Of a stretch of DNA of 40,912 nucleotides, positions 1-40,912 are shown in pieces. The stretch lies in the IMG/VR virus record IMGVR_UViG_3300022902_000614, positions 1 to 40,912 of that record; one strand, given 5' to 3'. Position numbers and translations under genes: made by a program. The first letter of the stretch is position 1. Each line of letters opens with the position of its first letter. This stretch comes from a virus. The notes beneath the pieces were generated by a model. The model saw nothing but the letters and a program-made list of their open reading frames with translations. It was not told where the DNA came from and did no database searches.

Positions 1-216
1 CAAGATGCACGAGATAGCGGTAATGCTAGAATGTTCGAAGTTGTTGGTCAATTGATTAAAACTGTAGGCGAACAAAACCAAAATTTAGTAAATGTACATA
101 AACAAGTAAAAGACATTACAAAAGAGGTCAATGTGGCACCTAATAAAGTAACAAATGCATTATTTATTGGTAGTACTGCAGAACTTCAACAAATGTTAAA
201 GGATAAAGAAAAATGA
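1..216 (+). CDS. gp16: Terminase small subunit (gp16-like), 5' end outside window
   Basis: The reading frame is open from base 1 and ends at 216, so only the C-terminal ~71 residues are present. The first Met (base 31) is probably internal. The segment around residues 9-20, with F-E-V-V-G-Q-L-I-K, resembles the C-terminal helical region of T4-like gp16 proteins. gp16 forms rings that recognise DNA and regulate the gp17 packaging motor. The position upstream of gp17 supports the call, although two other genes intervene here whereas gp16 and gp17 adjoin in T4. The stop overlaps the next start by 4 bases. Identification rests on a short fragment plus gene order. Confidence 0.72.
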   Translation, partial: QDARDSGNARMFEVVGQLIKTVGEQNQNLVNVHKQVKDITKEVNVAPNKVTNALFIGSTAELQQMLKDKEK

Positions 217-437
217 AAAAATTTAAACAATATTTAAAAGAAATAGAAGAAGTAGAAGTTGATGAAGATAATAAAGATGCATTAAAAAAAGCATTAGCCT
301 TACATAAGTTTAAACAAAAGGGTGGAAAAATAGATAAACAACCAGATTCTTTAGAGAGACCATATGGTAACCTTTCTAAAGATGATTTAAAACGTGCAAA
401 AAAAATTGTTCAATATAAAAAAGATAAAAAAGAATAA
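213..437 (+). CDS. Small Lys-rich protein with capsid-targeting-like N-terminus
   Basis: A 74-residue, highly charged protein (Lys, Asp, Glu) of unknown function. It starts M-K-K-F-K-Q-Y-L-K-E, which resembles the N-terminal capsid-targeting peptide of T4 internal proteins (M-K-T-Y-Q-E-F-I-A-E), where the gp21 protease cuts after Glu. If that applies, cleavage would follow residue 10 and the mature protein would enter the head. The start overlaps the terminase small subunit stop by 4 bases, indicating translational coupling. No domain is recognised, and the capsid-targeting idea is inferred from the N-terminal pattern alone. Confidence 0.6.
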   Translation: MKKFKQYLKEIEEVEVDEDNKDALKKALALHKFKQKGGKIDKQPDSLERPYGNLSKDDLKRAKKIVQYKKDKKE

Positions 438-439
438 CA

Positions 440-1861
440 ATGGCTCACTTAGGTCAAATAGATAGAAGAAATCCGGGAGACGTGGTTTTTACACGATATG
501 TTACAAAAAATCCCGATTGGAATAAATTGACCCTAAGAATAGAAAATGGACAATTTGCCGAAATGTTTGAAGAAAAAAATAACGAACTAGAAGGCATGAA
601 TATTAATATTCAACCAAGAACTGAGATAAAATTAGCTTCAAACAAATATAAAGAATTTCAAAAAAAAAAGTATGCTAATATCGAATATCAAAGAAAAAAG
701 GGATATGTATTAATTTCAAAAATAAGAAAACCTACAGATAATCTTGACACTGAACGGCCCCCAAAATTACAAATATTAGCAGAAGATTTTACAGAAAAGG
801 GTAAAGATGAAAAAATAACAGTGCTTTCTGCAAAAAATGTTCCTGTAAAAATATTTAAAACTTTTGATGAATTAAAAAAAAGTATTATTTGGGGACTAGA
901 CAATAAAATACATAACAATGATTATGCGGTAGAAAAAATAAAATCTTATTTAGATAAAAAAGATTTGTCTAGAATTGATTTGGCGGGTATTGATGACAGA
1001 CATATTGATGAGCTTGGTGTATATTTTGGTGAAATTTTAATAGGACTATTAGCATTCAAAAATCAATTATCAAACACTTGTACTCCCTCTAATATGTTTG
1101 GTATAAATTTAAAATCATTTAGTGTTCCAACTGATCCTGCTTTTAAACTTGTTGATAGTAGTTTGATTTTTGACTCAACTACTGTTAGTGTATCAAGCAA
1201 ATATGATAAAGGAGCCGCCGCTTCGTTTATGTCAAATGTGCTTCCTTACGGAATAAAATATTATTCTGATTATAAAAATTGTTTTTTTAAAAAAATGTGT
1301 CAAATTGCGTTTAATATGGGATATACATCAGACCTTGTGGGAGCAAACAGATTTAAATTTGCAAAGAATATAACATTTGAAGTTGGATTAAGAGCAGTAT
1401 TAAATATAAAAAAAACAAATGTAAAAAACACAAATCATTCTATTTATGAAAGTATTCGAAAGGTTGCAATGGGTCGTTCTCTTTCATCGAAAGAAAATAA
1501 AGAACTTGATGTTGTAATAGAGGCAATAGAAGACTATTTTATAAAGAAAGGTCATTTTGATGGAAAAAGCAAAGTGATACAAACAATAAAAGACAATTAT
1601 CCTTTTACTATTACTTCTTTTTTTAATTATTCTGTGGCAAGTAGTTTAAATAATGATTCTCTATCAAAAAAATATATTGGTGATATAATTGGTGGTAAAG
1701 ATTTTTATCAAGCAAATTTAAGTAAAACTAAATGGAGAAGGGGAATTGTTGATATTAAAATGGTTTCTCCTAAAACTGCTTCATTGAAAATTTTAGGATC
1801 AATGTCGGGTGCCACAGATTTCACAGCAAAACAGGGTTTGGTAAATTACGAGTTACAATAA
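440..1861 (+). CDS. Hypothetical protein between the terminase subunits
   Basis: A 473-residue soluble protein that I do not recognise. It has a charged, Lys-rich N-terminal third and a central segment (about residues 205-320) with S-S-K-Y-D-K-G-A-A-A-S and an aromatic/Cys-rich stretch with K-N-C-F-F-K-K-M-C. The C-terminus is mixed alpha/beta. No signal peptide or membrane segment is visible. It begins 2 bases after the previous stop, and its stop shares one base with the gp17 start, so it belongs to the packaging transcript. A nuclease-like or DNA-binding role is possible from position and charge, but no catalytic motif could be assigned. Confidence 0.8.
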   Translation: MAHLGQIDRRNPGDVVFTRYVTKNPDWNKLTLRIENGQFAEMFEEKNNELEGMNINIQPRTEIKLASNKYKEFQKKKYANIEYQRKKGYVLISKIRKPTDNLDTERPPKLQILAEDFTEKGKDEKITVLSAKNVPVKIFKTFDELKKSIIWGLDNKIHNNDYAVEKIKSYLDKKDLSRIDLAGIDDRHIDELGVYFGEILIGLLAFKNQLSNTCTPSNMFGINLKSFSVPTDPAFKLVDSSLIFDSTTVSVSSKYDKGAAASFMSNVLPYGIKYYSDYKNCFFKKMCQIAFNMGYTSDLVGANRFKFAKNITFEVGLRAVLNIKKTNVKNTNHSIYESIRKVAMGRSLSSKENKELDVVIEAIEDYFIKKGHFDGKSKVIQTIKDNYPFTITSFFNYSVASSLNNDSLSKKYIGDIIGGKDFYQANLSKTKWRRGIVDIKMVSPKTASLKILGSMSGATDFTAKQGLVNYELQ

Positions 1862-3513
1862 TGGCGATAGACCGTATACAAAATTATGCAGGAAATCCAT
1901 TACTTAAAGCGGCATATATTCCAATAGAATATGACAAAGATACTTTAGAAGAGTATCTTAAATGCTCTAATGATCCTGTATATTTTGCAAAAAACTACAT
2001 GAAAATTATTCATGTTGACCATGGATTGATGCCCTTTGATCTTTATGGTTATCAAGAAGAACTTGTTCAGACAATGCATGATAATCGGTTTGTTATTTGT
2101 AAAATGCCTAGACAAACTGGAAAATCAACAACAATTGTTGCTTACTTATTACATTACGCTCTTTTTAATGCTCAATCTAATATTGCTATATTAGCTAATA
2201 AGGGCTCTACTTCAAGAGAGATTCTTCAACGATTAAAAACTGCTTATGAAAATTTACCAAAATGGTTGCAACAAGGAGTTGTTGTTTGGAACAGGGGAAA
2301 TATTGAATTAGAAAACGGTAGTAAAGTTATATCTGCTTCCACATCTTCCTCCGCAGTTCGTGGATCATCTTTTAACATCATCTTCATGGATGAGTTTGCT
2401 CATATTGATCCACCAAGGTTGGCAGAAGAGTTTTTTAATTCTGTATATCCTACAATTTCTTCTGGTAATACAACTAAAGTGTTTATTGTATCAACCCCGA
2501 AGGGATTAAATATGTTCTATAAAATGTGGGTTGATGCAGACGAGGGAAGAAGTGATTATGTTCCGTTAGAAGTTCATTGGTCTCAGACTCCAGGAAGAGA
2601 TCAAGCATGGAAAGAAGAAACGATAAGAAATACAAGTGAATTGCAGTTTTCACAAGAATACGAGTGTGATTTTATTGGTTCACAAAATACTTTAATTTCT
2701 CCTTCAAAATTAAAAACTCTGCCATATAAACCCCCTATTATAAAGAAAGATAGTTTAGATGTCTATGTCGAACCAGATCCTACACATTCTTATGTTTGTA
2801 TAGTTGATGTTGCAAGAGGCAGAGGACAAGATTATTCTGCCTTTTCGATAATTGATGTTTCTCAGTTTCCATATCAGCAAGTTGCAAAATATAGAGATCC
2901 AAATATTTCTCCAATGTTATTGCCAACTGTTATTGATAATGTATGTAAATATTATAATCATGCATATATTTTGGTCGAAATAAATGACATCGGCGGTCAA
3001 GTAGCAGATATTTTACATTACGAGTTAGAATATCCTAATATTTTTCAAACAAGTGTAATGGGAAGATCTGGTCAAACTTTGGGTGGGGGATTTGGTAAAA
3101 CTTCGCAATTGGGAATTAGAACCACAAAAGAAGTTAAAAGAAAGGGGTGTTCTAGTTGCAAAGATTTGATAGAAGGAGACAAATTAATCATTTGGGATCT
3201 TGATACTATTTCTGAAATGACAACATATATAGCCAAAGGATCTAGTTACGAAGCTGACGAAGGATATCATGATGATTTGATGACGACTTTAATACTGTTT
3301 GGTTGGCTTGTAAATCAACAATATTTTACAGAAGTTACAGATTTAGATTTACGAGAAAAAATGTTTAAAGATCAGTTAGACGAAGCGGAATCTCAATTGA
3401 TTCCTTTCGGATATATAAATGATGGTAGAAATTCTTATGATCCAGAAGTTGTTGATATGGGCGGTGAAAAATGGATAGTAGATACGAAATATTCTACTGA
3501 TTATCTACATTGA
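1861..3513 (+). CDS. gp17: Terminase large subunit (DNA packaging ATPase/nuclease)
   Basis: 550 residues, close to T4 gp17 (610). This is the motor that pumps DNA into the prohead and cuts the concatemer. The N-terminal ATPase has a Walker A motif P-R-Q-T-G-K-S-T (residues 83-90) and Walker B I-I-F-M-D-E-F-A (173-180). The C-terminal RNase H-like nuclease shows an early Asp in I-V-D-V-A-R-G-R-G-Q-D-Y, a middle acidic/Gly segment N-D-I-G-G-Q, and a late H-D-D-L motif. The start ATG overlaps the preceding TAA by one base. The 3' end overlaps the convergent HNH gene by 20 bases. Confident call. Confidence 0.97.
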   Translation: MAIDRIQNYAGNPLLKAAYIPIEYDKDTLEEYLKCSNDPVYFAKNYMKIIHVDHGLMPFDLYGYQEELVQTMHDNRFVICKMPRQTGKSTTIVAYLLHYALFNAQSNIAILANKGSTSREILQRLKTAYENLPKWLQQGVVVWNRGNIELENGSKVISASTSSSAVRGSSFNIIFMDEFAHIDPPRLAEEFFNSVYPTISSGNTTKVFIVSTPKGLNMFYKMWVDADEGRSDYVPLEVHWSQTPGRDQAWKEETIRNTSELQFSQEYECDFIGSQNTLISPSKLKTLPYKPPIIKKDSLDVYVEPDPTHSYVCIVDVARGRGQDYSAFSIIDVSQFPYQQVAKYRDPNISPMLLPTVIDNVCKYYNHAYILVEINDIGGQVADILHYELEYPNIFQTSVMGRSGQTLGGGFGKTSQLGIRTTKEVKRKGCSSCKDLIEGDKLIIWDLDTISEMTTYIAKGSSYEADEGYHDDLMTTLILFGWLVNQQYFTEVTDLDLREKMFKDQLDEAESQLIPFGYINDGRNSYDPEVVDMGGEKWIVDTKYSTDYLH

Positions 3514-3916
3514 TTTGATGAATGTTTTTAGGATCTTTTATTTGATTTATTAATTCAATTATACTTGATTTTAAATCGGGTCTCAGTTTTTTCAATTTAT
3601 CCAAATATCTCACAGATTCTTTAAATACCATTTCAGGATTAATTCTTAGTTCATAAAATCTGTTCCTTGTTTCGCTTTTTGTAGTTAAATATAAATGGTT
3701 TGGATTTACACAGTATGTATTATTGCAAGACTGGTGTACTATTTTATTTTGTTCAATGACTCCATTATATGCAATATATGCAAATCTATGAGCAGGAATT
3801 GATTTTCCTTCATACGAAAACATACCATACCCCTGTTTTGTTTTACTTGCAACCCAAAACCAGCAATCATTTGTCTTTATAATTTTTTTTTCAAATCTCG
3901 ATTTTGCTTTCTCCAT
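3494..3916 (-). CDS. HNH homing-type endonuclease, antisense
   Basis: A 140-residue protein encoded opposite all its neighbours. It carries the HNH_3-type pattern: C-W-x-W near residue 18, G-Y-G-M, A-H-R-F-A-Y, then V-H-Q-S-C-N-N and C-V-N-P-N-H-L near residues 60-76. These supply the His and Asn catalytic and Zn-binding residues. Free-standing nucleases of this kind are common selfish genes in T4-like phages and often sit beside conserved genes such as terminase. The ORF converges on gp17 with a 20-base overlap. A reverse-strand late-promoter-like octamer lies immediately upstream of its start codon. Family is well supported; the target site is unknown. Confidence 0.88.
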   Translation of the reverse strand: MEKAKSRFEKKIIKTNDCWFWVASKTKQGYGMFSYEGKSIPAHRFAYIAYNGVIEQNKIVHQSCNNTYCVNPNHLYLTTKSETRNRFYELRINPEMVFKESVRYLDKLKKLRPDLKSSIIELINQIKDPKNIHQINVDNQ

Positions 3917-3920
3917 GTTT

Positions 3921-3928
3921 TATTTATA
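3921..3928 (-). promoter_or_regulatory. T4-type late promoter octamer (reverse strand)
   Basis: The plus strand reads TATTTATA, the reverse complement of the T4 late consensus TATAAATA. It lies only 4 bases upstream of the HNH gene start on the minus strand, so transcription would begin near the start codon. Either the message is almost leaderless or an internal start is used. A chance match is possible in AT-rich DNA. Confidence 0.4.
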
Positions 3929-3964
3929 TTAGAATAAATAAAACATTTCTAAAATCTGCTAAAA

Positions 3965-3972
3965 TATAAATA
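3965..3972 (+). promoter_or_regulatory. T4-type late promoter (TATAAATA) upstream of gp18
   Basis: Exact match to the T4 late promoter octamer, 40 bases before the tail sheath start, in the gap after the HNH gene. Late promoters in T4 need gp55, gp33 and the sliding clamp. A strong ribosome site (GGGGAG) follows at about 4001. This would drive the sheath-tube transcription unit. Confidence 0.8.
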
Positions 3973-4012
3973 TAACGAAAGCAATTTTTTAATAATTTAG
4001 GGGAGAAACAAT

Positions 4013-6334
4013 ATGGCATTTCAAGTTAGCCCAGGCGTAGCCGTAGCAGAGATCGATTTAACTACTAGAGTTCCTATTCCTTCTATTTCAGATGGTGCAA
4101 TAGCAGGTAACTTAACATGGGGGCCCTTGGAGGTTGCTACATTAATTACTTCTGAAGATGAAATGGTTGGTGTGTTTGGAAAACCGAATGCTAATACGTA
4201 TAAAACGTTTTTTAGTGCTACAAGTTTTTTGAGTTATTCGAATAAGTTAAGAGTTGTTAGAGCGGCTAATACATCGACTGCTAAAAATGCAGTATCAGGT
4301 GGTTCTGCAATTTTAATTCGCAATGATAAAGAATATCAAAATACATATAAGGACACGACAACTTCAGGAACAAGTTTTACGTCAAAATATCCAGGAACAC
4401 TTGGTAATTCAATAAAAGTTTCTATGTGTGTTGCGGATAGAACAAGTACACAAGTTAATGCTTCTGATGGCACTGTTTCTCATGCAAGTAGCACCGACTG
4501 GAATCTTACGGGTACATGGTCCAATTCTAATGCTACAACAGGTCTTACTGGTGTTGGTACATTAGCAGATACAGAATTGAGAATTGGTGATGTAGTTGTT
4601 CATGGTTCTAATAGCGGAATAGTAACGGCAATCACGTCTAACACCGCAATAACAATTTCACAGGCCACTGGTGGACTAGAGACTACGGGTATGGGGGATG
4701 ATGTCGCTATGTCAGGTGCAAGTCTTGTAAGAAAAAAAAGATCTGCCTTCGAAGAGCCAGCAGTAAATATGCTTGGTAATCTTTCTGTCTCTGCAGGATC
4801 AACTACTATTACAGGAACAGATACTAATTTTACTCGGCAATTGCATTTAGGAGACATTATTACCTTTAAAGATGATGATGGAGTAGAGAATAAAAGAAGA
4901 ATATCGTCTATTACAAATTCAACGTCAATGGGCGTTGCAACTAAATTAGATAGGGCGGTAACAACAGCCGCTTTATATGGTGGTACCTGGAAAAGGGAAT
5001 GGGAATTTGCGTCTGATTTTGGATCTGCGCCTCTTACAAGTGTGTATGCTTATAATATTACTGGATCGGCATCTGTTGGAGATGAAATACATGTTGCAAT
5101 AGTAGATGAAGGTGGTGAAATTTTAGGATCAAAAGATGTTCGCGGAAATAATCCAGAAAAACAAGTCATTGAAAAATATGAAGGTGTATCTGTAGCAAAT
5201 GGTGCCACAGGAACTACCGGTCAAACTCTCTATTATAAAGATGCAATAAACAATTCTTCTAATTATATAAGATGGACAGATCACGATAGTACAGGAGATG
5301 CTCCTCTTGATGCCGGATCTAATAAAATTACTTATGATTGGGGTGCTACTATTGTCACAGGAAATGATTCAGCTAGTTTTCCCGGAGCATTTAGTGATTC
5401 TGGTGCAAACGGAATTATGACTGCTAGTATGTCGGGCGGTGTTGATGGACATAGTTCTTCATCTTCAGATGAAATTACTGCTTATAGTTATTTCAAAGAT
5501 CCTGCGAAAATAAATATTTCTTTATTGATTTCGGGGGAAGCATCAAATACTTTAGCTACCTATTTAATTAATGAAATAGCAGAAACCAGAAAAGATTGTG
5601 TTGTGTTTATTTCTCCGGAAGAGTCAGATGTTGTAAATAAAGAAGGTTCTGAAATAACAAATATAGTTGCTAGAAGAAATACTTTACCAAGCACAAGTTA
5701 TGCTGTTATGGATGGAAATTACAAATACATATTTGACAGGTATAACTCTGTTTATAGATGGATTCCATTCAATGCTGATGTTGCTGGAATTTGCGCCCAA
5801 GCGGATAATGTTAATCCTTATGTTTCGCCTGCGGGGTTTGCCAGAGGAAATATAAAAGGAGCAGAATTTTTAGCATTTGTTCCCAATAGAGGGGAAAGAG
5901 ACGATCTGTATATAAATGGTATTAATCCAATAGCATCATTTCCTGGAAAAGGTAAAATTTTATTTGGTGATAAAACAATGTTAGCGAGGCCATCTTCTTT
6001 TGATAGAATTAATGTACGAAGATTGTTTATTATTTTAGAAAAAGCTATAGCAAATGCCGCTGAAAATTTATTGTTTGAATTTAATGATGATTTTACACGA
6101 TTAAATTTTGTTTCTATGATAGAACCTTTTTTAAGGGATATTCAGTCACAAAGGGGAATAGAGGATTTTAAAGTAATATGTGACAGCACAAATAATACAC
6201 CTGTGGTGATAAATAGAAATGAGTTTAGGGGAGATATTTTTATCAAGCCGACTAAATCAATTAATTTCATTGGATTAAACTTTGTCGCAGTGGCTTCAGG
6301 AGTTGAATTTTCTGAAGTAGTCAACGCAATTTAA
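4013..6334 (+). CDS. gp18: Tail sheath protein
   Basis: 773 residues, somewhat longer than T4 gp18 (659). It starts M-A-F-Q-V-S-P-G-V-A-V-A-E-I-D-L, the typical N-terminus of contractile sheath proteins (Phage_sheath family). The C-terminal part (about residues 500-770) has the conserved core with the segment F-V-P-N-R-G-E-R-D-D-L-Y-I-N-G-I-N-P and an F-x-R-I-N-V-R-R-L-F-I-I-L-E helix. The middle (about 140-480) is rich in Gly, Ser and Thr and is probably surface-exposed insert domains. It polymerises around the gp19 tube and contracts during infection. A late promoter lies 40 bases upstream, and gp19 follows after 11 bases. Confidence 0.96.
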   Translation: MAFQVSPGVAVAEIDLTTRVPIPSISDGAIAGNLTWGPLEVATLITSEDEMVGVFGKPNANTYKTFFSATSFLSYSNKLRVVRAANTSTAKNAVSGGSAILIRNDKEYQNTYKDTTTSGTSFTSKYPGTLGNSIKVSMCVADRTSTQVNASDGTVSHASSTDWNLTGTWSNSNATTGLTGVGTLADTELRIGDVVVHGSNSGIVTAITSNTAITISQATGGLETTGMGDDVAMSGASLVRKKRSAFEEPAVNMLGNLSVSAGSTTITGTDTNFTRQLHLGDIITFKDDDGVENKRRISSITNSTSMGVATKLDRAVTTAALYGGTWKREWEFASDFGSAPLTSVYAYNITGSASVGDEIHVAIVDEGGEILGSKDVRGNNPEKQVIEKYEGVSVANGATGTTGQTLYYKDAINNSSNYIRWTDHDSTGDAPLDAGSNKITYDWGATIVTGNDSASFPGAFSDSGANGIMTASMSGGVDGHSSSSSDEITAYSYFKDPAKINISLLISGEASNTLATYLINEIAETRKDCVVFISPEESDVVNKEGSEITNIVARRNTLPSTSYAVMDGNYKYIFDRYNSVYRWIPFNADVAGICAQADNVNPYVSPAGFARGNIKGAEFLAFVPNRGERDDLYINGINPIASFPGKGKILFGDKTMLARPSSFDRINVRRLFIILEKAIANAAENLLFEFNDDFTRLNFVSMIEPFLRDIQSQRGIEDFKVICDSTNNTPVVINRNEFRGDIFIKPTKSINFIGLNFVAVASGVEFSEVVNAI

Positions 6335-6345
6335 GGAGAAAATAG

Positions 6346-6933
6346 ATGGCATTCGATATAACAACTTTTAGACAGGCCCTGGTCTATGATGGTCAAAGAC
6401 CTAATTTATTTGAGGTTAAGATTCCACATGGTTCCGCTAGTTTTTTTAATGGAACTGATATAAACCTGTTTGCTAAAGGGACCTCAATACCCGGTACCAC
6501 AATAGGAACTGTTGTGGTTCCTTATTTTGGTAGAGAAGTTAAATTAGCAGGAAATAGAACTTTTCCAGAATGGACAATAACAGTTATTAATGATGAAAAT
6601 TTTGCTATAAGATCGCAATTTGAAAAGTGGATGAACGGTATAAACGATCATGTTACGAATACAAGACAAACGGGTGATTCATCTAGTGCTTATGCATTAG
6701 TGGGGAACGTTCAACAATTTAGTAAATCTGGTAGTTCAAAAGTAACTGCATCATATAGCTTTCATGGTATGTTTCCAACTGATCTTTCAGAAATCACTCT
6801 TGATTGGGGAGATAACGATACTATTGAAGAATATACCGTAACTTTCTCTTATGATTACTGGAGTCGAACAAAGAGCAGTCAAACAGGCGGTAAAGGAACA
6901 GCGGATACTATTTCTATTGGTGCCTCTGCATAA
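6346..6933 (+). CDS. gp19: Tail tube protein
   Basis: 195 residues (T4 gp19 has 163). It forms the inner tail tube through which DNA passes. The pattern R-P-N-L-F-E-V-K-I-P near residue 18, F-A-K-G-T-S-I-P-G-T-T-I-G near 44, and W-T-I-T-V-I-N-D-E-N-F near 80 matches the T4-like gp19 family. It has a clean ribosome site (AAGGAG) and follows the sheath gene directly, as in T4. The C-terminal ~20 residues are Gly/Ser/Thr-rich and look disordered. Confidence 0.95.
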   Translation: MAFDITTFRQALVYDGQRPNLFEVKIPHGSASFFNGTDINLFAKGTSIPGTTIGTVVVPYFGREVKLAGNRTFPEWTITVINDENFAIRSQFEKWMNGINDHVTNTRQTGDSSSAYALVGNVQQFSKSGSSKVTASYSFHGMFPTDLSEITLDWGDNDTIEEYTVTFSYDYWSRTKSSQTGGKGTADTISIGASA

Positions 6934-6953
6934 AAATCTCAATTTTCTGATTT

Positions 6954-7006
6954 TGCGAGTGAATAAATATAAATTAATAGTATTGTATTATTTTTACTCA
7001 CTCGCA
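6954..7006. repeat. Perfect 9-bp inverted repeat around the gp20 late promoter
   Basis: The arms TGCGAGTGA (6954-6962) and TCACTCGCA (6998-7006) are exact reverse complements separated by 35 bases. The late-promoter-like octamer lies inside the loop. The structure lies wholly in the 86-base gap between gp19 and gp20. It could be an RNA hairpin, a protein-binding palindrome or a processing site. There is no T-run after it, so it does not look like a standard terminator. Confidence 0.6.
6968..6975 (+). promoter_or_regulatory. Late-promoter-like octamer upstream of gp20
   Basis: TATAAATT matches 7 of 8 positions of the T4 late consensus and lies 44 bases before the portal start, in an intergenic gap. 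Single-mismatch octamers are common by chance in this AT-rich sequence, so support comes mainly from its position. Confidence 0.5.
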
Positions 7007-7019
7007 TTCAGGAAATATC

Positions 7020-8702
7020 ATGCCCATTGAATTGTTCGGTTTTTCGCTCGGAAAAACCGAAAAGAAAACCGTAAAAGCCCAAACCTTCGCTGAACCAGAA
7101 TATGAAGATGGATCATTAACCGTAGCATCTGGTGGTGCTTATGGAACATATGTCGATCAGGCAGGAGCCATAAAAAGCGAATCTGAGTTAATAAACAGAT
7201 ATCGTGATATGGGTCTTCAAGCAGAAGTAGAAAATGCCATTGATGATATAATTAATGAAGCCATTGTAGCCTCCAAAGACAAGCCCCTTGTAAGAATTAA
7301 TGTAGACAACTTAAATATCTCTGAAAGTATCAGAGACAAAATAAGAGTAGAATTTAAGCAAATAAGCAAACTTCTAGATTTACAAAATTTAGGACACGAT
7401 GTTTTTAAAAGATGGTATATTGATGGTCGAATTTATTATCATGTTGTTGTTGATGAAAATAATCTAGAAAAAGGAATTCACGAATTAAGAGTATTAGACC
7501 CTAGAAAAATAAAGAAAATTCGTGAAAAGAAAACCGATAGACAATCTGATGGTACCTCAAAAACTACTGTCGAGGAATATTATGTTTATAATCAAAAAGG
7601 AATATATCAATCACAGGGGCAGACAATGGGTACTGCTTTTACAAGTGCCGCCAGTGGTTTAAAAATAGCTCCTGATGCGATTATATATACACATTCAGGA
7701 CTAATGAATAGTACACGTACATTAGTTTTGTCCTACCTACACAAAGCAATCAAACCATTAAATCAATTAAGAATGATCGAGGATTCTCTCGTAATTTATC
7801 GTATTTCACGAGCCCCAGAGAGAAGAATTTTTTATGTTGATGTTGGAAATTTACCCAAGTTAAAAGCAGAACAATACATGCGTGATTTAATGACACGATA
7901 CAAAAACAAACTTGTATATGATGCTCAAACGGGTGAGGTTAGAGATGATAGAAAACATATGTCAATGCTTGAAGATTATTGGATGCCAAGAAGAGAGGGT
8001 GGGAGAGGAACAGAAATTACAACTTTGCCCGGTGGTAATAATCTTGGAGATATTGAAGATGTATTATATTTTCAGAAAAAACTTTATAAATCACTAGGTG
8101 TTCCTATTTCTAGACTTGAATCAGAAGCAAACTATACGATTGGTCGTGCTACTGAAATTTCAAGAGATGAAGTTAAATTTACACGATTTGTTAATAAACT
8201 TCAAAGTAGATTTAGTTTACTGTTTGATGAAATGATGGAAAGACAGTTGATCCTCAGGGGAATAATGTCTAAAGAAGATTGGAAGAATATTAAAAATGAA
8301 ATATATTATGAATTTGAAAATGATAGTCATTTTGTAGAAATAAAACAGAATGAACTTATGCAAGATAGATTGAATATTTTAAGAGATTTACAAGAATATG
8401 CTGGAAAATATTGGTCTCATGAATATATTAGAAAACATGTTTTAATGATGACCGATGATGAAATTAAAACTAATGATGAGCAAATTCAAAAAGAAACTGA
8501 TGATCCTAGATTTTCGGGAGAAGATAATATGCAGTTCAATTCTGTAAAAATAGATACACACAATAAACAAGAAATTAATGAAAATATTGATAAAAAGATT
8601 GAAGAAAAATTTGAATTTGCGAAAAAAGAAAATGATATTAAAGATAAAGTAAATGATATTCTTTTTTCTGTTTTAGAAGATGATGAAAATTTTGTAGATT
8701 GA
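7020..8702 (+). CDS. gp20: Portal protein
   Basis: 560 residues (T4 gp20: 524). It forms the dodecameric ring at the special vertex of the head, starts prohead assembly and is the docking point for terminase. Typical gp20 segments are visible: L-I-N-R-Y-R-D-M near residue 58, E-V-E-N-A-I-D-D-I-I-N-E-A-I, R-I-Y-Y-H-V-V-V-D, E-L-R-V-L-D-P-R-K-I, and R-I-S-R-A-P-E-R-R-I-F-Y-V-D-V-G-N-L-P near 265. The last ~60 residues are acidic and Lys-rich. The position after gp19 matches T4. Confidence 0.97.
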   Translation: MPIELFGFSLGKTEKKTVKAQTFAEPEYEDGSLTVASGGAYGTYVDQAGAIKSESELINRYRDMGLQAEVENAIDDIINEAIVASKDKPLVRINVDNLNISESIRDKIRVEFKQISKLLDLQNLGHDVFKRWYIDGRIYYHVVVDENNLEKGIHELRVLDPRKIKKIREKKTDRQSDGTSKTTVEEYYVYNQKGIYQSQGQTMGTAFTSAASGLKIAPDAIIYTHSGLMNSTRTLVLSYLHKAIKPLNQLRMIEDSLVIYRISRAPERRIFYVDVGNLPKLKAEQYMRDLMTRYKNKLVYDAQTGEVRDDRKHMSMLEDYWMPRREGGRGTEITTLPGGNNLGDIEDVLYFQKKLYKSLGVPISRLESEANYTIGRATEISRDEVKFTRFVNKLQSRFSLLFDEMMERQLILRGIMSKEDWKNIKNEIYYEFENDSHFVEIKQNELMQDRLNILRDLQEYAGKYWSHEYIRKHVLMMTDDEIKTNDEQIQKETDDPRFSGEDNMQFNSVKIDTHNKQEINENIDKKIEEKFEFAKKENDIKDKVNDILFSVLEDDENFVD

Positions 8703-8728
8703 TCCGTAGATGAGTGCAGGAATAATAA

Positions 8729-11700
8729 ATGAAAGACGATCAAAAAGATTTAGATTTAAGTAAGGTTCTAGCAACTTCTCTTGCTTATACTAAAAAACAA
8801 TTAAAAAAAACTAAAGAAGAACTTGTAGAGGATATAAAAGAAATTTTAGATCCTGTTACTGGTGAAACAGTTAAAGTTCTTGAAATTAAAGGCACTGTAG
8901 GTCCTAAGGGAGAAAAGGGAGAAAAGGGCGAAAAGGGGCTTGCTGGCGAAGTGGGCGTTAAAGGAATATCAGGAAGAATTGGTCCACAAGGTGTTCAGGG
9001 TCCTAGGGGAGATTTAGGAGATATTGGACCTATAGGACCAATGGGAGAAAAGGGAGAATCTGGTGATGATGCTGATGTAACTAAACTCGTAAAAGAGTTA
9101 GATAATTTTAAAGAAGTTGTTAAAAAGATTAGTAAAAAAGCCACTTTAACTGCCCAACGAGTGGCCGGTGGAAGTGGTTGGGGAGAATCTGGTGGAGGCG
9201 GAGGAGGGGATACTTCTTCCGGAAGTGCGGGTAGTTCCGGAAGTTCTGGCTTGACATATGCATCTTCTGGTTCTGCTGGAAGTGCTGGTTCTTCTGGAAT
9301 TTCTGGAACTGCGGGTTCTGCGGGAAGTGCTGGCTCTGCTGGAACATCTGGAACTTCTGGTGCTGATGGTCCAATTGGAACTTCTGGTTCTGCTGGTTCT
9401 TCTGGATTGACATATGCTTCTTCTGGCTCTGCTGGAACTTCTGGATCATCTGGAGCTGATGGTCCAATTGGTACTTCTGGTTCTGCTGGTTCTTCTGGAA
9501 GTGCAGGAAGTGCTGGAAGTGCAGGATCATCTGGAACATCTGGTTCTTCTGGAATTTCTGGAACTGCGGGAACTTCTGGAACTGCAGGTTCTTCTGGAAG
9601 TACTGGTTCTGCAGGAAGTGCTGGCTCTGCTGGAAGTGCTGGTTCTTCTGGAATTTCTGGAACTGCGGGTTCTGCGGGTTCTGCTGGAAGTGCTGGAACT
9701 TCTGGATCATCTGGAGCTGATGGTCCAATTGGTACTTCTGGTTCTGCTGGTTCTTCTGGATTGACATATGCATCTTCTGGTTCTTCTGGTTCTGCTGGTT
9801 CTTCTGGAAGTGCTGGAACTGCAGGAAGTGCTGGCTCTGCTGGAAGTGCTGGTTCTGCTGGTTCTGCTGGTTCTGCAGGAAGTGCTGGAACTTCTGGATC
9901 ATCTGGAACATCTGGTTCTGCTGGAACATCTGGTTCTGCTGGTTCTTCTGGATTGACATATGCATCTTCTGGTTCTGCTGGTTCTGCGGGTTCTTCTGGA
10001 AGTGTTGGAACTTCTGGATCATCTGGAACATCTGGTTCTGCTGGAAGTTCTGGAAGTTCTGGGACTGTTGGTACTTCTGGTTCATCTGGACATGATGGTG
10101 GTTTTGGGGGTGCTTCATTTGCATATCGTTACAGTACAGATCAATCAACGAATGATCCAGGTACGGGTAAATTGGCATTTACATTAACTACTGGTGCTTT
10201 TACATATCCCACTACTGCTAATAGATTGAGAATAAGTGATACTGATCAAGATGGCACGACAATTGATTCTTTCTTACAGACAATTGATGATGTTGCTTTT
10301 AGTGTTCCAAAAGGCCATTTTCGAATTTATGATAAATCAGCTCCTGAAAAGTATTTCTTATACAGCATTAATGAATTTGATACCACAAATCCCTCATGGT
10401 ATTATGTGGATGTTACATTTTTAGATTCTTCATTAAATAATTTTCAAAACAATACTGAAATTGTTGCTTCATTCGCAAGAACTGGTGATTCTGGTACCGC
10501 TGGAACTTCTGGATCATCTGGATCATCTGGCTCTGCTGGAAGTGCTGGTTCTGCTGGTTCTGCAGGAAGTGCTGGTAGTGCTGGAACTTCTGGATCATCT
10601 GGATCATCTGGCTCTGCTGGAAGTGCTGGTTCTGCTGGTTCTGCAGGAAGTGCTGGTAGTGCTGGCTCTGCTGGAACTTCTGGCTCTGCTGGAACATCTG
10701 GTTCTGCTGGTTCTTCTGGTTCTGCTGGTTCTTCTGGAAGTGCAGGAAGTGCTGGAAGTGCAGGATCATCTGGCTCTGCTGGAACTTCTGGCTCTGCTGG
10801 AACATCTGGTTCTGCTGGTTCTTCTGGTTCTGCTGGAACTGCAGGAAGTGCGGGTTCCGCAGGAAGTGCTGGAAGTGCTGGATCATCTGGCTCTGCAGGA
10901 AGTGCAGGAAGTGCTGGCTCTGCTGGAAGTGCTGGAAGTGCAGGTTCTGCTGGAAGTGCTGGAAGTGCTGGTTCTTCTGGAAGTGCAGGAAGTGCAGGAT
11001 CATCTGGCTCTGCTGGCTCTGCTGGTTCTACTGGTTCCTCTGGTTCTTCTGGATTAACATATGCATCTTCTGGTTCTGCTGGTTCTGCGGGTTCTTCTGG
11101 AAGTGCTGGAACTGCAGGAAGTGCTGGCTCTGCTGGAAGTGCTGGAAGTGCTGGAAGCGCAGGGACTTCTGGAAGTGCTGGAACTTCTGGATCATCTGGA
11201 TCATCTGGCTCTGCTGGAAGTGCTGGTTCTGCTGGTTCTGCAGGAAGTGCTGGTAGTGCTGGCTCTGCTGGAACTTCTGGCTCTGCTGGAACATCTGGTT
11301 CCGCTGGCTCTTCTGGTTCTGCTGGTTCTTCTGGAAGTGCAGGAAGTGCTGGAAGTGCAGGATCATCTGGCTCTGCTGGAACTTCTGGATCATCTGGTAC
11401 TGCTGGTTCTTCTGGTTCTTCTGGTTCTGCTGGAACTGCAGGAAGTGCGGGTTCCGCAGGAAGTGCTGGAAGTGCTGGTTCTTCTGGTCAAGATGGTGGT
11501 TCCTGGATTCATGTTCAAGGTTCAGCAAGTTCTGTTTGGTTAATAAATCATAATTTAGGAGTTAGACCTTTAAATATTGAAGTTGTAGATTCTAACTATG
11601 ATGTAATTTATCCAGAATCAATTCGTTATATTAGTTCAAATACCGCTAAATTAGTTTTTGCTACTGCAATATCTGGTTGGGCGGCATTAACTTTTGGAGA

Positions 11701-12625
11701 AGGAAGTTCTGGAACTTCTGGATCATCTGGTACTGCTGGTTCTTCTGGTTCTTCTGGTTCTGCTGGAACGTCTGGATCTGCGGGAACTTCTGGCTCTGCT
11801 GGTTCTTCTGGAACGTCTGGGACTGCTGGTTCTTCTGGATTAACATATGCATCATCTGGTTCTGCTGGAAGTGCAGGAAGTGCTGGTACTGCTGGAACAT
11901 CTGGCTCTGCTGGAAGTTCTGGAGCTGATGGAGCGCCGACCAGTCCAGCAGGAGCCGCTGGATATGTTCAATATTATGCATCATCATCTTCGCTTGGAGC
12001 GTATTCTGGATATAGAGTAAATGATATTACTACACCAACAGAATTGTATTTTAATGGTGCTATTTTTTCTTCAAGTGGAGTGACTGGATTATCAGCTTTA
12101 AAAGTATATGGAACTTCTGGTTTTGATGGAACAATGACAACTAAGGCCATTGTTCCTGTCGCAAATAATACACACGATATCGGTACATCTACAATGGTAT
12201 ATAACGATATGTATGCGGTTACATTTAATGGAAGAGCAACATCAGCGAGTTGGTCTGACTTGGCCGAGAGATATGAGTCTGATTTGGTATATGATCCAGG
12301 AACTGTTTTATCAATTGGAGGAGAAAAAGAAGTTACTCTATATCAAGCTGAAATGCCTTATGCTGGTGTTGTTTCAGATAATCCTGGATTGAGGATGAAT
12401 GATAGTATGGAACAGAGAAAAAATGAATTTATGATCTTTATTTGTTTGACCGGAAGAATATTAGTTAAGATTGTGGGAAGATGTGTTAAAGGGGACCTTA
12501 TTATGGCTTATAATGATGGTGCAGGAAAATCTATAACTAAATATGAATATAAATCACATAAACACGATTTAATTGGAATAGCATTGTCTGATAGTGATGC
12601 TGGATTTGTTGAAGTGAAAATATGA
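8729..12625 (+). CDS. Collagen-like fibre protein, 1298 residues
   Basis: Residues 1-50 form a Lys/Glu helix. Residues about 54-112 are classic collagen triplets (G-P-K-G-E-K, G-P-Q-G-V-Q). Residues about 160-460, 586-920 and 990-1070 are long Gly-X-Y tracts made almost only of G-S-A, G-S-S, G-T-S and G-T-A, punctuated by G-L-T-Y-A-S-S modules. Two small non-repetitive domains interrupt them (about 461-585 and 921-990); the second has the N-H-N-L-G-V-R-P fibre-tip pattern. The C-terminus (about 1071-1298) has S-W-S-D-L-A-E-R-Y-E-S-D, a domain seen at the ends of marine phage fibres. The probable role is a long trimeric virion fibre or adhesin. Proline is nearly absent from the long tracts, and Ser/Thr could be glycosylated. 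Confidence 0.88.
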   Translation: MKDDQKDLDLSKVLATSLAYTKKQLKKTKEELVEDIKEILDPVTGETVKVLEIKGTVGPKGEKGEKGEKGLAGEVGVKGISGRIGPQGVQGPRGDLGDIGPIGPMGEKGESGDDADVTKLVKELDNFKEVVKKISKKATLTAQRVAGGSGWGESGGGGGGDTSSGSAGSSGSSGLTYASSGSAGSAGSSGISGTAGSAGSAGSAGTSGTSGADGPIGTSGSAGSSGLTYASSGSAGTSGSSGADGPIGTSGSAGSSGSAGSAGSAGSSGTSGSSGISGTAGTSGTAGSSGSTGSAGSAGSAGSAGSSGISGTAGSAGSAGSAGTSGSSGADGPIGTSGSAGSSGLTYASSGSSGSAGSSGSAGTAGSAGSAGSAGSAGSAGSAGSAGTSGSSGTSGSAGTSGSAGSSGLTYASSGSAGSAGSSGSVGTSGSSGTSGSAGSSGSSGTVGTSGSSGHDGGFGGASFAYRYSTDQSTNDPGTGKLAFTLTTGAFTYPTTANRLRISDTDQDGTTIDSFLQTIDDVAFSVPKGHFRIYDKSAPEKYFLYSINEFDTTNPSWYYVDVTFLDSSLNNFQNNTEIVASFARTGDSGTAGTSGSSGSSGSAGSAGSAGSAGSAGSAGTSGSSGSSGSAGSAGSAGSAGSAGSAGSAGTSGSAGTSGSAGSSGSAGSSGSAGSAGSAGSSGSAGTSGSAGTSGSAGSSGSAGTAGSAGSAGSAGSAGSSGSAGSAGSAGSAGSAGSAGSAGSAGSAGSSGSAGSAGSSGSAGSAGSTGSSGSSGLTYASSGSAGSAGSSGSAGTAGSAGSAGSAGSAGSAGTSGSAGTSGSSGSSGSAGSAGSAGSAGSAGSAGSAGTSGSAGTSGSAGSSGSAGSSGSAGSAGSAGSSGSAGTSGSSGTAGSSGSSGSAGTAGSAGSAGSAGSAGSSGQDGGSWIHVQGSASSVWLINHNLGVRPLNIEVVDSNYDVIYPESIRYISSNTAKLVFATAISGWAALTFGEGSSGTSGSSGTAGSSGSSGSAGTSGSAGTSGSAGSSGTSGTAGSSGLTYASSGSAGSAGSAGTAGTSGSAGSSGADGAPTSPAGAAGYVQYYASSSSLGAYSGYRVNDITTPTELYFNGAIFSSSGVTGLSALKVYGTSGFDGTMTTKAIVPVANNTHDIGTSTMVYNDMYAVTFNGRATSASWSDLAERYESDLVYDPGTVLSIGGEKEVTLYQAEMPYAGVVSDNPGLRMNDSMEQRKNEFMIFICLTGRILVKIVGRCVKGDLIMAYNDGAGKSITKYEYKSHKHDLIGIALSDSDAGFVEVKI
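9211..11940 (+). repeat. Low-complexity Gly-Ser-Ala/Thr coding repeat
   Basis: Nine-base units such as GGTTCTGCT and GGAAGTGCT recur hundreds of times in three blocks (about 9211-10100, 10491-11490 and 11700-11940). A longer unit containing TTGACATATGCATCTTCTGG recurs at about 9250, 9410, 9760 and 9950, with close variants near 11050 and 11840. Long copies inside the blocks look duplicated (compare 10500-10680 with 11180-11290). Such DNA expands, contracts and misassembles easily. Long ORFs on the opposite strand here are by-products of the triplet structure. Confidence 0.9.
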
Positions 12626-12805
12626 AAGTATACGATATTGGAATATGCAAATATAACTGATGCACCTTTTTGGGGTAATCTTGATTTTGATAGTGAGATA
12701 GATGAAGAAATGTTATTAAAGAAACTTGGTTCAAGAATCACAAATTTTCTTTATTTGGGAAATGATGATAAATTAATACGGAATAAATTTTGGAGTAAAA
12801 TATAA
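12622..12805 (+). pseudogene. Frameshifted small gene, similar to part of the gene at 30258
   Basis: An ATG at 12622 overlaps the fibre-gene stop in an ATGA arrangement but stops after 12 codons. The +1 frame, open from 12626 to the TAA at 12803-12805, encodes about 59 residues including L-L-K-K-L-G-S-R-I-T-N-F-L-Y-L-G. That closely matches L-L-R-K-L-G-S-K-I-I-N-Y-L-Y-L-G in the protein at 30258-30845. Removing one base near 12634 would join M-K-V-Y to I-L-E-Y-A-N and give an intact ~60-residue protein. It may be a broken gene, a programmed +1 shift or an assembly error. The readable frame is also in frame with the fibre gene, so TGA readthrough is formally possible. Confidence 0.55.
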
Positions 12806-13416
12806 TGGGTTCGCCATGTCCTACCAATTTAACTGGTTTACCTGCACAAGCTGGTACACTAATTCAGCAGTCAGAGATAACTACTTGCAGAACTTCATTA
12901 AATGATGAGTTTACAAGAAGAAGTATAGCGATTTCATCTTGGACCAGCATGGCAGATCCTGTCGCCGCACAAATTTGGAATGAATTGCGTGGAGAAATAG
13001 TAAGTAAGTTATATACCCAAACTCCACCAAGTCCCGCACCAACATTATCTTATGGTGCTGTAAGTGTCGGAGATTTAATAGCCGCCGCACATATAGACGA
13101 TCTGGTAACAAAACTCGATGAATGGAAAGTTGTGTGCGTATGTGATTGTGATTTTTGTCCATGTAATTGTAATTTTTGTCCATGTGATTGTAATTTTTGT
13201 CCATGTGATTGTAATTTTTGTCCATGTAATTGTAATCACTGTCCATGTAACTGTAATTTTTGTCCCTGTAATTGTAATTTTTGTCCCTGTAATTGTAATT
13301 TTTGTCCCTGTAATTGTAATTTCTGTCCTTGTAACTGTAATTTTTGTCCATGTAACTGTAATTTTTGTCCATGTGATTGTAATCACTGTCCATGTAACTG
13401 TAATAACTCGAAATAA
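12805..13416 (+). CDS. Cys-rich heptad-repeat protein, candidate maturation substrate
   Basis: 203 residues with 41 Cys. Residues 1-110 are an ordinary, mostly helical segment with only Cys5 and Cys28. After Cys111, residues 113-196 are exactly 12 heptads C-(N/D)-C-(N/D)-(F/H)-C-P, followed by a partial C-N-C-N-N-S-K end. There is no signal peptide or membrane segment. Three Cys per seven residues, directly followed by two radical SAM/SPASM genes with a third 4 kb on, suggests a peptide substrate with a leader-like N-terminus and a repetitive core. Metal-binding or a disulfide-stapled fibre are alternatives, and the gene follows a fibre gene. Function is inferred from sequence pattern and context. 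Confidence 0.85.
   Translation: MGSPCPTNLTGLPAQAGTLIQQSEITTCRTSLNDEFTRRSIAISSWTSMADPVAAQIWNELRGEIVSKLYTQTPPSPAPTLSYGAVSVGDLIAAAHIDDLVTKLDEWKVVCVCDCDFCPCNCNFCPCDCNFCPCDCNFCPCNCNHCPCNCNFCPCNCNFCPCNCNFCPCNCNFCPCNCNFCPCNCNFCPCDCNHCPCNCNNSK
13141..13413 (+). repeat. 21-bp tandem repeat, 12 full copies plus a partial
   Basis: Units of the type TGTAATTGTAATTTTTGTCCA encode the C-N-C-N-F-C-P heptad without a break. Variation is almost confined to AAT/GAT at two Asn/Asp codons, TTT/CAC at the aromatic codon and the third base of the Pro codon. The low divergence suggests recent expansion or strong homogenisation. Frame is preserved in every copy. Confidence 0.95.
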
Positions 13417-13419
13417 AAA

Positions 13420-14970
13420 ATGAATAATATCCGATTTGATCCTATAAAAGAACAAATGTCACCCGAACAAATGCAACAGCAAATGATGCAAATGCGAAAA
13501 ACGATGGAAGAACAAGAAAAAATGTTAAAACAGATGGGGGGATCAACAATGCCCCAGGGACAGGGTGGTGGTGCAATGTCAAATAATTTTAATCCAATGC
13601 AAAGTTTTAATTTAGATGTTAATGTAACGAGTGAATGTAATCTTGCTTGTACATATTGTTCTGAAGGAGAATCGTGCGGATTGTCATCACAATATCAAGA
13701 AAAAACAGAGATGACTCCTGAAGATATAGAAAAAACAGTTAGGTCATTGGATATGGATAGGTATAGAGATATTAATATAAATTGGTGGGGCGGAGAACCT
13801 TTTGCTAATTTTCTTTTTTGCAAAGATATAATGAAAAGATTGGCTGATACTCAAAAAGTATGTTTTATGTTCTATACTAATGGAACTTATCTTAAAAAGT
13901 ATAAAAAACAGTTAATAGAATTAAAAGGTCTGTTGGGAAATAGATTAGATATGCCGCAACAATCACGTTTACATATTCAAGTATCTTTTGATGGTGAACC
14001 TGTTAATACGATGGAACGTAGAACTAAAGCAGGAGAAAGTGAAAAATTATCTAAAACTGTTTATGCAACTTATAAAGAGTTAAAATCTGATGGTTTTTCT
14101 ATAGGTATTAAAGCAGTCATATCATCTCGCAATTTTAAATATCTTTTTGATGTTTGGAAATGGCATTATGATAATGGAGAATCATATGGACCCACTCCTG
14201 ACACTCACAGTACAGATCCAGATAGAATTGATGGTGCAGTTAAGGAAGAAGAATATATGGGTCACTTAAAGGATCTAAGAGTGAATTTAATGAAAATTGT
14301 GAAATATAGTATAGATCATGATATTAATTTAGAAAATCACTTTAGATGGTTCAGAAAAGAAAAACAAAATTGTGCGGCTGGTATTAATTATCTTTCAATT
14401 GATTTAGACGGTAAAACATATCCTTGTCATGGGTGTATGTATAGACAAAGAGAGGATCATGTAAGAGGCGATTTAATGGAATCTGGTATGCAAATGCAAA
14501 AATTTGTGGATGAAACAACATCATTATATCGTTCTTATTTGGATGAATTTAGAACAGATGGAACATTAGCGTGTAATACATGTACAGCGGATTTTTGTTT
14601 AAAGTGTCCTGCGGGTTCATTTGATGCCGCAGATGCAAAATTTGGTGAAGAACAGGATGCTGGTAAAAAATGGCAAAATCATCCAGCAAATCATCAATTG
14701 TGTCAAGTATGGAAAACACTGGAGCCTGTATCTAAAGCATGGAGAACCCTGTGGATTAAAAAGAATCCGGATTCAATAATTATGATGAATAGACCAGGAA
14801 ATTATTCGCAGGGTCATAATTTAGAAGTCAATTCTATTGAACAGCAAACTCCTGTTATATCTGGTTTATCCAAAGAGCCCACTTCAGAAACGGCCAAGAA
14901 TATAGGTGCAGTTTTTAATATATCAAGCTTACCAAAGAGATCAGAAACTACAGAGAGCAAATATGCCTAG
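13420..14970 (+). CDS. Radical SAM protein with SPASM-type C-terminus (first)
   Basis: 516 residues. Residues 1-60 are a Met/Gln-rich, probably coiled extension not typical of the family. The radical SAM core starts with Cys73-x3-Cys77-x2-Cys80, followed by W-W-G-G-E-P-F (about 124-130), F-Y-T-N-G-T and V-S-F-D-G. The C-terminal part has Cys318, Cys336, Cys339, Cys385, Cys388, Cys393, Cys396 and a later Cys, the pattern of a SPASM domain holding auxiliary Fe-S clusters. SPASM enzymes modify peptides or proteins (thioether, C-C crosslink, epimerisation, formylglycine). It starts 3 bases after the Cys-repeat gene, its likeliest substrate by position. The exact reaction is unknown. Confidence 0.92.
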   Translation: MNNIRFDPIKEQMSPEQMQQQMMQMRKTMEEQEKMLKQMGGSTMPQGQGGGAMSNNFNPMQSFNLDVNVTSECNLACTYCSEGESCGLSSQYQEKTEMTPEDIEKTVRSLDMDRYRDININWWGGEPFANFLFCKDIMKRLADTQKVCFMFYTNGTYLKKYKKQLIELKGLLGNRLDMPQQSRLHIQVSFDGEPVNTMERRTKAGESEKLSKTVYATYKELKSDGFSIGIKAVISSRNFKYLFDVWKWHYDNGESYGPTPDTHSTDPDRIDGAVKEEEYMGHLKDLRVNLMKIVKYSIDHDINLENHFRWFRKEKQNCAAGINYLSIDLDGKTYPCHGCMYRQREDHVRGDLMESGMQMQKFVDETTSLYRSYLDEFRTDGTLACNTCTADFCLKCPAGSFDAADAKFGEEQDAGKKWQNHPANHQLCQVWKTLEPVSKAWRTLWIKKNPDSIIMMNRPGNYSQGHNLEVNSIEQQTPVISGLSKEPTSETAKNIGAVFNISSLPKRSETTESKYA

Positions 14971-16291
14971 TTATCAATTAGAAATATCTGTAACAGAAAA
15001 ATGCAATTTGGGGTGCCCGTATTGCTATGTTGCTAATGTTGATAAATTTATGACTCCTGAAATTTTTGATAAGGCTTGGCCAGAATTTTTACAATTAATT
15101 CAAAGATCAAAAGCCCATGGTCAACAATTTCATTTATCTTTTTTTGGGGGCGAACCACTATTAAATGTGCCATTGATGGATCATGTTTGTAAAAAAGTTA
15201 AAGTTCCTGAATATGAGGATAGATTGGTTGGTCTTACTATGATATCTAATCTATCGTTAATTAACGAAGAAACTGCTGATTGGATATTAGATAATCAGAT
15301 TGGAGTTAGTTGGAGTTTTGATGGTATATCAGCAAACGAATCAAGACCTATTATTAAAAATTTTGGAGAGAATAAAGGATACAATAATGTTTTAGAGATG
15401 TACAGTGATAGACAACATCTTATAAAGAAAGTTACAAAACATAATAAAACATGTAAAATTATGATATTTCCAGGCAATGTTGATTCAATGACAGAAAATT
15501 TTGAATTTTTAGTAGATTTCGGTATTCCTGCTCCTGATTTTTCTATTGTAAGAGATGATATTTGGTCCCTAGACGATATTCATAAATTTAGAGTGGAATG
15601 TCGAAGACTGGCAGATAGAACCATACAATATTATGATGAAGGAAAATTAATATCTAATGGAATGTTTAATCTTCCCCTACAAGACATGTTATTAGGATTA
15701 ACTAAACAAAAACGAGCATTCGGGTGTTTTGCTGGTCATCATGGTTCTATTATGGCAGTAGATGGAACATTTTATCCATGTGCAAGATTTGGCTCAAAGA
15801 AATTATTACCAATGAAAGGCGATGAATATAATTTTGATTATTTTCAATCTGTATTTAATCCTTTAGCATTTGATAAATGTAAAGGATGTAGATTATATAA
15901 AGTGTGTAATGCAGGTTGTACATATTCGCAATTAAGAAATGGTAATCAACCAATCGATTCTGTGTGCGAATTGTTTCATATATATTATGATGAAGCGATA
16001 AGAATGGTAGAAATATGTAAAGATATGCCAACTTTTCAAACATATATTAAGACGCTTTGGGGGGGTAGGACAGGATTTTATGAGCCAAATGCAGATAAAG
16101 AAGAAGTAGATATGTTTGAGATGATAGATGAGGCGTGGCAAAAGAATGAAAAATATAAAAGGTTAACAAATTTTAAAATTAAAACTGAAGAAAAAATTAA
16201 ATCTTTTGATTATAAGGATTATAATTCGACCTTGGCTTTTTTACAATCTAAAGATAATCATAACATAAAGAAACTTCAAAGAGGTACTTGA
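14963..16291 (+). CDS. Radical SAM/SPASM protein (second)
   Basis: Start set at the ATG at 14963, which overlaps the previous stop and gives M-P-S-Y-Q-L-E-I-S-V-T-E-K-C. This places Cys14-x3-Cys18-x2-Cys21 near the N-terminus, as in peptide-modifying radical SAM enzymes; an upstream in-frame start at 14906 would add 19 unlikely residues. F-F-G-G-E-P lies near residue 63 and S-F-D-G near 117. The SPASM part has Cys255, Cys273 and then C-K-G-C-R-L-Y-K-V-C-N-A-G-C, a complete auxiliary-cluster set. The two enzymes in a row may act in sequence or as a complex on the Cys-repeat protein. 443 residues. Confidence 0.93.
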   Translation: MPSYQLEISVTEKCNLGCPYCYVANVDKFMTPEIFDKAWPEFLQLIQRSKAHGQQFHLSFFGGEPLLNVPLMDHVCKKVKVPEYEDRLVGLTMISNLSLINEETADWILDNQIGVSWSFDGISANESRPIIKNFGENKGYNNVLEMYSDRQHLIKKVTKHNKTCKIMIFPGNVDSMTENFEFLVDFGIPAPDFSIVRDDIWSLDDIHKFRVECRRLADRTIQYYDEGKLISNGMFNLPLQDMLLGLTKQKRAFGCFAGHHGSIMAVDGTFYPCARFGSKKLLPMKGDEYNFDYFQSVFNPLAFDKCKGCRLYKVCNAGCTYSQLRNGNQPIDSVCELFHIYYDEAIRMVEICKDMPTFQTYIKTLWGGRTGFYEPNADKEEVDMFEMIDEAWQKNEKYKRLTNFKIKTEEKIKSFDYKDYNSTLAFLQSKDNHNIKKLQRGT

Positions 16292-16304
16292 GAAGAAAGG
16301 TTTT

Positions 16305-17126
16305 ATGGGAATATTTGATGAACCAGTAGTAGACACCAGAACTGCGGACACTGGCGGTCCCACAAAATATTTGCCTGGATATTTAATAGATCGTAAGGAT
16401 GTAACAGTATATCAATTTAGGTCTAATTTGTTTATCATAAAAGATATTGATCATCTTATTGATTTAACGGTATTAAATCATGTAATTGAAAAAACGACAG
16501 GTATTGAAAATTGTGGTAATATGATAGGTGATTTTATCATTATTAAAAATACAGAGAAATCATCAAAATCTTTTAGATTAATATTGAATAACTTTTTATC
16601 TAAATTTGGATTAGTGTATGATCATATGTCTGGGTTACCAACAGAAGTTTATGAAAATCTTAATAGACTTGGTGCTTTACAGATAGGCCACATAGAAATT
16701 AAAGATCATCAAAAAGATATTGTTGAATGTGGAATAGAACCGTTGGTTAGTGGAATTAATATATTTGATGGTGTTGATGTTATAGAATCGTGTGAGGGCC
16801 ATTACGATCAAAACGATCCCGCATATGATACAGACTGGCAATGTTGTGCGTATATAGTTTTTACTGTAGATTCAATGAAAAATTTAAATATTTTTTCGTC
16901 TTCCATAGAAAAAAATATTAAAATTATGTGGAACTATTTTAAATTATTTAACCATGAAGATTGGTCAACAAAAGCGTGGTTTGAAAAAAATGGATTAATG
17001 CTAACGTTTGATGGGGGCAATTCTGATACTCAATTTGAATTTGCTTACAAATATATGGCTATTGAACAAGAAAGAGTATTTGAACAGATAAAATATCTTG
17101 GAAAATTGTTACATGGAAAAAAATAA
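16305..17126 (+). CDS. SCEGH-motif protein (paralogue 1)
   Basis: 273 residues, unknown function. The central part has I-E-P-L-V-x-x-I-N-I-F-D-G-V-D-V-I-E-S-C-E-G-H, shared with the protein at 26964-27764 (I-K-P-L-V-x-x-F-N-V-F-D-G-I-R-T-F-G-S-C-E-G-H). The two also share a C-terminal plan with a hydrophobic helix followed by L-x-L-T/S-F-D/N-x-G. The Ser-Cys-Glu-Gly-His cluster looks like an active or metal site, but I cannot name a reaction. It has its own ribosome site (AAGAAAGG). Having one copy in each half of the island suggests a shared helper or enzymatic role. Confidence 0.85.
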   Translation: MGIFDEPVVDTRTADTGGPTKYLPGYLIDRKDVTVYQFRSNLFIIKDIDHLIDLTVLNHVIEKTTGIENCGNMIGDFIIIKNTEKSSKSFRLILNNFLSKFGLVYDHMSGLPTEVYENLNRLGALQIGHIEIKDHQKDIVECGIEPLVSGINIFDGVDVIESCEGHYDQNDPAYDTDWQCCAYIVFTVDSMKNLNIFSSSIEKNIKIMWNYFKLFNHEDWSTKAWFEKNGLMLTFDGGNSDTQFEFAYKYMAIEQERVFEQIKYLGKLLHGKK

Positions 17127-17523
17127 AATACACGGAACTCCAGAAGAACTAAATGATCTAGATCGTGAAGAAGGATGGCATCCTGCGATTTCAGGACAAG
17201 AGGCTGTAATAAATAATAAAAATAAAAAATCAGTAGAGCGATATGAAAAATCGGCAAGGGCCGCAAAAGACGGAGATATTCAAACTCTTATTAATCAAGT
17301 ACAGCTAGAAGACACCCCATCAAAAAAACAAGCGAGAGATAAAAATTTACTTTATGATTCTTGGAATCCTGAATCAGATGGTACAAGAATAAAGTCACAT
17401 TTATTTAATTATAACATTGATTTTCCTAGACTTATGAAAAACATAGCATATATTCTAAAACAAAATCCAGAAGAACAAATCCGCAGAAAACTGGACGAAA
17501 GACCAGTTGTAAGGGGAAAATAG
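17113..17523 (+). CDS. Small charged protein of unknown function
   Basis: 136 residues from the ATG at 17113, which overlaps the preceding gene by 14 bases; a TTG at 17098 would add five residues. It is rich in Lys, Glu, Asn and Asp with little hydrophobic core, so it may be partly disordered or helical. The N-terminus reads M-E-K-N-K-I-H-G-T-P-E-E-L-N and the C-terminus is Arg-rich. It lies directly before the third radical SAM gene, sharing one base with it, so it may be a partner of that enzyme. No domain recognised. Confidence 0.75.
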   Translation: MEKNKIHGTPEELNDLDREEGWHPAISGQEAVINNKNKKSVERYEKSARAAKDGDIQTLINQVQLEDTPSKKQARDKNLLYDSWNPESDGTRIKSHLFNYNIDFPRLMKNIAYILKQNPEEQIRRKLDERPVVRGK

Positions 17524-18875
17524 TGAAAACACTAACACGCTCTAAAAAAGTTTTACCCACCATGGGATCTCTTGATGGTGTTATTGATTATGAACGAGGA
17601 TTGAAAACAGGAGAAGGTGTATGTAAATATGAAAAACATGATGTTAAAAAATTATTAACTCTAACTGATCGTGAATTGAATCAAGTAGTAAAACAACATG
17701 TAGAAAGCGTATCAAAAGATGAACATTATGACCGTGTTAAAGCACTAAAAGAAGGAAGACTTGATTTAGCAGAAGCCAATGTTAATGAAATTATGGATAG
17801 ACATTTTACTCATGGTGAAAACGAAAATACAAGAGTTGCACACGGTGGAGGTATACATTTATTTTATATGACAAGTCAATGTAATTTAAATTGTTCTTAT
17901 TGCTATGAACATTTAGAAAATCGACCAAAACATTTACCCGAACCACCATTGTTGAAAAAACTTGTAGATGATATTAATAAAACCGATAGACCAGATGAAC
18001 AAACTTTATTTTGTATTTTTGGTGGTGAACCGATGTTAGAATGGAAAAATTGTGAATATCTTATGAATTATGCATATTCTCAGAAGCACAATTTACATTT
18101 CAATATAACAACTAATGGTATACTTTTAAGTAAGCCAAAATTTTTTAATAGTGTTATTACTTTTTTGGAATCTAATCCAGGAATTAAACAACGGGTTTCT
18201 TTTGATATTAGTTTTGATGGTGCAGGAAATTTAGATAGGGTATATTATTCTGGTAAAGATTCTACTCCAGATGTATTAAAAGCATTTAAAAATATTTCAG
18301 ATTATAATTCCAATATGCCACCCCAAGACCAAATTAAATGGAGGGCCAGGTATACTATTCACAGATCAAATGTACAATGTTTTGCTAAGGATATTTTGCG
18401 TATAGTCAAGACATATGGACCGGATAGAGTTGTTACATCTATAGATGAAAGTTTAGCGGGTAAAGATAGTCCCGAAGATAAAGCAAAAATTAATTGGTTA
18501 TTAAAAGAACAGATAGATTATTTACGGAAACAATGGATAAAAAATAAATTATTTTCTCCTGTATGCCACATGTTTTGTGATATGTGTAATTCTTGTGGAG
18601 AACGTAAAGATCATAGATTTTATTATACAGAACAAGGATTGGCATCAATACAAAATGGATTAGTGAGAGTAGGAAAAGGAATGAAACATCTTCCTGATGC
18701 AGGAGATAAAGAAGAAAAAAATAGAATATTGCCTAGAACCGGTCATCCGACAACTGCTATTGATAGATTGGGAATAATAGATACCTCTGGCCAGGGTTCT
18801 GGTTTAGATCACATAGCAGAAGAAATGCTTGAAACCCAAAAAAGAAATTTCCCCAGAGAGATAAATCATGAGTGA
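17523..18875 (+). CDS. Radical SAM protein (third), reduced C-terminal Cys cluster
   Basis: 450 residues from a GTG start that overlaps the previous stop by one base. About 110 residues precede the core: Cys120-x3-Cys124-x2-Cys127 in M-T-S-Q-C-N-L-N-C-S-Y-C-Y-E, then F-G-G-E-P-M and I-S-F-D-G. The C-terminal region has C-H-M-F-C-D-M-C-N-S-C-G but lacks the spread-out Cys set of a full SPASM domain. It may hold one auxiliary cluster, like a shortened SPASM or Twitch domain. It differs clearly from the first two, so the island has three distinct radical SAM enzymes rather than recent copies. The substrate is unknown. Confidence 0.9.
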   Translation: MKTLTRSKKVLPTMGSLDGVIDYERGLKTGEGVCKYEKHDVKKLLTLTDRELNQVVKQHVESVSKDEHYDRVKALKEGRLDLAEANVNEIMDRHFTHGENENTRVAHGGGIHLFYMTSQCNLNCSYCYEHLENRPKHLPEPPLLKKLVDDINKTDRPDEQTLFCIFGGEPMLEWKNCEYLMNYAYSQKHNLHFNITTNGILLSKPKFFNSVITFLESNPGIKQRVSFDISFDGAGNLDRVYYSGKDSTPDVLKAFKNISDYNSNMPPQDQIKWRARYTIHRSNVQCFAKDILRIVKTYGPDRVVTSIDESLAGKDSPEDKAKINWLLKEQIDYLRKQWIKNKLFSPVCHMFCDMCNSCGERKDHRFYYTEQGLASIQNGLVRVGKGMKHLPDAGDKEEKNRILPRTGHPTTAIDRLGIIDTSGQGSGLDHIAEEMLETQKRNFPREINHE

Positions 18876-19782
18876 AAATAAAGTTATTGAATGCACAAAT
18901 GCCGCTATTGCCGCATTATCACCACTATTGGATGATGAAATAACACAGCCAATAGGTATGACATTACTAAAGTCATTAGATTTGGGATTAAGTGCGTTGC
19001 AAAAGCAACAGATGTTGACGGATATGAATAGTCAAACTTTAACGGCCGATACAGGTCAGCCGGCCGGTGGATTGCCAACTGCTCATCAAAATATTCAAGT
19101 AGATGAAAATCAAGACAAAAAGGTTGATGAGCTTGTTGAATACACTCTGAGAGAATTGGAAGGAATGGTTGAACACGACTCTCCTACTTATACAACAGAA
19201 GCAGGTGAACAGGCAGAATATGTAAAAGGAATGATTTGTAATTGCCAGTTTGCTTCTGACTTTCATAAATATTGTGATAATCAATGTAAAGAACATCTCA
19301 TTAAGGCTATAGGCAACACTAAAGACTATATGGAATATCTAGACACTGCTCGTGATGACCTTAGTAAAAAAACTCTTGATGATGCGATTATTGATGTTGA
19401 TGCTTTTGTTAATGAAGGTGTTGGAGGGCAAATATTTAAACCTCAAGGAAATGCGCATGGTCAAGATGGAGTTGGTTCTTTGGATTTACATGCGGGAGGG
19501 CCATATCCTCCCGCAAAACATCCTCAAGCAGTACAGGGTGCAGACACTCCTGGTCAGGGCATAGTTGATGTTCGACTTGCCGGCCAAAACAATAGACCCA
19601 TTGACGATCCTATAGAAGAAATTACTGGAGAAAAAAATGAAAAAGCTGATGAATACGGGAATATATTATCAACTGAAGGAAAACTTCCATATTGTGACGA
19701 TACTGTAAATCTCCCAAATGAATATGCGCTTGATCCAAGTCTACCTGTAGTAATGCCTGGAGAAGATGGTATACTAAAATGA
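18868..19782 (+). CDS. Hypothetical acidic protein with a Cys cluster
   Basis: 304 residues, unrecognised. Residues about 1-60 are helical. A middle segment has M-I-C-N-C-Q-F-A-S-D-F-H-K-Y-C-D-N-Q-C-K-E-H, four Cys and two His that could bind metal or Fe-S. The C-terminal 110 residues are rich in Gly, Pro, Asp and Asn and look disordered. It overlaps the third radical SAM gene by 8 bases and the next gene by 4, so it is translated with them. It might be a scaffold, a metal-binding partner or a second modification substrate; nothing in the sequence decides this. Confidence 0.8.
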   Translation: MSENKVIECTNAAIAALSPLLDDEITQPIGMTLLKSLDLGLSALQKQQMLTDMNSQTLTADTGQPAGGLPTAHQNIQVDENQDKKVDELVEYTLRELEGMVEHDSPTYTTEAGEQAEYVKGMICNCQFASDFHKYCDNQCKEHLIKAIGNTKDYMEYLDTARDDLSKKTLDDAIIDVDAFVNEGVGGQIFKPQGNAHGQDGVGSLDLHAGGPYPPAKHPQAVQGADTPGQGIVDVRLAGQNNRPIDDPIEEITGEKNEKADEYGNILSTEGKLPYCDDTVNLPNEYALDPSLPVVMPGEDGILK

Positions 19783-19988
19783 GTAAAATTGTAAACTTAA
19801 AAAACCTATCGTTTGAAACTATTTTATTTAAAATAAATAAAATAGAAAGTGAAGATTTCACAAAAAACGGATATCAAAAAATATTGAACTTTTTAGACTC
19901 AACAGAGTCTATATTTATTTCTGCTAATTTGACATCTAATTTTAATGAGCTAAAAGATAGATATACACGTAGAATGGAAAGCATTTAA
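19779..19988 (+). CDS. Small protein, unknown
   Basis: 69 residues with an ATGA overlap with the previous gene and a stop immediately before the next start. It is mostly helical with alternating Lys/Asn and Leu/Ile/Phe. No Cys, signal peptide or membrane segment. No family recognised. Its coupling and codon use match its neighbours, which supports it as a real gene. Confidence 0.65.
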   Translation: MSKIVNLKNLSFETILFKINKIESEDFTKNGYQKILNFLDSTESIFISANLTSNFNELKDRYTRRMESI

Positions 19989-20726
19989 ATGGCTGAAGCC
20001 GAAGTATTTAAAAGTAATCCTAGCTGGAAACAATTAAAGGCTGACCGACAAATTATGGTTCTAATGGAGAGTGATGATATTGCTAGGTTTAATGATATAG
20101 TTGATATTTTAATAACCAATAAAGATGTGTATTTGGAATGTGGTATTACAGAAGATCAATGGTTAGATAGAACTTATATGTTTAAGTATCAAGGATGCAT
20201 TTTAAACCCGTCTAATATCTTCGAAGATGCAGAACCCGTTTTCAGTAGAACTTTTTTATCGCAACAAGATATATCATGGTTTACTGATGAAAGATTAAAT
20301 GCTAGTACAAAATATTGTACATCATTTATGCGTGATAATTGGTTATCATGGATATCAGATAATCCCGGAACACATGATGATGGTTCCGCAAGGGGTCCGT
20401 CAGCAGATGAATTAGAAACCGGTTCATGGCTTGATCCTGATACTAAATCACTTCAGGATAAATTATTAAGTTTATCGTATTCAAAATATTCCTATTTTTT
20501 AAAAATGATGATCATATATAAAAATCATTATGATTCTGCGATAAGATATGATGCTATGGATGAAGAAAATAAATATGTTTTAGCAAATTTAACTTCTGTA
20601 CAACAAACGGATCTTCTGGCATATATTAGAGAAACATTTAGTCAGCTCCAGGAAACAGATTTGGATACTATTACTGAATTAGAAACTGCTTGTGAAATGC
20701 TTGAATTTGATATACATCAACAATGA
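19989..20726 (+). CDS. Hypothetical protein
   Basis: 245 residues with no recognised domain. It is acidic and rich in Trp and aromatic residues (W-L-S-W-I-S-D-N-P-G, T-E-D-Q-W-L-D-R-T-Y-M-F). The C-terminal half appears helical (S-Y-S-K-Y-S-Y-F-L-K-M-M-I-I-Y-K). It starts directly after the preceding stop and its TGA overlaps the next ATG, placing it just upstream of the hydroxylase-like gene. No catalytic motif could be found. Confidence 0.78.
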   Translation: MAEAEVFKSNPSWKQLKADRQIMVLMESDDIARFNDIVDILITNKDVYLECGITEDQWLDRTYMFKYQGCILNPSNIFEDAEPVFSRTFLSQQDISWFTDERLNASTKYCTSFMRDNWLSWISDNPGTHDDGSARGPSADELETGSWLDPDTKSLQDKLLSLSYSKYSYFLKMMIIYKNHYDSAIRYDAMDEENKYVLANLTSVQQTDLLAYIRETFSQLQETDLDTITELETACEMLEFDIHQQ

Positions 20727-21505
20727 GACCAATTTATGTAAAAAAATTACCTTGGGAATTTGATATAGATCGTTTACAAAAAGAACTTCAGCCGCTAAAA
20801 TCTTTATTCGCTCCATGGGATCTCAATACAAGAGACGACTTTAATGATGCTTATGTATTGGGACTTTTACATTCAAAAGACTGTTTACCAGAACAAAGAC
20901 TATATGATTCTGTAAGAAGTTTTTGTCCTCAAAGACCATCAGTTTTTTCATCTTCTTCTGGTTATAAGTACAATATATTAAAGCGCATAATACATGATGG
21001 GACAAATTTTAATAGAAAATTAAAAAGATTTGAAACACGTAAAGATTATACTATTTTTAATGAAGATTATTTAGATACAGAATTTCATAACATTTATAAA
21101 AAGTTGTCTATATATTATGAGATAGACCGAGTTAGAATAACGATGTTAAACCCTTTAACTACTATAAATTGGCATCAAGATAGTTTTGAAAATATACATA
21201 TACCCCTTGAAGTTAATGCAGGATGTCGTTTTGTTATTGACGATCAATCATATTATTTACCAGCAGATGGGAGTTCTTATCAAGATGATAGTTGCATTAA
21301 TCATACTGTAATTAATGCCGGTTTAACAGCTCGGTTTAATTTATTAATTAGCATAGCAGGATATAAAGAGGGGTCTTATAAATTATGTCATCATTCAGAT
21401 GCTTACGGATTAACAGGAAAACATAGTGACCTTAATTATATTGCTGAACCCATTGAACAAATAACTGAAGAGGATTTATACGATGTACACACGACAAGAA
21501 ATTGA
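20723..21505 (+). CDS. Aspartyl/asparaginyl hydroxylase-family 2OG-Fe oxygenase
   Basis: 260 residues. The segment from about 140 to 212 follows the Asp_Arg_Hydrox pattern: N-W-H-Q-D-S with His151 and Asp153, then I-H-I-P-L-E-V-N-A-G-C-R-F-V, an acidic turn, distal His194 in I-N-H-T-V-I-N-A-G, and Arg204 for 2-oxoglutarate. Family members hydroxylate Asp/Asn in EGF-like domains or free proline; the HxD ligand set here is closer to proline 4-hydroxylase than to animal AspH. Each Cys heptad offers Asn/Asp and Pro as candidate substrates. Substrate is inferred. It overlaps the previous gene by 4 bases and the ACP gene by 23. Confidence 0.78.
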   Translation: MRPIYVKKLPWEFDIDRLQKELQPLKSLFAPWDLNTRDDFNDAYVLGLLHSKDCLPEQRLYDSVRSFCPQRPSVFSSSSGYKYNILKRIIHDGTNFNRKLKRFETRKDYTIFNEDYLDTEFHNIYKKLSIYYEIDRVRITMLNPLTTINWHQDSFENIHIPLEVNAGCRFVIDDQSYYLPADGSSYQDDSCINHTVINAGLTARFNLLISIAGYKEGSYKLCHHSDAYGLTGKHSDLNYIAEPIEQITEEDLYDVHTTRN

Positions 21506-21734
21506 AGAAAAATGTAAATCCGCGTTTGAAGAAGCGGCCGCGGGTATTGATTTTCCAGAGATAAAGTCCGATAGTAAAATTGCTTTAGATTTAGAAATTG
21601 ATTCTATTCATATTTTAGAAACAATGATAATTATTGAAGATACTTTTAATATTGCCTTAGATGCAGAAGAGTTTCAAAAAGCAACAACAATAAACGATTT
21701 ATATAATATGGTAGAGCGAAAAGCAAATGCGTAA
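21483..21734 (+). CDS. Acyl carrier protein
   Basis: 83 residues, normal ACP length, acidic and four-helical. The phosphopantetheine attachment motif is D-L-E-I-D-S-I-H, with Ser41 after Asp40; the usual sequence is D-S-L-D/E. Helix II continues E-T-M-I-I-I-E-D-T-F-N-I, the standard face for partner enzymes. The start overlaps the hydroxylase gene and the stop overlaps the SDR gene. A dedicated phosphopantetheinyl transferase is encoded three genes downstream. It probably carries acyl or polyketide intermediates for the adjacent type III synthase and perhaps the desaturases. Confidence 0.93.
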   Translation: MYTRQEIEEKCKSAFEEAAAGIDFPEIKSDSKIALDLEIDSIHILETMIIIEDTFNIALDAEEFQKATTINDLYNMVERKANA

Positions 21735-22332
21735 AATGATTATAACTGGTGTGACTTCCGGTATAGGAAAAGCACTAAGTGAAAAATATGATGGAAATTA
21801 TCTCGCAAAATACAAAGACTTAATTGAGGTAGAAGGTCATAGTAGGCGATATAATAAACATGATATAGAACATATTAAAGAATGGTTTGATCCTAAAGGT
21901 GATATATTCATAAACAATGCATATAATGACTACAAATGGTGGGCTCAAACACAAGCACTTTTATTCGTTTTTCATTTATGGAAAGATGATCCAAATAAAC
22001 ATATAATCTCTGTTAGTTCTATCGCATCTGAAAAAGATACAGATGATTATCCTATAGGCCATAGTCGTTATACAGCAGGTAAAATATCACTTGATAAAAT
22101 TAATCTAGAATGTTATGAAAAGACTGCAAAACATAACGGATGTAAAATTTCACTACTAAGACCTGGTTGGGTGGAAACTCCAAGAACAACAAGATTGGCA
22201 ACTCTCGTAAATCGAGTATATGATCATAAGCTAGAACCAAATATGCTTTCTCCTGAACAATGTGTAGAATGTATAGATCATATGATTAATTTTAGTGGTC
22301 GTATTAGAGAAATGACAATAGAGGCAGAATGA
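21727..22332 (+). CDS. Short-chain dehydrogenase/reductase
   Basis: 201 residues, shorter than the usual 240-260. NAD(P)-binding T-G-V-T-S-G-I-G at residues 7-14, N-N-A at 63-65, S-V-S-S around 96-98, and catalytic Tyr115-x3-Lys119 in H-S-R-Y-T-A-G-K. The L-R-P-G-W-V-E-T-P segment follows. The gap between the Gly motif and N-N-A is short, so the fold is trimmed but the active site is intact. In an ACP/polyketide context it is probably a ketoacyl reductase (FabG-like), but other alcohol or ketone substrates are possible. Confidence 0.9.
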   Translation: MRKMIITGVTSGIGKALSEKYDGNYLAKYKDLIEVEGHSRRYNKHDIEHIKEWFDPKGDIFINNAYNDYKWWAQTQALLFVFHLWKDDPNKHIISVSSIASEKDTDDYPIGHSRYTAGKISLDKINLECYEKTAKHNGCKISLLRPGWVETPRTTRLATLVNRVYDHKLEPNMLSPEQCVECIDHMINFSGRIREMTIEAE

Positions 22333-23357
22333 GTAAAATTTTACAAATAGTAACTAAACATCCTGAAAATCGATTACATAATGATGACTTCAAAGTAAAG
22401 CTGAAAGAATGGTGGCAAGAAAAAGGTTATTCGGGTAGAGTATTTGACAGATATATGCCATTGACAGGAGTTGAATATAGACATACTTGTTATCCTATTG
22501 AGACAATGCGGGAACAGTCTCAAACTTTTACGCAAAAAAATAAAACATTTAATGAAGTAGTACATAAGTTATCATTAGAAGCAGTATTGGAATTGGACCT
22601 TCTTGTTCCCGAAGATGTGTGTATGATAACATCTACAACAATGACAGGTGTAGGAATTCCTACTGTACCACATAAATTGCTTAGTCATTTTGATTTTCCT
22701 GATTCTGTAATTAAAATACCCATGTTTGGTTTAGCGTGTAATGGTGGTACGCATGTGATACAAATTGCAGATGAATTTTTAAAAGCAAACCCAACTAAAG
22801 TAGTAATTTGTCTCACTAATGATTTAGTTTCAATGAATTTAAATCCTGAAGATCGTTCTCTTACTACAGTATTTGGTATTACTATTTTCGGTGATGGTGT
22901 AAGTGCTATTTTAATGGCTGGTGATGATTATGAACACGGAGGTTGGAAAGTACTTAAACATGCATCTCATATTTTACCTGATACAGAAGATTTTATTACT
23001 CTTGAAGGAACAAGTGCAGGATTATTATATAATGTAGAATCTACTAAATTGCAGGAACTACCAAAAGCCGCTGATGCGTTATTACCAAAAGTAGAAGAAT
23101 TTATTAAAGGTCATGATATTGATCATTGGATATGTCATCCTGGTGGAAAAGTTGTTTTGCAAAATACTGCAGAAGGATTAAATTTACCTGACGGTGCATT
23201 AGATTCTTCTTTTGAGATGTTTAGATTATTTGGTAATATGTCTGCCACAAGTGTAATAAAAACCTTACAAAATGATTTTATGAAAGAAGGAAAACTGGTT
23301 ATGATTTCTTATGGACCAGGATTTCAAGTTGATTTATGTCTGCTAGAGAAAATTTAA
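22329..23357 (+). CDS. Type III polyketide synthase (chalcone synthase family)
   Basis: 342 residues, the family's usual length. The Cys-His-Asn triad is present: Cys137 in F-G-L-A-C-N-G-G, His270 in I-C-H-P-G-G, and Asn303 in F-G-N-M-S-A-T-S. The C-terminal Y-G-P-G-F-Q-V-D segment is the family's G-F-G-P-G loop. Early R-Y-M-P-L and central F-G-D-G-V-S-A motifs also fit. Such enzymes extend an acyl starter with malonyl units to give pyrones, resorcinols or related products; some bacterial ones take the starter from an ACP. The neighbouring ACP, SDR and desaturases suggest a fatty-acyl starter. FabH-type ketoacyl synthase is the main alternative. Confidence 0.88.
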   Translation: MSKILQIVTKHPENRLHNDDFKVKLKEWWQEKGYSGRVFDRYMPLTGVEYRHTCYPIETMREQSQTFTQKNKTFNEVVHKLSLEAVLELDLLVPEDVCMITSTTMTGVGIPTVPHKLLSHFDFPDSVIKIPMFGLACNGGTHVIQIADEFLKANPTKVVICLTNDLVSMNLNPEDRSLTTVFGITIFGDGVSAILMAGDDYEHGGWKVLKHASHILPDTEDFITLEGTSAGLLYNVESTKLQELPKAADALLPKVEEFIKGHDIDHWICHPGGKVVLQNTAEGLNLPDGALDSSFEMFRLFGNMSATSVIKTLQNDFMKEGKLVMISYGPGFQVDLCLLEKI

Positions 23358-23710
23358 TAGGTATTGATTTACAAACAATCGAACCTATTCAAAAGATATA
23401 TGATAAATGGGGAGACAAATTTGTTAATAAAATATTAACAGATATTGAAAAAAGAAATGCGCCCAGTCCTATGACTGCTAGATATTTAACTAAATGTTGG
23501 TGTGTTAAGGAAGCATATTCTAAAGCAATAGCTTCACCTTATTTAAGATTAGATGTTAGTTACATGCATTTGACAAGCAGGGGGGTTCGATTTCCTGTTG
23601 TACATGCTTCAGTATCGAAAGAATACAAAGGCCCAAGACAAGATGTAAGAATATCATTGTCTGATACAGATGAATATGTAGTAGGAGTTTGTTATATATG
23701 GGCTCATTAG
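23336..23710 (+). CDS. acpS: Holo-ACP synthase (4'-phosphopantetheinyl transferase, AcpS type)
   Basis: 124 residues, the AcpS size. Mg-binding I-G-I-D with Asp11, and W-C-V-K-E-A-Y-S-K-A with Glu59 and Lys63, are the two family signatures. The C-terminal I-S-L-S-D-T-D-E-Y-V-V-G strand matches the S-x-S-H region. It moves phosphopantetheine from coenzyme A to the carrier serine, here presumably Ser41 of the ACP three genes upstream. It overlaps the polyketide synthase gene by 22 bases. A phage bringing its own activating enzyme implies that the host AcpS does not serve this ACP well, or that the module is self-contained. Confidence 0.9.
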   Translation: MSARENLIGIDLQTIEPIQKIYDKWGDKFVNKILTDIEKRNAPSPMTARYLTKCWCVKEAYSKAIASPYLRLDVSYMHLTSRGVRFPVVHASVSKEYKGPRQDVRISLSDTDEYVVGVCYIWAH

Positions 23711-24447
23711 AAAAAAATGCTACATTAAACAGGTATAGTATTTGGTCTATTAATGTATTTTGTCATTTAGTTATTATACCCGCAATAATTTATGGCGAAT
23801 GGTGGATGTTATTGTATAGTTTTATATGGTGGCAATTTGTTCATATAACTGCTGGCACAAGTGGCTACCATAGATATTGGACTCATAATAGTTTTAAGAT
23901 CGGCAAGTGGTATGAAATTTATAGTCAAATTATTGGATTATTCGGAAATCCTGGACCCGCATTAGTATGGATAGGTGTTCACAGGGATCATCATAAATAC
24001 GTCGATACAGAGAAAGATCCACATAGTCCGAAACATAAGGGTTTTTGGTGGGTATATACAAGTGGTTGGTTTCAAGCAGGATTTAGGTATATACCAACAG
24101 AAAGAGAAGACCTTAAAGATTGGTTAAGTCTTAGTAAAAATTCTAGTTTAAAATGGTTTTATGATAATTATCTTAAATTACATGCATTAATCATATTAAT
24201 ATTTTTTTTAATAGATCCTTTATTGTTAGTATTTGGTTATTGTCTTCCTATTGTATTTGCAAATCACGGATACGGTCTTATAAATGCTTATTGTCATAGA
24301 CATGGTGAACCTTCTAATAATTTATTGATAGCATTGATAACAGGTGGAGAGGGGTGGCACTTGAATCATCATAATGACCAAAATAAATATCGTTTTGGTG
24401 AAATCGATCCCGGCGCAAGGTTTATAAAATGGCTCCAAGTTCAATAG
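23698..24447 (+). CDS. Membrane fatty-acyl desaturase (first)
   Basis: Start taken at the ATG at 23698, overlapping the AcpS stop; an in-frame TTG at 23689 is less likely. 249 residues with paired hydrophobic segments near residues 15-50 and 155-185. The three His boxes of the di-iron acyl-CoA/acyl-lipid desaturase family are intact: H-R-Y-W-T-H (58-63), H-R-D-H-H (95-99) and H-L-N-H-H near 222. It would insert a double bond in a fatty-acyl chain at the membrane, using an external electron donor not encoded here. It diverges from the other two desaturases, which pair with each other. Confidence 0.92.
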   Translation: MGSLEKNATLNRYSIWSINVFCHLVIIPAIIYGEWWMLLYSFIWWQFVHITAGTSGYHRYWTHNSFKIGKWYEIYSQIIGLFGNPGPALVWIGVHRDHHKYVDTEKDPHSPKHKGFWWVYTSGWFQAGFRYIPTEREDLKDWLSLSKNSSLKWFYDNYLKLHALIILIFFLIDPLLLVFGYCLPIVFANHGYGLINAYCHRHGEPSNNLLIALITGGEGWHLNHHNDQNKYRFGEIDPGARFIKWLQVQ

Positions 24448-25205
24448 TATTTAATTCGTCTGATTGGAATTCTAAATCAATTGTAGATAGTTTTAAAAAT
24501 ACTGGTTTTTTATTAGTAGTAAATCCTTTTATTGATATGAAAGGATCATTAGAACAATTACGTGAAAAATTAAAAGCGGCGGATTTAAAGACATTACCTA
24601 TGTACGAAGAAGGTCGATCAAGTTCAAAAAGGTTTCCCGGAGAAGCAAACGAAAGAGTTGTTCTAAAAAATATGTCTGATGATTGGGAGTGCGTAAATAC
24701 TATAAGGAGCCAATATATAAAAGTTGGGTGTGATATATTATATGCTATTGAAGAATATATGAAATTGCCGCCTAATTCAATAACACTGAAACACGAGAAA
24801 TCAAGTAATGATTTGATATTTGTAAAATATTATAAAGATCAAATAGGAAATAATCGATTAGGCAGTCATTGTGATTTCGGAACATTGACATTAGTGCATG
24901 TATGTGATCCTGTAGAAGAATATGAAGTATGCATTGATGGCGAATGGACTTTGATAAAACATCCTGGTGATGATTTTATAATAGTTAATTGTGGTGATTT
25001 TATGCAGTGGTGGACCCAAAATAAATTAAAATCTACTCCCCATAGGGTATCAAATTCAACAAAAAAAGAACGACATAGTTTGATCATGTTTATGGACATA
25101 GATCACGAATCTCAAGTACATGGAATGACAAAACAGCAATGGAACGATATCAGAGTGAAAGAATCAATAACAGAAAAACAAACTTATCATGATTTTGGAG
25201 AATAA
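24429..25205 (+). CDS. 2OG-Fe(II) oxygenase, isopenicillin-N-synthase-like
   Basis: 258 residues. The iron ligands His147 and Asp149 (S-H-C-D-F-G-T-L-T) and His205 (T-P-H-R-V-S-N), plus Arg-x-Ser (R-H-S, about 215-217) for 2-oxoglutarate, give the full 2OG-FeII_Oxy (PF03171) site. The preceding N-terminal part (D-S-F-K-N-T-G-F-L-L-V) resembles the DIOX_N region. Members hydroxylate, desaturate or cyclise small molecules or peptides. It overlaps the desaturase gene by 19 bases, so it probably acts on the same product. The substrate cannot be read from the sequence. Confidence 0.88.
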   Translation: MAPSSIVFNSSDWNSKSIVDSFKNTGFLLVVNPFIDMKGSLEQLREKLKAADLKTLPMYEEGRSSSKRFPGEANERVVLKNMSDDWECVNTIRSQYIKVGCDILYAIEEYMKLPPNSITLKHEKSSNDLIFVKYYKDQIGNNRLGSHCDFGTLTLVHVCDPVEEYEVCIDGEWTLIKHPGDDFIIVNCGDFMQWWTQNKLKSTPHRVSNSTKKERHSLIMFMDIDHESQVHGMTKQQWNDIRVKESITEKQTYHDFGE

Positions 25206-25206
25206 C

Positions 25207-25479
25207 ATGGGCAATATAGAAAAAGTAAGTGAAATATTAAAGACATCACTTGAAAATACGATTTATGGTTCATACCCGGGTGGATGTCAGGAATGGATTG
25301 CTCTTATTGCAACTGCGGGTCAACCAGAAAATAAGAAAGAAGAAATAATATTGGACTGTTTGAATAATTTATCCGAACAGTTTAATTTAACAAGTCGCGG
25401 AAAAGTTACAGGAGATGTAACTTTGTGGCAACAGCAATTAGCACAAACTTTACAGAGTGCGGATTTTCTATCAAAATGA
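25207..25479 (+). CDS. Small protein, unknown, between oxygenase and desaturase
   Basis: 90 residues from the ATG at 25207, which has TTGGAG 6-8 bases upstream; an ATG at 25189 would add six residues and lacks such a site. It looks helical with a G-S-Y-P-G-G-C-Q-E-W-I turn near residue 22 and a Gln-rich C-terminal helix. One Cys besides the initial region, no membrane segment, no recognised family. It could be an accessory subunit. The stop overlaps the next ATG (ATGA). Confidence 0.68.
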   Translation: MGNIEKVSEILKTSLENTIYGSYPGGCQEWIALIATAGQPENKKEEIILDCLNNLSEQFNLTSRGKVTGDVTLWQQQLAQTLQSADFLSK

Positions 25480-26213
25480 CACATCAAATAGGTGTAAGAA
25501 TACTTTTGATATTGAATCATATTTTAGCAGTAATAGGAATTATATATTCTCCATTGCCGTGGTATCTATGGATTCCTATTGGATTTTTATTGTTTGGTAA
25601 ATTTGGAAGTGAAATAGGTAATCATAGGTATGTTGCGCATAACTCTTTTGAGACAGGTCCAATAAGACATTTTTTGTTATCAACATTAGGAATATTTAAT
25701 TGTTATGGTTCCCCTATCTCCTGGGCTATAGCGCATAGGGCCCACCATATGAATTCTGATGAAGAATTAGATCCCCATTCACCTCATATTATTTCTTGGT
25801 GGAGGGTTTGGTTAACATTGTGGCGGAAAGTTAATTTGCCCATAAAACACTATGCTGATTTATTAAAAGATCCGATATACAAAAAAAGCCATAAATATTA
25901 TTTTTATATCATAGGTATAACTTTTTTACTATTGTCATTAATAGATTGGAGATTGCCTGTGTTTTTAATTAGTATACCCAGTGTAGGAATTATTCATGGC
26001 GCGGCATTAGTTAATATTGTATGTCATAAATGGGGTTATCGTAATTTTGAAACTACAGATAAAAGTACAAACAATTGGTGGGTTAATGATTTAACATTAG
26101 GAAGTGGATTGCATAATAATCATCATCAAGATCCTAGTAATTGGGATGAAAATGTAACAGGAAAAGAAAGGGACTATTGTGGGAAGTTTATTAAAAATTA
26201 TCTCAAAGTATAA
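25476..26213 (+). CDS. Membrane fatty-acyl desaturase (second)
   Basis: Start at the ATG at 25476, giving M-T-H-Q-I-G-V-R-I-L and 245 residues; an upstream TTG would add 17 unlikely residues. His boxes: H-R-Y-V-A-H, H-R-A-H-H and H-N-N-H-H. Membrane pairs lie near residues 8-45 and 145-180. It is a close paralogue of the next gene: W-G-Y-R-N-F-E-T-T-D-K-S-T-N-N is identical in both proteins, including a 39-base identical DNA tract. The aromatic residue after H-R-Y differs among the three desaturases, possibly reflecting different positions or chain lengths. Confidence 0.92.
   Translation: MTHQIGVRILLILNHILAVIGIIYSPLPWYLWIPIGFLLFGKFGSEIGNHRYVAHNSFETGPIRHFLLSTLGIFNCYGSPISWAIAHRAHHMNSDEELDPHSPHIISWWRVWLTLWRKVNLPIKHYADLLKDPIYKKSHKYYFYIIGITFLLLSLIDWRLPVFLISIPSVGIIHGAALVNIVCHKWGYRNFETTDKSTNNWWVNDLTLGSGLHNNHHQDPSNWDENVTGKERDYCGKFIKNYLKV
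26037..26075 (+). repeat. 39-base direct repeat, copy 1 (in desaturase 2)
   Basis: Identical over 39 bases to 26773-26811, in the matching place of the neighbouring desaturase gene, while flanking sequence has diverged strongly. Suggests gene conversion or strong constraint on the encoded Y-R-N-F-E-T-T-D-K-S-T-N-N segment. Confidence 0.9.
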
Positions 26214-26967
26214 TAATTCATGGCAAGCATATTTTAGCTTCATGATTTTATTTCATATTGCATCAGTAATAGGATTGTTATATAGTTCATGGTACTGGCT
26301 GTGGTTAACTCTTGTAGGAGTTATATTGTTTCGACATATAGGAGGAGAAATAGGCGCCCATAGATATTTTGCGCATAGAAGCTTTAAAGCAAAATCTTGG
26401 GCCCATAAATTTATGGCTATATGCGGAATCTTTATATACCAAGGAACTCAATTTCCGTGGGTTGCATTTCATAGATATCATCATGAGAAATCTGACACAC
26501 CTGAAGATCCTCATTCGCCACATTATTTAAGTCCTTTTGATGTATGGTTTACTAATTGGAGACAGGAAATATATGAACATAGACTGTATGCTGATCTTGT
26601 GAAAGATCCGTTCTTAAAATTATTACATAGAAATTATTTGACTATAGTTGTTCCACCACTTGTTTTAACTGCATTAATTGATTGGAGAATACCTGTTTTC
26701 TTTTTTGCATTACCTAGTATTATAACACTTCATACTGGAGGTTTAGTTAATACTATAGGACACATGTGGGGCTATCGTAATTTTGAAACTACAGATAAAA
26801 GTACAAACAATACACTCGGGCAATGGTTGTCTGGTTTTACTGGATCAATGTTACATAATAATCACCATTATGATCCTAGTGCATATAATACGAAAATGTC
26901 AGATAAATGGTATGAGACAGATTTTTTAAATGTTTTTATTATAGAGAAATTTTTGAGAAAAATATGA
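26179..26967 (+). CDS. Membrane fatty-acyl desaturase (third)
   Basis: 262 residues from a GTG at 26179 with AAAGGGA about 6 bases upstream, overlapping the previous gene by 35 bases. An ATG at 26242 would start at the first membrane helix and is less convincing. His boxes H-R-Y-F-A-H, H-R-Y-H-H and H-N-N-H-H are intact. It is a tandem duplicate of the second desaturase but retains the complete active site in its own version. It overlaps the second SCEGH gene by 4 bases. Two or three sequential desaturations of one chain are possible. Confidence 0.9.
   Translation: MGSLLKIISKYNNSWQAYFSFMILFHIASVIGLLYSSWYWLWLTLVGVILFRHIGGEIGAHRYFAHRSFKAKSWAHKFMAICGIFIYQGTQFPWVAFHRYHHEKSDTPEDPHSPHYLSPFDVWFTNWRQEIYEHRLYADLVKDPFLKLLHRNYLTIVVPPLVLTALIDWRIPVFFFALPSIITLHTGGLVNTIGHMWGYRNFETTDKSTNNTLGQWLSGFTGSMLHNNHHYDPSAYNTKMSDKWYETDFLNVFIIEKFLRKI
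26773..26811 (+). repeat. 39-base direct repeat, copy 2 (in desaturase 3)
   Basis: Second copy of the identical tract also found at 26037-26075. Every synonymous position in the tract is the same in both genes, which exceeds what protein constraint alone requires. Confidence 0.9.
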
Positions 26968-27764
26968 TTACAATTAATACGTGGAGACAGAATTATATTA
27001 TTGTACATGATCCTGATTCGAAAATTCGAGTGGACCTGTTAAATAAGTTATTAATTTCATTAGTAGATAAGATTAGCGGTAATGATCAAGACATTGAACG
27101 AGCGAAAAGAAAAAAAGAATATGTATTAATTTGTGGACATGCTAATCTAAAATATGAACTATTAATAAGTGTTTTTAGTGAATTTCTTAAAAAATATGAA
27201 ATTGGTTATAATTGGAAAGATATAAATTCTACTGAAGATATAGCCTTATTTAATGAATTAGACCTTTTGCCAACTGAAGATTTGTCTAGTGGTTCTATGG
27301 GAGGAGGTGTGACCAATGATACTTTTGAAATAGAAACGGGCATTAAGCCGTTAGTTGATGTTTTCAACGTGTTTGATGGTATTAGAACTTTTGGATCATG
27401 TGAGGGACATTTAATTAATGAATCATCACAGAGTAGAGCATATGTAACATGGACAGCGTGTTCAATTGATGGATTAAATTATTTAACTGCTCTTTTAAGA
27501 ACTGCTATTAATAAAGTTTGGGAAAAAAATGAATTGGTTGATAATGAAAATTTTAATTTTCTACAAACGAACAATAGAATTACGTTAAGTTTTAATACTG
27601 GATTTTGGAAACCAGCATTATTACGAACTGCACCATTACCGGGTGAAAATTATTATGAATTTATCTTTACGTATAATTTTGATCTTCAGAAATTAGTATT
27701 TGATATAATAAAAGACATTGCAGAAGATATGGGAAATGAAAAATATGAACGGAGTAAGCAATGA
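26964..27764 (+). CDS. SCEGH-motif protein (paralogue 2)
   Basis: 266 residues and homologous to the protein at 16305-17126 over the central and C-terminal parts. Shared features are I-K-P-L-V, F-N-V-F-D-G-I, the S-C-E-G-H cluster and the late L-S-F-N-T-G strand. The N-terminal 90 residues differ and are Lys-rich. Unknown function. The ATG overlaps the desaturase stop and its own stop overlaps the next ATG (ATGA). It could be a partner of the oxygenases that follow, just as paralogue 1 follows the radical SAM pair. Confidence 0.84.
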   Translation: MITINTWRQNYIIVHDPDSKIRVDLLNKLLISLVDKISGNDQDIERAKRKKEYVLICGHANLKYELLISVFSEFLKKYEIGYNWKDINSTEDIALFNELDLLPTEDLSSGSMGGGVTNDTFEIETGIKPLVDVFNVFDGIRTFGSCEGHLINESSQSRAYVTWTACSIDGLNYLTALLRTAINKVWEKNELVDNENFNFLQTNNRITLSFNTGFWKPALLRTAPLPGENYYEFIFTYNFDLQKLVFDIIKDIAEDMGNEKYERSKQ

Positions 27765-28888
27765 AAACTAGTAAAATACCCGGACTCGGTGATTATGGTC
27801 GATTTATAGATGATATATCATTAGCAGAAATGTCTGATAATGATTGGATAGAACTAGGAAAAGACCATCTTACTGATTTAGTAACAATCATTAGAGGTGT
27901 TGATATTCATCCTAATGAATTTGAACGAAAAATGATTCTTTGGGGTGATCCTTTTATTTTAGATGGATATAGGATTAGAAAAAAATATAAAGAGAAATTG
28001 GGAATAAGCAATTTCTATAGTCTATTTAAACGTAATCTTATAGAAGACGAAGACCGAAAACATGCAGAAGATTTAGCTTGGATGGGGGCCGGAGGTGATG
28101 AATTTATAGGGGAAAAGATTCCTTGGAAATCTCAACTACACCGTATATCTGGTATAAAAGAAAACGGAAAGGCCATAGGAATGTTTGCTGAAGGAGAATT
28201 GCTTTGGCACTCTAATGAACCGGGATCAATTGTATTTAATCCAGGAATTGCTTTAATGGGCATAAAAGGAATGGTTGGTACTTCAACAGGATTTGCTACT
28301 ACTGCTTCTTGGTACGAGAAGCAAAGAGATTCTTTTAAAAGAGAATTAGATGATATGACCATCATTTTTAAATATCAGAATTATGAAACTGCGCCTGAAA
28401 TTGACAAAGATCAAGATGATTTATTTCGGTGGAATCAAACGTTTGAACCGATTGAACTTCCACTGGTCATTACATCTCCTGGAGGAATAAAAGGACTACA
28501 CTATTCTCCTGGCACCGTAGAGAGAACTAAGTTTTTAGATGATTTAGACAAAGAATTATTTGTAGATGAATATATTTATCACCATAAATATCAGCAAAAT
28601 AATGATATATGTATTTTTGATAATTCTATAACTTTACATAATAGAATAGGTCCTGTAGATGAACGAGTAGCATACCGTACACCATGTAATTATTGTCATT
28701 TAATTCCTGAAGATTATAACTATTATTCTCAAGAACCCTATAAAACACAATTTACAGAAACACGTAAAGATATACGAAACATTCTTAATTTACAGTCCCG
28801 TGTTGAAGATACTATGGTTTATAACAAATTTATGAAGCCTATGATCCCTGAAAGAGAATGGAAAAACAACGATTTAGTGAGGAAATAG
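27761..28888 (+). CDS. TauD/TfdA-like dioxygenase with altered ligand motif
   Basis: 375 residues. The W-H-S-N-E-P-G segment (His150, Asn152) sits where TauD-family enzymes have W-H-x-D, followed by G-M-V-G-T-S-T-G-F-A-T, the family's G-G-x-T region. Distal His293 in N-S-I-T-L-H-N-R and the later A-Y-R-T arginine complete the usual site. Asn in place of the Asp ligand is unusual; it may bind iron weakly, permit different chemistry as in halogenases that lack this carboxylate, or mark a degenerate enzyme. About 100 extra N-terminal residues are unassigned. It overlaps the Rieske gene by 31 bases. Substrate unknown. Confidence 0.82.
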   Translation: MKTSKIPGLGDYGRFIDDISLAEMSDNDWIELGKDHLTDLVTIIRGVDIHPNEFERKMILWGDPFILDGYRIRKKYKEKLGISNFYSLFKRNLIEDEDRKHAEDLAWMGAGGDEFIGEKIPWKSQLHRISGIKENGKAIGMFAEGELLWHSNEPGSIVFNPGIALMGIKGMVGTSTGFATTASWYEKQRDSFKRELDDMTIIFKYQNYETAPEIDKDQDDLFRWNQTFEPIELPLVITSPGGIKGLHYSPGTVERTKFLDDLDKELFVDEYIYHHKYQQNNDICIFDNSITLHNRIGPVDERVAYRTPCNYCHLIPEDYNYYSQEPYKTQFTETRKDIRNILNLQSRVEDTMVYNKFMKPMIPEREWKNNDLVRK

Positions 28889-29751
28889 AAAAAATATTCT
28901 TAAAAGGAATGTTTGTAGATTCTGGGTATCGTTCATTACGTAAAAATGATTATCACAGTTTTCTTATAGGAAAACACCCAGTTGTTGTTAGAGATGGTGC
29001 TGTTTATGATAATGTTTGTGACCATAGACTTTCCTTAATACACCCCCTAGGATATGGTAATCAAGAATTTGTATGTGGTTATCATGGTAAAGACCAGTCT
29101 CATGCAAAACAATATCCTCATTACAGATATAAAAATTTATTGTTTGTAGGTGAACACGATCCTTCAATGATTTCTTTATTACGCAAATATAATTATAAAG
29201 CCAATAATCATTTTTTTCATTACGAGTTGAAAATTAACGCAAATTGGAAATTATTTGTTGAAAATGTTATAGAATACCAGCATGTAAAACACGTACATAA
29301 AGAATCTAAAAATATGTTAAAACCATTTCTTTCATTAGACCATATTCCAGAACAAATAAGATATGGAAAACATTCATTAGAACGAATAGTTTCAGAAGCA
29401 CCTCAACGATATAAAAAATATATTGATGAATGGAAATGGGAAAATATCTATATATTTCCTAATTTGTTTATATCAAATATTTCTGATATTGTGACGTTTA
29501 TTGGTTATTTTATTCCCGAAAAACATAATGAAACAACAGTAGTATATGAAGGATATTTTAATAAAGAAGGTATGGATGAACGAATGGCGGACGTTATAAA
29601 AACGAGTGCGAAAAACTTTGTACCGACCATTTTATCAGAAGATAAACCCTTTATTGAAAGTTGCCAATATGGTAAAATAGCAAAACCGTTTACTAAATAC
29701 CTTTTAGAAGAAGAAAAACGAATAGACTGGTTTTTGGAAGCATTAAAGTAA
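28858..29751 (+). CDS. Rieske non-haem iron oxygenase
   Basis: 297 residues. The N-terminal Rieske [2Fe-2S] domain has Cys54-x-His56 and Cys73-x2-His76 with standard spacing. The catalytic domain opens with N-W-K-L-F-V-E-N-V-I-E-Y-Q-H-V-K-H-V-H, giving bridging Glu139 and iron ligands His142 and His147. A later S-E-D-K region may supply the third ligand. It is shorter than typical ring-hydroxylating oxygenases (350-450) and nearer to small single-component types. No ferredoxin or reductase gene is seen in the window, so electrons presumably come from the host. Reactions range from hydroxylation to desaturation and demethylation. Confidence 0.9.
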   Translation: MEKQRFSEEIEKIFLKGMFVDSGYRSLRKNDYHSFLIGKHPVVVRDGAVYDNVCDHRLSLIHPLGYGNQEFVCGYHGKDQSHAKQYPHYRYKNLLFVGEHDPSMISLLRKYNYKANNHFFHYELKINANWKLFVENVIEYQHVKHVHKESKNMLKPFLSLDHIPEQIRYGKHSLERIVSEAPQRYKKYIDEWKWENIYIFPNLFISNISDIVTFIGYFIPEKHNETTVVYEGYFNKEGMDERMADVIKTSAKNFVPTILSEDKPFIESCQYGKIAKPFTKYLLEEEKRIDWFLEALK

Positions 29752-29760
29752 GGATATAAA

Positions 29761-30261
29761 ATGGGAAGAATTACTGAAGAATTTCCGACTATAGATACAT
29801 CTCCTCTGTGGTCAAAGTTAAAAATGGAAGATGAACTAGATGATGATACATTATTAATAGAACTTCATTGTTTAATTCATTCAACATCAAAGATTAGATT
29901 TACAAAAGAGACTATCATAGATGATACTCAATATACAGATGATACCGTAGAAGAAGGTCGAACATATATCGATAAACAATTACATCCTGGACCTGATCAT
30001 ATTCATTCGTATTCTACGAGAATAAATACTATAATAAATGGATATAATTCGTTAGCAACGAAATATGGTCAAGAACATTTTGATGCTTTTCTTGAAAATT
30101 TATATACATCATATCCTACTGTTGATCCTAATAGTTCCGTGATGGAATATTTACAGCAAAGTAAGGAGGGGAGGCCTCAATTTCATATGAAATGGGCATA
30201 TATTTATGATTTTATGCATAGTATAACGGAATATTTTGACCGAAAAGGAATATCATTATGA
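29761..30261 (+). CDS. Hypothetical acidic protein
   Basis: 166 residues with no recognised domain. His/Asp-rich segments (L-H-P-G-P-D-H-I-H-S-Y near residue 74, and C-L-I-H-S) could bind metal but match no family I know. The C-terminal part is helical and aromatic (W-A-Y-I-Y-D-F-M-H-S). It has a spaced ribosome site (TAAGGA) nine bases after the Rieske stop and an ATGA overlap with the following gene. Confidence 0.75.
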   Translation: MGRITEEFPTIDTSPLWSKLKMEDELDDDTLLIELHCLIHSTSKIRFTKETIIDDTQYTDDTVEEGRTYIDKQLHPGPDHIHSYSTRINTIINGYNSLATKYGQEHFDAFLENLYTSYPTVDPNSSVMEYLQQSKEGRPQFHMKWAYIYDFMHSITEYFDRKGISL

Positions 30262-30845
30262 CTCCCGAAGAACGAAGAACAATATTTAAAACTGCTTGGA
30301 CGAATTCTCTCAAAAAAGATTTATATCCTACACATCTTAATGGTTCTAATATTGCGATTAATCATTTTCTTATGAATGTATCCTTATCTTTATTTCCTGA
30401 TAATAATATTAATTCTGACTTAGATATGGAACAATATGAAATTCATGCAGTTCAGATGATGAGAGCCATTAAGAATGATTTACAACAAACAGGTGCAACA
30501 ATACATACATTTAACGAGCAATCATTAGATGAACTTCCTGATTCTGCTTATGGACTACCTGTTTTTGTTATTTTAGAAAATCCTCTTTTGTTAAGAAAAT
30601 TAGGCAGTAAAATTATAAATTATTTGTATTTAGGTGACGATTTATTAATGGATTCGTTTTTAGGTAGTGTTCTTCATTGGGAAAATTGGAAATTAAATCC
30701 AGAATGGAAACCTCGCTTATTATTTTGGGTCGAACTTCCATTTGATGGTGTTAAAAAAATGCATGTTGGGGATAAATGGTTTAGACCTTATGATTCAGCA
30801 GATAAACTTATTTGGGATGATTTTTGGAGCGGAATATGCCTTTAA
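30258..30845 (+). CDS. Hypothetical protein with LGS-LYLG motif
   Basis: 195 residues, unrecognised. Residues about 108-127 (L-L-L-R-K-L-G-S-K-I-I-N-Y-L-Y-L-G-D-D) match the fragment encoded at 12626-12805, at the other end of the island. The C-terminus is Trp-rich (L-H-W-E-N-W-K-L-N-P-E-W, L-I-W-D-D-F-W-S-G), suggesting a binding or structural role. Like its neighbours it is joined by 4-base and 10-base overlaps. The similarity between the two island ends may indicate a duplication. Confidence 0.76.
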   Translation: MTPEERRTIFKTAWTNSLKKDLYPTHLNGSNIAINHFLMNVSLSLFPDNNINSDLDMEQYEIHAVQMMRAIKNDLQQTGATIHTFNEQSLDELPDSAYGLPVFVILENPLLLRKLGSKIINYLYLGDDLLMDSFLGSVLHWENWKLNPEWKPRLLFWVELPFDGVKKMHVGDKWFRPYDSADKLIWDDFWSGICL

Positions 30846-31210
30846 CAGAGAGCGGAATAGAGATAGAAGCAACATTAACAATAGTTGATAATGAATTTGT
30901 ATTGGATTGTGATATTGAACCTGTTCCAGATTTAACAGACTTTCATAAAATACATTTACAAACATCATCGTTAATATGCACTTTTGATCCTACTACATCT
31001 GGATATGTTAAAAATGAATATAAACACACTGCTAATAATTCAACATTGCTTTCTTTGGTTTCATGTGCTGGGCAATGGGCAGAAGATTATATGTGGTATT
31101 TTGATTTTGATGAATCCATATATGATCAAGTTAAAACACTTTTAGATGAAAAAAATATAATTTACCATTTACCTAATGACTTTGGCATGATTTTAGGAAA
31201 AATGATTTAA
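30836..31210 (+). CDS. Hypothetical protein, last gene of the island
   Basis: 124 residues from the ATG at 30836 (GGAG 9 bases upstream); an in-frame TTG at 30824 is less likely. It looks like a small beta-rich protein: E-I-E-A-T-L-T-I-V-D, F-V-L-D-C-D-I, I-H-L-Q-T-S. Two aromatic strands follow (Y-M-W-Y-F-D-F-D-E-S). No family recognised. After it comes a 60-base gap with a late promoter, marking the return to head-assembly genes. Confidence 0.74.
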   Translation: MPLTESGIEIEATLTIVDNEFVLDCDIEPVPDLTDFHKIHLQTSSLICTFDPTTSGYVKNEYKHTANNSTLLSLVSCAGQWAEDYMWYFDFDESIYDQVKTLLDEKNIIYHLPNDFGMILGKMI

Positions 31211-31228
31211 CACAAAGGACATGGATTA

Positions 31229-31236
31229 TATAAATA
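31229..31236 (+). promoter_or_regulatory. T4-type late promoter (TATAAATA) at the island's right edge
   Basis: Exact consensus octamer, 34 bases before the next start codon, in the only real gap after 12.8 kb. A 7-of-8 match (TATAAATT, 31235-31242) overlaps it. It would restart transcription of prohead genes independently of the island. Confidence 0.8.
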
Positions 31237-31270
31237 TAAATTAGATATTACAATTTAATGCCAAGGGGTT

Positions 31271-31849
31271 ATGAAAACATTTAAAGATTTATCATCAGTA
31301 GCTAAAAAAGAAATAAAAGAACATTCTGTAAACATTTCTCATGAATTTCCTCATATGAAAATGAAATATGATGATTTTGAAGGAAGACTGGCTAAACAAA
31401 GTTTATATAAAGTGCATAAATACAGTAAGGACCTTTTTGAAATGCTTGATGATCAAGTTGAATTAGAAACATGGGTACAAGATAAAATTTCAAAAGCATG
31501 TTCTAATTTAAGTTCTGTAAAATATTATCTTGATTATGAAATGGAACATGGTTCAGAAGATAATCCATATGAAGAATATGAATATGATGATGCAGATATG
31601 ATTGAAGATGTTCATCATATTAATGATTTAATTCCATTGCTTAAACAAATTTATAAAGAACAAAGATCTCATAAAATAAGTTTAAAAGATGATATTCAAG
31701 TAATTGTTGATCCTGATGATGCAAAAATTTTATACGAAACATATAAAAGATTAAATGAAAAAAATAAAGAAGAGTTTTCTAAAAAACTATTTGAAAGTAA
31801 GAAAGATTTTTGGAACATGGTTTCTTTTTCTAGAAGCAGAGGAGAGTAA
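31271..31849 (+). CDS. Prohead-region protein, probable internal or head protein
   Basis: 192 residues, highly charged and largely helical. It starts M-K-T-F-K-D-L, resembling T4 capsid-targeting N-termini, though no matching x-x-E cut site is obvious. The segment E-L-E-T-W-V-Q-D-K-I-S-K-A (about residues 60-72) recalls a motif I associate with uncharacterised proteins of marine T4-like phages. Its position between the portal and the protease is where T4 has gp67 and gp68, components of the scaffold core. Function is inferred from place and composition. Confidence 0.72.
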   Translation: MKTFKDLSSVAKKEIKEHSVNISHEFPHMKMKYDDFEGRLAKQSLYKVHKYSKDLFEMLDDQVELETWVQDKISKACSNLSSVKYYLDYEMEHGSEDNPYEEYEYDDADMIEDVHHINDLIPLLKQIYKEQRSHKISLKDDIQVIVDPDDAKILYETYKRLNEKNKEEFSKKLFESKKDFWNMVSFSRSRGE

Positions 31850-31852
31850 TTA

Positions 31853-32101
31853 ATGGCTTATAAAATACTTGGAACTTTAGTAACAGATCCAGCAAATAAT
31901 ACAATAGGTTCAGCGACTTCGGTTGCGTGTAACATAGAAACTGCTGGAGTTGTAGAAGTACAGGGTCTTGGATTAAATGGTGCGGCATGGGAGTCTAAAG
32001 GAACAATTAAACTTCCTGTAGGAATACATAAAGTTAATAAAGATGCCGCTTATAGCATAACCTTCACGGGTCAAGCGACAAAAATAGCACATTCGGACTA
32101 A
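31853..32101 (+). CDS. Small beta-rich protein, possible virion component
   Basis: 82 residues, neutral and rich in Gly, Ala, Val and Thr with alternating hydrophobics (V-E-V-Q-G-L-G-L-N-G, Y-S-I-T-F-T-G-Q). No Cys cluster, signal or membrane segment. It looks like a small beta-sandwich such as a head decoration protein, but no family is recognised. It has a GAGAG ribosome site directly before the start and sits among prohead genes. Confidence 0.7.
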   Translation: MAYKILGTLVTDPANNTIGSATSVACNIETAGVVEVQGLGLNGAAWESKGTIKLPVGIHKVNKDAAYSITFTGQATKIAHSD

Positions 32102-32107
32102 TGTTAA

Positions 32108-32428
32108 ATGGCAAATGCGAGAAGAATACATAAAATTAGTCGTGTTCGAACTATTGGCGGTAGACGAAAGGCGTTCAGAAATATTTTTAGAAAAAGCAGA
32201 AGCCTGATCGGTAAAGGATATAGAAAAGTTGCGGGTAAAAAGATCCTTAAAAAAATGTCTGCTAAAGAAAGAAAAAGGTTTAATCCTAAAACTAATTTGA
32301 AAATAAGGCAGTCTTTAAGAAAAAGAAAAATAAAACAGAGATTAATAACTTTAAAAAGAAAGAAAACGTTGAGATCTGGGTTGTATAGGGGAATTTCGAA
32401 ATTAGGAAAGCATCATCAAAAAAAATGA
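32108..32428 (+). CDS. Very basic prohead-region protein
   Basis: 106 residues with more than a third Lys or Arg and almost no acidic residues. Such a protein probably binds DNA or the acidic scaffold inside the prohead. T4's prohead core proteins are encoded at this place. The ORF ends with H-H-Q-K-K, and its TGA overlaps the next ATG. No enzymatic motif. A packaged DNA-condensing protein is a reasonable inference but is not shown by the sequence. Confidence 0.72.
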   Translation: MANARRIHKISRVRTIGGRRKAFRNIFRKSRSLIGKGYRKVAGKKILKKMSAKERKRFNPKTNLKIRQSLRKRKIKQRLITLKRKKTLRSGLYRGISKLGKHHQKK

Positions 32429-32823
32429 AAAATTTCAGAGAATTTAAAGATGAATCAGAATATCAACATGTTCCCTTAGAGGAAAGAAAATTTACTCTTC
32501 AACAAAGATTGAAAGCGGGTCAACGAGCTAGAAGACGTTCTAAGTTATTGACAAGAGCGAAGGAGAGAGCATTAAGAAGAATGGCTAGTCCAAAAGTATT
32601 GCAAAAACGGGCTCAGAGAAGTGCTAGAAATATAATGAAAAATAGAATTGCTAAAGGACAAAGTATGGCATCTATGTCTCCTGCTCAAAAAATGATGATA
32701 TCAACAAGATTAGATAAGTTTTTACCCAAAATTAAAAAAATGGCAAAACGACTAGTAAAAGTTAAAAGATATCAAGAATTGCAACGTAAAAGAAAGACAA
32801 AGATAAAAACACCTGGACAATAA
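32425..32823 (+). CDS. Basic prohead-region protein (second)
   Basis: 132 residues, strongly basic and predicted helical. It starts M-K-N-F-R-E-F-K-D-E-S, a capsid-targeting-like N-terminus. The body has L-T-R-A-K-E-R-A-L-R-R-M-A-S-P-K-V-L-Q-K-R-A and M-S-P-A-Q-K-M-M-I-S-T-R-L, a layout I recognise from uncharacterised proteins next to the protease gene in marine T4-like phages. It is a likely internal head or core protein comparable in place to T4 gp68. It overlaps the preceding gene by 4 bases. Confidence 0.74.
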   Translation: MKNFREFKDESEYQHVPLEERKFTLQQRLKAGQRARRRSKLLTRAKERALRRMASPKVLQKRAQRSARNIMKNRIAKGQSMASMSPAQKMMISTRLDKFLPKIKKMAKRLVKVKRYQELQRKRKTKIKTPGQ

Positions 32824-32832
32824 GGCTAAGTC

Positions 32833-33477
32833 ATGAGATTAATTACAGAAATTACAGAAAATATAGAATATATTACAGAAACTATCAATGGGAAAAAGTC
32901 TCTATATATTCATGGACCGTTCATGATGGCAGAAGTGAAAAATAAAAATGGAAGAGTTTATCCCAAAGAAATTCTTATGAAAGAAATTCAGAGATATAAT
33001 GAGAATTATGTTAACAAAAAAAGAGCATTTGGAGAATTGGGGCATCCAGATGGTCCTGGTATAAATTTAGAAAGGGTGTCTCATATGATTACCGAGCTGG
33101 AAGAAGACGGTAATAATGTTATTGGTAAAGCAAAAATTATGGACACTCCATATGGAAAAATTGTGCAAAATCTTATTGAAAATGGCGCACAGTTAGGCGT
33201 TTCTTCTAGGGGAATGGGGTCTTTAGAAGAAAAGGGTGGAACAAAATATGTAAAAGATGATTTTTATTTAGCAACAGCCGCTGATATAGTTGCTGATCCT
33301 TCTGCACCCGAGGCATTTGTTCAAGGAATCATGGAAGGAAAAGAATGGGTTTGGGAGTCAGGGGTTATTAAAGAAAAAGCTCTTTCGTTTATTAAAAAAG
33401 AAATTAACAAATCCTCTTCCATTAAACTAGAGAATGTAAAGTTAAAAGCGTTTAATAGTTTTCTTTCAAATCTATAA
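32833..33477 (+). CDS. gp21: Prohead core protease
   Basis: 214 residues, matching T4 gp21 (212). It matures the prohead by cutting capsid and core proteins after Glu. Catalytic His71 lies in A-F-G-E-L-G-H-P, catalytic Ser in L-G-V-S-S-R-G-M-G-S (124 or 125), with the D-I-V-A-D-P-S-A-P segment following, all typical of the U9 peptidase family. Its targets here probably include gp23 at N-F-L-T-E and perhaps the small M-K-x-F proteins. It comes immediately before the scaffold gene. Confidence 0.96.
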   Translation: MRLITEITENIEYITETINGKKSLYIHGPFMMAEVKNKNGRVYPKEILMKEIQRYNENYVNKKRAFGELGHPDGPGINLERVSHMITELEEDGNNVIGKAKIMDTPYGKIVQNLIENGAQLGVSSRGMGSLEEKGGTKYVKDDFYLATAADIVADPSAPEAFVQGIMEGKEWVWESGVIKEKALSFIKKEINKSSSIKLENVKLKAFNSFLSNL

Positions 33478-33480
33478 TTA

Positions 33481-33488
33481 TATAAATA
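33481..33488 (+). promoter_or_regulatory. T4-type late promoter (TATAAATA) upstream of gp22
   Basis: Exact octamer 49 bases before the scaffold gene, in a 60-base gap, followed by an AAGGAG ribosome site. It gives gp22 and gp23, which are needed in large amounts, their own late start. Confidence 0.82.
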
Positions 33489-33537
33489 TAAACATGAGAC
33501 AGAAAACAAAATTCTCACAAAATTAAGGAGTTATCAA

Positions 33538-34737
33538 ATGTCAGAAGAAAACGTAATAGAGGAAACTCAAGAGGAAACTCAAGAGGATATTACAAATGAA
33601 GAATCTCAGGTACATGAGACTTCATATCCAGGTGCTGGAAAAAATAAAGAACCAATTAAAAAAGCTCCCAAAAAAGCAATAGATACGGGAGTAAATAACG
33701 AGGTTCCCGATGGGCCCAAACCAGATTTTACAAAAGGGGTGCCATCTGCTAAGAAGCGTCCTGCTGATAAAGGAGGAGTTTCTGAAAGTGCATCAAAAAT
33801 GTCACTTATTAAATCAATTTATGATAAGTTAGACGAGATGAGCAAAGATGAAGTTGCTGAAATTCTCGGTGCGCTTAACGAAATTGATGAAGCCGAATTC
33901 GACGAAGAAGGTAATGAAATTGTTTCCGAAAATAAAAAAGAAACACGAGAAGTTGTTACTAGAGAAGAATTTGATTTAGAGAGTGATGTTCAAGCCCTTA
34001 TTGAGGGAGAAGAACTGTCAGACGAATTTAAAGAAAAGGCGGCTACTATATTTGAAGCCGCAGTTTTTGCTAGAGTCAACGATGAAGTTTCCACAAGAAT
34101 AGACAAACTCGATGAACAATATAAAACAGAACTTCAAGAAGCCATCGAAAATAACCATAGTGTTATGATTGAAAAAGTAGATGATTTCATGAATTATGTT
34201 GTTAATGAATGGATGCAAGAAAATGAACTTGCCGTTGATAAGGGCATTCGTTCAGAAATCGTTGAAGATTTTATGGTTGGTCTTAAAAATCTGTTTGTCG
34301 AACATTATGTTGATATTCCTGACGAAAAGGTTGATCTTGTTGATGACCTATTCGCTAAGGTTGAAGACCTTGAAGAGTCATTAAATTCTGAAATACAAAA
34401 AAACATTGATTCATCTAAAGACCTCAAAGAGTACAAAAAGATGGATTCTTTGTATATGGTTTCAGAAGGAATGACTGAAGTTGATCAAGAAAAAATGATT
34501 AAATTGGCTGAGGGTATTGGATATGAAAATGAAGATTCCTATACTGAAAAACTTCAGATTATTAAAGACAAGTATTTCCGTGCAGAAGAAACGATTAATC
34601 CAAAAACCGTTTTAATCGAAGATACACAAGATGATATGGAATTCAATGAAGAAAATTCTTCAGACGATGCAATGGCACAAGCGCCTGAAAATATCAAAAA
34701 ATATGCATCAGCTATTTCTAGAACTATTATTAAATAA
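33538..34737 (+). CDS. gp22: Prohead scaffold (core) protein
   Basis: 399 residues, longer than T4 gp22 (269), very acidic and helical. The first 90 residues are Glu, Thr, Pro and Lys-rich and probably extended. The segment A-A-T-I-F-E-A-A-V-F-A-R-V near residue 165 and the following long coiled helices are recognisable gp22 features. It assembles the internal core and is digested by gp21 at Glu sites. Between protease and capsid genes as in T4. The extra N-terminal length may be a lineage feature. Confidence 0.92.
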   Translation: MSEENVIEETQEETQEDITNEESQVHETSYPGAGKNKEPIKKAPKKAIDTGVNNEVPDGPKPDFTKGVPSAKKRPADKGGVSESASKMSLIKSIYDKLDEMSKDEVAEILGALNEIDEAEFDEEGNEIVSENKKETREVVTREEFDLESDVQALIEGEELSDEFKEKAATIFEAAVFARVNDEVSTRIDKLDEQYKTELQEAIENNHSVMIEKVDDFMNYVVNEWMQENELAVDKGIRSEIVEDFMVGLKNLFVEHYVDIPDEKVDLVDDLFAKVEDLEESLNSEIQKNIDSSKDLKEYKKMDSLYMVSEGMTEVDQEKMIKLAEGIGYENEDSYTEKLQIIKDKYFRAEETINPKTVLIEDTQDDMEFNEENSSDDAMAQAPENIKKYASAISRTIIK

Positions 34738-34756
34738 CAATTAAGGAGATTTACAC

Positions 34757-36097
34757 ATGTATTTATCAGAGCAATTACAAAAAAAGTGGGCTCCTATTCT
34801 TGATCATCCAGAATTGGGAACAATTTCAGACCCATATAGAAAGGCAGTAACAACTGTTCTTTTGGAGAATCAAGAAAAGTCCATGCAGGAAGACAATCAA
34901 GTCCTTTCTTCACAAAATTTCTTGACAGAGGCCGGCCAGGCTTCAGGCTCATTCCCTGATCAGGGGGGTGTTGCAAAATATGACCCTATTATGATTTCTC
35001 TTGTTCGGAGAGCAATGCCTAATTTGATTGCATACGATGTTTGTGGTGTGCAACCAATGACTGGTCCTACTGGTCTTATCTTTGCTATGAGAGCAAGATA
35101 TGTCACAATGAATCAGTCACCAGAAGCACTTTATAATGAAGCGGACACAAATTATTCTGCTAATTCTGGCATAGCCCAAGACAGCAATGTTCCGGGACTT
35201 CATATTCATTCTGATGGTACGGCTAATGCTTCTCAAACTTTAGTAAGTGGAGGATTATCAACTGCCGCAGGTGAGTCAATGACGCCTAATAACATGGCTT
35301 TCTCGATTGAGAAGGTTACTGTTACTGCGAAAACAAGAGCCTTAAGAGCGGATTACACAATGGAAGTTGCTCAGGATCTTAAAGCAGTTCATGGTCTTGA
35401 TGCAGAAACAGAACTCAGCAATATTCTTTCCGCTGAGATTCTTGCAGAAATTAATCGTGAAGTTATTCGTAAGATTTACAGAGAAGCCAAAGTCGGTGCC
35501 CAAAATAACACCACAACTGCAGGTATTTTTGATCTTGACACAGATTCAAATGGTCGCTGGTCCGTAGAGAAGTTTAAAGGTCTCATGTTCCAGATAGAGA
35601 GAGAAGCCAATGAGATTGCGAAGAAGACACGTAGAGGAAAAGGTAATATCCTTATGACCTCTTCAGATGTTGCTTCCGCACTTCAAATGGCTGGAGTTCT
35701 TGATTACGCTCCTGCTCTTGACAGCAACAATCTTAATCCTGATGATGCAGGAAATACTTTTGTTGGTGTACTTAACGGGCGTTATCGTGTTTATGTTGAT
35801 CCATATGCAGTAACAAATGATGCTAACTATTTTGTAGTTGGATATAAAGGATCATCTTCATATGATGCTGGTATGTTCTACTGCCCATACGTTCCGTTAC
35901 AAATGGTACGTGCAGTTGATACAAGCACTTTCCAGCCAAAAATTGGATTTAAGACTCGTTATGGTCTTGTAAGAAATCCATTTGCAACTGGAGCTTCAGA
36001 TAGCACAAGCTCAGGTAGTGCAGATATTAGTGCAGATAATGCTGGTGCCGCAGGCAACGAGTATTACAGAATTGTAAGAGTAAATAACTTAATGTAA
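34757..36097 (+). CDS. gp23: Major capsid protein
   Basis: 446 residues (T4 gp23: 521). Characteristic stretches include F-L-T-E-A-G-Q near residue 55, P-N-L-I-A-Y-D-V-C-G-V-Q-P-M-T-G-P-T-G near 100, R-A-L-R-A-D-Y-T-M-E near 210, and I-G-F-K-T-R-Y-G near the end. Cleavage by gp21 is expected after Glu58, removing the N-terminal peptide. The gene is slightly richer in G and C than neighbours, as expected for a very highly expressed gene. It has a strong AAGGAG site and ends just before a terminator. Confidence 0.97.
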   Translation: MYLSEQLQKKWAPILDHPELGTISDPYRKAVTTVLLENQEKSMQEDNQVLSSQNFLTEAGQASGSFPDQGGVAKYDPIMISLVRRAMPNLIAYDVCGVQPMTGPTGLIFAMRARYVTMNQSPEALYNEADTNYSANSGIAQDSNVPGLHIHSDGTANASQTLVSGGLSTAAGESMTPNNMAFSIEKVTVTAKTRALRADYTMEVAQDLKAVHGLDAETELSNILSAEILAEINREVIRKIYREAKVGAQNNTTTAGIFDLDTDSNGRWSVEKFKGLMFQIEREANEIAKKTRRGKGNILMTSSDVASALQMAGVLDYAPALDSNNLNPDDAGNTFVGVLNGRYRVYVDPYAVTNDANYFVVGYKGSSSYDAGMFYCPYVPLQMVRAVDTSTFQPKIGFKTRYGLVRNPFATGASDSTSSGSADISADNAGAAGNEYYRIVRVNNLM

Positions 36098-36124
36098 TTT
36101 TCTCTGAAAATTTAGATTATACAT

Positions 36125-36155
36125 AAAGGAGAAGGGTTAAACCTTCTCCTTTTTT
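36125..36155 (+). terminator. Rho-independent terminator after gp23
   Basis: A perfect 10-base stem, AAGGAGAAGG (36126-36135) with CCTTCTCCTT (36142-36151), a 6-base loop and a run of T to 36155. It lies 28 bases after the capsid stop and closes the head gene transcript. Confidence 0.92.
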
Positions 36156-36170
36156 GTTTTTGGAGACATT

Positions 36171-36704
36171 ATGCATTCTAAAATTGATTTATATAAACAA
36201 CTTCCTCCTTATCCTGGCAATTCCCTTACGCTTCATTTAGACAATATCAAAAAATTAATAAAAACTACAAAATCAAAAACCGCATTGGATTATGGATGTG
36301 GAAATGCAAAACATTACATAGAAGATAGGATTCATTTATCATGGGGACTTGATAAGATGGGGCTTTATGATCCTGCAATACCAAAATGGGGTCTTTTGCC
36401 ATCTGGCAATTTTGATTGTGTTATTTGTACAGATGTTTTAGAACATGTTCCAGAAAAAGAAATAAATTACACTTTAAAAGAAATTTTTACATTATCAAAT
36501 AAATGTACTTATTTAAATATAGCAATGTATCCAGCCAGTCAAATTTTACCAAACGGTGAAAATGCTCATTGTACATTAAAACCGAAAGATTGGTGGAGAA
36601 ATAAAATAGCTGAAACAATAAAAGAAAATATTGAAGTTCATGTTGTATATTCGTATACACATGGTATTAAAAACATAGAACGTGAAATTTATAAAAAAGC
36701 ATGA
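36171..36704 (+). CDS. Class I SAM-dependent methyltransferase
   Basis: 177 residues. Motif I is A-L-D-Y-G-C-G-N-A-K near residue 39, motif II L-D-K-M-G near 61, and D-C-V-I-C-T-D-V-L-E-H-V near 82 matches the Methyltransf_11 type. The acceptor is unknown; in this block (glycosyltransferase, DUF115-like pair) a sugar or lipid acceptor is more likely than DNA. It begins after the gp23 terminator and its TGA overlaps the next ATG. Small for a methyltransferase but it contains the full Rossmann core. Confidence 0.86.
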   Translation: MHSKIDLYKQLPPYPGNSLTLHLDNIKKLIKTTKSKTALDYGCGNAKHYIEDRIHLSWGLDKMGLYDPAIPKWGLLPSGNFDCVICTDVLEHVPEKEINYTLKEIFTLSNKCTYLNIAMYPASQILPNGENAHCTLKPKDWWRNKIAETIKENIEVHVVYSYTHGIKNIEREIYKKA

Positions 36705-37309
36705 TTTTTTGTATAGGTAATGGCGAGTCAAGACAAAAAATAGACTTGCAATTTTTGAAGAAATACGGTACAATATATGGAAGTAATGGTCTTTATCGTG
36801 ATTTTACTCCAGACATACTCCTTACATGTGATCCAATGATGCTTGAAGAAATAATTGAGTCTGGATATTCTAAAGAAAATAAAGTTTATACAACTGAATA
36901 TGGATATGGTAATATACAGGATATACTGAAAAAAACACCCAAAGGACATAAAGTTTCTTTAGTGCCTTTCGAGAAGATATATCCAGTAAATTCTGGATGG
37001 GAGAGCATTAGATTGGCATATCATTTTCATCCAGAAGATCAAATATATATGATAGGTTTTGACTTATTCGGTGATAGAAAAAATATTTATGAGGGTTCTC
37101 CTAATTATCCAACAATGTTTAAGGAGGGAATAACATCCAATGAAGAATTTCATATGGCGGAAGATGAAAGAATTGGATTGTTTTATTTGTTGAAGGATCA
37201 TTTTTGTCCAAAAATAAGATTAACAAGAGTTATAGATGATGATACAAAAATTGAAAATATTGATAATATAACAACAGAGCAATTTATGGAAGAAATAACG
37301 TGGCAGTAG
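36701..37309 (+). CDS. DUF115-like Rossmann protein (copy 1)
   Basis: 202 residues. It shares with the next protein the order I-G-N-G-x-S-R near the start, L-Y-R-D-F-x-P-D-x-L-L-T-x-D-P around residue 32-45, and a late I-Y-x-I-G-F-D-x-F-G-D-R. This resembles a family related to DUF115 / MptE-like proteins often present in phages and near glycan genes. A nucleotide-sugar or sugar-transfer role is plausible but not shown. It overlaps the methyltransferase gene by 4 bases and the next gene by 10. Confidence 0.75.
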   Translation: MIFCIGNGESRQKIDLQFLKKYGTIYGSNGLYRDFTPDILLTCDPMMLEEIIESGYSKENKVYTTEYGYGNIQDILKKTPKGHKVSLVPFEKIYPVNSGWESIRLAYHFHPEDQIYMIGFDLFGDRKNIYEGSPNYPTMFKEGITSNEEFHMAEDERIGLFYLLKDHFCPKIRLTRVIDDDTKIENIDNITTEQFMEEITWQ

Positions 37310-37992
37310 TTATAATAGGAAATGGAAAATCTAGACAACATATGGATCTAGAAAATATTAAGACAAAGGCATGGACATTTGGTTGTAATGCTCTTTATCG
37401 TGATTTTGCACCAGATTATCTTTTAACTATTGATCCTCATGTCACTCATGAAATACTAGATACTGATTATAGTTTAAAGAATATTGTTTATTTGAGCAAT
37501 ATAAATTCTCTTCCAGGAATGATTAGAGACACTATTGATATTCCTTCCGATTCTAAAATTTATGAAAACGAACCGACAGGATATGAATTTTATTATAATG
37601 GTTGGGGTGATCACACTTATATTTCATGGGCTAAAGAAGGAAGTTTAATAAGAAAAACACCTTGGAAAGATGATGGATGGGGATTAAGTGCTGGAATACA
37701 AGCAACTAGATTAGCACACAATCTTTATCCAAAAGAAGAAATATATCTAATAGGATTTGACATATTCGGTGATAGAGATAATATGTATGATGGAACTAAT
37801 GGATATCCTTCAGAAGGAGCATCTAATACTACTATGACAAAAGAATTTATAGATGGTTTTGAATACTTACTAAATATATATGATGATATTAAAATAAAAA
37901 GAGTTATTGATCAAGATCAAACATTAGAAAATATACCAAACATATCGAAAGATGAGCTATGGCGAAATCTAGCAACCAACCAAAAAATTTAA
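37300..37992 (+). CDS. DUF115-like Rossmann protein (copy 2)
   Basis: 230 residues from a GTG start inside the end of copy 1. Motifs are the same as in copy 1 (I-G-N-G-K-S-R, L-Y-R-D-F-A-P-D-Y-L-L-T-I-D-P, I-Y-L-I-G-F-D-I-F-G-D-R-D-N-M-Y) with an extra ~30-residue insertion in the middle. The tandem arrangement and shared motifs show a gene duplication, old enough for about half of residues to differ. It overlaps the following tail gene by 34 bases. Confidence 0.75.
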   Translation: MAVVIIGNGKSRQHMDLENIKTKAWTFGCNALYRDFAPDYLLTIDPHVTHEILDTDYSLKNIVYLSNINSLPGMIRDTIDIPSDSKIYENEPTGYEFYYNGWGDHTYISWAKEGSLIRKTPWKDDGWGLSAGIQATRLAHNLYPKEEIYLIGFDIFGDRDNMYDGTNGYPSEGASNTTMTKEFIDGFEYLLNIYDDIKIKRVIDQDQTLENIPNISKDELWRNLATNQKI

Positions 37993-38495
37993 ATTATTTT
38001 ATACCCACGGGATTTAAATTTACGATTGAAAAAATTCCAAACGTAAATTTTTTCTGTCAATCTGCAAATTTACCTGGGTTATCAGCAGGACAGGCCATTC
38101 TTACAACTCCCCTTAGAGACATTCCTATTGCGGGCGATAAAGTGCAATATAATGAATTACGTGTTAGATTTATAATAGATGAAGAATTGAAAAATTGGTT
38201 AGAGGTTTATGATTGGATAAAAGGTATTACTTTTCCTGATAATCTGGACCAATATAAAAATCTTGCAGTAGCAAATGTACCTAATCCTAAAGGAGAATTA
38301 TATTCTGATGGTACATTGTCAATTCTTACCAGTAACAAAAATATACAGTATGTGGCCAAATTTACAGATTTATTTCCTGTGGACTTAACAGATATAGAAA
38401 TGTCTTCTGATGTTGCTGATGCAGAAGTTGTTGCCGCAGATGCTACATTTGCATATTCTACATATAACATAGAAAGAATTATTGGAGAACATTGA
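37959..38495 (+). CDS. Tail-tube-like virion structural protein
   Basis: 178 residues. The pattern F-I-P-T-G-F-K-F-T-I-E-K-I-P-N-V-N-F-F-C-Q-S-A-N-L-P-G-L, then P-I-A-G-D-K-V-Q-Y, W-L-E-V-Y-D-W-I-K-G-I, and S-D-G-T-L-S-I-L-T-S-N-K-N matches a structural protein I recognise from marine T4-like phages. It looks distantly related to the gp19 tube fold and could be a tube-terminal or baseplate component. The exact T4 equivalent is uncertain. Confidence 0.8.
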   Translation: MAKSSNQPKNLNYFIPTGFKFTIEKIPNVNFFCQSANLPGLSAGQAILTTPLRDIPIAGDKVQYNELRVRFIIDEELKNWLEVYDWIKGITFPDNLDQYKNLAVANVPNPKGELYSDGTLSILTSNKNIQYVAKFTDLFPVDLTDIEMSSDVADAEVVAADATFAYSTYNIERIIGEH

Positions 38496-38507
38496 TTATG
38501 AGGTATA

Positions 38508-38951
38508 ATGAAATTAGAAAACATTCAAGAATTATGGACCAGTGATTGTGTTTTAGATGATATACAACTAGACACAGAATCAAAAAGAATACCCGAACTT
38601 CACAATAAATATTTTAAAATTTTTTCAGAAGAAAAATTGAGACTTGTAAAATTTGAGTCGAGAAAGAAAGAACTGTCTAAATTAAAATGGCTTTATTACA
38701 CAGGCAAACTTGATAAAATCACTTTAGATAAGATGAATTGGGATCCGTTCGAATTAGATATTAAATCTAGAAATAAATTAGATTTAGATAGATTTTTATA
38801 TTCTGATAAAGACATGATTGTTCTGCAAGAAAAAATCGAATATCAAAAAGAAAAAATAAATTATTTAGAATCAATTATAAAAACAGTTGTTAACAGAAAT
38901 TTTTTGATCAAGAATATAATTGATTGGAGAAAATTCACTTCAGGAGCTTAA
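38508..38951 (+). CDS. uvsY: Recombination mediator UvsY
   Basis: 147 residues (T4 UvsY: 137). The pattern I-Q-E-L-W-x-x-D near the start, I-P-E-L-H-N-K-Y-F-K-I near residue 28, K-W-L-Y-Y-T-G-K-L-D near 61, and a C-terminal coiled helix ending F-L-I-K-N-I-I-D-W-R-K-F matches UvsY. It loads the UvsX recombinase onto gp32-coated single-stranded DNA. It is separated from uvsW by two genes here. The TAA overlaps the next start by one base. Confidence 0.9.
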   Translation: MKLENIQELWTSDCVLDDIQLDTESKRIPELHNKYFKIFSEEKLRLVKFESRKKELSKLKWLYYTGKLDKITLDKMNWDPFELDIKSRNKLDLDRFLYSDKDMIVLQEKIEYQKEKINYLESIIKTVVNRNFLIKNIIDWRKFTSGA

Positions 38952-39967
38952 TGAGTTATGATTACTTAATAATTTCACCTCAATTGTTTGAAATTGATGG
39001 GGGAGCTATGGGCGGTACAGAGAGACAAGTTTTGACTGTTGCAGAAAAACTAGCCAGTGAAAATTTCAATGTTGGATTGGTGCATTCTTTAACAGATGGA
39101 ACTGATAAAATAATAAACAATGTAAAACATTTAAATTATTATAGACATTTTTATGCTAAATCAAGAGTAAGGATAAATTGTAATCAAATTAGTTATATTG
39201 GTAATACTTGGAAACATTATCAAATGTTTAATCCCCATATTAAAGTATTATCGCCTTTAGAAAATAATAGCGGAGATAAAAATTATATTTGGTTGCATAA
39301 TTGGACAACTTGCCATGAAGAAGTTCCTAGATTGTTTTTATCAGATGCACTTAAAAACTATGTTCATGATAAAGGTAAAAAAGTAAAAGGTGATCAAACT
39401 ATTCATTATATGCTTCCTAAAGGCGCGGATAAACAGAAACCGAAAAATGAAAGAGGAAATTATCTTTTTTGGATGAGTGCTTTTGGTAAAGGATTTAAAG
39501 AAGCACTGATGGTTTATATCGCTCTTTATGATAAAGGTATGAAAAGGCCATTTTATGTTTGCTGTCCTCCTCAAAAACAAAAAAGAGACGTGAAAATATT
39601 TACAGATTTAATCGAAGAAGTTAATAAAAGCAATTATCCTGTTCATTTTTTAGGAGAATTAAATTATGAATCTGTTTTAAAAACTCTAGCTAATGCCGCA
39701 TGTCTTTTTAGAGTGGGAATGCCTCAAGAAACGTTTGGTCTTGTTTATTTAGAAGCAAATAACTTAGGAGTACCTGTAATAACATATGAATCAGATGCGG
39801 CTGAGGAAATATTAACAGATGAAAATAACATGTTTATTAGAAAAAATACAACTATAGATGATATTTATGATTGGACTGTGGATATTGAAAAAAGAAAAAC
39901 AGTTGTTGACTTAAAAAAATTCGATTCTGATATAATTATTAAAAAATGGGCTAAATTATTAAAATGA
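38951..39967 (+). CDS. GT-B-fold glycosyltransferase
   Basis: 338 residues from the ATG at 38951 with AGGAG just upstream; a TTG at 38924 would add nine residues. N-terminal G-G-T-E-R-Q-V-L-T-V-A-E-K-L near residue 16 and C-terminal P-Q-E-T-F-G-L-V-Y-L-E-A-N-N-L-G-V-P-V-I (the E-x7-E nucleotide-sugar motif) place it in GT family 4 or a close relative. The target could be virion protein (the Ser/Thr-rich fibre is a candidate), DNA or host glycan. The family is well supported; the acceptor is unknown. Confidence 0.88.
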   Translation: MSYDYLIISPQLFEIDGGAMGGTERQVLTVAEKLASENFNVGLVHSLTDGTDKIINNVKHLNYYRHFYAKSRVRINCNQISYIGNTWKHYQMFNPHIKVLSPLENNSGDKNYIWLHNWTTCHEEVPRLFLSDALKNYVHDKGKKVKGDQTIHYMLPKGADKQKPKNERGNYLFWMSAFGKGFKEALMVYIALYDKGMKRPFYVCCPPQKQKRDVKIFTDLIEEVNKSNYPVHFLGELNYESVLKTLANAACLFRVGMPQETFGLVYLEANNLGVPVITYESDAAEEILTDENNMFIRKNTTIDDIYDWTVDIEKRKTVVDLKKFDSDIIIKKWAKLLK

Positions 39968-40581
39968 ACAAAAATCCAAAACCGAAAGATTTAATAAAAA
40001 CAGGCGTTCAATTCGCTTATCCTGCCTATTGGGCAAGGTGGGACGTAATAAACATCATGATCACTCAGTTTAATTATAAAATAGGTGTGGAGATAGGAGT
40101 GAATAACGGCGAAAACATGTTTAGTTTGTTGGATAAGGGAAATAAACAACTAAAAATGTACGGTGTCGATCCTTATAAAGTACAACCAGACAATACGTTA
40201 TATGAACAACGCATAAATGAAGAATATAATGATGAATCTTTAAATATACTTAAAAAACAGGTATTAAAAGAATCTCTTAAATTCCCAAATCTTGAATTGA
40301 TCATAGATCGTTCTGATAATGCTTCAAAACAATTTGAGAAAGAATCTATTGATTTTGTATTTATAGATGGTGATCATAGTTATGAAAGTGTTAAAACTGA
40401 TATAAATTGCTGGACACCAATAGTACAAGAAGACGGTTTAATTATGGGCCATGATTATAATTGGGGAGATGTAGCAAGAGCAGTGGGTGAAAAATTTAAA
40501 GAAGTTTGGATCTTGCCGAATAATGTTTGGGCGGCTTCAAAAGTCTGGTTAAGAGATGATAGAAAAAATTTCAATAGATAA
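39964..40581 (+). CDS. Class I methyltransferase, Methyltransf_24-like
   Basis: 205 residues. I-G-V-E-I-G-V-N-N-G-E-N near residue 40 is motif I, M-Y-G-V-D-P-Y near 61 is motif II, and I-D-F-V-F-I-D-G-D-H-S-Y-E-S-V near 122 is the D-G-x-H signature of Methyltransf_24, common among O-methyltransferases acting on sugars and small molecules. It overlaps the glycosyltransferase gene by 4 bases, so glycan methylation is likely. The 3' end overlaps uvsW by 26 bases. Confidence 0.88.
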   Translation: MNKNPKPKDLIKTGVQFAYPAYWARWDVINIMITQFNYKIGVEIGVNNGENMFSLLDKGNKQLKMYGVDPYKVQPDNTLYEQRINEEYNDESLNILKKQVLKESLKFPNLELIIDRSDNASKQFEKESIDFVFIDGDHSYESVKTDINCWTPIVQEDGLIMGHDYNWGDVARAVGEKFKEVWILPNNVWAASKVWLRDDRKNFNR

Positions 40582-40912
40582 AAAAAATGAAGTACATATG
40601 CTGGTTCAATCAGAACCTGGTATTGAACGAGAAATAAGCGAATATTTTACTTTTTTTATTCCTGGCTATAGGTTTATGCCATCCTTTAAAAACAAAATGT
40701 GGGATGGAAAAATTAGACTTTATAATTTAAGATCAAAAGAATTATATATTGGATTATTAAATCATTTACTACGATTTACACGAGATAGACAATATAAAAT
40801 AGAATATAAAAGTTTTCCTAAAAGTTTAAACAATTACAACAATGAAGATTATGAAAAATTTGTCAAAAGTCTTGTATTGGATATTCGGGCTAGAGACTAT
40901 CAAATTGATGCG
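40556..40912 (+). CDS. uvsW: UvsW-like helicase, N-terminal part (3' end outside window)
   Basis: The frame is open from an ATG at 40556 to the window end (119 codons). It starts M-I-E-K-I-S-I-D-K-K-N-E-V and continues F-F-I-P-G-Y-R-F-M-P, M-W-D-G-K-I-R-L-Y-N and I-G-L-L-N-H-L, matching the N-terminal domain of T4 UvsW (which has W-D-G-R-I-R-L). UvsW is a DNA/RNA helicase that unwinds R-loops and remodels forks. The ATG at 40598 would lose a conserved strand, so 40556 is preferred although its ribosome site is weak. The motor motifs lie beyond the window. Confidence 0.88.
   Translation, partial: MIEKISIDKKNEVHMLVQSEPGIEREISEYFTFFIPGYRFMPSFKNKMWDGKIRLYNLRSKELYIGLLNHLLRFTRDRQYKIEYKSFPKSLNNYNNEDYEKFVKSLVLDIRARDYQIDA

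Follow-up and report, generated by a model that had tools for sequence, protein, structure and literature searches.

What a large set of peptide-modifying and lipid/polyketide enzymes does in the middle of a phage head gene cluster, and whether it forms one system, are the questions raised by the window analyzed here, a 40,912-base IMG/VR record that represents a fragment of a T4-like phage genome. The initial annotation had read the set as an 18.5-kb island whose peptide and lipid halves were linked by co-localization.

A conserved gene island between the fibre and prohead genes

Profile searches revealed clear homologues of gp20 (portal), gp21 (protease), gp22 (scaffold) and gp23 (capsid) in T4 order, which assigns the window to T4-like, Kyanoviridae-related phages and agrees with the head-gene context first proposed. 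The gp23 protein is 60-64% identical to those of SAR11, OM43 and other marine T4-like phages (64% to that of HTVC008M). About 24 overlapping plus-strand genes (12805-31210) make up the island, which extends from the fibre gene to the genes preceding gp21. Its GC content (0.30-0.34) matches that of the surroundings, and no mobile-element family was detected in it by Pfam/NCBIfam profile searches, so that the earlier description of a continuous run of overlapping genes, free of mobile elements and similar to its surroundings in base composition, was correct. Of the originally proposed span (12622-31210), the right end holds; position 12622 lies in the final 4 bases of the fibre gene, and the real start is 12805. 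In HTVC008M and Melnitz, the same site is occupied by just 3-4 short ORFs. A match to the T4-type late promoter consensus, TATAAATA (31229..31236, plus strand), is located at the right edge of the island, and further copies were found at 3965 and 33481, with none inside the island; the number of sigma-70 promoters and terminators within it is not above chance. As a clue from which the host might be inferred, the tag of the tmRNA from a related contig was sought in the genomes of 84,980 bacterial and archaeal species, and no match was obtained. This tmRNA, seen on one related contig, is permuted; permuted tmRNAs have also been reported in some SAR11/OM43-type phages (PMC9004378).

Two other contigs are 99.98-99.995% identical to the window across the island: 3300028706_000589 (35,460 bp matched, 7 mismatches) and 3300025584_000341 (36,673 bp matched, 2 mismatches), both with 0 gaps. 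Together with the presence of the island in further lineages, they rule out an assembly artefact, including the chimeric junctions at the island edges against which the initial annotation had cautioned. At least three further lineages have the island at this place. In lineage 2 (G003, G008 and G009) and lineage 3 (G004), it has the same neighbours on either side as far as the contigs reach, and its left edge is visible in lineage 4 (G006/G007) and in a further lineage represented by L067, whose contigs end in or near the Cys repeats. Values of pN/pS range from 0.01 to 0.52 in the island genes tested and from 0.15 to 0.17 in four backbone genes. The island genes are thus maintained under purifying selection, though many of them change faster than the head genes; these ratios and the intact motifs rule out decaying genes.

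The left edge of the island preserves a trace of an older gene order. The 179 bp between the fibre gene and the first island gene (12626..12804, plus strand) consist of three fused pieces that match the u29761-u30258 genes of L067 at the DNA level (lengths of 85, 48 and 38 bp, with identities of 87%, 77% and 84%, respectively), with a score of 39.7 bits vs a shuffle maximum of 21.9, and they reach exactly to the start codon of the Cys-heptad gene described below. In L067, the u29761-u30258 genes fill this very position. The sequence thus shows that genes were deleted in place between the fibre and Cys-heptad genes, the scar being what remains of the older order. In the window, the trio u29761-u30258-u30824 occupies 29761..31210 (plus strand), and its relatives lie between the fibre and Cys-heptad genes in other lineages.

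A Cys-heptad protein and three radical SAM enzymes shared with Campylobacter phages

The first half of the island, module 1, begins next to a collagen-like fibre gene with GSAGSS repeats and a conserved C-terminal domain (8729..12625; this and all the following genes are on the plus strand). Its first gene (12805..13416) encodes a protein with an N-terminal domain of ~108 aa followed by 12-13 heptad repeats of the form [ND]C[ND]xC[PT]C, with 41 Cys residues in total. In every lineage seen, this gene stands beside the fibre gene, either directly or via u29761-u30258. AlphaFold2 gave no confidence for the protein (pLDDT 37), and the model was set aside. The DNA pattern of the heptads was absent from the 84,980 bacterial and archaeal species genomes. 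While tblastn of the protein against the phage collection gave no match, probably through the BLAST low-complexity filter, the PHROG profiles did: a single family, PHROG_26958, matched at low E-value (E 1.4e-22). This is the family of gp140 of Campylobacter phage CP220, a protein of 534 aa with CDCNYCTC heptads. The match covers a linker helix and CDCNYCTC-type heptads (E 5.4e-17, positions 269-338 of 534); the same linker helix precedes the repeats in both proteins, and linker plus heptads are 48% identical over 50 aa. The N-terminal 109 aa of the window protein had no match in the N-terminal region of the family (profile positions 1-268), and the Campylobacter relative has ~290 aa ahead of its repeats vs ~108 aa in the window protein.

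Three radical SAM genes follow: rSAM1 (13420..14970), rSAM2 (14906..16291) and rSAM3 (17523..18875). We searched for a CX3CX2C core together with the SPASM motif (CX9-15GX4C plus CX2CX5CX3C). The motif is exact in rSAM2 of three lineages, takes the variant form CX2CX4CX2C in rSAM1, and is replaced by a CX3CX2CX2C tail in rSAM3. SPASM motifs are present in rSAM1 and rSAM2 across all lineages, and such auxiliary-cluster motifs are typical of peptide maturases, which is the role they suggest here. The nearest curated family of rSAM2 is PapB, below cut-off, and its nearest solved structure is 5wgg, presumably that of CteB, a SCIFF thioether maturase. Although the window shares the radical SAM core, the SPASM Cys motifs and a Cys-rich neighbour with PapB-type ranthipeptide maturases and further RiPP systems of the radical SAM/SPASM type (NF047865, TIGR03974 and TIGR04115), all curated cut-offs are far missed; for NF047865 (PapB, 340 bits), the scores are 135.5 for rSAM2, 75.4 for rSAM1 and 62.9 for rSAM3. 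Unlike those systems, the window also pairs three enzymes with one candidate substrate, a 41-Cys heptad array in a phage structural region. PapB-family ranthipeptides are defined by a CX3D crosslink motif in the substrate; the heptad repeat region contains 0 CX3D motifs, which rules out a CX3D-type PapA substrate.

The rest of module 1 comprises a SCEGH paralogue (16305..17126), a small conserved protein (17098..17523), three conserved ORFs starting at 18868, 19779 and 19989 (18868..20726), and an AspH-type hydroxylase (20723..21505, Pfam E 1.2e-7) that was not found in the other island lineages.

Strong matches to the heptad gene and to each of rSAM1-3 are confined to one set of 15 records among 50,697, in a phage collection that may omit records near the window's genome. 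All 15 are Firehammervirus; as one genus with some duplicate records, they amount to one independent co-retention rather than 15. Weaker rSAM1 and rSAM2 matches in other phage records are generic. Each radical SAM enzyme of the window has a different best match in CP220: gp136 for rSAM1 (E 2e-27), gp023 for rSAM2 (33% identity, E 9e-61) and gp099 for rSAM3 (E 1e-18). A tree that took in the five CP220 radical SAM proteins caught by the motif filter, out of a published count of 11, agrees with these pairs (rSAM1 91/86, rSAM2 100/99 and rSAM3 87/89); the rSAM3 group holds two CP220 proteins together. We regard gp136 and gp023 as orthologues and gp099 as a relative. In CP220, gp136 lies 2.2 kb from gp140, and the partners of rSAM2 and rSAM3 are distant and unlinked, yet still retained. 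A search of the CP220 genome for the rest of the island found no lipid gene and no other accessory gene, and the core of module 1 is therefore the heptad protein plus three radical SAM enzymes. The co-occurrence of the heptad, radical SAM and polyketide synthase genes, which the initial annotation had proposed as a check, is borne out in part: several lineages have the island at this site, and the Campylobacter phages keep the heptad/radical SAM core, in CP220 without the lipid genes.

Firehammerviruses (CP220, CPt10, IBB_35 and others) resemble the window in being T4-like and in having homologous linkers and heptads and counterparts of rSAM1-3; they differ in the unlinked rSAM2 and rSAM3 genes, in the larger, different N-terminal region and, for CP220, in the lack of the lipid module. 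Their heptad gene lies beside RNA ligase/tail-fibre attachment and baseplate genes. Timms et al. noted the 21-bp repeats of the gp140 gene and, as a separate observation, counted 11 radical SAM proteins for CP220 (PMC2853527), and the radical SAM repertoire of Campylobacter phages (11-12 genes) was termed highly unusual in 2010 (PMC2853527). Repeat and radical SAM genes have been treated separately, with no link drawn between them, in the Firehammervirus papers (PMC2853527, PMC3322345). The 11 proteins published for the virion bands of CP220 do not include the product of the repeat gene, CPT_0180.

Metal binding is a possible role of the heptad protein, which might be left unmodified altogether, metal-bound or disulfide-linked, with the radical SAM enzymes acting on other substrates. 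The CxC and CxxC spacing throughout its repeats would suit such a protein, and CP220 has further radical SAM proteins without an assigned use (PMC2853527). Nevertheless, two distant phage groups have kept the three radical SAM enzymes one for one alongside the heptad gene, even where the genes are unlinked, which makes this quite unlikely.

Module 1 has also moved between phages. G005, a more distant marine T4-like phage (gp23 61%), carries the trio, the heptad gene, rSAM1 and rSAM2 ~14 kb from gp23, where they adjoin the C-terminus of a fibre gene and do not lie between gp20 and gp21. Compared with their G004 counterparts, its heptad protein, rSAM1 and rSAM2 reach 81%, 94% and 92% identity, above the 46-64% of the backbone proteins, which indicates transfer as a unit. 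Since the heptad gene has such a neighbourhood in every lineage seen, and tail-assembly neighbours in the Campylobacter phages, we infer an association with the fibre. On a different reading, the fibre neighbourhood is incidental, the N-terminal domain is a leader, and module 1 makes a RiPP freely released against host or competing cells. RiPP loci usually have this arrangement, with radical SAM/SPASM enzymes encoded next to a Cys-rich peptide, and lysis could free the product without an exporter. We consider this unlikely, as the N-terminal part is conserved and long (~108 aa here and ~290 aa before the repeats in the Campylobacter relative), no protease, transporter or immunity gene is recognizable, and the heptad gene is still beside a fibre gene after transfer to another phage.

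The lipid and polyketide genes

Module 2 starts with an acyl carrier protein (ACP) gene with a DSIH site (21483..21734), identified by profile and motif, followed by a short-chain dehydrogenase/reductase (SDR; 21727..22332) whose Pfam score of 26.3 bits is just under the cut-off of 26.6, a type III polyketide synthase (PKS; 22329..23357) and an AcpS-type phosphopantetheinyl transferase found by profile search (23336..23710). This order is kept in three lineages, with TauD inserted in one. Next come desaturase 1 (23689..24447), a 2OG-Fe(II) oxygenase recognized by Pfam (24429..25205), a small conserved protein (25189..25479), desaturase 2 (25425..26213) and desaturase 3 (26179..26967). Desaturases 1 and 2 were identified by Pfam and motifs; desaturase 3 has no Pfam match, shares 46% identity with desaturase 2 and contains the His boxes. 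These enzymes are DesC-like and number 3 in the window and 7 in G004. The module continues with the second SCEGH paralogue (26964..27764, PHROG_21654/7413), a TauD-family oxygenase (27761..28888; Pfam TauD 35.6 vs cut-off 27 bits, PHROG_24590 E 3.5e-65) and a Rieske oxygenase alpha subunit recognized by Pfam and motifs (28858..29751). Nearly every family in the enzyme list of the initial annotation was recovered by profile search and catalytic motifs. The catalytic motifs are present in the island enzymes with the exception of TauD, in which WHSNE, with E after N, stands in place of the usual HxD (HSN for HxD) in the window, G003, G004 and a lone relative in G010.

The two SCEGH paralogues, one in each half of the island, are homologous (23% identity, E 6e-11). 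A model of the second (pLDDT 63.5) had four viral fold matches at E ≤ 0.001, of which the two named ones are uncharacterized, and no PDB match below 0.001. Similarity to Prp/YsxB appeared as recurrent weak matches only (E about 0.02), and this assignment is not claimed.

Both the N and C domains of the PKS score above the Pfam cut-offs, and the Cys-His-Asn triad (C137/H270/N303) and GPG motif are present. Its nearest relative in the PDB is an alkyl-pyrone synthase, and the products of its best solved relatives are presumably pyrones or resorcinols; the DpgA cut-off (NF042429, 425 bits) was missed at 70 bits. The triad and fold family are shared with bacterial type III PKSs (Mtb Pks11, 1u0m, CylI and DpgA), from which the window PKS is set apart by its phage genome and by the accompanying ACP, AcpS and desaturase genes. 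The phage collection yielded just one type III PKS, that of Streptomyces phage ZL12, which is 24% identical. Among marine T4-like phages (HTVC008M, Mosig and P-HM1/2), 2OG oxygenases, a desaturase and a TauD relative (34-36%) are also known; however, the TauD relatives and desaturase stand alone there, and no block joins such enzymes to ACP, AcpS and PKS. In agreement with the initial annotation, which knew of no described equivalent, we found no phage system of this make-up in the open-licence literature. Within the collection and literature searched, module 2 would be the first phage block uniting a type III PKS, ACP, AcpS and desaturases.

Genes for an acyl-ACP ligase and a Rieske reductase are missing, and host acyl donors would be needed because no ligase loads the ACP. 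Bacterial polyyne clusters likewise combine an ACP with several desaturases. Module 2 might accordingly make polyunsaturated or polyyne-like acyl chains on the ACP, or retune host membrane lipids, with the PKS merely condensing; the variable desaturase number (3 to 7) would fit. This alternative is doubtful but deserves attention: neither a fatty acyl-AMP ligase nor a thioesterase was found in the island, and a PKS with a full type III triad, close to what we take to be pyrone and resorcinol makers, argues for polyketide synthesis.

Two modules with separate histories

When the window is aligned with lineage 2, the segment from ACP to desaturase (21453-24426) is 91% identical in DNA vs 82% for the backbone, while the peptide half is 69% identical or unalignable, and the break falls at the ACP gene. 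As judged from these alignments, the island is composed of two modules with different histories, joined at the ACP gene; the unequal identity levels and the core of module 1 in CP220 without lipid genes separate the two halves. The single peptide-lipid system suggested initially is therefore not supported. A version of it in which the module 2 lipid is attached to the modified heptad protein to give a lipidated fibre could draw on the modules being contiguous in all three lineages that show both and on the SCEGH paralogue in each half. It is very improbable, given CP220 and the differing identity levels of the modules between lineages. In addition, radical SAM enzymes are oxygen-sensitive and module 2 needs oxygen, which counts against one concerted pathway.

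The explanation that we favor, and regard as somewhat probable overall, is that module 1 yields a fibre-associated Cys-heptad protein crosslinked by radical SAM enzymes and that module 2 is a pathway for an unsaturated, oxidized polyketide lipid. In module 1, rSAM1-3 would act on the [ND]C[ND]xC[PT]C repeats with S-adenosylmethionine radicals, crosslinking them or modifying them in some other way; Cys thioethers are the likeliest outcome and would give a stiff, protease-resistant rod, and the constant N-terminal domain would fix this rod to, or near, the tail fibre encoded upstream. In module 2, AcpS would prime the ACP, the DesC-like enzymes would desaturate the acyl chain carried on it, the type III PKS would extend the chain with malonyl units, and the SDR and the 2OG, TauD and Rieske oxygenases would reduce or oxidize it. 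The predicted product, formed in the course of infection, would be an unsaturated lipid resembling alkyl-pyrones or resorcinols. Counting against this explanation are the missing acyl-ACP ligase and Rieske reductase genes, the HSN of TauD, the possible metal binding by the heptad protein and the absence of the repeat gene product from the CP220 virion bands.

More tentatively, as a possibility that goes beyond the window, T4-like phages of unrelated hosts may build a virion part from a ribosomally made heptad protein into which three dedicated radical SAM enzymes introduce crosslinks, in the marine lineage beside a polyketide-lipid pathway. The puzzling radical SAM repertoire of Campylobacter phages thereby gains, in part, a testable role, since these culturable phages offer one candidate substrate together with three matched enzymes. 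If the proposal is true, phages apply radical RiPP-type chemistry to a fibre-associated protein, and post-translational radical chemistry would serve virion architecture, a kind of system that has not been described before.

Fibre-proximal scar and the Cys-heptad protein

Between the collagen-like fibre gene and the Cys-heptad gene lies an intergenic scar (12626-12804), in which three pieces of the genes u29761 and u30258 are fused, and which reads as a single open frame of about 60 codons. In two Campylobacter phages, CP21 and vB_CjeM_WX1, the Cys-heptad protein carries the label 'N-acetylneuraminate pyruvate lyase', which is probably a misannotation.

Proteins of the island and counterparts elsewhere

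In the TauD protein (27761-28888) and its relatives, WHSNE replaces the HxD motif of the family; the iron site of these proteins may be altered. The SCEGH family (16305-17126 and 26964-27764) structurally resembles small uncharacterised phage proteins (E 6e-5 to 1e-3), including two from Erwinia phages. Seven desaturases were found in tandem in a related phage contig (3300009703_000012), where the window has three. The cultured SAR11 phage Mosig (MT647606.1, 59771-60310) has a lone fatty-acid desaturase and one radical SAM match above the family cut-off.

Loci outside the island

A permuted tmRNA in two pieces, encoding the tag ANNNDYYPAQVALAA, was observed in a lineage 2 phage contig (3300048886_001579, 4728-5142). 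In the window, a 140-aa ORF (3494-3916, minus strand) is located within the 500-bp gap separating gp17 and gp18. A second accessory block (36171-40581) lies 3' of gp23; by eye, its genes look like a pair of GNGxSR-type paralogues, a glycosyltransferase and two that resemble methyltransferases. This block is kept in lineages 2 and 3, two groups of related phage contigs that carry the island.
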